64,000 bases of DNA from Sipunculus nudus (Eukaryota; Annelida; Sipuncula; Golfingiida; Sipunculidae). The notes under the pieces were generated by a model. It had not been told where the DNA came from. It saw only the letters and a list, made by a program, of their open reading frames with translations, and searched no databases. Positions 1 to 64,000 of the stretch are shown here, in pieces. The stretch's first letter is position 1; each line of letters begins with the position of its first letter. The position numbers were made by a program, and so were the translations under genes. Location: the NCBI GenBank assembly GCA_026874595.1, contig CM049309.1, forward strand, positions 92,526,723 through 92,590,722, read 5' to 3'.

Positions 1-212
1 TACAGTGAAAACAATAACAATTACTGCATAACACTTGGTGGGTTGGGTTTGGGGGGGGGGGGGGGGGGGTGATTGGAGAATAACTGTACACCTGTCACAG
101 CAGGGGATCTCCCCCAGTGACTGTAACAAATCAGAAACCCTGGCATAGCAGTCTTCCAGTGACCTGGAGTGGGACCCTGCATCTGTAATCAAAGCAAGTG
201 ACTACAGAACAA
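1..212. repeat. Repeat L copy with poly-G tract
   Basis: A 19-nt poly-G run occupies 51-69. Bases ~73-210 recur with small changes at ~8490-8635 (shared stretch begins near TGTACACCTGTCACAG). No coding capacity was seen. It lies directly against the 5' end of the family A copy at 213, so it is probably older repeat sequence serving as its target. Confidence 0.6.
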
Positions 213-2221
213 ACAAGGGACCTATGGGTCACGACGCTCAGCTGTTATATATGATAAAAAAATATTATTTAGAAATGAGGCACATGCTGGTTTTGTGTGG
301 AAATAAATATAAGCTGTATTATGAGTTGTTGTTGTTTAGCTTATGTATGATTTTGATAGTACCTTTGGAGACGGAAGAGGATTGATTTCATTTATTTTAT
401 TAACAAATGGAGTACTACTGTCACACAGATTTTGACTTGGCCATATAACTTATAAGCAGAACATATAATATAAGGGTTTAACTATTTATTAAAAAAATTA
501 CAAATATTGTCCCAAATATAATTTTTATTAAAAATAATAAGAGAATCATATGATTTTTTTAAATGAAATATAACTGATATGATTATTAAAATAATATTAA
601 AGAATATATTCATGAATGCATTCATGAATACATTTTGAAAGTATTTGCAAGAGTATTCATATACTTTCATTTTTTCCTGAATTCCCATTCTTTATGCAAG
701 AAATTTTATAATGGAGTACATAATCATATTCGTATTTAAATACAATTACAAAGTTGATGTTGAGAATCCAGAATATACAAAATTCACACATTTAAATAAT
801 GATCCTAAGTACCTGGTTTTATGGCTTTTATTTATATTAAAAAATAACTGTAAAAAATTCATTTAAGACTAATTTCACTTCAATGTACACACTAGACACA
901 GTAGGAATCTAGATTAATATTATCAACTGCATCTTTGTCTATCATTAATTTCCTTCATATAATCCCTAATGATTAGTAATGAATAATATGATTTACTTCT
1001 TTATCATTAAAATTGAACTGAAAAATGCCATAGGTGACTGCATGGTGTTATTTGGAATATGTGACATTCTACCCATCGATACAAGATTCTTATATCAGTA
1101 ACTGCAAGTTAATTTCCTGTTATTATAAACTAACAAGTTACATGGTGCTTGAAAACTTGATTAAAATCTACAGTTTTTGATCAACTGGTTTCAAATATTT
1201 GGTGTTAACAGATGAAATGCTAACAAAAACATGCTGTGAAGATTAAATCCACAGTACTTACAGGAAAAAACCTGCCATGGTCAAAGTTGGGCAAAATTTA
1301 AGGTACCAATTTTTTATTTTTATTAATATTTTTAAAAATTTAAAAGATTTTCATCTAATTTTGGGTATACAATTTAATTTTAATTAATTAAAGTTATATT
1401 ACTGGAAAAAAGGTCCATAGGTTTAACGTTTTTTGTGTTAAGTGATCAAATATCTTTCCTGATTTTTTTACAAAATGCATTATGTTTGGGCCCATAACTT
1501 TTTTAAATTAAATAATACAGACATAATTTCTAGCATGTACATAGGAACTATATAGAGGAATATTTATGGTAAATATTAAGGAAAACAGATAAGTGATTTT
1601 GATATAAGGCAGTCCTGAAGTGTGAAAATAGGTTTCAAATAAAAAATTGAGGTTTTTCCTTAATTTCTCAAAGGAACGAAGTTGCAAACACCCAGTTTTC
1701 GGCTTGGTAGGAGATTTTGGGGACATCTAACATTATGCCGAATTTTGGATTCCTAGGTCTGGACTAATACCTTTATTTCACATTCAAGGGAATAATACAT
1801 TTAAGTTTATATATTATTTAAGCATATCCACTTTTTCCATTAAAATAGTTTTTATCTGATTAATCTTTTTTATTTACAAGTTTTATACATTTGTATTAAA
1901 AAATCATTGAAAATATAAGTTAAAATATTAGAATTCTTAGTTGCAATCATTATACATCCAGAGTGTAGCTCGTATTGGGTCATATTATGCATACACATAT
2001 ATTTTTATTATTTTTAAATCACAAATTTTTAAACTGAATTTAAAAGAAAATAATGCCACAACATGGCATCTGCAAGATTATTCCTTGAATCACTATTAAA
2101 AGTTTTGCACATTGGAGTTTTCAGTACATGCTTAATCTTATTTACCAAAATAAAATATGATTCTGTAAATTTGGTAAAATAAAAACATCTTTTCAAATAA
2201 AGTATACACACTGTTGGTTGA

Positions 2222-2690
2222 ATGAGGGACAAACAATATCATTATGCTAATTACAATCTAAGCTTTAATTTATTCCTGGAATTAATAGTCAATTTCACAC
2301 CTGGTGAAGTTTTTACTCTTCTCAAGGAAGGAATTACTTATCTGATGAACATCCACACTTTCATAGCAATACACCACTTTGTGGACACAATTAAATGTGC
2401 ACTTTAATCATTGTAACCCTGGTGGTAAATACAAAATCTAAAATGTAGCATAGCCGAGAATAAAATGAAATACAGAAAATTATAACATTCATCTAGTTAA
2501 TGCATCATCTAGGGGGGGGCGGGGGTGTGTGCAGGGCAGAGGGGAAGCCTGCTAGTAGTGGCCCAGCTGAGCCAAGACAAGCTGCCTGGGGTGGGTTACA
2601 TAATGCAAGTGAAGGCTTTACTACTAGGTGGGCTAGATGTAAACAACACTTGACATGGTGTATGAAAACTTGAATAAAAGCTACTCTTTT
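2222..2690. repeat. Repeat segment shared with 36540-36672 plus 38661-38890
   Basis: Bases ~2341-2690 match 36546-36672 and then continue in 38661-38890. The copy here is uninterrupted, while the copy at 36.5-38.9 kb is split by element D5. This segment is therefore the empty-site paralogue that defines the ends of family D. It includes a G-rich tract near 2513-2526. Confidence 0.75.
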
Positions 2691-4024
2691 CAATCAATTC
2701 CTTTGAAATTTCAGATTTTAAAAGATTAAATACTTATGTATATATGCTGTGAAAATTAAATCAACAGTGCTTACAGAAAAAAAACATGCCATTGCCAAAG
2801 TTGGACAAAATTTAGGGTATTGATTTTTTATTTAAGCTAATAACTTGAAAAACTTGCAAAATTCAGATCTAATTTTGGGTAAACAATCGAATCTTGATTA
2901 AATAAAGTTATATTCCTGACAAAAAGTCTCCAGCTTCAGCAATTCTCATCTTAGGTGAGTAAATATATTTCTTGATTTTTAAAAAAGTGCATTATGTTTG
3001 GGCCCATAACTTAAAAAAAAATACACAATACTGACATCATTTCTGGCATGTGCATAGCGAATGTATAGAAAAATATGCATGTATATTATATATGATCGAA
3101 GTCAGATCAGTGGTTTTGATATTAGGCAGTCTTAAAGTGTAACAATGGGTTTTTAATGGAAAAATGAAGTTTTTCATTGACATCTCGAAGGAATTAAGTC
3201 CTAGTGACCAAATTCTTGGCATGTAGGGGATTTTGGAGAAATCTAACTGTATGCCAAATGTAAGGAACTTAGAGCTGAAGCTCGTGAGCTGAGCTCTAGC
3301 AAACTGCATAACACTAGCAATATGTGACATGGTGCTTGAAAACTTGAATAAAATCTACAGTTTTTGATCAACTGGTTTCAAATTTTTGGTGTTAACAGTT
3401 GAAATGCTAACAAAAACATGCTGTGAAAATTAAATTCACAGCAGTTACAGCAAAAAAATGTGCCATGGTCAAAGTTGGGCAAAATTTAAGGTACCAAATT
3501 TTTATTTTTGCTAATATTTTAAAAAATTTAAAAGATTTTGATCTAATTTTGGGTATACAATTTAATTTTGATTAATAAAAGTAATATTACTGGAAAAAAA
3601 GTGCTTAGCTTTAACAAGTTTTGTGTTAAGTGATAAAATTTCTTTCCTGATTATTTACAAAATGCATTATGTTTGGGCCCATAACTTTTTTAAATTATAT
3701 AATACAGACCTAATTTCTGGCATGTACATAGGAATTATATAGAGGATTATTTATAGGAAATATGAGGAAAAACAGATGAGTGGTTTTGATATGAGGCAGT
3801 CCTGAAGTGTGAAAATAGGTTTTTAATAAAAAATTGAGGTTTTTCCTTAATTTCTCAAAGGAATGAAGTCGCAAAGACCCAGTTTTCGGCTTGGTAGGAG
3901 ATCTTAGGGACATCTAACAGTATGCTGAATTTTGGATTCCTAGGTCTTACGGTTTCAAAACGTGCCAAATCTACGGACGGACGGAAGGACAGACAGACGG
4001 ACGACGGACAATGGACCACGACTA

Positions 4025-4059
4025 TAGCTCAGATGACTTATAGTCAGCTGAGCTAAAAA
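4025..4059 (+). other. Family A 3' terminal hairpin and A-tail
   Basis: Arms TAGCTCAGATGAC (4025-4037) and GTCAGCTGAGCTA (4043-4055) pair over 13 positions with one mismatch around loop TTATA, then the element ends AAAAA. A second copy with loop ATATA is at 4271-4301. Confidence 0.8.
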
Positions 4060-4307
4060 TTGAGGTTTTTCCTTAATATCTCGAAGGAGCGAAGTCCTAT
4101 TGACCCAATTTTCGGCATGGTAGGAGATTTTAGAGACATCTAACTGTATGCCAAATTTCAGATTCGTAGGTCCAACGGTGTCGAAACGTGCCAGTCTTAC
4201 GGATGGACATCCAGACGGATGGATGGACGGACAGACAGACGGACGGACGACAGACAATGGACCACGACTATAGCTCAGATGACATATAGTCAGCTGAGCT
4301 AAAAAAC

Positions 4308-4915
4308 TCAATCTATTCTTATATGATTGAAAGAACCATGTCCTAGGATAATTCTTTTGAAAAACTGAACGATTCAACTTGACAGTTTCATCATAAACAT
4401 TATCAGCTGAAAGAGATTAAATTATGAGGTTTTTGCAAAAATAAAAACCAGGTCAATGTAGGTGGCAACACGAAATCTGCAACTTCAAATATGAGTCATG
4501 TGACCAACATTTGCACAATACTTGGTAATGCTAGGTTCTGTCATTTCTGAGATCACTATGTCAGTATGCATACTTGGCCAAATAACTAAGTTCAAATTTG
4601 TGTAATTCCGCTAAAATTCATCAAATGCAAACCATTTGAACAAACTTGAGAAGGCTTGCCTCTGGGATCATTTCTGTAAAATATTGAACAATTTGGCTTG
4701 ACTGTTTACAAGTAGAAGACTTTTAAAGGGTTTTCAGCCTTTTCCCTATAAAATTTAAGTAAATGCAGATAACAAAAAAATAAGCTGAATCCCACAACAT
4801 TTGATATGTGAGAGATTATAGCATAAAATCTTGGGATGGTAGCTCCTGCTATTCCTGAGAAATTATGGGTTAATATACAGATGACTAACATTTTCTTATA
4901 ATTTCTCAGGACTCA
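4308..4915. repeat. Family F copy 1
   Basis: This roughly 600-bp segment aligns by eye with 24474-25080. Both contain the run CAATCTATTCTTAT, a GTAGGTGGC core site and a later Leu/Phe-rich pseudo-reading frame. The copy at 24.5 kb keeps the palindrome GGTGGCGCCACC; here the site is degraded. No gene is seen. Confidence 0.55.
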
Positions 4916-5340
4916 AAAGTCAGATGGCTCAATGGTCAGACATGATCCATTGTGAGTTCTTAAAGCCCACTATTCAACTACATCATGGACCTATTAGGCT
5001 ATTATAAAGGAATATAATGTAATATGCGAGTAAATCATGTATGAAATTACCTGACTGATGGATTAATATGGAGTAAATATAGTGGTTTATTTTTTATTTA
5101 TTTGGGAGCTGTTGAAAATAGCAATATATTTGAGCAAATATGAATGCAATGACAGTACACAAAGCAGTGGTAGAATGATGATAAGGCTATTTGTTGAAGG
5201 ATCTATAGTGTATAGAAGTCCGCAAGATTTCAATTTGACATATATAATGTTATTATTAACTATGCTGAAGAGTGGATTTATGAATTGTGACTGTATGACA
5301 TGATATCTCTTAGGTCTTGACAAGGTACATTATATTGATG
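4916..5340. other. Unassigned sequence with a weak tRNA-like stretch
   Basis: Mostly featureless. At ~4922-4972, TGGCTCAATGG resembles a pol III A box and GAGTTCTTAAAGCCC resembles a decayed B box at tRNA-like spacing, so this could be an old tRNA-derived SINE head. The match is weak. Confidence 0.3.
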
Positions 5341-5919
5341 CCCACCACATCTACATATTACACAATATTGACATAATTTCTGGCACGTACATAGGCAACA
5401 AACAGTTATACAATATATAAAAATATGAATATATCTGATTCAACTTGTTCTCGTTTACTGAGGCTGACATTAGGATGGGGTTCGGAGAAGGAAACAGTGT
5501 GGGCAGCAAGGAGGGTTGGATGTAGAGAGAAAAGGAGATAGAGAGAGAGGGAGGGAGCATTCAACAGTACTTAAACACCTGGAAGGTTAAAATCTAAAAT
5601 ATTATGAAATGTAGATAAAGTCTGAGAGAAAGAGGAAATCTAGGCTATGGTTGGTTGATATGATTGAAGAAATTGTTGCAAATAATATTTTAAGATCTGA
5701 CCTTGCGCTTTCATTGGATACCTTTTTGACAGGCTGTTGACAGTTCAACATTTTACACATTTGTCTAATGAGATGCAATTTTTTTAATTTAAACTTTAAT
5801 TAAACTGTTTTTTCTATTTTATGATATGTATACAGTTGCTATAAAATCCCCACTCCACAGGCGGAAGGACTTGATGGAGGGGGGGGGGGGGTTAAGATGG
5901 GAGTTACAACGCCTCTGTC
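5341..5919. repeat. Family A-type J module, diverged copy
   Basis: Bases ~5345-5400 echo the family A segment with CTGGCACGTACATAGG. Bases ~5575-5880 align with ~7230-7620 and ~56680-57050, sharing AAATTGTTGCAAATAATATTT and GTTGACAGTTCA. A poly-G run lies at 5879-5891. No coding content. Confidence 0.55.
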
Positions 5920-7121
5920 TCTCTGTATATATTTTCTTCAAATTGTTAAATTTTATGCTATAGCAATAGCACTATTGTTGACAGTGCGAAGGAGCAAGGA
6001 CTTAGTGGGGTGGGGGAAGGGGATGGTGGGAGTTACAATACCCTTGCATATAAGTACAGAATATGAAATTTAATTAATCAGAGCTTACTGGAAAAAAAAG
6101 TTTATTCATAATTATTAAATATTTAAAACAGGCAAGAAAGCTAGAGAAACAAAGCAAATAATTTTAATTCCCATTCTTCTGAGCCAGGAAATTATGAACA
6201 ATTTTTACATAAATTCCCTTTTTTATAACATCATTTTTTTCCAGGTTTGAAAATGTAACTATACATTTAGAGTATAACAAATATATGTGAATATTTCAGT
6301 TGATTCACATTTCTTAATTGCATCAACATATATATCTAATAAATTAGGTTTATAGTACCTGTCAACATAATGGGGTGGAGGGAGGAAGGGAGGCATAGGG
6401 GTGAGAGAGAGAGAAAGAGAGAGAGAGAAAGAGAGCTAGAAAGAGAGAAAGGGAAAGAGAGAGGAGAAAGGCTCTCTGGTAATTACTGCCTGACCCAGCC
6501 TGACCCAGACACTCACAGAATCTCTGTATATATTTTCTTCAAATTATTAAATTTTATGCTATAGCAATAACACTATTGTTGACAGTGCGAAGGAGCAAGG
6601 ACTTAGTGGGGTGGGGGAAGGGGATGGTGGGAGTTACAATACCCTTGCATATACGTACAGGATATGAAATTTAATTAATCAGAGCTTACAGGAAAAAAAA
6701 GTTTATTCATAATTATTAAATATTTAAAACAGGCAAGAAAGCTAGAGAAACAAAGCAAATAATTTTAATTCCCATTCTTCTGAGCCAGGAAATTATGAAC
6801 AATTTTTACATAAATTCCTTTTTTTATAACATCATTTTTTTCCAGGTTTGAAAATGTAACTATACATTTAGAGTATAACATATAAATGTGAATATTTCAG
6901 TTGATTCACATTTCTTAATTGCATCAACATATATATCTAATAAATTAGGTTTATAGTACCTGTCAACATAATGGGGTGGAGGGAGGAAGGGAGGCATAGG
7001 GGTGAGAGAGAGTGAAAGAGAGAGAGAGAAAGAGAGCTAGAAAGAGAGAAAGGGAAAGAGAGAGGAGAAAGGCTCTCTGGTAATTACTGCCTGACCCAGC
7101 CTGACCCAGACACTCACAGAA
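5920..7121. repeat. Recent 601-bp tandem duplication
   Basis: Bases 5920-6520 are repeated at 6521-7121 with only scattered differences. Each copy contains a purine-rich GA tract (~6401-6470 and ~7001-7070) and the run CTGACCCAGCCTGACCCAGA near its end. A third, diverged copy is at ~34011-34410 in another repeat block. The high identity implies a young local duplication. The open frames across the GA tract are compositional. Confidence 0.85.
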
Positions 7122-7627
7122 GCAGTAGGCAAGGAGTGAAGGTGTTATGTAACAGCCTGGAACACTGTTAACCAATGACTTGATGTAAACATTCAAGACA
7201 TGGTGCTATAAATATGGGTCACTGTGCTCAGCTGAAGTTGGCCTTGAAGGTAAAAATCTAAAATAATAATGGAGATCAAGTCTAAGATGAAAAGGTAATA
7301 TATGCCATGGCTGGTTGACATGATTGGTTTGTATTGATGAGTGAGAAATTGTTGCAAATAATATTTTGTGACCAAACCATGCATTCTCTAATGTCAAAAT
7401 TGAAGCATGTGAGCAGTTTGTGAACATAAGATGTATATTATTACCATGATCATTGGCTGGCTTTTGGATAGTTTGTTGACAGTTCAGTAGTTTACACATT
7501 TTCTCAATTGGATCTATTTTACATAATATATATTATTAAATATATGTATTTTTATTTTATAAAATATATATAGTTGAAATATAACTGATGTCTCCAGTCC
7601 CCAGATGCAAGAACCTGGTGGTGGTGG

Positions 7628-7658
<31 letters not shown>

Positions 7659-8480
7659 GCTGGAATGATGGGAGTTACAACATCTCTGTATTAACATAGT
7701 GTATATACATATAGGATTTCCACTTAATTCAACAATACTTACAGGATTAAATAGTCCATTCACAATTACATAATATTTAAAAAAGGACAGACAGACTGTT
7801 AGACAAACAAAGCTGATAATATATTTTAATATTTTAAAGTTTTTCATCTGCAATATTACACATCTGAATACATAAGTTGCTTTCAAATTTCAGACTTTAA
7901 TGGCTTAAATCCATACACATACAGCATATGAAAGTTATTTCAACAGTGCTTAAAGGAAAAATTTCATAATTAGTATATATATTTAATGATAATTGAGAGG
8001 TGATGGACAGACAAGAGCTGATCACTTTATGTTCCATTCTCCTGGGGCAAGAATATGTTTCAATATTAGATCTTAATTTTTTCCAATCCAATTATCTTTC
8101 AAATTGAAAAAATTGTACACATTTGCAATATTAACTAATGTCCCAGTGCACAGGTGACGGTGAGGTGCTAAGGATCAATGACAGCCCGGGGGGGGGGGGG
8201 GGGGGGAAGAGATTGGATTAACAACACTTTTGCATAAACATTCAGGGCAAACAAAGCCTGATCTCCAATTCTGCTGAGGCTCGAAAATAATGAACACATG
8301 TTTGTATTAGATCCTCATTTTTTTATTTTAAGTTTAATTTGTATACATTTCCAATATAACATATATTTCTGAATATAAACGTTGATTCATAATTCTAAAT
8401 TGCATCATCATAAATCGCAATCTTGTCATGTAACACCACATCATGCATACAAATGTATATTTATATATTCATGGGGGGAG
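7122..8480. repeat. J modules with long poly-G tracts
   Basis: Two or three diverged modules of the same family follow one another. Bases ~7215-7620 match 56655-57060. Poly-G runs of about 30 nt (7630-7659) and 19 nt (8188-8206) sit at equivalent places in neighbouring modules. Bases ~8225-8470 match 59256-59520. This last segment lacks the TIR element found in the other copy and is its empty-site paralogue. Confidence 0.6.
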
Positions 8481-8690
8481 GGGGAGGGGGTGTGATATGA
8501 GAACAATTGTACACCTGTCACAGCAGGGGATCTCCCCCAGTGACTGAAACAAATCAGGAACCCTGGCATAGCTGACTTCCAGTGACCTGGAGTGGCCTAC
8601 CTGCATCTGGAACAAAGCAAGTGACTACAATAGACCCTCAAGATAAAATTCAATAACTATCCTAATTTTCAACCTTTTAGTTTCAAATTT
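8481..8690. repeat. Repeat L copy 2
   Basis: Bases ~8490-8635 match 73-210, beginning near TGTACACCTGTCACAG. It is again next to a G-rich tract (8473-8490) and family A modules, as in copy 1. Confidence 0.7.
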
Positions 8691-10810
8691 CAGATTTAAA
8701 CACATTAAATACTTATGTTTACATTCTGAGAAAATTAAATCAACAGTACTCACAGGGAAAAAATGTGCCATGGTCAAAGTTGGGTAAAATTTCAGGTACT
8801 GATTTTATGTTTATGCTAATAACTTATAAAATTTACAAAATACAGATCTAATTTTGGGTATACAATTGAATCTTAATTAAACAAAGTTATATACTTAAAA
8901 AAAATTCTCTAGCTTCAATAATTTTCATGAAACCTGAGTAAATATTTTTCCTGATTTTTTACAAAGTCAATTTTGTTTGGGCACATAACTTAAAACAATT
9001 ACGCAATACTGACATCATTTCTGGCATGTGCATAGCGAATGTATAGAAAAATATGTATATTATATATGATCAAAGTCAGATCAGTGGTTTTGATTCTAGG
9101 CAGTCCTGAAGTGTAACAAAGGGTTTTTAATGAAAAAATGAAGTTTTTCATTAATATCTCGAAGGAATTAAGTTCTGGTGACCAAATTCTTGGCATGGTA
9201 GGGGATTTTGGAGACATCTTACTGTATGCCTAATTTAAGGAACTTAGAGCTGAAGCTGGGGAGCTGAGCTCTAGCAAACTGCATAACACTAGGTTGATGT
9301 AAACAATATGTGACATGGTGCTTGAAAACTTGAATAAAATCTACAGTTTTTGATCAACTGGTTTCAAATTTTAAATGTTAACAGTTGAAATGCTAACAAA
9401 AACATGCTTTGAAAATTAAATCCACAGCAGTTACAGGAAAAAAACGTGCCATGGTCAAATTTGGGCAAAGTTTAAGGTACCAATTTTTTATTTTTGCTAA
9501 TATTTAAAAAAATTTAAAAGATTTTGATCAAATTTTGGGTATACAATTTAATTTTGATTAATAAAAGTTATATTACTAAAAAAAATGTGCTTAGCTTTAA
9601 CAAGTTTTGTGTTAAGTGATCAAATTTTTTTCCTGATTATTTACAAAATGCATTATGTTTGGGCCCATAACTTTTTTAAATTATATAATACAGACCCAAT
9701 TTCTGGCATGTACATAGGAACCATATAGAGGATTATTTATGGTAAATATGAGGAAAAACAGATGAGTGGTTTTGATATTAGGCGGTCCTGAAGTGTGAAA
9801 ATAGGATTTTAATAAAAAATTGAGGTTTTTCCTTAATTTCTCAAAGGAACGAAGTCGCAAAGACCCAGTTTTCGGCTTGGTAGGAGATCTTGGGGACATC
9901 TAACATTATGCTGAATTTTGGATTCCTAGGTCTTACGGTTTCAAAACGTGCCACATCTACGGACGGACGGACGGACGGACGGACGGACGGACGGACGGAC
10001 GGACGGACAGACGGACGGACGACGGACAATGGACCACGACTATAGCTCAGATGACTTATAGTCAGCTGAGCTAAAAATCAATAACTAGCTTAATTTTCAA
10101 GCTTTTATTTTCAAATTTCAGATTTAGACAAACTAATTATTTATGTTTAGATGCTGTGAAAATTAAATCAATGGTGCTTACAGGAAAAAACGTGCCATGG
10201 TCAAAGTTGGGCAAAATTTAAGGTACTGATTTTTTTTTATGCTAATAACTTAAAAAATTTACAAAATTCAGATCTAATTTTGGGTAAACAATTGAACCTT
10301 AATTTAACATAGTTATATACTTGAGAAAATAGACTCTAGTTTCAAAATTTTTCATGTTAAGTGAGATATTATTTTTCCAGATTTTTTACAAAGTCCATTA
10401 TGTTTGGGCCCATATCTTAAAGAATTTATACTTTACAGACTTAATTTCTGGCATGTACATAGTAACTATATAGAGGAATATTTATGGTAAATATGAGGAA
10501 AAACAGATGAGTGGTTTTGATATTAGGCAGTCCTGAAATGTGAAAATAGGATTTTAATAAAAAATTGAGGTTTTTCCTTAATTTCTCAAAGGAATGAAGT
10601 CACAAAGACCCAGTTTTCGGCTTGGTAGGAGATCTTGGGGACATCTAACATTATGCTGAATTTTGGATTCCTAGGTCTTACGGTTTCAAAATGTGCCACA
10701 TCTACGGACGGACGGACGGACTGACGGACGGACGGACGGACAGACGGACGGACGACAGACAATGGACCACGACTATAGCTCAGATGACTTATAGTCAGCT
10801 GAGCTAAAAA
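8691..10810 (+). mobile_element. Family A tandem modules with two complete 3' ends
   Basis: Three consecutive ~700-770-bp modules lie at ~8691-9240, 9300-10077 and 10078-10810, each containing variants of CGTGCCATGGTCAAAGTTGG and TGTTTGGGCCCATA. The second and third end in GGAC tandem repeats, the 31-nt hairpin (10043-10073; 10776-10806) and AAAAA. No 5' terminus of the ACAAGGG type lies at the left edge, so this block is truncated or continues the material at 7.2 kb. Reading frames rich in Arg-Pro-Ser-Val are translations of the GGAC repeats. Confidence 0.65.
9958..10020. repeat. GGAC tetranucleotide array
   Basis: About 14 near-perfect GGAC units sit just upstream of a family A 3' hairpin. 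Shorter versions occupy the same position in other copies (near 3975, 4215, 10706 and 39498), so the array is part of the element and varies in length. Confidence 0.85.
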
Positions 10811-11340
10811 TACATCAAGGTTATGCATGTTCAAACTTGACCTAGCCTTTGATAAGATGCATCAAACCTGTGGGTTTGGTTACTGTACCTCAAATTTTTG
10901 TGTTAACAAGTTATTGTGTTAACATCATTTTAACAAGAACAGGACACAAGGTGGTGCCACCTGTCTTCTGCAAAAGACAAAGCTATCAAAGATCTTCAGT
11001 CAATTTGATTTTTGGATCATTCCATGTATCCCTTACTGAGATATTAAAGATTTTGTGTGAATTTCACCAAATATAGGAGCTTCCACAGTGACGTCACAGC
11101 CCCCACTGCCTGCTGACAGCTGGAGGGCTGGTAGGCAAGACACTGAGCTGCTGACCCAGCCGACCATGTTTGCTGTATAGTGTTACACTATTGACTGGCC
11201 CTAACTGCTCTGCCTTTATCTTGGTTATTTCATAAGTTTTATGGTTAATTTCCATTTATAAAGTACTTCTCCAACCATTTAACATGCCCCAAAAGCATTG
11301 TTGCCATTGGCTTTGTCTCATCCAGAGATGATTTATTCGC
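10811..11340. repeat. Diverged family G/E core, then unassigned sequence
   Basis: Bases ~10930-11080 resemble 12985-13120, including a degraded core site AGGTGGTGCCACCT and TCTTCAGTCAATTTGATTTT. At ~11089 there is a perfect CRE-like TGACGTCA. The rest shows nothing recognisable. Confidence 0.45.
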
Positions 11341-11728
11341 TCTGCTAGTCTCCATCATTATATATATATATACTTTTACATGTATATTTATATAAATATA
11401 TAATATATACCAAATATATGTATAGAATTACATGTAAATGTGCAGTTTAAATACAATGAATATGTATATATTAATATATAAAATATATTTAAATATAATA
11501 TGAGTATTATAATTAATAATCAATATATTTTATAATATATATAATATATGTAAACTGTATATAAACAATATTTATATTACATATGATTTTTATTTATATA
11601 AATATAATATATATAATATATAACATATTAATATCAATTATGTAATAAATTTAATTAAATAATTTAACATATATAATATGTTGTTTATTAATATATATAA
11701 TATATAACATATTTATATCAGTTATATT

Positions 11729-11786
<58 letters not shown>

Positions 11787-12152
11787 AATATATGTATATA
11801 TACTTTTGTATATAAATATATAATATGTTAAAATATGTAACATGTACAAGTGTAAATATAAAATATTAATATAATGAATATATATACATAATGTATATAA
11901 TATATCTTTATTTAATATACAGTTAATATAATTTATATATGTATTAATGTATATATCATATATATCATATATATATCATATTTCATAATATATATAAACA
12001 TAATTAATACATATATAGTTAATTATTTATCTTGATTAATACATATATACATATATAGTTATTTATTTATCTACTTATAACACAATTCTGCTAGGTAGTA
12101 TGCACCAGAAGAATAGGGCCCTCTATCAGATATATATGTGTGTGTGTGTGTG
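11341..12152. repeat. AT-rich low-complexity tract with (AT)n and (TG)n
   Basis: About 750 bp is almost entirely A and T, including an uninterrupted (AT)n of about 50 bp near 11729-11781. It is followed by a short (TG)n at ~12138-12152. No other feature. Confidence 0.9.
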
Positions 12153-12267
12153 TTGATTTAGTCTTTTGAGTATGTTTTATTGTAGCCTGGTTAATGATTG
12201 GAATTATCACTATATACAGAGTTTAATAAAATAAACTGTATATCATCAGTAAAGCTTCTTATTAACA

Positions 12268-12681
12268 TTATGTGATGGTATGACCTTTGTCTTGAGGATG
12301 CATGTGGGCTTGTTTCTTCATTACACTTGAACATTTTTCATTGCTCTTAAACAGACTGAATATTTCTGCACCTGAAGTAATTAGGGACTTGTATGCCTTG
12401 TTGGGCTCATTTATAAAAAGGATTTGGCTGGTCAATAAGGTGTTGGTGAATGTGGCCATTTTCCGGGTAAGCTTCCATATTATCTCACACCAGCCCTCTT
12501 CAAGCTTGTATGGGTCAGGCAGAGCTACTGATTCCTCATTATGTAATTTGTATAAATACTTCTCCTTTGATGTCTGATCTAAAGTGTCCACATAGTGTGA
12601 TAAGTTGTATAACTGCAGCATATTTTCGTGTGCAGAGCATATATTGGATAACTGCACAGGAAACGAAGCTGGCCCAGCCAT
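12268..12681 (-). pseudogene. Gene-like 137-codon fragment, possibly a decayed SWIM/YqaJ-type protein
   Basis: An open frame of 137 codons stands out in otherwise open-frame-poor DNA and has natural-looking amino acid use. Around residues 50-63 it reads VALPDPYKLEEGWCE, and around 93-99 NKAYKSL. From memory, DPY-x-LEEGW followed by E-x-x-KAYKSL is typical of the N-terminal part of long uncharacterised proteins common in molluscs and sea urchins that carry SWIM zinc fingers or YqaJ-like nuclease domains. No such downstream domain is present, no clear splice sites were identified, and the usual spacing is altered, so this looks like a truncated relic. A spurious open frame cannot be excluded. 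It lies between AT repeats and a family E copy. Confidence 0.35.
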
Positions 12682-12689
12682 ATAACAGC

Positions 12690-13315
12690 GCTTGACACTG
12701 CAGTGGACAGGGTAGGCTTTTGCCTACCATCCAGTGCGCATGCGTGGGGATGGGGGCAAGTAAACAATAACAGTGGAAGCTCCTATAGGAATATTCAAGG
12801 TCAAGGCCACTCTCATAGGAAAGGTCATGACCCTAATTTAAATAAACATCATCCCATAACCCATTTCTATGTATATGCATAATAAAACAGAATCCGTCCA
12901 TTAGTTTTTGACTTATAATGCACAGTACTGTCAAGTGGCAATTTCGGGGGTATTAAAAGGCACGAAAACAAGTAAAGAATAATAGGTGGCGCCACCAGTT
13001 TCTGGAACATGACAACCCTATCCATGATCTTCAATCAACTTGATTTTGGGATCAATCCATGCAAGATTTCTTGAGATATTTAAGAATTTGTGTGATTTTC
13101 CCCAAAATTGGACCTATACACGGTCAAGGACACTCTAGTAGGTCATGACCTCGTTTTAAATAGGCGTCGTCCTCTCACCCATATCTATACATATGCCAAA
13201 TTTGGTAAAGATCCGTGAAATATTTTTTGAGTTATCGCGCCAACAAGATTTATATGCGGCGGCAGCGGGATCATCATGAAAACATAGTTTCCCCCGATTT
13301 TGTCTGGGGATACAA
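12690..13315 (+). mobile_element. Family E copy E1, 3' part
   Basis: The right end carries TGTCTGGGGATAC (13301-13313), the inverse of the family E 5' motif at 13789-13801, followed by AA. Upstream are a core site GGTGGCGCCACC (~12987) and a ~250-bp segment shared with 15925-16190. A stem GTAGGC/GCCTAC lies at 12712-12727. No matching 5' end (ACTAGAC) was seen, so the left part is lost or diverged. It is intronic relative to the minus-strand Ig gene. Confidence 0.5.
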
Positions 13316-13399
13316 TAAAAGCAGCGTTTCTGTAGAACATTTTACTTTTCTTGTTCTGCCTTGTACTCAACTGCATTACTGTTGACAGAACTGACTCAC

Positions 13400-13539
13400 C
13401 TTGGTAAGCTGTGACCGTGAGTGTGGCTTGTGAGCTCCTCCTGTCAGTGGCTATGTTGGTGGCTAAACATCTGTACTGGCCTGCATCTGACTTCACAACA
13501 CTAGTAATCTGTAACACACCTGAGTCAAGTACTGTATAT
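13400..13539 (-). CDS. Ig-domain exon, second half (DCC/neogenin/protogenin-like receptor)
   Basis: This 140-bp minus-strand exon encodes 46 whole codons plus one base at each end. It reads YTVLDSGVLQITSVVKS, then DAGQYRCLATN, then a G-strand-like ATLTVTAY: the D to G strands of an I-set immunoglobulin domain, with the canonical Asp-x-Gly-x-Tyr-x-Cys. The acceptor is TTTTCTGTGTGTTTCAG ending at 13540; the donor is CAAG/GTGAGT at 13399-13398. The first base completes an AGA (Arg) codon with the last two bases of the exon at 20141-20253, so the two exons join in frame into one Ig fold. SGVLQI-type wording suits the DCC/neogenin/protogenin (IGDCC) receptors; other Ig adhesion proteins remain possible. 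Family placement is inference; the exon call is strong. Confidence 0.87.
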
Positions 13540-13756
13540 CTGAAACACACAGAAAACACAAACTATTTAATCTACTCAACCCTTCTTGGTGGGAAAAGAC
13601 AGAAGGGTTCTGAACAAGCCAGTACTGCCTGCCCTCTAGTAGCCACTGTCACAACTACCAACCACATCACCTTTACTGGTTGCCCTCTTGTGGCCATATT
13701 CACAACTACCCATACACATCACCCAGACTGGCAGCCATCAAGTGGCCACATTAACA
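13540..13756 (-). other. Intron start region upstream of the Ig exon (acceptor side)
   Basis: This is the 3' end of the 6.6-kb intron, with the pyrimidine-rich acceptor at ~13540-13560. The stretch at ~13650-13740 contains three imperfect ~35-bp repeats around GGCCA/CACAACTACC. No other feature. Confidence 0.6.
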
Positions 13757-15855
13757 ACTAGACATTTCTTGGCACCGCAGGTGCCAGAGTATCCCCAGAC
13801 ATAGTACGGCCCCCCTTTAAGAATAGGCCCCCATTTTTAGCAGCATATACTGACACTTGGCAAGCAATTATTGTTTCTTCCATCTATCAATCCACAATCT
13901 TTTTGAAGTCGTTGGTCCTGTGACCTTTACCTTTGACCTCGTGACCCGAAAATCAATTGGGGTCTTGCTTTTTCAATGGGACATATATAAGTCAAGTTTG
14001 AAATCTATACATCAATAACAGCAGGAATATCATCCAGAAACTAATTTTTGGACAGATGGCTCCGGTTGCCTTGACCTTTGAACTTGTGACCCCAAATTGA
14101 TATTGATCATCCACTTTTTCTAGATTTATTGATGGGCCATATATAAGTCAGGTTTGAAATCCATATATTAATCCAAGCTTGAATAATCATCTCGGGAACT
14201 AATTTTTGGACAGATGGCTCCTGTGACCTTCACCTTTGACCTCACAATTGACAGGCGTCTTCCTCTATTGGCAGGGGAACTCTATGTGCAAGATGAAATG
14301 TCTGAGATGAAATGTTTGGCTGAAAATGCATCCACAATCTTTAAAAAGATGTGTCCTGTGACCTTGACCTTTGACCTCATGAGCAAAAAATCAATTTGGG
14401 TCTTGCTTTTCCAATAGGACATATACAAGTCAAGTTTGAAATCTATACATCAATAAAAGCAGGAATTATCATCCAGAAACTAATTTTTGGACAGATGGCT
14501 CCTGTGACCTTCACCTTTAACCTTGTGACCTCAAAATTGATAGGGTTCTTCCTCTCTTGGCAGGTGAACTATATGTGCAAGATGAAAGATCTGAGATGAA
14601 ATGTTTGGCTGAAAATGCATCCACATCTTTTTAAAGATGTGTCCTGTGACCTTGACCTTTGACCTCATGAGCCAAAAATCAATTCTAGTCTTGCTTTTCC
14701 AATGGGACATATACAAGTCAAGTTTGAATTCCATACATCAATAAAAGCTGGAATTATCTTCTGAAACTAATTTTTGGACAGATGGCTCCTGTGACCTTCA
14801 CCCTTGACCTTAAGACCTCAAAATTGATAGGGGTCTTCCACTCTTGGCAGGTGAACTATATGTGCAAGATGAAAGATCTGAGATGAATTGTTTGGCTGAA
14901 AATGCATCCACAATCTTTTTAAAGTTGTGTCCTGTGACCTTGTCCTTTGACCTTTGCCCTCATGACCCCAAAAACAATTCCAGTCTTGCTTTTCCAATAG
15001 GTCATATACAAGTCAAGTTTGAAATCCATACATCAATAAAAGCAGGAATTATCCAGAAACTAATTTTTGGACAGATGGCTCCTGTGACCTTCACCTTTAA
15101 CCTTGTGACCTCAAAATTGATAGGGTTCTTCCTCTTGGCAGGTGAACTATATGTGCAAGATGAAAGATCTGAGATGAAATGTTTGGCTGAAAATGCATCC
15201 ACATCTTTTTAAAGATGTGTCCTGTGACCTTGACCTTTGACCTCATGAGCCAAAAATCAATTCTAGTCTTGCTTTTCCAATGGGACATATACAAGTCAAG
15301 TTTGAATTCCATACATCAATAAAAGCTGGAATTATCATCCAGAAACTAATTTTTGGACAGATGGCTCCTGTGACCTTCACCTTTGACCTTAAGACCTCAA
15401 AATTGATAGGGGTCTTCCACTCTTGGCAGGTGAACTATATGTGCAAGATGAATGATCTGAGATGAATTGTTTGGCTGAAAATGCATCCACAATCTTTTTA
15501 AAGTTGTGTCCTGTGACCTTGACCTTTGACCTTTGCCCTCATGACCCCAAAATCAATTCGGGTCTTGCTTTTCTTTAAGGTCATATACAAGTCAAGTTTG
15601 AAATCCATACATCAATAAAAGCAGGAATTATCATCCAGAAACTAATTTTTTGACAGATAGCTCCTGTAGCCTTGACCTTTGACCTTGTGACCCGAAAATT
15701 GATATGGATCATCAGCTATTGGCATGTGAGCTATATATTCAAGATGGAAGAGCTGGGATGAAAGTTTGGCTTAAAATGCATCCACAGTATCTTTTGAGAT
15801 GCGAGTCCAGTGACCTTGACCTTTGACCTCATGACCCTAGAAGCTATAGGGTTCT
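13757..15855 (+). mobile_element. Family E element with ~290-bp tandem core (5' end intact)
   Basis: The 5' end begins ACTAGACATT, then a hairpin GGCACC-GCA-GGTGCC (13771-13785) and GTATCCCCAGACA (13789-13801), the exact 13-nt inverse of the 3' ends of E1 and E2. The body is a tandem array with period about 286-296 bp, best seen at 14492, 14779, 15072, 15358 and 15654 (start CAGATGGCTCC). Most units carry TGACCTTGACCTTTGACCT, i.e. AGGTCA half-sites including a DR1 arrangement. No canonical 3' end follows. Coding potential is nil; the short frames repeat with the unit. Confidence 0.65.
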
Positions 15856-15859
15856 TACT

Positions 15860-16200
15860 TTAGTGGTGGGCCATACATAAGTCACGTTTGAAATCCATAT
15901 GGCTATCAACACTGGAGATATCAAAAGAGGTGTGTGATTTTCACCAAATGTGGACACATTAAAGGTCAAGGCCACTCTCATGGTAAAGGTCATGACCCAA
16001 ATGTAAATAGACCTCATCCCATAACCCATCTCTCTACATGTGCATAATATGAAAGAAATCTGTCCATTAGTTTTTGACTTATAATACTTACAGTACTGAC
16101 ATAGGCAATTATGGGGGTATTAAAAGGCGTAAAAACAAGAAAAGGATAATAGGTGGCGCCACCAGTTTCCAGTATATCACAAGGCTATCCAAGATCTTCC
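15860..16200 (+). repeat. Family G core segment
   Basis: Bases ~15925-16190 are a diverged copy of ~12780-13020 (shared TTAGTTTTTGACTTATAAT and ATAGGTGGCGCCACCAGTTT). The palindromic core site at ~16153 is intact. It follows the E array directly and may be its remodelled right part. Confidence 0.55.
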
Positions 16201-16487
16201 ACTACACCTTTCATATTTTCTTTCATGACTGAATTAAATAATATAATACAACCTGACACCGTTGAAATTAAAGCTCTGCAGCTGTTAAGGAAAATGTATC
16301 TCATGACACCATTAACATAGACAGCCTTCAAGAGGCCTGTATATCATCAGCTCCTTGATATCACTTGGCGGCTGTGTCACAGTCAGTTCAGTGGGCAATG
16401 CTTTCCATATGATACGGTTTTTCGGGTTAGATAAGACAAATCATGACTTTTTCATTATACTTATTTCATACTTGTATAAGTTTTAAC
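16201..16487. other. Unassigned intron sequence
   Basis: No repeat or gene recognised in this stretch. Confidence 0.5.
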
Positions 16488-16540
<53 letters not shown>

Positions 16541-16572
16541 TATTATGTAAATCTTTATATATACATATATAT

Positions 16573-16631
<59 letters not shown>

Positions 16632-16766
16632 AGCACAGAAACTGATTATTCCAAAATATATACATATCAAAATAATTAGAGCATATATGTGTTCATGCTT
16701 ATTTGGGTATGTATGTGTATATATTTATTATGTATAAATATTATATTATATATATTTACATATATG

Positions 16767-16814
<48 letters not shown>
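16488..16814. repeat. (TA)n microsatellites
   Basis: Three long TA runs (~16492-16535, ~16575-16627, ~16780-16812) are separated by AT-rich sequence. A small MITE has inserted at the end of the third. Confidence 0.9.
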
Positions 16815-16816
<2 letters not shown>

Positions 16817-17024
16817 GGGCGGATCCAGGATTTAGGAAAAGGGGGGTCCAACCCAGGAGGACTAATGAAAATCCTTTAAAAAGGTCATTAGGTCCGGAAA
16901 AGGGGGGGGGGGTCCAAGCCGCAAAATATCGTCTAAAACCCTTTAAAAAAAGTTGCTTTGGGTGAAAAAGGGGGGGGGGGGGGGGTTCGGACCCCCTGTA
17001 CCCCCCCCTCTGGATCCGCTTCTG
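16815..17024. mobile_element. ~210-bp MITE with GGATCC-containing terminal inverted repeats
   Basis: The left end AGGGGCGGATCCAG and right end CTGGATCCGCTTCT form imperfect 14-bp inverted repeats. The interior has two G-rich stretches reading like imperfect internal repeats. It sits in a TA microsatellite, with TA-rich sequence on both sides, which obscures the target duplication. The class is unresolved; a TA-targeting family would fit. Confidence 0.65.
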
Positions 17025-18685
17025 TATATATATGTGTATATACACACATATATCTCTAAACACAAAAGCACAAAAAATTTTTATTCCACATTTGATATAT
17101 CAAAATAATAAAACATGTATATGTACATGTTCATCTATGTATGTATGTATATATAATAAAAAAAATATCATAATACAAAATTTAATACAGTAACAATACA
17201 TATATATATATATAAATATCATTTAATAAAATTATATATATTAATATATATAATAGTCGGTGTAATAATATTGATTATAGCCTGTTTTAAATATATCAAT
17301 AAATTTGGATTATAATTCTACATTGATTTCAAGAACAATAATCTTGAATTTCCATACCCTTCTAATACATCATGCATAATAAAAAATGGTATACATTATT
17401 AATTCTATACTGTATTACCGGGCCATATAAGTTGTTTTTTCTTTAATGATCAATTCCACCAATTGTGGTGTTGTGTAGGTCATGTAGAACTAGGAACAAA
17501 TTGATACTAATGTAAAAAATCAGTCATATCTTACTCCATGATTTAATTATAATAAGACTTGATGCCAACTGTAACTATAAGATCTGACAATGAATGATAT
17601 TGTGAATACCTGTTATCTTTTTATGTAGCGAACTTATTGGTGACATATATTCGGATTGTATTGACGAATATAACATTATTTTTATTCCAAAATAAAGGCA
17701 TAATAATTTATATTATAATGTGAATGCAGTTTAATATTTCGATGGTCATTAATTCAAAGTTTATGCTAAAACACATTAGACTGGTTTCAAGAGAAAGATA
17801 TAAGATGTTCATTATTTCGAGATAACCAAATAATGACAGATCATTATAAATATTCTCAAAGAGAGTGTATGAATGAGTATTTTCAAACACTATACTAAAC
17901 TATTAGTTTTGGATCTCTTCATATATAATATTTATTCACGTCATCAGAAAATCCATAGAGAAATTATATTTCAGAAGAGTGACATATTATTTTATATTAT
18001 ATTATATCGTAAAAACTTAATACAACATTTTCCTTTACTTATATTTATATTGCTTAACACTGTTCGGCAGTGAACATCACAATTGTCTTGGTAATATTTC
18101 TAATTTAACATTAAATTCAACTGTGTATGCTATATATAATAATACAGCTTGAGTCAGGCAACAAGGCGAAGCCCATCATAAACAAATGTGTCCCGTCTGA
18201 CCGGTCTAGCCAAATGTTCGGACATTTCTTTCAAACCATTATGAAAAGGGCCTAATCACGTGCCTTTGATGTTAGAGAATAAAATTTGCCATATTCTGTT
18301 TGTGAGGCTGGCAGAGTTCTAAGAAGAAATTAAGTTTATTTGTTAAATATATTTAAGAAATAGCTTAATGAAAAATAGGTGCGCTATGAAACAACAACAT
18401 ATATACAGAATACGATACAAAATTATAACCAAAAATTAATGGCAGACTGTGTAAATACCATGTACCACGTCGGACCCACCGTGCGTTTGCGTGATTCCCT
18501 TCACTGTGAAACAATTTCAACTTTAATGAATTATACTCGTGTCTTCCTATCATTTATATTATTTTGTTTTTGGTACAAAAATGTATGCAAAGAATCATGT
18601 AAAGTTTTTTTTGTATATTATTTCATTACATATAATAATAGGCCCCTTTGAAGCATTTTCTTACCAGACTATGATATGTATGTTA

Positions 18686-18689
<4 letters not shown>
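17025..18689. other. AT-rich intron sequence
   Basis: AT-rich, single-copy-looking DNA inside the Ig-gene intron. I found no exon with paired splice sites and no similarity to the repeat families elsewhere in the window. Small open frames are consistent with chance. Confidence 0.55.

Positions 18690-18752
<63 letters not shown>
18690..18752. repeat. Compound (AT)n(GT)n microsatellite
   Basis: An AT run of about 28 bp passes directly into GT repeats (18719-18752). Confidence 0.9.
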
Positions 18753-19215
18753 ATCCAACATTGAAAGTTTTATTAAAGCCTTTAAATGTTACCAGATGCA
18801 TGATCATCAGCATTTAATAAGCTGCATGATCCGACAGGATGTCCGTGTGTCATGAATCCTCTAAAAGACCGACATGAGTAATCATGGTGTAAAGTCTGCT
18901 GTTAAACCTCAGATGAAATGTAAATGTATCACAAGACCACGGCCTGGACATCTTGTCAATGTTAAGGAGATGTGACCGACATGCATACCAGACCATAACA
19001 GATACGCTATACTTGCCCAGCCACTGACTGACAGATGATGGATATCTTCCCATTAAAGCTAAATTTGGTCATAACATCATGGGCTTAACCTACTTTTAGT
19101 TATACTTGTTGGAATGGAATGTTAATTTAGACCAGTATCGTGTTTATTTAATCCAAAAAAGGTGTAAACTTTTCAATATTATTACATACTTAACACCGTA
19201 TTCAAAGCGCACACG
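18753..19215. other. Unassigned intron sequence
   Basis: No gene or repeat family recognised. Confidence 0.5.
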
Positions 19216-19531
19216 TGCTACTGTTTACTCGCCAACCGGAAGTAAACAAAGTTTTCATCCGGGGCCCTCACTTCCATATAAGCCAAACCGTGTTTCTGTG
19301 TATTTGTGTTATTTTCACAAAAAATGGACCTATTCAAGGTCAAGGTCACTCTTCTAGCAAAGGTCATGACCCCATTTTAAATAGGCTTTGTCCCCTTACC
19401 TTTATCTATACAAATGTAAAGTTTGAAAAAGATCAGTGAAATATTTTTAGAGTTATCCCGCTCACAAGGTTTTTCTGGGGCGGCGGGACCGTCGTGAAAC
19501 CATAGTATCCCGACTTTGTCTGGGGATACAA
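19216..19531 (+). mobile_element. Family E copy E2, 3' part
   Basis: The segment ends TGTCTGGGGATAC (19517-19529) plus AA. Upstream it shares GGTCATGAC, a CGG-rich stretch and CATAGTATCCC with E1 and with family D tails. The 3' hairpin pairs GTATCCC with GGGGATAC (one bulge). The left boundary is uncertain and no 5' terminus was found. Confidence 0.55.
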
Positions 19532-19582
19532 CTATATGAAATACCTTGCAAATGTGACAAAGGTTTTTAACTGAGGTCTTGA

Positions 19583-20168
19583 GGCAGGTGGTTGCTGCAC
19601 ATGCAATGAATTTTTACCTTTGGCTCTGAGGTTGGGGGTTGCTGCACATTACCATGTATTTTTATCTTTGGTTCTGAGGTTGGGGGTTGCTGCGCATTAC
19701 ATTGTATTTTTATCTTTGGTTCTGAGGTTGGGGGTTGCTGCGCATTACATTGTATTTTTATCTTTGGTTCTGAGGTTGGGGGTTGCTGCGCATTACATTG
19801 TATTTTTATCTTTGGTTCTGAGGTTGGGGGTTGCTGCGCATTACATTGTATTTTTATCTTTGGTTCTGAGGTTGGGGGTTGCTGCGCATTACATTGTATT
19901 TTTATCTTTGGTTCTGAGGTTGGGGGTTGCTGCGCATTACCATGTATTTTTATCTTTGGTTCTGAGGTTGGGGGTTGCTGCGCATTACATTGTATTTTTA
20001 CCTGTGGTTCTGAGGTTGGGGGTTGCTGCACATTACAATGTATTTTTTCCTTTGGTTCTAAGCAAGGGGTTACTGCACATTACAATGAATATACTTTTGG
20101 TTCTGAGGTTGGGGTTGCTGTACATTACAATGAATTTTACCTGTGGTTCTGAGGTAGGGGGTTGCTGT
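19583..20168 (-). repeat. 48-bp minisatellite derived from an exon/splice-donor boundary
   Basis: About twelve 48-bp units run from the 3' end of the Ig exon into the intron. Read on the minus strand, each unit is a copy of the exon tail (CAGCAACCCCCAACCTCAG, then AACCAAAG or AACCACAG) followed by the intron start (GTAAAAATA or ATAAAAATA, then CATTGTAATG). The exon-proximal unit carries the working donor CACAG/GTAAAA at 20141/20140. Seven successive homogeneous units (~19632-19967) have AT in place of the donor GT; the units at ~19606 and ~19995 keep GT. Because 48 is divisible by 3, long open frames exist on both strands, but neither is in the frame of the Ig exon. Confidence 0.85.
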
Positions 20169-20253
20169 TTTTTCTCCAGGTTATCTGTGGTTGTGGTTTG
20201 CCCTGTATTTGACAGTGAAGCCTCACATTTTCACCTTCTTCTGCAGTGACTGA
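20141..20253 (-). CDS. Ig-domain exon, first half (same gene as 13400-13539)
   Basis: Too short to stand out as an open frame. The minus strand reads VTAEEGENVRLHCQIQG, then KPQPQITWRKNSNPLPQNH: the A to C' strands of an Ig domain, with Cys and Trp 12 residues apart. The donor CACAG/GTAAAATTC is at 20141/20140; the exon ends on two bases (AG) that join the A of the exon at 13539 to give Arg. The acceptor is ambiguous: CTTTTGTACCTCAG followed by TCAG gives a start at 20253 (phase 0) or 20249 (phase 1). Phase 1 is usual at Ig-domain borders, so 20249 may be the real start. The product would be an extracellular domain of a cell-surface adhesion or guidance receptor. The exon's last ~27 bp seed the adjoining minisatellite. 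Confidence 0.85.
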
Positions 20254-20799
20254 CTGAGGTACAAAAGAGAACCTGGACATACCTGAAAATAAAATTAACA
20301 CCATAAAGAAACAATTGGCATTTCATTATAAAGTTCCGATATCTTCTGTTTTTTCTTGTGTTTGTATTTGTGTTAAAAATGTTAAAGCCTTTATCAATGA
20401 TATTCGATCAAAAAGATTTAACAAAAACTAATATTATATTTGTCTTAGTGTACAAGGGAATCTGAACTAAACTAGATTTGGGACCTGTATCTGGTATTGT
20501 CACAATATCTGACAGCTATGGTAATCATACTGTCAACTTTCCTATTATTGCAATATCACGATATGCATTTTTGTCGAAGATTCTGCTTCACAAGCAAGCC
20601 CTTTAAGTGTATTTTCTTAGAGAAAATGGCATCATTAGGGTCTGTCCATGTTCAATATAACATTTATTTTTATGAATTTTATCTTTTTTAACTAGATATA
20701 GTTGAATTTGCAGGCATATTCAAGCCTCCCCTGACACCAGCTAAAAAGTAGAAGCTTCTGGTTCTAGGAAGATTGGAAAACAACACAACTGACCATGCT
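20254..20799. other. Upstream intron, unassigned
   Basis: Intron 5' of the Ig exon on the minus strand. Nothing beyond the acceptor pyrimidine tract was recognised. Confidence 0.55.
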
Positions 20800-21690
20800 T
20801 AAACATAAATATGCAAATGGATTCATCAATAAGCATTAGAATCATGTTCTCCATGAAAAAAGTGTAACATGTTCAAACAAGTAATAGATAGACTTGAGAA
20901 TCTGATAAAATTGACAAGTTTACACATGGCCAATATACAGAATTATGCAAATGACCCTACTTAATATGCACAGATTGACCCCAAAAGTTAATCAACTTGT
21001 CAGAGGAGTACTCACAAGGTATTGACAAAGTTTTGTACAAAACACATTTACAGTTATGTTTTGAGTGCAAGCATAAAGAAAACTGCTCTTTAAGCTAATT
21101 AGCATAATTAAGCCGTTGAAACAACTTCTAAAAATCAGGTGTTGCCTCATACTTGGTAAAACACATATGAAGTTATAGCCTGATTTGACCAGCAGTACTT
21201 GACTTAACAATGTGGGAAGGAAGAATATGTGGGAAGGTAATTAATATGCAAAACAGGCAAAACATGCAAATTATGAATAAATATGCAAAAGAGTTCATTA
21301 GTATTCATTAGAATCATATCCTCAGTGAAAAAATGTTACATGTTCAAACATGTAATGAATAGACTTGAGAATTTTATAAAATTGACAAATTAACACATGG
21401 CTGATTTACATAATTATGCAAATGACCTACTTAATATACAAAGATTGACCCCATTACTTAATCAACTTGTCAGAGGGGTACTCACAAGATATCAACAAAG
21501 TTTTGTACAAATCACATTAATGGTATGTTTTGAGCGCGAGCGCAAAGAAAACTGCTCATTAAGCTAATTAGCATAAATAAGCTCTGGAGACAACTCTCAA
21601 AATCTAATCAGGTGTTGCCTCATACTTGGTAATAACACATAAGGAGTTACAGCCTGATTGGCCAAGCAAATCTTGAAATATTGTGGTTGC
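20800..21690. repeat. Family N: two ~470-bp tandem units
   Basis: Unit 1 (~20808-21205) and unit 2 (~21270-21680) share GTTCAAACA, ATTGACCCC and GGTGTTGCCTCATACTTGG in order. The block contains at least four perfect ATGCAAAT octamers. Termini and class are unknown. Confidence 0.65.
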
Positions 21691-21727
21691 AAAGGAGTGT
21701 CCATAAGAAGAAGAAGATAAAAGAGAA

Positions 21728-22937
21728 ACTAGATGTGTCGGCACGACACGAATGCCCCCGCCTGGGGCAAATTAGAAACATTTGTTAAATTTTGAAAAAT
21801 TTTTTAAGTTCAGGAGGTGTCGTATGGCCAAAAGTAGGTCAACAAGGGCAAAATGCAAACTCGATCTGTAACAGGTCATTATCAAGCAACACATAAAAAA
21901 TCAGAGTGGTTTCTGCAGGCATTGAGGAAAAAAAGTCCGTACATATGCATTTGTTATGAATATTTCTATTTTTCATGAAATTTTCTAGGTTCAGGAGCAG
22001 TCAAATGGTCAAAAGTAGGTCAACTGGGACAAAACAAGAACTCGATCTGTAACTGTCATAATCTGCCCACACATAAAAAATCAGGGTGGTATCTGCAGGC
22101 ATTGAGGAAAAAAAGTCCATACATATGCATTTGTTTTGAAAATTTCTATTTTTCATGAACCTTTCTATGTTCAGGAGCAGTCAAATGGTCAAAAGTAAGT
22201 CAACTGGGACAAAACAAGAACTCACTGGTCAATATCTGCTCACACACCAAAAATATCCAATATCTGCAGGCCAATATCTGCAGGCATTGCGAAAAAGAGT
22301 CTGTACATGTGTATTTGTCATGAAAATTTCTATTTTTCATGAAATTTTTTAAGTAAAGGAGGCGTAAAACATTCAAAAGTAGGTCAACCAGGACGAAACG
22401 CAAACTCAATCTGTAACTGGTCATTATCTGCCCACACACCAAAAATCAGGCCAATATCTGCAGGTATTGTGAAAAAAAGTCTGTCCATGTGTATTTGTCA
22501 TGAAAATTTATATTTTTCATGAAATTTTCTATGTTCAGGAGCCGTAAAATGGTCAAAAGTAGGTCAATTGGGACGAAACGCAAATTCGATCTGTAACTGG
22601 TCAATATCTGCTCACACACCAAAAATAAGGCCACTATCTGCAGGCATTGCGAAAAAAATCCGTACATGTGTATTTGTGATGAAAATTTCTATTTTTCATG
22701 AAATTTTTTTAAGTTTAGGAGCCGTAAAACAGTCAAAAGTAGGTCAACCGGGATGAACCACGAACTTGATCTGTAACTGGTCATTATCTGCCCACACACC
22801 GAAAATCAGGCCAATATCTGCAGGCACTGCGAAAAAAAGTCTGTACAACCGTTTGATTTTGGAGTAACGGAATGACGGAAGGACGGACATGGGTAAAACT
22901 ATATGCCCCAGCCACTTTGTGGCGGGGGCATAAAAAA
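21728..22937 (+). mobile_element. Family B element B1, HINE/pearl-like, ~180-bp tandem core
   Basis: It starts ACTAGATG, then hairpin GTGTCG-GCA-CGACAC, then ATGCCCCCGCC (21752-21762), the 11-nt inverse of GGCGGGGGCAT at 22921-22931. The body holds about six tandem units of ~150-180 bp, each with a TTTGTCATGAAAATTTCT-like stretch and CAATATCTGCAGGCATTG. The 3' end is a hairpin with 14-nt arms (TATGCCCCAGCCAC / GTGGCGGGGGCATA, one mismatch, TTT loop) followed by A6. The left flank ends in A. Terminal structure matches families D and E but the sequence does not. Confidence 0.75.
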
Positions 22938-23103
22938 TGTAGGGAATTAATAAGCCTCCCCCAACAGTGGTGGCTTAATAAACCATGCATTTGAACATGT
23001 GTAAGGACGGAACCAAGTGGACCCTGACTTCAGGATCAGTCAGAATGTCCAGAAGTAGCATGACAAATCAAAGAGGGCAAAAGCCAGAGAATCGAAGTAG
23101 AAA

Positions 23104-24180
23104 ACTAGAAAACGGGTAGTCGACAAGCAACTACGTGTATCCGCCTAAATCAGAGTGGAACGGGTGAAGTGAGGCATGGATTGAGTGGCAAGGGGAAATA
23201 GAGTGTTGCATATTAGCATGGATGTCTGCAGCCATATTGTGTATGTAGGTTGCCCCCCCCACCCCCCCCCCGCCACAAAATCCAGAAAGCCATCCAAGTT
23301 GTATACATAAGCAAAATTTAAGGCAGATAAGTCAAACCACTACATGTATATGAGTGATTTTAGCCCGTGGCAGACAAACAGATGGACTCGGAGCAAAAAT
23401 GGTTGCAGGTGACGCCACCAGTTTTGCTTATGATAAAGAGCTATGTGAGAACTATACACATGCAAAACTTTGGCCCAATCAGTCAAACGGTTCCCAAGAT
23501 ATGAGCTTGGATGTCTGCTGCATAAACTAGAATGCAGGTGGCGCCAACTGTCATAAAATCAAGAGAGCTGTCGGGGATGTATAAACCTGCAAAATTTTAG
23601 GCAGATATGTCAAACCACTGCCTAGATATGAGTGATTTTATCCCATGGCAGACAAACAGACGGGAGCTGTGCAAAAATGGCTGCAGGTGGCGCCACCAGT
23701 TTTGCGTATGATGAGGAGCTATGTGAGATCTATACACATGCAAAATTTTGGCCCAATCGGTCAAACAGTTCCCGAGATATGAGCTTGGATGTCTGCAGCG
23801 TAAACGTGAATGTAGGTGGCGCCACCTGTCATAAAATCAGAGAAAAGCTATCCAGGATGTTTACGCATGCCGAATTTCAGGTGAATTAGTCTAGTCACTG
23901 CAGAGATATGAGTGATTTTAACCCAAGGCAGATGAACAGATGGACACTGTGCAAACATGGTTGCAGGTGGTGCCACCATTTTTTGTGTATGTTATAAAGC
24001 TCTCCAAAGGCTACATTTGTGCAAAATTTTTAGCCTGATCGGTCAAACGGTTCCCGAAATATGTGGGTTTATGTGTGGAAACAGACGCACAAATGGACAC
24101 TGGGCAGCAAGGAAAGGTCAGAGGTCAACCAAAAATGAAGGCGCAGCAGTTCACATGTGACCTGATGATAAACCTGATTT
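23104..24180 (+). mobile_element. Family D element D1, 3' end missing
   Basis: It starts ACTAGAAAACGGGTAGTCG and contains family D tandem cores with GGTGGCGCCACC (e.g. ~23687, ~23816) and the unique D right domain (CAGCAGTTCACATGTGACC), but not the terminal GGCGGATACAA. It fades into unrelated sequence near 24180. This is the most diverged D copy in the window. Confidence 0.7.
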
Positions 24181-24473
24181 GCTTAAAATGCAAACCAAGT
24201 TTTTTCAAACAGTTGAAAGATATAGTTCCAATAATCTGGGAATTCTGCATCTAAACATTGTGTCCAGACGTCTAGACGCTGTGTCTAGACATCTAGACAC
24301 ATTGTCTAGACAACCCCCCCAGCCCAGTCAGTTGCCATGGTGATGTCTGGACCCCACCTGTTTGTACTGAGTGACCTCTTGACTTGGCTGCATGAAGTCA
24401 AATCTGTTTTCAAATACAGAAAGCCTTTTTCAATTGGCTACAATGCTTTTTTAAAACTGTATTTACCCAATCT
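24181..24473. other. Short cluster of TCTAGAC palindromic repeats
   Basis: At ~24254-24312 the motif TCTAGACA/TGTCTAGA recurs about six times in both orientations. The remainder is unassigned. Confidence 0.6.
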
Positions 24474-25118
24474 ATTCTTATAAAACTGGCAGAACCCTAC
24501 CATAGAATAATTCTTGTAAAGTTTAAACCAATGGGCTTAACAGTTTCATCATAAATCAGTGTATAAGCTAGAAGAGTTTAAAATTACATTTTCGCTTGTA
24601 AAAAACACATCAATGTAGGTGGCGCCACCAATACCTCAAAATCAGATATGACATATGTGACAAACATTGGTATAAAATTTGGTCATTATAGCTCTAGCCA
24701 TTTCTGAGATTTTAATTTTAATGTGCTTTTTTGGACAGATGACTAAGTTCAACCTCCTGTAACTCGGCCAAAAATCTCCAAACTGGAACCATTCGAACAA
24801 ACTTGAGAGTGATTGTTCCAGGGATCATTTCTCTGAAATATTGGACAATTTGGCTGGACAGTTTCAGAGAAGAAGATTTTTAAAGGTTTTTAAGCTTTTT
24901 CTCTATAAATTCTAAATTAATGCAGATACCCAATAATAAGCTCCAGGGCACCAAGTTTCACATGTGGCGAATTCTTACATGTTATTTGGAGCTGCTAGCT
25001 CTGACAGTTCCTGACTTACAGCCATGGACGGCGGAAAGCCAGCCCTGGACGGCGGACCGCTGACGGCGGATGGCTGACGGACGACGCTGCACCATCGCAT
25101 AAGCTCACAGGTTTGCTA
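24474..25118 (+). repeat. Family F copy 2
   Basis: Homologous to 4308-4900. It carries a core site GGTGGCGCCACC at ~24619 and ends in a GGCGGA-rich stretch followed by GCTAAAAA near 25118, recalling the tails of the other hairpin-ended families. A clear terminal hairpin is not evident. Confidence 0.5.
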
Positions 25119-26656
25119 AAAATGCTTTCTTTGTATTAAATGTATTAAATAAATTCTATTTTTTAATAGTTTTATTAATAAATATTGAATCCTAACATAA
25201 TTAAGAAAAAAGTATGAAGAAGTTCTTCAGTCAAGCCAGAAAATAAAATTATTTAATACAAATTTAACATTTACTTAATGTAAAGCAATCTAAACTGACA
25301 TGTTGGATTTTGATCTGGCCTTGTCCAGATTACAATCATAACCAGTGGTCCAGTTTAGAAGTGGCCTGGGTCAGAATAAAATTGAGATGTAAGATTTTGA
25401 ACTGGTCTGTTCAAGATCCCAATCACAATCTGTACTATTCCAGTTTAGAATTAGCCTGGATCAACAAACCACAACCGTTCACATGGTTTTTCAGTTTGCA
25501 TACATGGGCACGTGTATCACGTTTTCTAATAGATTTTATTCTTATATAAACAAAACCCCTTTACTGTTTACTTAAAGCTTGTTGTTGTAGAAAAACAAGC
25601 AAATACATTCGTCTGACACAATGGCATTTTAAGAATTTTTCATAGCATGAATTACCACCAGTTCAATACTATGTACCAAGAGTAAGCCAAAAATCCTATA
25701 AACTATAAGTTAGGCAGGTGAATAGCTTACTTTAAGGATACTGAAGATCTACATATTGTATTCATTATGTAATACATAATAACTGCTTAACAACTATTGT
25801 TCTGGTTGTAAACTTCTCTTTTATTTAAATCAACAAAGAGCAAAAAATAAATAATCTTAAGTGGAACAGGATAAATAAATGTGTAAAGTAGTCTCCATGA
25901 TGCCATGTCCAACCAAACCTAAGAAGATTGTCATTGCTGATTAAATTACCAGGTGACTGAGGATGCATCACAACATAAAGTAAACATATCATTACTCAGG
26001 CTGGCAACCTGCTGTTCTGTGATGGAGAGGATGACTACATGGAGATGAGTCACACTGACCTAATTTCAGGTACTGAAATCTTTGTAAGAAAGTTAAAAAA
26101 TCAAAAGTGGGGCAGGCAATATTAAACATTACTTCTCAGCAGCTTGTCTGGGCACAAGTCTGCACACATCACAGAGGGAAAGTGAGCAGCATTCAGCAAG
26201 TTCCTTGGTTTAATCCCTAAAGAAAATCCTATTGCTATTGGGATTCAACCGAGTAGGCCGTCTGTCAATCTAAACAAACCACCCAGTGACCCCTGAGTCA
26301 GTGCTGGGCTCTGTTGACATCCCTGTTCTCTGCTAATACTCAGGTAGCTGCCGCCCTTCTTGGCCAGCACTGATATTTCACCATCTCCGTGGCAAGCAAT
26401 TTGTCCAAGATGCAGGCTATGGCAAAATGATATTGATTGCTGTTGGTCCCAGAAACGCAGTTCAGGGGCCACAACAGCAACAGCCTGCGTTAGAAATAAC
26501 AAATCCAGAGGATCCTGGGAGGACTAGTCCAAGTCGATCATTCTGATCAGACAAAGGACTCTTCCTTTAGCTTTGGTCACTGACCTCCCAACTCCAAGAG
26601 CCTTGTGTGTTTTTCTGTTACAGTGTTAACTCTCAAACTGAAACAAAAAGAAAATA
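25119..26656. other. Mostly unique intron/intergenic sequence
   Basis: Bases ~25300-25470 contain an imperfect ~95-bp duplication (CCAGTTTAGAA twice). A short plus-strand segment at ~25998-26068 is flanked by TATCATTACTCAG and TTTCAG/GTACTG and is open in one frame, but without known similarity it is not called an exon. Confidence 0.45.
26245..26502 (-). other. Possible exon of unknown type (weak)
   Basis: An 85-codon open stretch follows an acceptor-like TTGTTATTTCTAACGCAG near 26488. It reads APELRFWDQQQ, then IACHGDGEISVLAKKGG. The Cys and the K-x-G spacing faintly recall an Ig first half, but the expected Trp is absent and the only nearby donor (CCTGA/GTATTA) is poor. It could be a decayed exon of the Ig gene, an unrelated exon or chance. 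Confidence 0.2.
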
Positions 26657-26734
26657 CTCCCTTTCAACTGGGATGCGCCAACTGTGCACAAAGGATATTC
26701 CCTATCAAACTATGATACTCCAACTGTGAACAAA
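26657..26734. repeat. 43-bp minisatellite, left remnant
   Basis: About two units of the array that resumes at 29513 (CTATCAAACTATGATACTCC and CAACTGTGAACAAA). Separated from the rest by the insertion of element H. Confidence 0.8.
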
Positions 26735-29512
26735 ACAAGTGGCCCATGGGCCATGACGCTAAGCTAATTTTGACTGGTTGCTCATGTTTTTTATTAATGT
26801 TATATATTGTCTGTGAGAATAACCTATGGCTAAAGTTACAGTTTTGAAAAAATGGACAGAAAATAAAAATTTCAGGATTCATAGGAGACCTGCCCCCCTG
26901 GATTTCATGATAGAGGGTTCCAAAGAAAATAAATACAACTTGTACCCTCTCTGTCTGGGTGCTCAAAATTATGTTTCTGGTCCATAATTAGCAGAATATA
27001 GGTCACCATGATCCAATTTCTGGTTTCCAAGGAGAACTGCCAAGGATTTCCCTGTATGTCATGTTATAAGAGTCTAGGGCTAATGGATACAATTTGTGCC
27101 TTGTCTGTCTGTGTGTGCAAAACCATTTTCAGCCCATAGGTCACATAATATGTCACCATGCCCTAATTTCAGGTTTCAAAGGACACTTGACTAGGACCTC
27201 CCTGAAATTTTTGTTAAAAGATTCTAGGCCTAATGGATACAATTTGTGCCATCTGACTGTCTGGGTGCTGATATGACATCTTTTCTGATAGGTTGCAAAA
27301 TATAGGTCATGGTGACCTTATATGATCAGTTTTCCAAGAACCCTGGCCAAAGGATGTCTCAGAATATTACATCAGAAGATTCTAGGCCAAACAGATACAA
27401 TGTGTACCCTGACTGTCTGTCTGGGTGCTTATATGACTTCTTTTCCTTAAGGTCCCAAAATATAGGTCATGGTTACCTAATTTCAGTTTTCCACAGACAT
27501 TTGCCAAGGACAGCTCAGAATCTTTCATTAGAAGATTCTAGGCCTACCAAATACAATGTATGCCCCTGCCTGACTTTCCGGGTGCTCAAAATCCTGTTTT
27601 CCATCTGTAGGTCACAAAATGTAGGTCACCATGACCTTAATTAAGGTTCAAAGGAGATTTGCCAAGGACCTCCCAGGATGTTGAATAAGAAGATTCTAGG
27701 CCTAGCAGATATGATTTGTGCTCATCTGACATTAGGAGGCTCAAAATCAGGCTTTGTCTTGTAGGTCACAAAATGTAGGTCACTATGACCTAATTTCAGA
27801 TTTCCAAGGAGATTTGCCTAGAGCCTCCCAGGAAATTGTGTAATAAGAATCTAGGCCTAACAGATATGATTTGTCACCATCTGTCATTCAGGGTGTTCAT
27901 GCAACATCTTTTTCCTATAGGTCACAGAATATAGGTCACAGCTACCTAATTTCAGGTTTCTAAGGACATTTGCCTAGAACCACCCTTAAAATCATGTTGG
28001 AGGATCCTAGGCCTAATGGATATTATTTGTGCCCCATCTGACTGTCTGGGTGCTCACAATCAAGTTTTCGGCCCTTAGGTCACAAATATAGGTAACCATG
28101 ACCTAATTTCAGGTTTCCAAGGAGATTTGCCTAAAAACTCTCAGGATATTGTGTTAGAAGATTCTAGGCCTAACAGATATGATTTGTGCCCATCTGACAT
28201 AAGGAGGCTCAAAATCAGGTTTTTGTCTTGTAGGTCACAAAATGTAGGTCACCATGACCCTAATTTCAGGTTTCCAAGGAGATTTACCTAGAAACTCCCA
28301 GGATATTGAGTAAGAAGATTCTAGGCCTCACATTTACTTTCTGTCCCCATCTAACATTCAGGGTGCTCGAAATCATGTTTTTGGCCTGTAAATCACAAAA
28401 TATAGGTCACCATGACCTAATTTCAGATTTCCAAGGAGATTTGCCTAGGACTCCTAAAATGTCAGGTATGAGGTTTCCAGACCTAATGGACACAATTTGT
28501 GCCCTGTCTGACTGTCTGGGTGCTCGAAATCATGTTTTCTGCCCATAGGTCACAAAATACAGGTCACCATGACCTAATTTCAGGTTTCCAAGGAGATTTG
28601 CCCAAAAAACTCCCAGGATGTTGAATAAGAAGATTCTAGGCCTAACAGATATGATTTGTGCCCATCTGACATTAGGAGGCTAAAAAATCAGGTTTTTGTC
28701 TTGTCACAAAATGTAGGTCACCATGACCTAATTTAAGGTTTCCAAGGAGATTTACCAAGAAACTCTCAGGATACTGAGTGAGAAGATTCTAGGCCTCATA
28801 TACTTTCTGTCCCCATCTGACATTCAGGGTGCTTGAAATCATGTTTTCAGCCTGTAAATCACAAAATATAGGTTATCATGACCTAATTTCAGATTTCCAA
28901 GGAGATTTGCCTAGGACCTCCTGAAATGTCAGGTATGAGGTTTCCAGGCCTTATGGACACAATTTGTGCCCTGTCTGACTGTCTGGGTGTTCGAAATCAT
29001 GTTTTCGGCCCAAAGGTCACAAAATACAGGCCACCATGACCTAATTTCAAGTTTCCAAGGAGATTTGCCTAAAAACTCCCAGGATATTGTGTTAGAAGAT
29101 TCTAGGCCTCACAGATACAATTTGTCCCCATCTTACATTCAGGGTGCTCATATGACATCTTTTCCCTATAGGTCGCAGAATATAGGTCACAGTGACCTAG
29201 TTTCAGGTGTCCAAGGACATTTGCCTAGGATCTCCCAATATGTCAGATTAGAGATTTCTAGGCCTAATGGCTACAATTTGTGCCCGTCTGACTGTCTATG
29301 TGCTCAAAATCATGTTTTCATCCCGTAGGTCACAAAATGACCTAATGTTGGGTTTCCAAGGAGATCTGCTTAGGACCTCCCAGGATGTACTGTTAGAAGT
29401 TTCTAGGTTTAACAGTTCGATTTGTGCCCAGTTAAAGGACGGACAGCCGAACGGACACCGGCAAAGGGTGATCCCTATAGCTCAGATGACTTACAGTCAG
29501 CTGAGCTAAAAA
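26735..29512 (+). mobile_element. Element H: family A termini around a ~156-bp tandem core with ERE-type palindromes
   Basis: The 5' end ACAAGTGGCCCATGGGCC matches the family A start with a strong palindrome GGCCCATGGGCC. The 3' end is the family A hairpin (29478-29508, loop TTACA) plus AAAA. Between them lie roughly 15 tandem units of 154-158 bp. Each unit has AGGTCA near a TGACCT; seven are perfect AGGTCA-N3-TGACCT palindromes (starting 27304, 27623, 27777, 28404, 28561, 28715, 29185). Flanks on both sides are the 43-bp minisatellite, so both ends are well defined. No coding sequence. Confidence 0.8.
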
Positions 29513-31160
29513 TACTCTCTATCAAACACTGATACTCCAATTGTGCAAAAATAATACTCCCTAATAAACACATACTCAAACTGTGAACAAAAAATACTCC
29601 CTATCAAACAGTGATACTCCAACTGTACACAAAGAATACTCCCTGTGAACAAAAATACTCCCTATCAAACAGTGATACTCCCAACTGTGCAAAAAGAATA
29701 CTCCCTATCAAACACTGATACTCCAATTGTGCATAAAAAATACTCCATATCAAACAGCGAAACTCTATTTGTGCTCAAAAATACTCACTATCAAACATTG
29801 ATGTTCTGACTGTGAACAAAAAAATACTCCCATCAAACAGTTTTACCCAACTGTTCACAAAGAATACTCCCTATCAAACAGTGATACTCCAAACTGTGAA
29901 CAAAAAATAATTCCTACCAAAAAGTGATACTCCCAACTTTGAACAAAGAATACTCCCTATTAATGATACTCCCAACTGTGCACAAAGTATACTCCTAAAG
30001 AAATAATGATACTCCAAACAGTGCACAAAGAATACTCCTTATGAAACAGTGATACTCCAAAGTGTGAACAAAGAAAACTCCTTATGAAACAGTGACACTC
30101 CATACTGAGAACAAAGAATACTCTCAATCAAGCAGTGATACTCCCAACTGGATACTCCCACAGTATACTCCTAAAGAATACTCCCTATGAAACAGTGATA
30201 CTATAGACTGTGAACATATAATACTCCCTATCACACAGTGATACCCCCCAACTGTGCACAAAGAATACTCCTTCTGAAACAGTGATACTCCCAACTGTGA
30301 ACAAAGAATACTCCTTATGAAACAGTGATACCCAAACTGTGAACAAAGAATACTCCTTCTGAAAAAGTGATACCTAAACTATGAACAAAGAATACTCCTT
30401 ATGAAACAGTGATACCCCCAACTGTGACTAAAGAATACTCCCTATCAAACAGTGATACCCACAACTGTGCACAAAGAATACTCCTTATGAAACAGTTATA
30501 ATCCCAACTGTGAACAAAGAATACTCCTTATAAAACAGTGATACCCTAACTTTGAACAAAGAATACTCCCTATCCAACAGTGATACCCCCAACTGTGAAC
30601 AAAGAATACTCCCAGCAAACAGTGATCCTCCCAACTGTGAACAAAGAATACTCCTTATGAAACAGTGATACTCCAAACTGTGAACAAAGAATACTCCTTA
30701 TGAAACAGTGATACTCCAAACTGTGAACAAAGAATACTCCCTATCACACAGTGATACTCCAAACTGTGAACAAAGAATACTCCCAGCAAACAGTGATACT
30801 CCCAACTGTGAACAAAGAATACTCCCTATCAAACAGTGACACTATAGACTGTGAACAAAGAATACTCCCTATCAAACAGTGATACTATAGACTGTGAACA
30901 AAGAATACTCCCTATCAAATAGTGATACTATAGACTGTGAACAAAGAATACTCCCTATCAAACAGTGATACTATAGACTGTGAACAAATACTCCCTATCA
31001 AACAGTGATACTATAGACTGTGAACAAAGAATACTCCCTATCAAACAGTGATACTATAGACTGTGAACAAAGAATCCTCCCTATCAACAGTTATACTCCA
31101 ACTGTGAACAAAGATTAATCCCTAAAAACAGTTATACTCCATCTAAGCACAAAGAATACT
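29513..31160. repeat. 43-bp minisatellite, main block
   Basis: Roughly 38 units of about 43 bp run across the block. Typical pieces are GAATACTCCCTATCAAACAG, TGATACTATAGACTGTGAAC and AAA. Units near 30840-31070 are the most uniform. Unit spacing without unique spacers rules out a CRISPR array. Confidence 0.9.
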
Positions 31161-31300
31161 CCTGCCACCCATGACAACCCGACTCAGTAGCCTACCCTAG
31201 TCTTGATACAAGCAACATAGAGTATTGCATCGCAGTGGTCTTGCATCAGGTTGCATTCATTTAGTGGTAAACGGCCCATAATCTCAATCTTATGCAAGGA

Positions 31301-32483
31301 ACTAGAATACGGGTAGTCGACAAGCAACTACGTGTATCCGTCTAAATCAGAGAGGAACGGGTGAAGTGAGGCATGGATCGAGTGGCAAGGGGAAATAGAG
31401 TGAAGTGTTGCATATGAGCATGGATGTCTGCAGCCAAATGATGTATGTAGGTTGCGCCACCTACCACAAAATCCAGAAAGCAGTCCAAGTTGTATACATA
31501 AGCAAAATTTGAGGCAGATAAGTCAAACCACTATATGTTTATGAGTGATTTTAGCCCGTGGCAGACAAACATATGGACGCTGTGCAAAAATGGTTGAAGG
31601 TGGCGCCACCAGTTTTGCGTATGATAAAGAGCTATGTGAGAACTATACACATGCAAAACTTTGGCCAAAATGGTCAAACGGTTCCCAAGATATGAGCTTG
31701 GATGTCTGCTGCATAAACTAGAATGCAGGTGGCGCCACCTGTCATAAAATCAAGAGAGCTGTCAGGGATGTATAAACCTGCAAAATTTTAAGCAGATATG
31801 TCAAACCACTGCCGAGATATGAGTGATTTTATCCCATGGCAGACAAACAGATGGGAGCTGTGCAAAAATGGCTGCAGGTGGCGCCACCAGTTTTGCGTAT
31901 GATAAAGAGCTATGTGAGATTTATACACATGCAAAATTTTGGCCCAATCGGTCAAACGGTTCCGGAGATATGAGCTTGGATGTCTGCAGCGTAAATGTGA
32001 ATGTAGGTGGCGCCACCTGTCATAAAATCAAAAAAGCTATCCAGGATGTATACGCATGCCGAATTTCAGGTGAATAAGTCAAATCACTGCAGAGATATGA
32101 GTGATTTTAACCCAAGGCAGACGAACAGATGGACATTGTGCAAACATGGTTGCAGGTGGCGCCACCATTTTTTATGAATGTTATAAAGCTCTCCAAGGGC
32201 TACATTTGTGCAAAAAAAATTTCCTGATCCGATAAACGGTTCCCGAGATATGTGGGTTTATGTGTGGAAACAGACGCACAAACGGACGCAGAGCACAGAG
32301 GAAAGGTCAGAGGTCAATACAAAATCGGGGCGCAGCAGTTCACATGTGACCCGAACATAATCCCGGGTTTCGTAAAATTACGCCCAGCGGTTACGGACGT
32401 GTTCTCCGGAAACCTACGCGGCCGCGGCCGCGGCATGCAGCTGAAAACATAGTATCCGCAAAACTCTGTTTTGGCGGATACAA
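31301..32483 (+). mobile_element. Family D element D2
   Basis: Complete: it starts ACTAGAATACGGGTAG and ends GGCGGATACAA. It carries five GGTGGCGCCACC core sites and a GC-rich right domain with GCGGCCGCGGCCGCGG near 32418. It ends eight bases before D3. Confidence 0.8.
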
Positions 32484-32491
32484 ATATTTAA

Positions 32492-34010
32492 ACTAGAATA
32501 CGGGTAGTCGACAAGCGACTACTTGTATCCGCCTAAATCAGAGTGGAACGGGTGAAGTGTTGCATATTAGCATGGATGTCTGCAGCCAAATTGTGTATGT
32601 AGGTTGCGCTACCTACGAAAAAATCCAGAAAGCTCTATACACATGCAAAACTTTGGCCCAATCAGTCAAACGGTTCCCAAGATATGAGCTTGGATATCTG
32701 CTGCATAAACTAGAATGCAGGTGGAGCTGTCGGGGATGTATAAACTTGCAAAATTTTAGGCAGATATGTCAAACCACTGCCGAGATATGAGTGATTTTAT
32801 CCCATGGCAGACAAACAGATGGGAGCTGTGCAAACATGGCTGCAGGTGGCGCCACCAGTTTTGCATATGATAGAGAGCTATGTGAGATTTATACACATGC
32901 AAAATTTTGGCCCAATCGGTCAAACGGTTCCCTAGATATGAGCTTGGATGTCTGCAGCGTAAACTTGATTGTAGGTGGCGCCACCTGTCATAAAATCAGA
33001 AAAGCTATCCAGGATGTATAAGCATGCCAAATTTCAGGTGAATTAGTCAAACCACTGCAGAGATATGAGTGATTTTAACCCAAGGCAGACAAACAGATGG
33101 ACACTGTGCAAACATGGTTGCAGGTGGTGCCACCAGTTTTGCGTATGTTATAAAGCTCTCCAAGGGCTACATTTGTGCAAAAAAATTTTTCTGATCGGTC
33201 AAAAGGTTCCCGAGATATGAGCTTGGATGTCTGCAGCGTAAACGTGAATGTAGGTGGCGCCGCCTGTCATAAAATCAGAAAAGCTATCCAGGATGTATAC
33301 GCATGCCGAATTTCAGGTGAATTAGTCAAGTCACTGCAGAGATATGAGTGATTTTAACCCAAGGCAGACAAACAGATGGACACTGTGCAAACATGGTTGC
33401 AGGTGGCGCCACCATTTTTTGTGTATGTTATAAAGCTCTCCAATGGCTACATTTGTGCAAAAAAATTTTCCTGATCGGTCAAAGGGTTCCCGAGATATGA
33501 GCTTGGATGTCTGCAGCGTAAACGTGAATGTAGGTGGCGCCACCTGTCACAAAATCAGAAAAGCTATCCAGGATGTATACGCATGCCAAATTTCAGGTGA
33601 ATTAGTCAAGTCACTGCAGAGATATGAGTGATTTTAACCCAAGGCAGACGAACAGATGGACACTGTGCAAACATGGTTGCAGGTGGCGCCACCATTTGTT
33701 GTGTATGTTATAAAGCTCTCCAAGGGCTACATTTGTGCAAAACAATTTTCCTGATCCGTCAAACGGCTCCCGAGATATGTGGGTTTATGTGTGGAAACAG
33801 ACGCACAAACGGACGCAGAGCGCAGAGGAAAGGTCAGAGGTCAAAACAAAATCGGGGCGCAGCAGTTCACATGTGACCTGAACATAATCCCAGGTTTTGT
33901 AAAATTCCTCCCAGCGGTTACGGAGGAGTTCTCCGGAAACCTATGCTGCGGCGGCGGCGGCGTGCAGCTGAAAACATAGTATCCGCAAAACTCTGTTTTG
34001 GCAGATACAA
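32492..34010 (+). mobile_element. Family D element D3
   Basis: Complete. The 5' hairpin GTAGTCG/CGACTAC is followed by TTGTATCCGCC (32523-32533). The core has about three 280-bp dimeric units. The terminal motif is slightly altered (GGCAGATACAA). It lies in tandem with D2. Confidence 0.8.
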
Positions 34011-34634
34011 TTAACAATATTTGCATTTATTCCTTTTTTTATTACATAATTTTTATCCAAGTTTACGAATGTTACTATAAATTTACAGTATAACATACAT
34101 ATGATTGTGAATATCTCATATGATTAACATTTCTAAATTGCATCAACATTTATAGCTAATGTATCTAGTTTATAGTACCTGTCAACAGAATGGGATGGAG
34201 GGAGGAAGGGAGGCAATAAGGGTGAGAGAGAGAGAGAGAGAGAGAAAGAGAAAGATGGAGAGAGAAAGAGAAAAAGCAGAGGAGAGAGAGAGAGAGAAAG
34301 AGAGAGCTGGACTGCCAGAGAGAGAGAAAGAGAGGCTCTCTGGTAATAACTGCCTGACCCAGCCTGACCCAGACACAGTGGCAGTAGGTCAGAGCAGTAC
34401 ACTGCATTTATACTGACCTGATGTAAACAATGAAGACTTGGTACCTGGAAACTTGAATAAAATCTACAGTTTTTGATCAATTAGTTTCAAATTTCAGATT
34501 TTAACAGATAAAATGCTAATGTGTACATGCTGTGAAAATTAAATCCACAGCACTAACAGGAAAAATTTAAATATTTATATTTTTTTTAAATGGTATCAGG
34601 AAAAAAGATTCTCAAAAGTATTCTCAACTATGAA
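34011..34634. repeat. Third 601-bp-type copy and part of a family A module
   Basis: Bases ~34020-34400 are a diverged copy of the 5920-7121 repeat, including a GA tract (34220-34330) and CTGACCCAGCCTGACCCAGA. Bases ~34430-34620 are a family A module fragment. The GA-derived reading frames are compositional. Confidence 0.7.
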
Positions 34635-36345
34635 ACTAGAATACGGGTAGTCGACAAGCGACTACTTGTATCCGCCTAAATCAGAGTGGAACGGGTGAAG
34701 TGTTGCATATCAGCATGGATGTCTGCAGCCAAATTGTGTATGTAGGTTGCGCTACCTACCAAAAAATCCAGAAAGCCGTCCAAGTTGTATACATATGCAA
34801 AATTTAAGGCAGATAAGTCAAACCACTATATTGTATATGAGTGATTTTTGCCCTTGGCAGACAAACAGATGGACGCTGTGCAAAAAAGGGTTGCAGGTGG
34901 CGCCACCAGTTTAGCGTATGATAAAGAGCTTTGTGAGAACTATACACATGCAAAATTTTGGCCCAATCGGTCAAACGGTTCCCTAGATATGAGCTTGGAT
35001 GTCTGCAGCGTAAACTTGATTGTAGGTGGCGCCACCTGTCATAAAATCAGAAAAGCTATCCCAGATGTATAAGCATGCAGAATTTCAGGTGAATTAGTCA
35101 AACCACTGCGGAGATATGAGTGATTTTAACCCAAGGCAGACGAACAGCTGGACACTGTGCAAACATGGTTGCAGGTGGCGCCACCATTTTTTGTGTATGT
35201 TATAAAGCTCTCCAAGGGCTACATTTGTGCAAAAAAATTTTTCTGATCGGTCAAACGGTTCCTGAGATATGAGCTTGGATGTCTGCAGCGTAAACGTGAA
35301 TGTAGGTGGCGCCACCTGTCATAAAATCAGAAAAGCTATCCAGGATGTATACGCATGCCAAATTTCAGGTGAATTAGTCAAGTCACTGCAGAGATATGAG
35401 TGATTTTAACCCAAGGCAGACAAACAGATGGACACTGTGCAAACATGGTTGCAGGTAGCGGCACTATTTTTGGTGTATGTTATAAAGCTCTCCAAGGGCT
35501 TCATTTGTGCAAAAGAATTTTCCTGATCAGTCAAACGGTTCCCGAGATATGAGCTTGGATGTCTGCAGCGTAAACGTGAATGTAGGTGGCGCCACCTGTC
35601 ATAAAATCAGATAAGCTATCCAGGATGTATACGCATGCCAAATTTCAGGTGAATTAGTCAAGTCCCTGCAGAGATTTGAGTGATTTTAACCCAAGGCAGA
35701 CGAACAGATGGACACTGTGCAAACATGGTTGCAGGTGGCGCCACCATTTTTGGTGTATGTTATAAAGCTCTCCAAGGGCTACATTTGTGCAAAAGAATTT
35801 TCCTGATCGGTCAAACGGTTCCCGAGATATGAGCTTGGATGTCTGCAGCGTAAACGTAAATGTAGGTGGCGCCACCTGTCATAAAATCAGAAAAGCTATC
35901 CAGGATGTTTGCGCATGCCGAATTTCAGGTGAATTAGTCAAGTCACTGCAGAGATATGAGTGATTTTAACCCAAGGCAGACGAACAGATGGACACTGTGC
36001 AAACATGGTTGCAGGTGGCGCCACCATTTTTGGTGTATGTTATAAAGCTCTCCGAGGGCTACATTTGTGTAAAAAAAATTTCCTGATCGGTCAAACGGTT
36101 CCCGAGATATGTGGGTTTATGTGTGGAAACAGACGCACAAAGGGACGCAGAGCGCAGAGGAAAGGTCAGAGGTCAAAACAAAATCGGGGCGCAGCAGTTC
36201 ACATGTGACCCGAACATAATCCCGGGTTTCGGAAAATTCCGCCCAGCGGTTACGGAGGAGTTCTCCGGACACCTACGCGGCGGCGGCGGCGGCGGCGTCC
36301 AGCTGAAAACATAGTATCCGCAAAACTCTGTTTTGGCGGATACAA
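34635..36345 (+). mobile_element. Family D element D4
   Basis: Complete. TTGTATCCGCC (34666-34676) is the inverse of GGCGGATACAA (36335-36345). The core shows an exact 280-bp period (for example 35581 to 35861), each unit made of two diverged subunits with one GGTGGCGCCACC apiece. The right domain contains a CGG run near 36281-36297. It is nearly identical to D5 over its left part. Confidence 0.85.
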
Positions 36346-36672
36346 CTAATACATGTGTAAAAATTAATCCAAGGATCAAAACACCCAATATATTATACCA
36401 GGAGCAAACTGGAGTTGGGAATGTTTAATTTTATGAACTGAAATAAAGGATCAGCAATATAAATTTTGATTATTTAGCCAGTATCATGTAACAACTGATA
36501 CAACCATGAGTTATAAAGTCAAACAAATTAAAATCTTTAATGAGCACTCTGATGAACATCCACACTTTCATTGCAATACATCACTTTGTGGACACAATTA
36601 AATGTGCACTTAAATCATTGTAACCCTGGTGGTACAATACAAAATCTAAAATGTAGCATAGCCAAAAATAAA
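36346..36672. repeat. Repeat segment split by D5, left part
   Basis: Bases ~36540-36672 match ~2335-2467; the match resumes at 38661 after D5. Bases 36346-36540 are unassigned. Confidence 0.7.
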
Positions 36673-38660
36673 ACTAGAATACGGGTAGTCGACAAGCGAC
36701 TACTTGTATCCGCCTAAATCAGAGTGGAACGGGTGAAGTGTTGCATATCAGCATGGATGTCTGCAGCCAAATTGTGTATGTAGGTTGCGCTACCTACCAA
36801 AAAATCCAGAAAGCCGTCCAAGTTGTATACATATGCAAAATTTAAGGCAGATAAGTCAAACCACTATATTGTATATGAGTGATTTTTGCCCTTGGCAGAC
36901 AAACAGATGGACGCTGTGCAAAAAAGGGTTGCAGGTGGCGCCACCAGTTTAGCGTATGATAAAGAGCTTTGTGAGAACTATACACATGCAAAATTTTGGC
37001 CCAATTGGTCAAACGGTTCCCTAGATATGAGCTTGGATGTCTGCAGCGTAAACTTGATTGTAGGTGGCGCCACCTGTCATAAAATCAGAAAAGCTATCCA
37101 GGATGTATAAGCATGCAGAATTTCAGGTGAATTAGTCAAACCACTGCAGAGATATGAGTGATTTTAACCCAAGGCAGACGAACAGCTGGACACCGTGCAA
37201 ACATGGTTGCAGGTGGCGCCACCATTTTTTGTGTATGTTATAAAGCTCTCCAAGGGCTACATTTGTGCAAAAAAATTTTCCTGATCAATCAAACGGTTCC
37301 TGAGATATGAGCTTGGATGTCTGCAGCGTAAACATGAATGTAGGTGGCGCCACCTGTCATAAAATCAGAAAAGCTATCCAGGATGTATACGCATGCCAAA
37401 TTTCAGGTGAATTAGTCAAGTCACTGCAGAGATATGAGTGATTTTAACCCAAGGCAGACAAACAGATGGACACTGTACAAACATGGTTGCAGGTAGCGGC
37501 ACCATTTTTGGTGTATGTTATAAAGCTCTCCAAGGGCTACATTTGTGCAAAAGAATTTTCCTGATCAGTCACACGGTTCCCGAGATATGAGCTTGGATGT
37601 CTGCAGCGTAAACGTGAATGTAGGTGGCGCCACCTGTCATAAAATCAGATAAGCTATCCAGGATGTATACGCATGCCAAATTTCAGGTGAATTAGTCAAG
37701 TCACTGCAGAGATATGAGTGATTTTAACCCAAGGCAGACGAACAGATGGACACTGTGCAAACATGGTTGCAGGTGGCGCCACCATTTTTGGTGTATGTTA
37801 TAAAGCTCTCCAAGGGCTACATTTGTGCAAAAGAATTTTCCTGATCGGTCAAACGGTTCCGGAGATATGAGCTTGGATGTCTGCAGCGTCAACGTGAATG
37901 TAGGTGGCGCCACCTGTCATAAAATCAGAAAAGCTATCCAGGATGTTTGCGCATGCCGAATTTTAGGTGAATTAGTCAAGTCACTGCAGAGATATGAGTG
38001 ATTTTAACCCAAGGCAGACGAACAGATGGACACTGTGCAAACATGGTTGCAGGTGGCGCCACCATTTTTGGTGTATGTTATAAAGCTCTCCAAGGGCTAC
38101 ATTTGTGCAAAAGAATTTTCCTGATCGGTCAAACGGTTCCGGAGATATGAGCTTGGATGTCTGCAGCGTCAACGTGAATGTAGGTGGCGCCACCTGTCAT
38201 AAAATCAGAAAAGCTATCCAGGATGTTTGCGAATGCCGAATTTCAGGTGAATTAGTCAAGTCACTGCAGAGATATGAGTGATTTTAACCCAAGGCAGACG
38301 AACAGATGGACACTGTGCAAACATGGTTGCAGGTGGCGCCACCATTTTTGGTGTATGTTATAAAGCTCTCCGAGGGCTACATTTGTGCAAAAAAATTTTC
38401 CTGATCGGTCAAACGGTTCCCGAGATATGTGGGTTTATGTGTGGAAACAGACGCACAAACGGACGCAGAGCGCAGAGGAAAGGTCAGAGGTCAAAACAAA
38501 ATCGGGGCGCAGCAGTTAACATGTGACCCGAATATAATCCCGGGTTTCGGAAAATTCCGCCCAGCGGTTACGGAGGAGTTCTCTGGACACCTACGCAGCG
38601 GCGGCGGCGGCGACCAGCTGAAAACATAGTATCCGCAAAACTCTGTTTTGGCGGATACAA
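36673..38660 (+). mobile_element. Family D element D5 with empty-site evidence
   Basis: Complete, with one more 280-bp unit than D4. It interrupts the repeat whose intact version is at ~2460. Joining the flanks (GCCAAAAATAAA and ATAAAATACAG) reproduces the intact form without any duplicated target beyond one ambiguous A. This is the expected result of rolling-circle (Helitron/Helentron) insertion, not of cut-and-paste or LINE-type insertion. Confidence 0.87.
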
Positions 38661-39571
38661 TAAAATACAGAAAATCATAACATTCATCTAGTTTATGCAC
38701 CAGCTGGGGGGGGGGGGGGGGGGAGTGCAGGGCAGAGGGGAAGCCTGCTAGTAGTGGCCAAGCTAAGCCAAGGCAAGCTGCCTGGGGTGGGTTACATAAT
38801 GCAAGTGAAGACTGTATTACTAGGTGGGCCAGATGTAAACAACACTTGACATGGTGTATGAATACTTGAATAAAAGCTACTCTTTTCAAACAATTCCTTT
38901 GAAATTTCAGGTTTTAAAAGATTAAATCCTTATGTATATATGCTGTGAAAATTAAATCAACAGTGCTTACAGGGAAAAAACGTGCCATTGCCAAAGTTGG
39001 ACAAAATTTAAGGTATTGATTTTTTATTTATGCTAATAACTTGAAAAATTTGCAAAATTCAGATCTTATTTTGGGTAAACAATTGAATCTTGATTAAATA
39101 AAGTTATATTCCTGAAAAAAGTCTCCAGCATCAGCAATTCTCATGTTAAGTGAGCAAATATATTTCCTGATTTTTAAGAAACTGCATTATATTTGGGCCC
39201 ATAACTTCAAAATAATACCAAATACTAACCTAATTTTTGGTATGTGCACAGAAAATGTATGGAAAAATAAGAATACTAAATATGATCAAAAACAGATCAG
39301 TGGTTTTGATATTATGCAGCTTTGAAGTGTAACAATGGCTTTTTTATGGAAAATGGAGGTTTTTCCTTAATATCTCGAAGGAAGGAAGTCCCAATGACCC
39401 AATTTTCAGTATGGTAGGAGATTTTGGGGACATCTATTGGTATGCAGAATTCTGGATTCTTAGGTCCAACGGTTTTAAAACGTGTCCTGTTAACGGACGG
39501 CCGGACGGACGGACGACAGACAAAGGACCACAACTATAGCTCAGATGACTTATAGTCAGCTGAGCTAAAAA
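38661..39571 (+). mobile_element. Repeat segment right part and family A 3' module
   Basis: Bases 38661-38890 complete the repeat split by D5 (poly-G 38706-38723). Bases ~38900-39571 are a family A module ending in GGAC repeats, hairpin 39537-39567 and AAAA. Confidence 0.7.
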
Positions 39572-39650
39572 TGCTAACGATTGGTCTGGTTTATGTTGAT
39601 AGACAGAGTACCTATAGGCCAAGAAGTGTTGTCATAAATGACGAAAATAT

Positions 39651-42363
39651 TGTTACAGAATGTAAGTAGATGTCTAATGTAAAATTTTCAGGAGATTAAA
39701 AGTACTTAGTTTAATGGGAAAATAAAGTGCGGTATGGGGGGTAAATTTCTGTGTGACATTCACTAAAATGAATGTGGTAATTATTTCAAATGATAGGCTG
39801 TTATCAGCCTACAGTGGCAGGTATGACTGAGATTTTTTAAATCACGGGGTGGGTCCTTGGGTTGGGATACCAGGATCTTGGACCCCGGCTTTATTAATTT
39901 CATTTTATACAAATACTTGTCAAATTATTTATGAATTTAACTTTACACTAGGGTAAAAACTACTAGTTGTGTAGTGATCAAGTTTCAGACGTGTCATTAC
40001 TGTACAACTGCTAGTTTGTGTGGTGATAAAGTTATACTATAGTATAGTCTATACTATAGACGTGTCAGTAGTTAGTCAATTTATCATGTGATTTAGCTTA
40101 TATTGTAAGTCAGTCACAGTAGTTTCCAACGTGTGACTTACAATATTGGAATTATATATGTATTCAGACTAAGTCTGTGTAAACTACTAACCATAGTGGT
40201 TTTATTTGAATATATATGTAACTCTTATAATATTAGGGAGTAAACACGGCACACGTGTTTTAGTGTGCATGTCAACAGGGACGCGGCGTTCCTGTGTAAT
40301 TTATCGTCACATCGCGTGGAAAAGTGTAAACTTAGTTGTTATTATATTAAAACCTGCGGGTAATCAGGTATATCCTGATAATGTCATTCTGTCTATCTTA
40401 CCCGATTGTGACGGGGAAAGATGTTTCTCCAGTACGGAAGCGAGAAATTCCTGCATAAATATCCAGCGTGGTTGTATGTTTACGACTTGAAGCGAGCGCC
40501 ATTATGTGGGTTGCCTTTGCGCATGCTCGCTAGGTCACTATAGCCTGTTTATGGCAGATGACTTGATGACGTCATCAATATAGTGCATAAATAACCTGCG
40601 TACTGGGGATGCCCCGGACTTGTCAACTGGCATCCCTGCAGGTTGGACGGTTCCTTTTCTGATCTCATTCCAAGCAGAAGTCGGGAACGTTCCTACTATT
40701 TGGGAGGAACGGCTGTTCCTGGCCATTGGTGGGAACGCTTCCTGACTAATGCTGGAATGAGACATATATCCTTCTGGTTAAGGCGCTCCGCCCGGCTTAA
40801 GCGCTCCGCCCCTTTGGGGATTCTATTTAAATAAGGTCACGTGGTTTTGTTTACATCGTTCCCACCGTTTGCTGGGAATGATGTCAGTTTGTCAAATAAA
40901 TTTACTTCTCGCCTAACAATAGGAACTGAAAGTTTCTGATATTTATTAAACAGTAAGAAAAGGGTTAGTTTAACTTATTTTATTCCAAATATGTCACGGG
41001 AACGGCTTTGTGGCCCGAAAATTCCCCCTTCCTACAGAATGGTAGGAACGGTGTCCACCTCACACCCGTTCCCACCAAATGACAGGAACGATGTCTCGTT
41101 CCTACCAAATGCTAGGAACGACTCTATTATACTTTCTTCCTCTCCCGTTCCCACCAAATGGTAGTAATGGTTCCTCCTTCTTTATAGCCAGCTCCTTCTA
41201 CAACTTATACTTTCTTTCTCTCCCATTCCCACCAAATGGTAGGAATGATTCCTCCTTCCTAATAGCCAGCTCCTTCTACAACTGGTGCTTTCTTTCTCTC
41301 CCGTTCCCACCAAATGGTAGGAATGGTTCCCACTTTATTCCATCCCTCACTTAAACTTTTTCTCTCTCATTTTCTCTCTATCTAGTGGTAGGGGCAACAT
41401 TCCTTTCCCCCCTCCCTCTCTTTCTCTCTCTCATATACCTTTCAGCTTTTTATTAATTATATACAGTTATCTACAGTTAATATAGACTGGTATTTTTGCA
41501 ACTCTCAGTGAGTGGGTAAATAGTAAATTAGGGCGGGGTACTGAGTGCCGAGAAGGATATATTCATGACTAATATATATTCATTTAAATTGTTTAGTTAT
41601 GAATGACAATTTTTGTGGGAATTAACATTTTGGTAATAGAACTTGTACTTTAATAGAACTTAGACTTTAATGGTACTAATACTGTAAGGGAGCTTAGACT
41701 TTTAACATTCGATGAGCGGGATCTCTGTGTTTCGAATTAGGGGGAACTTAGTACGTATTATTAGTCCGGAAATCAGGGTTTCTTTGAAGTGTAATATCAG
41801 ACTCAAACTTCACAAATGCAGTTTTTATTTGCAGTAACTTTAGATTTAAACTCAGTAGTTAGGTGGTTGGTGATACAGGTGAATGTATGTTAATGCTTAG
41901 ATGTATTTTTAGGTTTGGATTTTGAACAAATTAAAGTAACGGGGTATTCACTGTTAACTTGGGGTAGAATATAAGATTTAAAATCAGTTTTCTCATCTTT
42001 GATGCGATCATTAACATTAATGTCATTGTATTTTAGCAATTAAGAGATTAATTCAGCTTTTTCATCTTTGATACGATCATTATCTTCAATCTCATTGTAT
42101 TCGATTTTTACTACAGAATTAAATGTTTAAACTTTAAGACATGTGTTATGCATGATTTTGGAGGCGACTGTGTCAGTGGATGTTTGTGATGGGTGCCTGA
42201 TTAAAATTCCCTTACCAGTCCTTTCCTTCTCCCCTTTGTAATAATTGGAAAATTATGTTTGGAAACTTAAATTTAATTTTAGTTGCCCACCGGTCCTCGT
42301 ATTTTGGGGTGCGAGGCGAACCCCCAGGCACAAAGGCCATCCTGGTGAACCGGTGGTGTAACA
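39651..42363 (+). repeat. 5' LTR
   Basis: 2713 bp, TG...CA ends with a 7-bp inverted TGTTACA. Visible parts: perfect palindrome TATACTATAGTATA (40033), a 13-bp stem ATATTGTAAGTCA (40100-40112 with 40134-40146), a 16-bp palindrome TTGATGACGTCATCAA with a CRE core (40563-40578), an AT-rich TATA-like stretch at ~40824 followed by CACGTG, AATAAA at 40895, and a cluster of hairpins built on GGTAGGAACG (41022-41330). Which of the TATA-like and AATAAA sites is used is unknown. Confidence 0.95.
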
Positions 42364-42365
42364 AA

Positions 42366-42383
42366 TGGTGTCAGAAGTGGGAT
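42366..42383 (+). promoter_or_regulatory. Primer binding site, tRNA-Leu type
   Basis: TGGTGTCAGAAGTGGGAT begins two bases after the 5' LTR. It is complementary to the 3' end of animal tRNA-Leu(CAA), whose 3' sequence from memory is ATCCCACTTCTGACACCA. Confidence 0.8.
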
Positions 42384-42863
42384 AGTCTAAAAGAGTTAGA
42401 CTTGAAAAACAGGGATAGTCTAAAAGAATTAGGCTTGGTAAACAGGATTAGTGTTACTTGTATAATGTAGTCAATGTGGGAGACAGATTAGTGTCGGAGG
42501 CTACATTAGGTTCTCATGGTAGCTCAGACGGAGGAGCTGTGGCTGTGAGGAGATATAGTTTACGCTAACCTGTAGGCTACTTTAATACAAGTGTTGGTTT
42601 GTTCCATCAGGTTAGGTTTAATATTGGGGAAATAAGGTATTTAACAGTTAAATGATGAATATTATAAATAAATGGATGTGTAATATGATTATGTTGCAAC
42701 CTATGATATTTATTCCTTAACTGATAGTAAAGTTTAAGGGAAATAGGGGTAGTGTGGGCTATACTTGTGGCTGTTTAACTAAAGGGAGCCAGCTCAACCT
42801 GTCTCTGCAGACTTTGACTGTGCTGAAAATATATGAAGTTGAGCAGTATTTGGCGGATTACCA

Positions 42864-44018
42864 TTGTGTCGTGCCTTTGATTGCGAGTGGTCATCGTCCA
42901 TTGTGAAACAGCACCTTAATACGCAGTCAGCATCTGTTATCACCGGGGTATTCCTTCTCCTTCGCTACGTCATGGCAGAACAAGGGGTACAGACTCGAGG
43001 CAAGGCCAAGCAGTTGCAGCAGGCCGATGACTTTGCTGATACACGCCATGAACCAGATGAGGCAGAGTTAGCTCCTCTCTTCGAAATGGATGTACCTAAT
43101 GAGCCTCGCCGTGATAAGAACCGTGGTCATTATCCTGCGTTTTATCGGGGAGATGGGTCGCGCAGACGACATGAAAGAGACTACGAGGCCCATGTGGCCC
43201 CCATCTCAAGCTCGCCGTACCCTTTCAGCATCCCAACGTTCAATGGGACTGGGAGATGGGGTACTTTTATTAAACAATTTGAGGCCATTGCTATGAATCT
43301 AGCATGGTCAAGGGCAGAAACACTACACTACCTTCTGGTTTCATTAAAGGGTGATGCGGCTGATTTTGCATTTGAGCTTGAACCAGCCATCTTATCTGAT
43401 TATGCCGCACTCATCCACGAACTTGATCTACGTTTCACCGTTCACACAACCCGCGAGATAAGCCAGAATGCCTTTTACACGCGGCGACTGAGACGCAATG
43501 AAACAGCAAGAGAATATGCAGCAGCCCTCAAAAGTCTGGTACAAAGAGCGTATCCTCGCAGTTTATCAGCTGAAGTTCGTGACGACATGCTTCTCAAGCA
43601 ATTTTTTGACGGCCTGGACGATCACGAGGCCTGTTATCAGGTCAGATATTTACAGCGTCCCCGCTGTATAGACGAGGCTGTTGATAAGCTTCAAGAGTAC
43701 TACAATTATAGACAGTTACGACAAGACAGTCGCAGTAAGGGTGCAGTCAGGGTTGTGGGCAATGGCCTTCAGTCAGACCCTGAAAAGCAAAAGAATTCTC
43801 CTCAGACTGTTACACCTGACTTAAAGCAACTCTGCATCACCATGGAAACACTGACAGCAACACTGTCAAAATTGTTGCAAGGACAAACAGGTGGGAAGCC
43901 AATCTCATCTGGTGTTGAAAATTTAAAGAGAAGGGTGATCTGTTATTTTTGTGGGCAGGCAGGACATTATTCCAGGGAGTGTCCCGCCAGGCAACAATGT
44001 GGCGCCCAAAAAACCTGA
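42864..44018 (+). CDS. gag: gag of the Ty3/gypsy element
   Basis: The frame is 384 codons from the first ATG. The ATG at 42972 (MAEQGVQTRGKAKQLQQ) is a more natural start because what precedes it is unlike Gag. The middle (about residues 115-275) has the feel of the retrotransposon Gag capsid region (TFIKQFEAIAMNLAW, LLVSLKGDAADFAFEL). The C-terminus has one CCHC zinc knuckle, CYFCGQAGHYSREC, the nucleocapsid RNA-binding motif. Pol follows in the same frame beyond the gag terminator; read-through of that terminator is one strategy known for LTR elements, but which is used here cannot be told from sequence. Confidence 0.9.
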   Translation: MCRAFDCEWSSSIVKQHLNTQSASVITGVFLLLRYVMAEQGVQTRGKAKQLQQADDFADTRHEPDEAELAPLFEMDVPNEPRRDKNRGHYPAFYRGDGSRRRHERDYEAHVAPISSSPYPFSIPTFNGTGRWGTFIKQFEAIAMNLAWSRAETLHYLLVSLKGDAADFAFELEPAILSDYAALIHELDLRFTVHTTREISQNAFYTRRLRRNETAREYAAALKSLVQRAYPRSLSAEVRDDMLLKQFFDGLDDHEACYQVRYLQRPRCIDEAVDKLQEYYNYRQLRQDSRSKGAVRVVGNGLQSDPEKQKNSPQTVTPDLKQLCITMETLTATLSKLLQGQTGGKPISSGVENLKRRVICYFCGQAGHYSRECPARQQCGAQKT

Positions 44019-44120
44019 AACGAAAGGTTCGGGAAACTAATTCGGGTTGACCCCAGCGGCCACGGGCCAACCCAAACAATTGAAAATGAGCAAGTATGTG
44101 GACAGGGCGAGACTGAACAT

Positions 44121-47100
44121 TTGATTAATGGCAGTCTGTATGTCGATGCATCTATTTATAATGTATCTGGACCATTTTTGCTGGACACTGGAGCCAGCAG
44201 AACAATCATTTCAAGAAAGACTTATGACAAAATACCAAAGAATGTACAACGTTTGTCACGAAGATCTGACTTCCAGGCTCAGCTACAGCTAGCCGATGGG
44301 ACCCCACTAAAGATCTGCGGTTGCTTTGATCTTCCCATCAAAATCGGTTCATATGTTGGTCAGCATCCAATTATTGTTGCAGATGTGTTAGAATTTGGTA
44401 TATTAGGACTAGACTTCCTGAAAAATAATCACTGTCAGATTCACCTGGACTCACTACATATGTATGTTAAGGGCATAAAAGTGCCGTGCTATTACCAGCA
44501 GTTTGGTCCTGAACTTAGGGAAGTTAGATTGGCCGAGGACTGTTTAATTCCGGCCAGATCCGAGGTTGTGATACCTGCATCGGTTGGATTGAAGTATATG
44601 AACAATTGTTTGGTGCAACCAAACAGATTCACCGAGATGCGGTATCAGATACGAGTTGCTAGTACACTGGTCAACATTGTTCATGGACTAATTTCAGTGC
44701 GGTTGTTGAATTCAAACAACACAGATATTATACTACACAAGTGTACGAGAATTGGTTTTATTGAACCAGTTTTACCATTTGAAAAGAACTTAGACTCAGA
44801 GACATTGAATTCTGATCAGGTTATTCCTGTACGTAACATAAGTAGGGGAGATGAAGCACCATCATTACCAGGGCCGGGTAATTTGAAAGAAATTATGGGG
44901 TCACTACCTGAACATTTTAAAGACACCATTGCCAGAACAAATGACTTAATAACACCAAATGAACAAAGTAGACTGATATCTCTACTGTTGGAGTTTCAGA
45001 CTTCCTTTGCCAGTGACAGTATGGACTTAGGAAGGACCTCAGTGGTTGAACATACCATTGATACCACTGACCACCATCCGATAAAACAAAGACCACGTCG
45101 CACACCGCTAGCCTTTAAGGGAGAAGAACAAGTCGAAGTCCAGAAAATGCTTGACCAAGGGGTAATTCGAGAATCAACATCGCCATGGAGTTCGCCCGTT
45201 GTCCTCGTACGCAAGAAGGATGGTTCTACAAGATTCTGCGTAGACTACCGGAAGCTGAATGAAGTTACCAAGAAAGATTCGTATCCACTACCGCGTATGG
45301 AAGATTGCTTCGACTCCTTAGTGGGATCAAAGTATTTCTCCACCATGGATTTAGCGAGCGGTTATTGGCAGATTAAAGTTAGTGAGAAAGATCAACCTAA
45401 AACAGCATTTGTAACAAAATCGGGGCTTTATGAGTTTATAGTTATGCCATTTGGTTTGGTAAATGCTCCCAGCACATTTGAAAGATGCATGGAGACCATT
45501 CTACGTAAATTGCAGTGGCAAACCTGTCTGATTTATTTAGACGACATCATCGTTTTTAGCAAAACCTTCGATGAGCACCTAGTTCGGCTTAGAGAGGTGT
45601 TAAAGAGAATTAGGGACGCCGGGTTAAAGCTCAAACCCTCGAAATGCTGTTTTCTACAAAGACAGGTGAAATTTTTAGGGCACGTTGTGTCGGAGGCCGG
45701 GATCGCTACTGAGAAAATCGAGGCGGTAAAGAAATGGGCTGTACCTGATACCGTAACAAAAGTGCGTTCATTTTTAGGATTCTGTTCCTATTATCGTCGT
45801 TTTATTTACAAGTTCTCAGAAGTAGCTGCTCCACTTAACAAATTAATCGGGAAAAATGTGCCGTTCGTGTGGAGCCCAAAATGTCAAGAAGCCTTCAACT
45901 ATCTTCGTCAGAAGCTGGTTGAAGCTCCGATCATGTCATACCCCACAATGGATGATTTATTCATCCTGGACACTGATGCATCTGATATTGGCATCGGTGC
46001 TGTATTGTCTCAGATGCAAGAAGACCAAGAAAAAGTTATTGCGTATGCGAGTCGATCTTTAAACAAAGCAGAGCGTAACTACTGTGTTACCAGAAAGGAG
46101 CTTCTAGCCATCGTGAATTTTGTTCAGCATTTTAGAAATTATCTGTCAGGTCGTCGGTTTATTGTTAGATCAGATCATCAGCCACTGAAATGGTTATTCA
46201 ATCTTCGGGAGCCCAGTGGTCAAGTGGCCCGCTGGCTCGAAATATTGTCATCGTATGATTTCGCCATAGACTACCGACCTGGGAAGAAACACGGAAATGC
46301 TGATGGGCTGTCCAGATCATGCGATCCTCGTAGTTGCAACTGCATACCAAATGATGATGCATATCTACCTTGTGGGCCGTGTAAGAAGTGCAGCCGGAAT
46401 GATGAAATGATGAATGTGAAGGTCGCCCCAGTAACTACGCGAGCTACTGCCTCACAAGAATTGCCAAACACAGCTGCGGATCCGCCATGGTTATCTGTAT
46501 ATACAAGTGAAGAATTAAAGATAATGCAAGAGAATGATCCAGAAATTGCTCCGGTTCTGATGTGGAAAGTAGAATCTGATGAAAGACCACAAGGGGACAC
46601 TATTGTTATAACTAGCTCTGGTACTCGGAACCTGTGGCTCAACTGGGACCTTCTTGAAATAAGACAAGGTGTTTTATGGATGAAAGGAACTGATTTAAGA
46701 AAGCATAATCAGTTTCGCCTAATTGCACCAACATCCTGCAGAAAAGACATCCTGAAATTGGCACATGATTCTGTTCATGCTGGGCATATGGGTTTTAAGA
46801 AAACACTTGCTAGGTTGGCCAGATGTTTCTACTGGTACCAAATGAGACAAACAGTATACAACTATGTACGGGGTTGTGATACGTGCGCAGTAAATAACAG
46901 GGCTCCAAAGCCTGTGAAAGCACCCTTAGGAAAAATGTCAGTAGGTGGACCTTTAGACCGAATCAGTACTGATGTCATGGGACCTTTTCCAGTTACCCCC
47001 AGGGGTAATCGTTATATCCTGGTTGTACAGGATTACTTCACCAAGTGGGTTGAAGTGTTCCCGGTACCTGACCAAACCGCAGAGACCTGTGCAGATAAAA

Positions 47101-47841
47101 TAGTGAATGAGTTTTTCACCCGATTCGGACTTCCCTTAAACATTCATTCCGACCAGGGTCGAAATTATGAGTCTGACTTGTTTAAGGAAATGTGCCATCT
47201 TCTTCAAATAAAAAAAGACACGAACTTCGCCCAGACATCCGGAGTGTAACGGAATGGTTGAACGCTTCAACCGTACCCTCTTACGAATGATAAAGTCATA
47301 TCTGGCCAAACAACAAAGTAATTGGGACTTGCACCTTAGCTGGTTAGCTAGTGCCTATAGATCTGCTATACATGAAAGCACTGGTTATACGCCAAATATG
47401 CTCATGCTAGGAAGAGAAGTTCGCATGCCAGCTGAATTATTATTTGGTAATCCAAACAAAAATGATTCAAATTCTTACGGTAATTACACTCAGACACTGC
47501 AAGAAACCATTATCGATACCCAGCATATGGCTCGCCAAAACTTAAAAGGTAGACTGCAAAGACAGGAAGAGAACTATGATACAAGAGTTGGGTTTAGGCC
47601 ATACCTTCCTGGGACTTTAGTTTGGTTTAGAAATGAGGCTAGGTATGTGGGTAGATGCCCAAAGTTACAAAATAACTGGCTAGGGCCATACATTATAACT
47701 GAAAAACTGAGTGATCTTGTATACAAAATACAAGTCTCCAGATCAGGGGCAACCAAAACGGTACATTATGATAAACTTAAAGTGTTTACTGGGACTAATA
47801 TTCCACCTTGGTTACGAAGAAAGAAAACAGAACTTACCTAG
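44121..47841 (+). pseudogene. pol: pol region: protease, reverse transcriptase, RNase H, integrase
   Basis: Domains in order: aspartic protease with DTGAS near 44180; reverse transcriptase (~45050-45700) with the YLDD catalytic box and FSTMDLASGYWQI; RNase H (~45950-46280) with DTDASDIGIGAVL and SDHQPLKWLF; integrase zinc finger HHCC (~46750-46880: HAGHMGF, CDTC), DDE core (~46960-47250: STDVMGPF, HSDQGRNYE) and a GPY/F-type module (LGPYIITEKLSDLVYKI) near 47680. This set and order define Ty3/gypsy pol; clade within gypsy (Mag-like or other) is not resolved. The region is nearly whole with about one break. Confidence 0.93.
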
Positions 47842-47906
47842 ACAATGGGTTGTCAGGTGACAGGCTAGTATTAAGGAATATCCCTATGATATTAAGTCCG
47901 TAATAA

Positions 47907-47928
47907 TTTGTTTTATTTTTTTTCACAG
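47907..47928 (+). promoter_or_regulatory. Candidate splice acceptor ahead of ORF3
   Basis: A T-rich tract of about 20 nt ending TTTCACAG lies four bases before the ORF3 start codon. Splicing to a third ORF is known for gypsy/errantivirus env messages, so ORF3 could be expressed from a spliced message. The donor was not identified. Confidence 0.55.
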
Positions 47929-47932
47929 CAAA

Positions 47933-49156
47933 ATGGAAAAATTTCGTTGCACGAAATGCGGGCACCAGGGTAGCCGCAGCGCCCTGTACAAGCATTTATT
48001 CAGGCACATTCCGTACGAAAAGTGGCCGTTCACCTGTGGGGCTGGCTGCGACTGGTTTTGCCGTTTTAAATCCGGTTACCAGAGCCACCGGAATACAAAG
48101 GACCATTTAAAAATGGCACTGGCAAGTAATAAGCCAGTGCCTGAAAGTGCAATTTCAAATGCAGCCGCCACTCCAATTGATGAGTCGGAATGGCTAATCA
48201 AAGTCAGCTCAGATGATGTGACTAAATCCACCTCTGAAAAAAAGTTAACTTTGTCCCGACTCGAAAAGAGAAAGCTCGGCGAGAACCGCAACAATGTGGA
48301 GGTACCGCAGAAAATCAATTGTGTGGCTAAAACCGCGGAGCTGGCACCCCAAACGATTATGGCCCAAGTCACTTCTACAATGTCTAGGCCCAGCACCGCT
48401 GCTATGTCTACCTCGACTTTAACATCTACCTCCAATGTGGTGCCATCCCATAACATCACAACATCTGCTGGGTCGGTGGCACCCCCAGCAACTGCAGCTG
48501 CACTGACTACTAGTACAGTTGGGTCAGCCAACCAGAAGCCATGTGCTCAAACGTTTTCGTCTATCTACGACAGTGTGACAGAGGGTGCCTTTGAGCCACC
48601 AGTGGCCCCTCTCAACCACCCTGATGAAAATCCATTCTCTAAAAGTCATCCGGAAATTTCAAGGGCTCACCCGATACAACTCCAAAACTCGTGGGCGAAA
48701 CCCAAACGTTCTTTACTGCAACAGACTAGGGAGAAGCTTCAGCAGCAGATAATATCAAACCAGTCCAGCAGTGTTCCCCCTCCTCCTCAGAATCCAAATC
48801 TTCTACATAAAGAACTGTCTTCAACAAGAAAAGACTTGAATCAGCATTTTACCAAATTATCTTCAACCATGGACAAAACCGTAAACAGCCAAAACAATAA
48901 ATTAGACATTTGCATCTCTCATCTTTCCACCATATCCCATAGTATAAATCAACAGAACACGTTTGTCAGCTCTCTTCAATCCCGCTTGAACATTTCCCAC
49001 GCTATAGACCAATTCATCAAAGCAGTCGCCCCTCTACACAGGCACCAACCATCATTTAACCCAAAATGTCATAAATGTCAACAAACTGAAAAGTTATTAT
49101 TGCAAGCAGTGAATGTAACGGACCCGAAACTTTTGCAGCCTCAAATTTGGTTTTAA
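47933..49156 (+). CDS. ORF3 of the LTR element: two-zinc-finger protein in the env position
   Basis: 407 codons. Residues 6-25 form C-x2-C-x11-H-x3-H and residues 35-58 form C-x3-C-x12-H-x5-H, two C2H2-like fingers. Residues ~95-125 are basic (LSRLEKRKLGENR). Residues ~140-250 are Ser/Thr/Ala/Pro-rich low complexity. Residues ~295-365 have hydrophobic spacing suggesting a coiled coil. There is no signal peptide or membrane segment, so it is not an envelope protein. A nucleic-acid-binding accessory role is plausible; a captured host zinc-finger gene is an alternative. Function is unknown. Confidence 0.8.
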   Translation: MEKFRCTKCGHQGSRSALYKHLFRHIPYEKWPFTCGAGCDWFCRFKSGYQSHRNTKDHLKMALASNKPVPESAISNAAATPIDESEWLIKVSSDDVTKSTSEKKLTLSRLEKRKLGENRNNVEVPQKINCVAKTAELAPQTIMAQVTSTMSRPSTAAMSTSTLTSTSNVVPSHNITTSAGSVAPPATAAALTTSTVGSANQKPCAQTFSSIYDSVTEGAFEPPVAPLNHPDENPFSKSHPEISRAHPIQLQNSWAKPKRSLLQQTREKLQQQIISNQSSSVPPPPQNPNLLHKELSSTRKDLNQHFTKLSSTMDKTVNSQNNKLDICISHLSTISHSINQQNTFVSSLQSRLNISHAIDQFIKAVAPLHRHQPSFNPKCHKCQQTEKLLLQAVNVTDPKLLQPQIWF

Positions 49157-50014
49157 TTGGACAGCCTAATTGAACTTTGTATATTTGATGTCAACCTCTT
49201 TCTCTTTATACTAATGTTTTCTTTTCGGTCTCACAGAGTAGATTAGCTTATTATAACATAGAGTGAATTACAGTTATATAGTCAGAAGATTCAGTGTAGG
49301 GCTTAATTAAATTTAGGGTAGTTGTGAGGAAAAAACATGTCAGTTAACTGTACGATTGGAAGTTGTAAACCTTGGTAATATTGCTTAGTCGGGGTATGTC
49401 CAGAAAACTGGTCCACTTCTGGTCATTTATTTTTGATAGCTGTATTGACGACTAGTACAGGCTAGTGGGAGAGTCACTACGCCTTGTGATCTGTGTCTGC
49501 GGTAGACACAAGTGTGAAGTTCTGCGTAATATGTGGCAGTGTTCCGGGCCTGTCACTGAGTTATAATAGGGTGATTATAGCTTACCAATGGGACGCCCTT
49601 GGTTTTTATGCAGAGAAGTGGCAATGATGGGCTGCCACTATAAAATGCTATGGCTGATGTTCTCTATTTGGCCAATGGAGAAAGCCATAACGGGTCCTTG
49701 GTTTGGGTGGGAGGTGGTGGTTTCCGGTACCTCCAGGCTCCACCCATGTAAAGTGACTTAGCAATAATATCAATAAAACATCTTACCAAATCAGCTAATT
49801 AATTTAACAGATTATAAACTTTAAAGATCTCAATAAAATAAATTAAAGCAATAACATCTTACCAAATCAACTTATAAATATCAAATGGTCCCAGCAAAAT
49901 TATTTAGAAAGGGAAAAATTATCAAAAGGCATTAATGGAAGATTTTTGAGCCAGAACAGTAAGTCATATTATGTGAATAAAGTAATATAGAATCTATGGG
50001 GACATTAGATTCTT
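49157..50014 (+). other. Noncoding region between ORF3 and the 3' LTR
   Basis: About 860 bp without an open frame. The right half is AT-rich with repeated ATCTTACCAAATCA-like pieces (49784, 49854). Confidence 0.7.
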
Positions 50015-50024
50015 AAGGAGGGGG
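50015..50024 (+). promoter_or_regulatory. Polypurine tract
   Basis: AAGGAGGGGG three bases before the 3' LTR, the expected position for plus-strand priming. Confidence 0.85.
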
Positions 50025-50027
50025 TAT

Positions 50028-52740
50028 TGTTACAGAATGTAAGTAGATGTCTAACGTAAAATTTTCAGGAGATTAAAAGTACTTAGTTTAACGGGAAAAT
50101 AAAGTGCGGTATGGGGGGTAAATTTCTGTGTGACATTCACTAAAATGAATGTGGTAATTATTTCAAATGATAGGCTGTTATCAGCCTACAGTGGCAGGTA
50201 TGACTGAGATTTTTTAAATCACGGGGTGGGTCCTTGGGTTGGGATACCAGGATCTTGGACCCCGGCTTTATTAATTTCATTTTATACAAATACTTGTCAA
50301 ATTATTTATGAATTTAACTTTACACTAGGGTAAAAACTACTAGTTGTGTAGTGATCAAGTTTCAGACGTGTCATTACTGTACAACTGCTAGTTTGTGTGG
50401 TGATAAAGTTATACTATAGTATAGTCTATACTATAGACGTGTCAGTAGTTAGTCAATTTATCATGTGATTTAGCTTATATTGTAAGTCAGTCACAGTAGT
50501 TTCCAACGTGTGACTTACAATATTGGAATTATATATGTATTCAGACTAAGTCTGTGTAAACTACTAACCATAGTGGTTTTATTTGAATATATATGTAACT
50601 CTTATAATATTAGGGAGTAAACACGGCACACGTGTTTTAGTGTGCATGTCAACAGGGACGCGGCGTTCCTGTGTAATTTATCGTCACATCGCGTGGAAAA
50701 GTGTAAACTTAGTTGTTATTATATTAAAACCTGCGGGTAATCAGGTATATCCTGATAATGTCATTCTGTCTATCTTACCCGATTGTGACGGGGAAAGATG
50801 TTTCTCCAGTACGGAAGCGAGAAATTCCTGCATAAATATCCAGCGTGGTTGTATGTTTACGACTTGAAGCGAGCGCCATTATGTGGGTTGCCTTTGCGCA
50901 TGCTCGCTAGGTCACTATAGCCTGTTTACGGCAGATGACTTGATGACGTCATCAATATAGTGCATAAATAACCTGCGTACTGGGGATGCCCCGGACTTGT
51001 CAACTGGCATCCCTGCAGGTTGGACGGTTCCTTTTCTGATCTCATTCCAAGCAGAAGTCGGGAACGTTCCTACTATTTGGGAGGAACGGCTGTTCCTGGC
51101 CATTGGTGGGAACGCTTCCTGACTAATGCTGGAATGAGACATATATCCTTCTGGTTAAGGCGCTCCGCCCGGCTTAAGCGCTCCGCCCCTTTGGGGATTC
51201 TATTTAAATAAGGTCACGTGGTTTTGTTTACATCGTTCCCACCGTTTGCTGGGAATGATGTCAGTTTGTCAAATAAATTTACTTCTCGCCTAACATTAGG
51301 AACTGAAAGTTTCTGATATTTATTAAACAGTAAGAAAAGGGTTAGTTTAACTTATTTTATTCCAAATATGTCACGGGAACGGCTTTGTGGCCCGAAAATT
51401 CCCCGTTCCTACAGAATGGTAGGAACGGTGTCCACCTCACACCCGTTCCCACCAAATGACAGGAACGATGTCTCGTTCCTACCAAATGCTAGGAACGACT
51501 CTATTATACTTTCTTCCTCTCCCGTTCCCACCAAATGGTAGTAATGGTTCCTCCTTCTTTATAGCCAGCTCCTTCTACAACTTATACTTTCTTTCTCTCC
51601 CATTCCCACCAAATGGTAGGAATGATTCCTCCTTCCTAATAGCCAGCTCCTTCTACAACTGGTGCTTTCTTTCTCTCCCGTTCCCACCAAATGGTAGGAA
51701 TGGTTCCCACTTTATTCCATCCCTCACTTAAACTTTTTCTCTCTCATTTTCTCTCTATCTAGTGGTAGGGGCAACATTCCTTTCCCCCCTCCCTCTCTTT
51801 CTCTCTCTCATATACCTTTCAGCTTTTTATTAATTATATACAGTTATCTACAGTTAATATAGACTGGTATTTTTGCAACTCTCAGTGAGTGGGTAAATAG
51901 TAAATTAGGGCGGGGTACTGAGTGCCGAGAAGGATATATTCATGACTAATATATATTCATTTAAATTGTTTAGTTATGAATGACAATTTTTGTGGGAATT
52001 AACATTTTGGTAATAGAACTTGTACTTTAATAGAACTTAGACTTTAATGGTACTAATACTGTAAGGGAGCTTAGACTTTTAACATTCGATGAGGGGGATC
52101 TCTGTGTTTCGAATTAGGGGGAACTTAGTACGTATTATTAGTCCGGAAATCAGGGTTTCTTTGAAGTGTAATATCAGACTCAAACTTCACAAATGCAGTT
52201 TTTATTTGCAGTAACTTTAGATTTAAACTCAGTAGTTAGGTGGTTGGTGATACAGGTGAATGTATGTTAATGCTTAGATGTATTTTTAGGTTTGGATTTT
52301 GAACAAATTAAAGTAACGGGGTATTCACTGTTAACTTGGGGTAGAATATAAGATTTAAAATCAGTTTTCTCATCTTTGATGCGATCATTAACATTAATGT
52401 CATTGTATTTTAGCAATTAAGAGATTAATTCAGCTTTTTCATCTTTGATACGATCATTATCTTCAATCTCATTGTATTCGATTTTTACTACAGAATTAAA
52501 TGTTTAAACTTTAAGACATGTGTTATGCATGATTTTGGAGGCGACTGTGTCAGTGGATGTTTGTGATGGGTGCCTGATTAAAATTCCCTTACCAGTCCTT
52601 TCCTTCTCCCCTTTGTAATAATTGGAAAATTATGTTTGGAAACTTACATTTAATTTTAGTTGCCCACCGGTCCTCGTATTTTGGGGTGCGAGGCGAACCC
52701 CCAGGCACAAAGGCCATCCTGGTGAACCGGTGGTGTAACA
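50028..52740 (+). repeat. 3' LTR
   Basis: 2713 bp, same length as the 5' LTR with only about seven visible differences. It carries the same palindromes; the CRE-type one is at 50940-50955 and the hairpin cluster at about 51399-51707. Confidence 0.95.
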
Positions 52741-52744
52741 ATAT

Positions 52745-53010
52745 TTGCATCTTCTTAAGGCCTTATAATGCATTCCTCCGACTTAGATGTAAAGGCACTC
52801 TGGCGCCAGTAATCTGGCAGAAGGTTGATATAATGCTACCCATGACCAGTACTCATTCACTCTTTGGTGGAGAGGGCTCACCCTTATGTTAAGACTTTGG
52901 GCAGGAGTCTTAGCAAGGAGTCGGTCAGAATGGGATGCAAACCTACAACCATGTGGTCACAAGTTCAGCACACCAGTAAGCTCCACCAGTGAAATACATT
53001 TGATTACATG
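52745..53010 (-). mobile_element. tRNA-derived SINE-like relic
   Basis: On the minus strand ~53000-52930 reads like a tRNA: GTGGAGCTTACTGGTGTGC in the A-box region and GGTTTGCATCCCA in the B-box position, at tRNA-like spacing. The downstream ~180 bp lacks features I can name. The LTR element sits at its far edge. Confidence 0.4.
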
Positions 53011-53182
53011 CTGCTAATGTCAGAACTGATTTCAAAGCCAAGCTTGCCAACTCAAATACAAAGAATGTTCTACATTGGTCTTATTATTGACCTATGGATG
53101 AGCTAAATGATACTCACTGAAACAGACTTTTTGGCCAAATACACACAAGCAAACTGACAGATTTCAACACCAAACCAGTAAA

Positions 53183-54356
53183 TGTATCCGCCAAAACAGA
53201 GTTTTGCGGATACTATGTTTTCAGCCCACCGCCGCCGCCGCCACCACGTAGGTGTCCGAAAAACTCCTCCGTAACCGCTGGGCGGAATTTTACAAACCCG
53301 GGATTATGTTCGGGTCACATGTGAACTGCTGCGCCCAGATTTTGTTTTGACCTCTGACCTTTCCTCTGCGCTCTGCGTCCGTTTGTGCGTCTGTTTCCAC
53401 ACATTAACCCACATATCTCGGGAGCCGTTTGACGGATCAGGAAAATTTTTTTGCACAAATGTAGCCATTGGAGAGCTTTATAACATACACAAAAAATGGT
53501 GGCGCCACCTGCAACCATGTTTGCACAGTGTCCATCTGTTCGTCTGCCTTGGTTTAAAATCACTCATATCTCTGCAGTGGTTTGACTAATTCACCTGAAA
53601 TTCGGCATGTGTATACATCCTGGATAGCTTTTCTGATTTTATGACAGGTGGCGCCACCTACATTCACATTTACGCTGCAGACATCCAAGCTCATATCTCA
53701 GGAACCGTTTGACCGATTGGGCCAAAATTTTGCATGTGTATAGATCTCACATAGCTCTTTATCATAGCAAAACTGGTGGCGCCACCTGCAGCCATTTTTG
53801 CACAGCTCCCGTCTGTTTGTCTGCCATGGGATAAAATCACTCATATCTCGGCAGTGGTTTGACATATCTGCCTAAAATTTTGCAGGTTTATACATCCCCC
53901 AAAGCTCTCTTGATTTTATGACAGGTGGCGCCACCTACATTCTAGTTTATGCAGCAGATATCCGAGCTCATATCTTGGGAACCGTTTGACCGATTGGGCC
54001 AAAGTTTGGCATGTTCTCACACAGCTCTTTATCATACGCAATACTGGTCGCACCACCTGCAACCACTTTTGCACAGCGTCCATCTGTTTGTCTGCCAAGG
54101 GCAAAAATCACTCATATACATGTAGTGGTTTGACTTGGTCTGCCTTAAATTTTGCTTATGTATACAACTTGGACGGCTTTCTGGATTTTGTGGTAGGTGG
54201 CGCATCCTACATACACAATTTGGCTGCAGACATCCATGCTAATATGCAACACTTCACTCTATTTCCCCTTGCCACTCAATCCATGCCTCACTTCACCCGT
54301 TCCACTCTGATTCAAGTGAATACACGTAGTCACTTGTCGACTACCCGTATTCTAGT
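53183..54356 (-). mobile_element. Family D element D6, inverted
   Basis: Minus-strand copy: the 5' end ACTAGAATACGGGTAG lies at the right (54356 leftward) and the 3' end GGCGGATACAT at 53183. It contains three to four perfect GGTGGCGCCACC sites. This is the only D copy opposite to D1-D5. Confidence 0.8.
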
Positions 54357-54376
54357 TAGACAGATATACATGTATA

Positions 54377-55170
54377 TGTCAAGGCCCAGAATGCGATCTG
54401 GATGGATCTCAGATCTGTCCAGCCCAGATTGCGATCGCAGTTTAGTCCAGCCCAGATTGCGATCGCAGTTTAGTCCGGCCCAGATTGCGATCGCAATTTA
54501 GTCTGGCCCAGATTGCGATCGCAGTTTAGTCCAGCCTAGATTGCGATCGCAGTTTAGTCCTGCCCAGATTGCGATCGCAGTTTAGTCCAGCCCAGATTGC
54601 GATCGCAGTTTAGTCCGGCCCAGATTGCGAACGCAGTTTAGTCCGGCCCAGATTGCGATTGCAGTTTATCCGGCCCAGATTGCGATCGCAGTTTAGTCCA
54701 GCCCAGATTGTGATCGCAGTTTAGTCCGGCCCAGATTGCGATCGCAGTTTAGTCCGGCCCAGATTGTGATAGCAGTCTAGTCCGGCCCAGATTGTGATCG
54801 CTGTTTAGTCCGGCCAAGATTGTGATCACAGTTTAGTCCGGCCCAGATTGCGATTGCAGTTTAGTTCGGCCCAGATTGCGATCGCAGTTTAGTCCGGCCC
54901 AGATTGCGATCGCAGTTTAGTCCGGCCCAGATTGCGATCGAAGTTTAGTCCGGCCCAGATTGCGATCCTGTCTTTCTTTCTTCCGGATCGCAATCAAGGC
55001 AGGAAAAAACTATAAGATCTGTCCAGCCGAGATTACTATCCTAAACTTGACCAGCCTATATTGTGATCCATACTTTTACTATCACTGGAGTGAAACATTG
55101 GATGCTTTATCATTGCAATTTGGGCTAGACAGATCTAAGATCCGTCCATTTCGCAATCTGGGCCTTGACA
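54377..55170. mobile_element. Element P1: TIR element (TGTCA ends, TATA target duplication) carrying a 28-bp satellite
   Basis: The ends TGTCAAGGCCCAGA form inverted repeats about 60 bp long with ~85% identity by eye. TATA is duplicated outside (54373-54376; 55171-55174). The interior is a 28-bp tandem array. There is no transposase. TGTNR ends with 4-bp duplications recall Ginger-type DNA transposons; this is a hypothesis. Confidence 0.75.
54418..54966. repeat. 28-bp minisatellite with GCGATCGC palindrome
   Basis: About 19 units, pieces CAGATTGCGATCGCAG and TTTAGTCCGGCC. Many units contain the 8-bp palindrome GCGATCGC; decayed units show C-to-T type changes. It lies wholly inside P1. Confidence 0.9.
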
Positions 55171-55174
55171 TATA

Positions 55175-56640
55175 TATATTTTCAGCTAAAGATGATGCAT
55201 GCCATGAGATGATCTGACTGAATTATCTGAACCTCTTATTCCCATTAAGTCAATCTAATCATGACAAGTTATTAGCTGTTTAGATTCTAAATAATTGCAT
55301 GTACACAGTTCGAAATAATATTTTATAAATGCGGATGTTCAGAATTTTGCCAATCTTCAACACTGACACTTATATAGGTTGATGTAAAATTTTAAATAAC
55401 AACAATTTTTGGTACCATTTTGATAGGTGCACACCTGAATATCAAAGTTAATGTATCATGAAAACTGCATGAGATGGGCAAATCATGTTTACATTTACTT
55501 AGAAGAACAGCTGACAGCGTGGGCGGAGGACTGATCCACAACCCAAGTGATGACTGATTACACCAGCATTCAACATGGCTGTCGCTGCTAGGTCAATATG
55601 ACTACTGACAATGTGAGAGTACACATCCCTCTCCTGGTTATCAGTTCCACATTTATGATTCTTAATTCAAAGGGCAGACCATCACAAGGTTCCCGGATTA
55701 CACTAAATTTATCCCTGAGATAGGGGCAGAGTTTTGGCACATTAAGGCAGGGACAAGTTTTAACCAGTGTTGACAAATGCTCTGTACTTACAAATATCTA
55801 AGTAAATTCAAAACTGGTGCTGGTGCTAAATTCATGTGTCAACTGCCCCACTAGACAGCTCACTGACTATATACATCACTGACAGCTCACTGACTATATA
55901 CATCACTGACAGCTCACTGACTATATACATCACTGATAGTCTGATACTAGGGACACTGATTTTCCATGTGTTCCGTTTTTTCCAGTTATCTTTTAAATGC
56001 ATGTACCGTAGATCTGCATTTTGCCACCATCTGTATCTGGCTAGCTGAAAATCCTGACAATTTTTCCCAAGGAATGCAGCTTTAAAATGCAGGTCGGGCA
56101 GAAATCAATGTACCAGAGACTGGACTGGACACCGAGGTGTAATGGGTGATAATAGAAAGAGAAAGGAAGAAGTGAATACTTAGAATATATATTTACAGAG
56201 ACAGCATATTTGTGTATCTATTTTATTAATTGTTAATTATATAAAATATAAAATTAATAATTTGAAAAGGTTTACTGTGGTTGCCTTTTTTTTCGTGCGG
56301 GTTTTAATTTTGCAATATTCATGAATGGGGAATAATTGCAAAAATGAAACCTTCGGGAATAATTGGCCAATTGAGTATGTGCTTCTTATCTGGTGTAGCC
56401 AATACTTGTATGGAAATAGGTAAGAAATGTAAACATTTTATAATAAGTTACAACCATGCAGGTATAGGGAAAACGTTCCCTTAAATTTGAACTACCTGTG
56501 CTGAGTGTAAGGGCCCATCGTTAAATGAGAAGAATATCACAAACTCATGACTCACATTTTTAATACATACAGGTATGGCTTTACCAAAGATTTGATATAG
56601 GTTCTGGTGAGATCGCAAAAATGAACCCTCGCGAAACATA
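55175..56640. other. Mostly unique sequence with a small tandem repeat
   Basis: Three 27-bp units (ACAGCTCACTGACTATATAC...) lie at 55855-55936. A 62-codon minus-strand frame at 55588-55776 has no recognisable similarity. No gene is supported. Confidence 0.55.
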
Positions 56641-57071
56641 ACAAGGGACCCATGGGTCACTGTGCTCAGCTGAAGTTGACCTTGAAGGTAAAAATCTAAA
56701 ATAATATAAAATGGAGATAAAGTCTAAGGAAAAGGTAATATAGACTATGGCTGGTTGACATGATTGGTATGTATTGATGAGTAAGAAATTGTTGCAAATA
56801 ATATTTAGTGACCAGACCATGCATTTCCTATGTTGAAATTGAAGCATGAGAGAAGTTTGTGTACATGAGGTGTACATATTATTACCATGATCACTGGTTG
56901 GCTTTTTGATAAATTGTTGACAGTCAAGTAGTTTCCACATCTGTTCAATTGGATCTATTTTTTTTTATAATATATATTATAAGATATATGTATTTTTTAT
57001 TTTATAAAATCTATTAAGCTGAAATATAACTTATATCCCCAGTCCAGGGATGGTGGAATTTTGCATATACA
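56641..57071 (+). mobile_element. Family A-type 5' end with J module, left of P2
   Basis: It starts ACAAGGGACCCATGGGTC, the family A start with a perfect GACCCATGGGTC palindrome, then GTGCTCAGCTGA. The following ~400 bp match 7215-7620. The module is cut by P2 and resumes at 59263. Confidence 0.65.
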
Positions 57072-59262
57072 TGTCAGAGACGAGATTGAAATCCAGGCCG
57101 ATTTTAAATTCGCCTAGACGAGATTGCGATTGTGATCTCGCCTAGGCAAGATTGCAATTGTGATCTCGGCTAGACGGATTTTAAACTCACCTAAACGAGA
57201 TCACAATCACATTCTCGCCTAGGCGAGATTAAAATCCATCATGGAGCAGGCCAGGATTTTAATCTCGCCTAGGCGAGTTTAAAATCCGTCTGGTGTCATC
57301 CAGGCGAGTTTAAAATCTGCCTGATATTACTTAGGCGAGTTTAAAATCTGCCTAGGCGAGATTAAAATAGTGATCTGATCTAATTTCCTAATATATAAAG
57401 CATTGTAATTGATATATGAAAGATGTTTTCAGTCGGATTTTCAATATTTTAACACTGAATGGTTATATATAGTTAAAAGGTAATATATTTATTAATATTT
57501 ACAGAATATTATAGTATTAATGTTATAATTAACTCTTTACAGTAATGTAATAATTATTCATGTGATAATTAACATTAATTTTGGAAACAGAATTATGAAA
57601 TAGATATTTGATTATTATTTGCACCTTTGATGTGTTTCATGTGGTCTACAGCATCCTTATCATACCAATTATTTGCTTAACATTAATTAATCTTTATTTT
57701 TTTTCTCCAGTTTTCTTAACAACCTTGTGATTGTAAATATCACTAATAATTTTTACAAAAAATAATTTGTAATTGTTTTTAAATATATGGCAATTAGAGA
57801 GTAACAAGAGGTATATTGAAGCACACTTATGAGATATTATGAAGAGCAAATCTGGGGGAAAAAGTCATCCACTTGCATATTGAATCAATCATAAATAGAT
57901 AGATAGACAAATAGATAGATTAGTCTAGATAGCTATTACTTCACTATTTAATGAGTATATTACACATTAACATAAACAATCATCCTATTTGATAATTCTT
58001 ACAGGACAAACAGAACAAATTAGTTGGTTGATCTAGTTCAAATGTTTCTTTTTACCCAGGTATTCAACACTCAACAGTCAAAACATGTACACTTATGGTA
58101 CAAAATATGCAGGGTATCAGTATTTATGATGGACTTTGATACACCATCCTTTTTTTTTGGTAATTAAACATCATATGAGAAAAGGTAAAAGTTGATACAC
58201 AGATGTATGCATGTGAATATTTCTTTGTCTTATTTAGTCTTTTCTTATAATGTATATAATATTCTTCTGATCTTTTTTTTAATGTTTTGTGAGGCATTTT
58301 GTGAAGCTTCAATGTTTATGTAGACTGTGTTACAATTAAGATAACTGCCTTTTTTTGGACAGTATTATATCATATCAGAAAAAATATGATTTCTAGATTC
58401 ATAGAGTAATAGATCATTTATGTATGTGAACATGCATTGAATTATATTGATAAAAAATAAATGAGCTATGTTTCTTTTGTCTTTTTAAAATACTACATTA
58501 CTATTATACTAATACCAGTTTCCCTTCAAATTAATAATGACAACAAAATTATTATGTAAATAATCAGCAGCAGCCCACATCATATATCATTTGAATATGC
58601 CACATACAATACCAATGTAAGTTTCTTATTACCTAGTTTATAAATAAAAATATAAAATAAAAAAAATTATGTTAATTACTACATAAATATTATAATATTC
58701 TGTAAATACATGTATTTTTAGATATATATTACTTGTGAACTATACATTACCATATTAATAAAAAATATATAATATAAAATATTCTATTTCCAAAATTAAT
58801 GTTAATTATTACTTTTATAAAATAATATTCTGTAAATATTAATAAATATATTACTTGTGAACTATACATAACCATTCATTGTTAAAATATTGAAAATCTG
58901 ACTGAAAACATCTTTCATAAGTCAATTACAATGCATACTTTATTGGGAAATTAGATCAGATCACTATTTTAATCTCACCTAGGCAGATTTTAAACTCGCC
59001 CAAGTGATATCAGGCAGATTTTAAACTCGCCTGGATGACACCAGACAGATTTTAAACTCGCCTAGGCGAGATTAAAATCCTGGCCTGCTCCATGATGGAT
59101 TTTAATCTCGCCTAGGCGAGATTGCGATTGTGATCTCGTCTAGGCGAGTTTAAAATCCGTCTAGCCGAGATTACAATTGCAATCTCGCCTAGGCGAGATC
59201 ACAATCGCAATCTCGTCTAGGCGAATTTAAAATCCGCCTGGATTTCAATCTCGTCTCTGACA
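57072..59262. mobile_element. Element P2: long-TIR element built from nested palindromes
   Basis: The ends TGTCAGAGACGAG / CTCGTCTCTGACA are inverted over roughly 450-550 bp (about 57072-57600 and 58790-59262). TACA is duplicated outside (57068-57071; 59263-59266). The outer ~300 bp of each arm consists of repeated CTCGCCTAGGCGAG palindromes alternating with TTTAAAATC and GATTGCGATTGTG. The ~1.2-kb AT-rich centre contains a small GATA repeat (57896-57922) and no open frame of note. Family 8.2 kb provides the empty site. Same superfamily as P1 by ends and by the GATTGCGAT motif. Confidence 0.85.
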
Positions 59263-60115
59263 TACATACTGGGCAAACAAAGCCTCATCTCCAATTCTGC
59301 TGAGGCAGGAATAATGAACAAATATTTGTATTAGATCATTTTTTATGACATCAATTTTTTATTTAAAGTTTATATTTCTATACATTTCCAATATAACATA
59401 TATATCTGAATCTAAAAGTTTATTCATAATTCTAAATAGCATCATCATAAATCTCAATCTTGTCAGATATATACCACATCATGCATACAAATGTATATCT
59501 ATTTTTTATTATTTTAACACAGAAATATATCTTTTAAATTTGCAAAAAAATAAATATCTAAAAAAATATTTCATTCAGATTTCACATTTACTTCATATTT
59601 AATCAATATATGTGTCGAGGGAAGAATGAGAATCTGGGAAGATCAGAGAAAATAATGGGAATTCCCATTCTTCCCGGGAAAAATCATAATCATTTCATAC
59701 TATGATTTGATTCTCATTTTACTTGTTCTCATTCTTCCCGGGAAAAACCAGAATTCTTATTTTTCCCAGCCAGCTCCAATTTTTTAAATGATATCCTTTT
59801 AATAGTTAAGGTGGGTTAAGTTTGCATATTTTACTACGGTATTATAACCAAATTTTTGTGTTATTAACTGACTATTGCTTAAAGAACAGTAACATTTTTT
59901 GTCATGAAAAAAAAGTAGAAAACCCATTTCTGTTAAAATCAGTTTTATTCACACATGATAGTACTAAACCCATGTTAGTTGAAAACAACCACACCTGATA
60001 TTTACATATTAGTTCTTAGCACACATGATTCAATTATAAAGATTTCTAAAAGTGAATATTTTTAATCTACAATTCAGTAAAAATAAACATCTATGTTAGA
60101 TTGACTAAGTATTAA
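59263..60115. repeat. J-type module right of P2, then palindrome-rich unique sequence
   Basis: Bases ~59267-59520 match ~8247-8475. Around 59640-59770 TTCTTCCCGGGAA occurs twice beside GGGAATTCCC. No gene. Confidence 0.6.
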
Positions 60116-61820
60116 ACTAGATGTGTCGGAACGACACGAATGCCCCCGCCTGGGGCATATTAGAAACATTTGTTAAATTTTGTAAAATTTTTTAAGTTCA
60201 GGAAGTGTTGTATGGTCCAAAGTAGGTCAACAAGGGCAAAATGCAAACTCGATCTGTAAAGGGTCATTATCAAGCAACACACCAAAAATCAGGCCAGTAT
60301 CTGCAGGTATTGTGAAAAAAAGTCCATATATGTGCATTTTTCATGAAAATTTCTGTCTTTCATGAAATTTTCTATGTTCAGGATCTGTCATATGGTGAAA
60401 AATAGGTTAACTGGGACGAAACGCGAACTCGATCTGTAAGTGGTCATTATGCGCCCACAGACCAAACATTAGGCCAGTATCTGTGAGCATTGCATTGCGA
60501 AACTAGAATATTAGCAAAAGTTGATAATCATTTATAAATTTAAATTGTAGAGGTATATACCATGTTTCATAACAATCCACCAAATGCTTCCTGAGAAATA
60601 AGCTCCTAAGTTTTTTTCTATACTAAGCTCTGTGACCTTGAAAAGTAGGTCAAGATCACCCATCTTTGAACTTGACCAAGATTTTGTAAATATAATGCAA
60701 TAGCACTGAAGAAATGAAGTTCCTGTGTTGAATACTTTTAGAGATATCCTGCACAAAAGGCCATAATTGAAAAAATCCGATAAAATTTCATGAAAAAATC
60801 AGAAATTGCAGGTGGCGCCACCAAAATTGTGCAGCACATACAGACCATCAGTCCCAATGATCATAGTAAGTTTTGTGAAAATCCACACAATGGTTCCTGA
60901 GATATAAACTTCTGAGTGTTTTTCTATAATCAGCTCTAAAATGTAGAAAATGGGTCAAGGTCACCCATCTTCGAACTTGACCGAGATTTTATTGATATAC
61001 ATCTTCACTGATGAAACAAAATTCCAATGGTGAATCCTTTTAGAGATATCCCGAGCACAAGGTAAAAGTTAACAGATGCGGAACGGACAGACGGACGGAC
61101 AAACACCGGACAGACAGATGGACAGACGGACAGCTTGGGTGACGACAATAGCCCATCAGCCTATGAGCTGAGGGCTAAAAACAGCTGTACATGTGTATTT
61201 GTCATGAAAATTTCTATTTTTCATGAATTTTTCTAAGTTTAGGAGCCGTAAAACGGTCAAAAGTAGGGCAACCGGGACGAAACGCGAACTCGATCTGTAA
61301 CTGGTCATTATCTGCCCACACACCAAAAATCAGGCCAATATCTGCAGGCATTGCGAAAAAAGTCCGTACATGTGTATTTGTCATGAAAATTTCTATTTTT
61401 CATGAAATTTTCTAAGTTTAGGAGCCGTAAAACGGTCAAAAGTAGATCAACAGGGACGAAACGCGAACTCGATCTGTAACTAGTCATTATCTGCCAACAC
61501 ACCAAAAATCAGGCCAATATCTGCAGGCATTGCCAAAAAAAGTTCGTACATGTGTATTTGTCATGAAAATTTCTATTTATCATGAAATTTTCTAAGTTTA
61601 GGAGCTGTAAAACGGTCAAAAGTAGGTCAACCGGGACGAAACGCGAACTCGATCTGTAACTGGTCATTATCTGCCCACACACCAAAAATCAGGCAAATAT
61701 CTGCAGGCATTGCGAAAAAAAGTCCGTACAACTGTTTGATTTCGGAATGACGGAATGACAGAATGACGGACATGGGTAAAACTATATGCCCCGGCCACTT
61801 TGTGGCGGGGGCATAAAAAA
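60116..61820 (+). mobile_element. Family B element B2, interrupted by element C
   Basis: It starts ACTAGATGTGTCGG and ends in the family B hairpin (TATGCCCCGGCCAC / GTGGCGGGGGCATA) plus A6, as in B1. Tandem ~180-bp core units are clear at 61188, 61367 and 61547. Element C (60502-61181) lies inside one unit. Confidence 0.8.
60502..61181 (+). mobile_element. Element C, nested in B2
   Basis: It starts ACTAGAATATTAGC and ends with hairpin TAGCCC-A-TCAGC / GCTGAGGGCTA (61149-61177) and AAAA. Inside are one GGTGGCGCCACC (~60812) and GGAC-type repeats near 61090-61125. Its flanks rejoin into a family B unit without duplication beyond ambiguous A residues. Confidence 0.75.
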
Positions 61821-61903
61821 TTAAAAGAGTTAAGTTGGCATCAATAATTCCCATTCTTCAAGGAAAGAATGAGAATTCTCATTTTTCCCAGGTTTGAAAT
61901 TCA

Positions 61904-64000
61904 ACAAGGGACCTATGGGTCACGACGCTCAGCTGTTATATATGATAAAAAATATTATTTAGAAATGAGGCACATGCTGGTTTTGTGTGGTAATAAATAT
62001 AAGCTGTATTATGAGTTGTTGTTGTTTAGCTAATGTATGATTTTGATAGTACCTTTGGAGACAGGGAAGAGGATTGATTTCATTTATTTTATTAACAAAT
62101 GGAGTACTATTGTCACACAGATTTTGACTTGGCCATATAACTTATAAGCAGAACATATAATATAAGAGTTTAACTATCTATTAAAAAAAATACAAATATT
62201 GTCCCAAATATAATTTTTATAAAAAATAATAAGAGAATCATATGATTTTTTAAAATGAAATATAACTGATATGATTATTAAAATAATATTAAAGAATATA
62301 TTCATGAATGCATTCATGAATACATTTTGAAAGTATTTGCACGAGTATTCATATACTTTCATTTTTACCTGAATTCCTATTCTTTATGCAAGAAATTTTA
62401 TAATGGAGTACATAATCATATTTGTATTTAAATACAATTACAAAGTATTCGCACCATGTCTGGTATTTATTCAGTTTCACCAACCAATGATGTTGAGAAT
62501 CCAGAATATACAAAATTCACACATTTAAATAATGATCATAAGTACCTGGTTTTATGGCTTTTATTTATATTAAAAAATAACTGTAAAAAAATCATTTTGG
62601 AGTAATTTCACATCAATGTACACACTAGACACAGTAGGAATCTAGATTAATATTATCAACTGCATCTTTGTCTATCATTAATTTCCTTCATATGATCCCT
62701 AATGATTAGTAATGAATAATATGATTTACTTCTTTATCATTAAAATTGAACTGAAAAATGCCATAGGTGACTGCATGGTGTTATTTGGAATATGTGACAT
62801 TCTACCCATCGATACAAGATTCTTATATCATCAGTAACTGCAAGTTAATTTCCTGTTATTATAAACTAACAAATTCCTTTTCTATTTTTCTTTAATTTGT
62901 TATTAAAAACCAATAAAAATTTATTAATTTATTGTTTATTGTTATGTTGTTGGTTAAAACTACTAGATGAGTTGGGTTGGACACCTGGATCAACTGTGGC
63001 TGGCCATAAGCTGCCTGGATTCCTGTATGCCTCGCCTCAAGCGTGCATAATTTGATGAAAGGTCAACAAGGTCAACATACAGGTGACTCAAGAGGGGCTG
63101 GAGAGAGCCAAAGTCTGACAGGGTCTCATAAAAAACATTAATAAAAGCTACAATTTTTGGCCAATTTCTTTCAGCTTTCTAAACTAAAAAGCTGAAATCC
63201 TAATGTGTGCATGATATGAAAATTATATCAACAGTGCTCACAGGACACAAACGTGCCATGGTCACAGTTGGGCAAAATTTAAGGTACTAATTTTATATTT
63301 ATACTAATAACTTATAAAATTTGAAAAATTCAGAACTAATTTTGGGTATTCACTTGAATCTTGATTAAATAATGTTACATCCCTGACAAAAAAATCTCTA
63401 GCTTCAGCAATGCTCTTGTTAAGGGAGTAAATATATTTCTTGATTTTTTACAAAGTGCATTATGTTTGGGCCCATAACTTAAAACAATTACGCAATACTG
63501 ACATCATTCTGGCATGTGCATAGAGAATGAAAAATATGTATATTATTTATGATTAAAGTCAGATCAGTGGTTTTGATATTAGGCAGTCTTGAAGTGTAAC
63601 AATGGGTTTTTAATGGAAAAATGAAGTTTTTCATTAATATCTCGAAGGTATTAAATCCTAGTGACCAAATTCTTGGCATGGTAAGGGATTTTGGAGACAT
63701 CTTACTGTATGCCGAATTTAAGGAACTAAGAGCTGAAGCTGGGGAGCTGAGCTCTTGCAAACTGCATAACACTAGCTTGATGTAAACAATATGTTACATG
63801 GTGCTTGAAAACTTATTAAAATCTACAGTTTTTGATCAACTGGTTTCAAATTTTTGGTGTTAACAGTTGAAATGCTAACAAAAACATGCTGTGAAAATTA
63901 AATCCACAGTACTTACAGGAAAAAAACGTGCCATGGTCAAAGTTGGGCAAAATTTAAGGTACCAATTTTTTATTTTTATTAATATTTTAGAAAATTTAAA
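61904..64000 (+). mobile_element. Family A element A2, running off the window
   Basis: It begins ACAAGGGACCTATGGGTC; ~61925-62872 closely match ~241-1130 of A1, apart from an extra ~35 bp near 62450-62487. Modules follow at ~63150-63720 and ~63790 onward. The 3' end is outside the window. Confidence 0.7.

What the first reader, a model, noticed from the sequence alone, without database searches (positions are those of the whole stretch)
213..61820. A convergent set of hairpin-ended mobile families sharing one architecture (A, B, D, E)
Four families differ in sequence but share: start ACTAGA (B, D, E; also C) or ACAAGG (A); a 5' mini-hairpin; a subterminal motif that is the exact inverse of part of the 3' end (A 9 nt, B 11, D 11, E 13); tandem cores of about 150-290 bp (long modules in A); a 3' terminal hairpin; and an A-rich right edge. 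Known non-autonomous Helentrons (HINEs, e.g. DINE-1; pearl and DTC84 in bivalves) have subterminal inverted motifs, internal tandem repeats and a 3' hairpin. Several coexisting families with different hairpins suggest parallel specificities for one or several rolling-circle enzymes.
Basis: partly seen in the sequence, partly recalled or inferred. Interest (0 to 1): 0.85.

Follow-up and report, generated by a model that had tools for sequence, protein, structure and literature searches.

The report
Rolling-circle jumping DNA, read backwards

Summary
Families A, B, D and E have a hairpin at each end, a 9-13 nt inverted motif shared by the two ends, and tandem cores. The orientation is inverted. 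Read on the opposite strand they follow, block for block, published non-autonomous Helentrons (HINEs/Helitron2): T-rich flank | 5' subTIR inside a terminal hairpin - (A, D, F, N) GTCC microsatellite - tandem core - 3' subTIR - palindrome - CT[A/T]G | TT. Three comparisons inside the window, made by eye, show no target duplication beyond 0-2 T. Genome-wide, 5,316 of 5,437 exact B 3' ends continue with TT. A second Helentron clade with the same end anatomy but other sequences was found de novo. No autonomous partner was found for B, D or E; only 10 of 143 Rep loci were read. Convergence is not shown. Known kind; whether these families are already catalogued could not be checked.

The parts
213..4306 (-). 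Family A HINE (HINE 5' end at 4301, a second stacked 5' end at 4055; 3' end ...CCCTTG|TT at 214)
   Evidence: 9-nt subTIR GCTCAGCTG exact
7213..10811 (-). Family A' copy, 3' tip degenerate, stacked 5' ends at 10806 and 10073
   Evidence: 7314-7496 is 75% identical to the 3' part of the Rep-bearing element at C7:71189229
12780..13313 (-). Family E fragment with HINE 5' end (inner border approximate)
13757..19529 (-). Family E: 3' end at 13757, 288-bp array 14138-15834, 5' end at 19529; 16205-19290 is foreign to the shorter copy (insertion, capture, or two truncated copies)
   Evidence: 13-nt subTIR
21728..22933 (-). Family D HINE (D1), 180-bp array
   Evidence: 11-nt subTIR
23104..25118 (-). 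Family B 3' end and core (B1) joined near 24180 to a family G 5' end (25118): chimera or two truncated copies
26736..29508 (-). Family F HINE (157-bp array), inserted in a 43-bp satellite array
   Evidence: similar to the 5' 0.9 kb of the C17 Helentron, 70-82% in stretches of 60 nt or more
31301..32482 (-). Family B HINE (B2)
32492..34010 (-). Family B HINE (B3), about 10 bp from B2
34635..36345 (-). Family B HINE (B4), exact subTIR
36673..38660 (-). Family B HINE (B5), exact 11-nt subTIR; empty paralogous site near 2441-2500
38680..39568 (-). Family A 5' end fragment (inner border approximate)
53183..54356 (+). Family B HINE (B6), opposite strand
56641..57074 (-). Family A' 3' end, interrupted by a long-TIR element
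60116..61815 (-). Family D HINE (D2)
60503..61177 (-). Element N nested in a D2 monomer
61904..64000 (-). Family A HINE, 3' end inside, runs off the window

Best explanation
The families are HINEs: non-autonomous Helentron/Helitron2 elements copied by a Rep (HUH nuclease)/PIF1-helicase/endonuclease protein made elsewhere in the genome. Proposed cycle: the enzyme nicks at the T-rich 5' flank; one strand is peeled off; copying ends at the 3' palindrome just before CT[A/T]G|T, where the 3' subTIR can pair with the 5' subTIR and open the 5' hairpin; the single strand is then put into a TT site without target duplication. Shown here: the end anatomy, the TT sites, no duplication beyond 0-2 T in three comparisons, and for A/F a 14.9-kb element with the same ends and a long open Rep/PIF1 frame. 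Inferred: the nicking, strand peeling and pairing switch; that this element or a relative moves the window copies (its frame may be damaged at the endonuclease end); and that B, D and E use such an enzyme too.
For: End anatomy; 6 non-spurious descriptor hits in the window against 1 in 40 shuffles together. Same block order as published HINE/Helitron2 descriptions. TT after CT[A/T]G in fetched DNA: B 10 of 10 (4 were fetched with TT in the pattern), D 4 of 4, A/F 7 of 7, E 1 of 1, P 8 of 9 (several P ends lie in one array); genome-wide for B 5,316 of 5,437. B 15,973 and D 4,822 3' ends at up to 3 mismatches, reversed controls 0. A/F element C17:35640364-35625479: 14.9 kb, 11-nt subTIR, ends ...CACTTG|TT, 2342-aa frame with Helitron_like_N, PIF1 and Exo_endo_phos (the last at 21.0 bits, below its 24.5 cut-off), Rep motif RGSPH. 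F resembles its 5' 0.9 kb, 70-82% in stretches of 60 nt or more. A second clade: 25.5-kb Helentrons with a 13-nt subTIR found de novo. None of the 143 Rep matches listed lies in the window (150 of 195 candidates were scored), so the window copies are non-autonomous.
Against: Exact head-to-tail B junctions, which rolling-circle read-through could leave, number 1 in the genome, and that one joins two different B subfamilies. The element boundary within the T run is not resolved: a TT duplication cannot be told from T carried by the element. F has an imperfect and N no recognised 3' subTIR. B and E have a GCC-rich stretch rather than the GTCC microsatellite. The C17 frame lacks the SDH stretch at its end that a close relative (C13:9109249) has. 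An RPA gene, typical of many Helentrons, was not looked for.
Confidence: 0.92

Rival explanations
1. Convergence: the families arose independently and acquired the same architecture by selection from one or several rolling-circle enzymes.
For: A, D and P ends share little primary sequence, and two Helentron clades with different ends coexist.
Against: By eye, B and E 5' ends align almost throughout (TTGTATCC...GGATACTATG.TTTCA), A and F share the same 5' end, and A, B, D, E and F have a TAT-containing stretch just after the hairpin. Descent with paired changes explains this at least as well. No tree or statistical test of the ends was made.
Confidence: 0.25
2. Retroposons (SINE/LINE-like) read in the reader's orientation, with an A-rich 3' tail and a terminal hairpin.
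Against: Both flanks are alike: in HINE orientation a T precedes each intact 5' end and follows each 3' end in the fetched set. No duplication beyond T; the inverted subTIR is unexplained; a Rep/Hel gene lies between A/F ends.
Confidence: 0.02
3. MITEs of a DDE DNA transposon with a 2-bp TT duplication.
For: A TT duplication cannot be excluded inside T runs; DINE-1 was once called a MITE (paper).
Against: One inverted motif is clearly subterminal, hairpins lie at both ends, and a Rep/Hel gene lies between A/F ends. I did not search the genome for DDE genes between B, D or E ends.
Confidence: 0.04
4. One enzyme (the A/F clade Helentron) moves all families, reading shape rather than sequence.
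For: The same two-part hairpin, mostly with a 3-nt loop, recurs with different sequences.
Against: The second clade carries its own, different ends, which suggests matched specificities; swapping the Helraiser hairpin for another Helitron's cut activity to the level of hairpin deletion (passage).
Confidence: 0.2

Closest known systems
Cg_HINE elements of Crassostrea gigas, with pearl/CvE, MgE and DTC84 of bivalves (PMC7492417: Results and part 1 of 2 of the Discussion read)
   Same: 5' subTIR plus complementary IR, microsatellite often GTCC/GTCY, central tandem repeats of 138-181 bp, 3' subTIR plus palindrome, T-rich sites, no duplication
   Different: Sequences could not be compared (figures and supplements not held). 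Here some monomers reach 280-288 bp, and a Rep-coding element with the same ends is found for one lineage, which that paper could not do for its families
DINE-1 of Drosophila (PMC2374699: passages)
   Same: 13-bp subTIR 0-2 bp from the 5' end, partial IR beside it, GTCY microsatellite, 3' stem-loop, TT insertion
   Different: Other sequences and host; several families coexist here
Helentron / Helitron2 (PMC4067079: Results parts 1-2 of 3 and Discussion read; PMC3627910: passages)
   Same: Rep with RGSPH, PIF1, C-terminal endonuclease; ATIR pair; hairpins at both ends; RepHel antisense to the ends in some families, as in the P clade here
   Different: 3' tips here read CTAG or CTTG before TT; the P clade is 25.5 kb long
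Canonical Helitron1 / Helraiser (PMC4778049: passages)
   Same: 3' palindrome a few nt before CTAG
   Different: No 5' TC, TT instead of AT sites, 5' hairpin and subTIR present

Membership tests
HINE (non-autonomous Helentron) | subTIR of about 9-15 bp at both ends, 5' copy at the tip, 3' copy internal | tested here: met
   A 9, B 11, D 11, E 13 nt exact in at least one copy or pairing; F has a mismatch, N none recognised
HINE (non-autonomous Helentron) | 5' subTIR followed by its inverted repeat (terminal hairpin) | tested here: met
   one of two E 5' ends and G are degenerate
HINE (non-autonomous Helentron) | palindrome downstream of the 3' subTIR | tested here: met
   A, B, D, E, F; not seen in N
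HINE (non-autonomous Helentron) | TT target, no target duplication | tested here: met
   a TT duplication is not excluded
HINE (non-autonomous Helentron) | GTCY microsatellite near the 5' end | tested here: inconclusive
   present in A, D, F, N and the C17 Helentron; GCC-rich stretch instead in B and E
HINE (non-autonomous Helentron) | no Rep/Hel coding, central tandem repeats | tested here: met
   Pfam was run on 6 window ORFs
HINE (non-autonomous Helentron) | same ends as a Rep/Hel/endonuclease element in the genome | tested here: met
   A/F only, endonuclease match below cut-off; not shown for B, D, E
Helentron (C17 element) | Rep motif with S (RGSPH) and PIF1 helicase | tested here: met
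Helentron (C17 element) | C-terminal endonuclease domain | tested here: inconclusive
   Exo_endo_phos 21.0 bits, cut-off 24.5; frame end differs from that of relative C13:9109249
Helentron (C17 element) | RPA gene | not tested
   -
Canonical Helitron1 | 5' TC, insertion between A and T, no 5' hairpin | tested here: not met

The most novel reading that the evidence does not exclude
The 5' hairpin carries a built-in defect (bulge or mismatch after a 6-8 bp outer stem; 8 of 10 hairpins folded) that the 3' subTIR does not share: in 7 of these 8 the 3' motif matches the 5' arm across the defect. The end-to-end duplex is predicted more stable than the hairpin in 8 of 9 hairpins with a 3' motif (exception F; one P hairpin was given its neighbour's 3' motif, and the E motif comes from the one E pairing). 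So the end of a copied strand could displace the hairpin and mark the stop point. This sharpens the switch that Bao and Jurka suggested (PMC3627910, passage). One P hairpin without defect is a counter-example, and the hairpins are partly related.
Probability: 0.25. Interest if true: 0.55.

Novelty: new member of a known kind. Interest (0 to 1): 0.4.

Why it matters
Partners of HINEs are known in mite, mosquito and flies, but the oyster study read here could not tie its HINEs to an autonomous Helentron. Here one lineage (A/F) is tied by its ends to a Rep/PIF1 element in the same genome, and a second clade with its own matched ends is described. This makes "which enzyme reads which ends" a direct test, in a genome where one family alone has about 16,000 3' ends.

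Tried and rejected
Viral contigs: no hit for the B and D hairpins. Concatemers as proof of rolling-circle read-through for B: one junction genome-wide, between two subfamilies, rejected. Exact P-family head-to-tail junctions occur twice in one C11 array, but insertion into the TT next to an older copy gives the same letters, so I do not use them as proof. The 7-bp flanking repeat TTTTATT at B5 was considered as a target duplication. The paralogous empty site near 2441-2500 differs from the filled one by two T and a few substitutions, while a 7-bp duplication would need an extra 5-bp deletion; rejected (by eye). The B-like 5' end in the C3 locus was first taken as the end of a coding element; that stretch matches a B HINE, and the C3 element has a P-type 5' end (its 3' end was not found). 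One tally script had faulty patterns for B, A/F and E and returned 0 for them; redone, whose A/F pattern still misses the F end (seen).

Not done for lack of answers: counts of A and P 3' ends, of a third T after B ends, and of GGTGGCGCCACC genome-wide.
Full report
What is there. The window lies in a 1.43-Gb genome of 153 contigs, at C4:92526723-92590722. A protein search with the Rep/helicase part of the C17 element gave 1,373 matches at E up to 1e-30, of which 120 are listed; 27 listed rows name an organism, 20 of them bivalves (Saccostrea, Mytilus, Argopecten, Pinctada, Crassostrea, Ruditapes), the best-scoring named one a hemichordate. The host is probably a bivalve; I did not identify it. 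About 46% of the window is made of the elements in question, by hand-drawn intervals.

Orientation. Read on the other strand, B is GTATCCGC-C-AAAAC AGA GTTTT-GCGGATAC ... 280-bp monomers ... GGCGGATAC AA GTAGTCG CTTGT CGACTAC CCGTATT CTAG | TT, and D, A, E and F have the same order of parts. That is the order published for DINE-1, Helitron2, Helentron HINEs and Cg_HINE: subTIR at the 5' tip with its own inverted repeat, microsatellite, central repeats, 3' subTIR, 3' palindrome, T-rich insertion (PMC2374699 and PMC3627910 passages, PMC4067079 and PMC7492417 sections).

Chance. A mechanical descriptor found 7 places in the window and 1 in 40 shuffles together; one of the 7 is AT-rich and taken as spurious. 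Genome-wide, a 29-nt B 3' end occurs 15,973 times and a 34-nt D 3' end 4,822 times at up to 3 mismatches, with none for the reversed controls.

Insertion. Three comparisons exist in the window, made by eye. B5 sits in a sequence whose empty paralogue lies near 2441-2500; F sits in a 43-bp satellite array; N sits in a D monomer. The filled sites have 2, 2 and 0 more T than the empty ones (F and N against typical monomers, which vary), with no other duplicated bases (sequence; flanks). After the terminal CT[A/T]G comes TT in 5,316 of 5,437 exact B ends and in 30 of 31 ends tallied in fetched DNA (B 10, of which 4 were fetched with TT; D 4; A/F 7; E 1; P 8 of 9). Before the 5' ends, fetched DNA shows TT in B 8 of 9, A/F 8 of 8, P 3 of 3, E 2 of 3, D 3 of 5 and N 1 of 1; the odd matches of D (2) and E (1) are inner motifs, not ends.

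Autonomous partner. A scan with the Helitron Rep family gave 143 matches among 150 scored candidates (195 in the first look). I fetched 20 kb around 10 of them, 40 kb in all for two of these and 12 kb more for a third. The C17 locus holds a 14.9-kb element with A/F ends: 5' TTTTTAGCTCAGCTGACTGAAAGTCAACTGAGCTC, 3' GTCAGCTGAGCATCATGACCCATGGGTCACTTG|TT, 11-nt subTIR, and a 2342-aa open frame in HINE orientation. Pfam, run on the frame in two pieces, finds a tegument-N-like region, DUF6570, Helitron_like_N, PIF1 and, at 21.0 bits against a cut-off of 24.5, an endonuclease domain; the helicase part matches Pif1 structures and Helraiser (7lcc). The frame's end differs from that of a 93% identical relative, so this copy may not be fully active. 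The 10 Rep genes read all have the S in RGSPH that Thomas et al. give as a Helentron mark. The window's F element resembles this element's first 0.9 kb (70-82% in stretches of 60 nt or more), and the A' 3' region is 71-75% identical over 180-190 nt to that of another Rep-bearing element, which ends in an A-type 3' end; its 5' end was not seen. A second clade, read at 40 kb in two places, is 25.5 kb long with other ends (GCTTGCCGGAAATC TTC GATTTCCGCAAGC ... ATTTCCGGCAAGCGCGTGACCTCTGGTCATCTTG|TT) and its Rep gene antisense to the ends; two further members show the same 5' end. Antisense Rep genes are on record for some Helentrons and Helitron2 elements.

What is not settled. No partner for B, D or E was found, and only 10 of 143 Rep loci were read. 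Convergence is not shown: B and E ends, and A and F ends, look homologous by eye; no tree was made. Head-to-tail B junctions are essentially absent (1). The exact cut within the T run is open. Whether these families are already in a repeat catalogue could not be checked.

A possible switch. In 8 of 10 hairpins folded the stem has a defect (4 bulges, 4 mismatches) at the joint of outer and inner stem; N has its bulge on the other arm, and one P hairpin has none. In 7 of the 8 the 3' motif matches the 5' arm across the defect (not F). In 8 of 9 hairpins with a 3' motif the 5':3' duplex is predicted more stable than the hairpin (DNA parameters, two-strand energies on short pieces, so only indicative; one P hairpin was given its neighbour's 3' motif). 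Bao and Jurka proposed that this pairing opens the 5' hairpin at the end of a round. A conserved defect would help, but the sample is small and partly related.

Verdict. Members of a known kind, HINEs/non-autonomous Helentrons, with the orientation corrected and a Rep-coding partner by ends found for one lineage.

Noticed in passing
10950, 12985, 16152, 23408-23966, 24618, 31450-38332, 53498-54196, 60811; also the C17 Helentron (L022), positions 359 and 1067 of the element: The 12-nt palindrome GGTGGCGCCACC (52 places at up to 2 mismatches, one of them in the LTR element; 0-2 in 10 shuffles) recurs in the cores of otherwise unlike HINE families and in the 5' repeats of the A/F Helentron, but not in the 25.5-kb P Helentron. 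The string is in one paper of the held library, unrelated by its listing.
   Followed up: partly
14365-15817, 27305-29185 and other cores: AGGTCA/TGACCT half-sites are about four times as common as in shuffles (123 against about 29); family F has 8 GGTCANNNTGACC, the E array TGACCTNTGACCT repeats. They resemble nuclear-receptor sites (recalled); tandem copies are not independent.
   Followed up: partly
39648-52741: Gypsy-type LTR retrotransposon, recent by its LTRs: 2717-bp repeats, 99.7% identical; gag, protease, RT, RNase H and integrase domains.
   Followed up: partly
57075-59260 and 54373-55171: Two elements that look to have terminal inverted repeats (by eye), the second with a 28-bp array inside; the first interrupts a family A copy.
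   Followed up: no
23104-25118: B 3' end joined to a G 5' end, as if two HINEs had been fused.
   Followed up: no
16205-19290: 3.1 kb inside E that a shorter E fragment (12780-13313) lacks: insertion, capture, or two truncated copies.
   Followed up: no
4055/4301 and 10073/10806: Two HINE 5' ends stacked one behind the other at the 5' side of two family A copies.
   Followed up: no
L031/L032 (C11:50366000-50405999): Exact head-to-tail joins CATCTTG|TT|GCTTGCC, twice, in a P-family array around a 25.8-kb Helentron.
   Followed up: partly
13408-13562: A minus-strand frame reads like an immunoglobulin-type domain exon (by eye, no call), so the window may lie in a host gene's introns.
   Followed up: no
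5920-7121: Tandem duplication of 601 bp, 98.5% identical.
   Followed up: no
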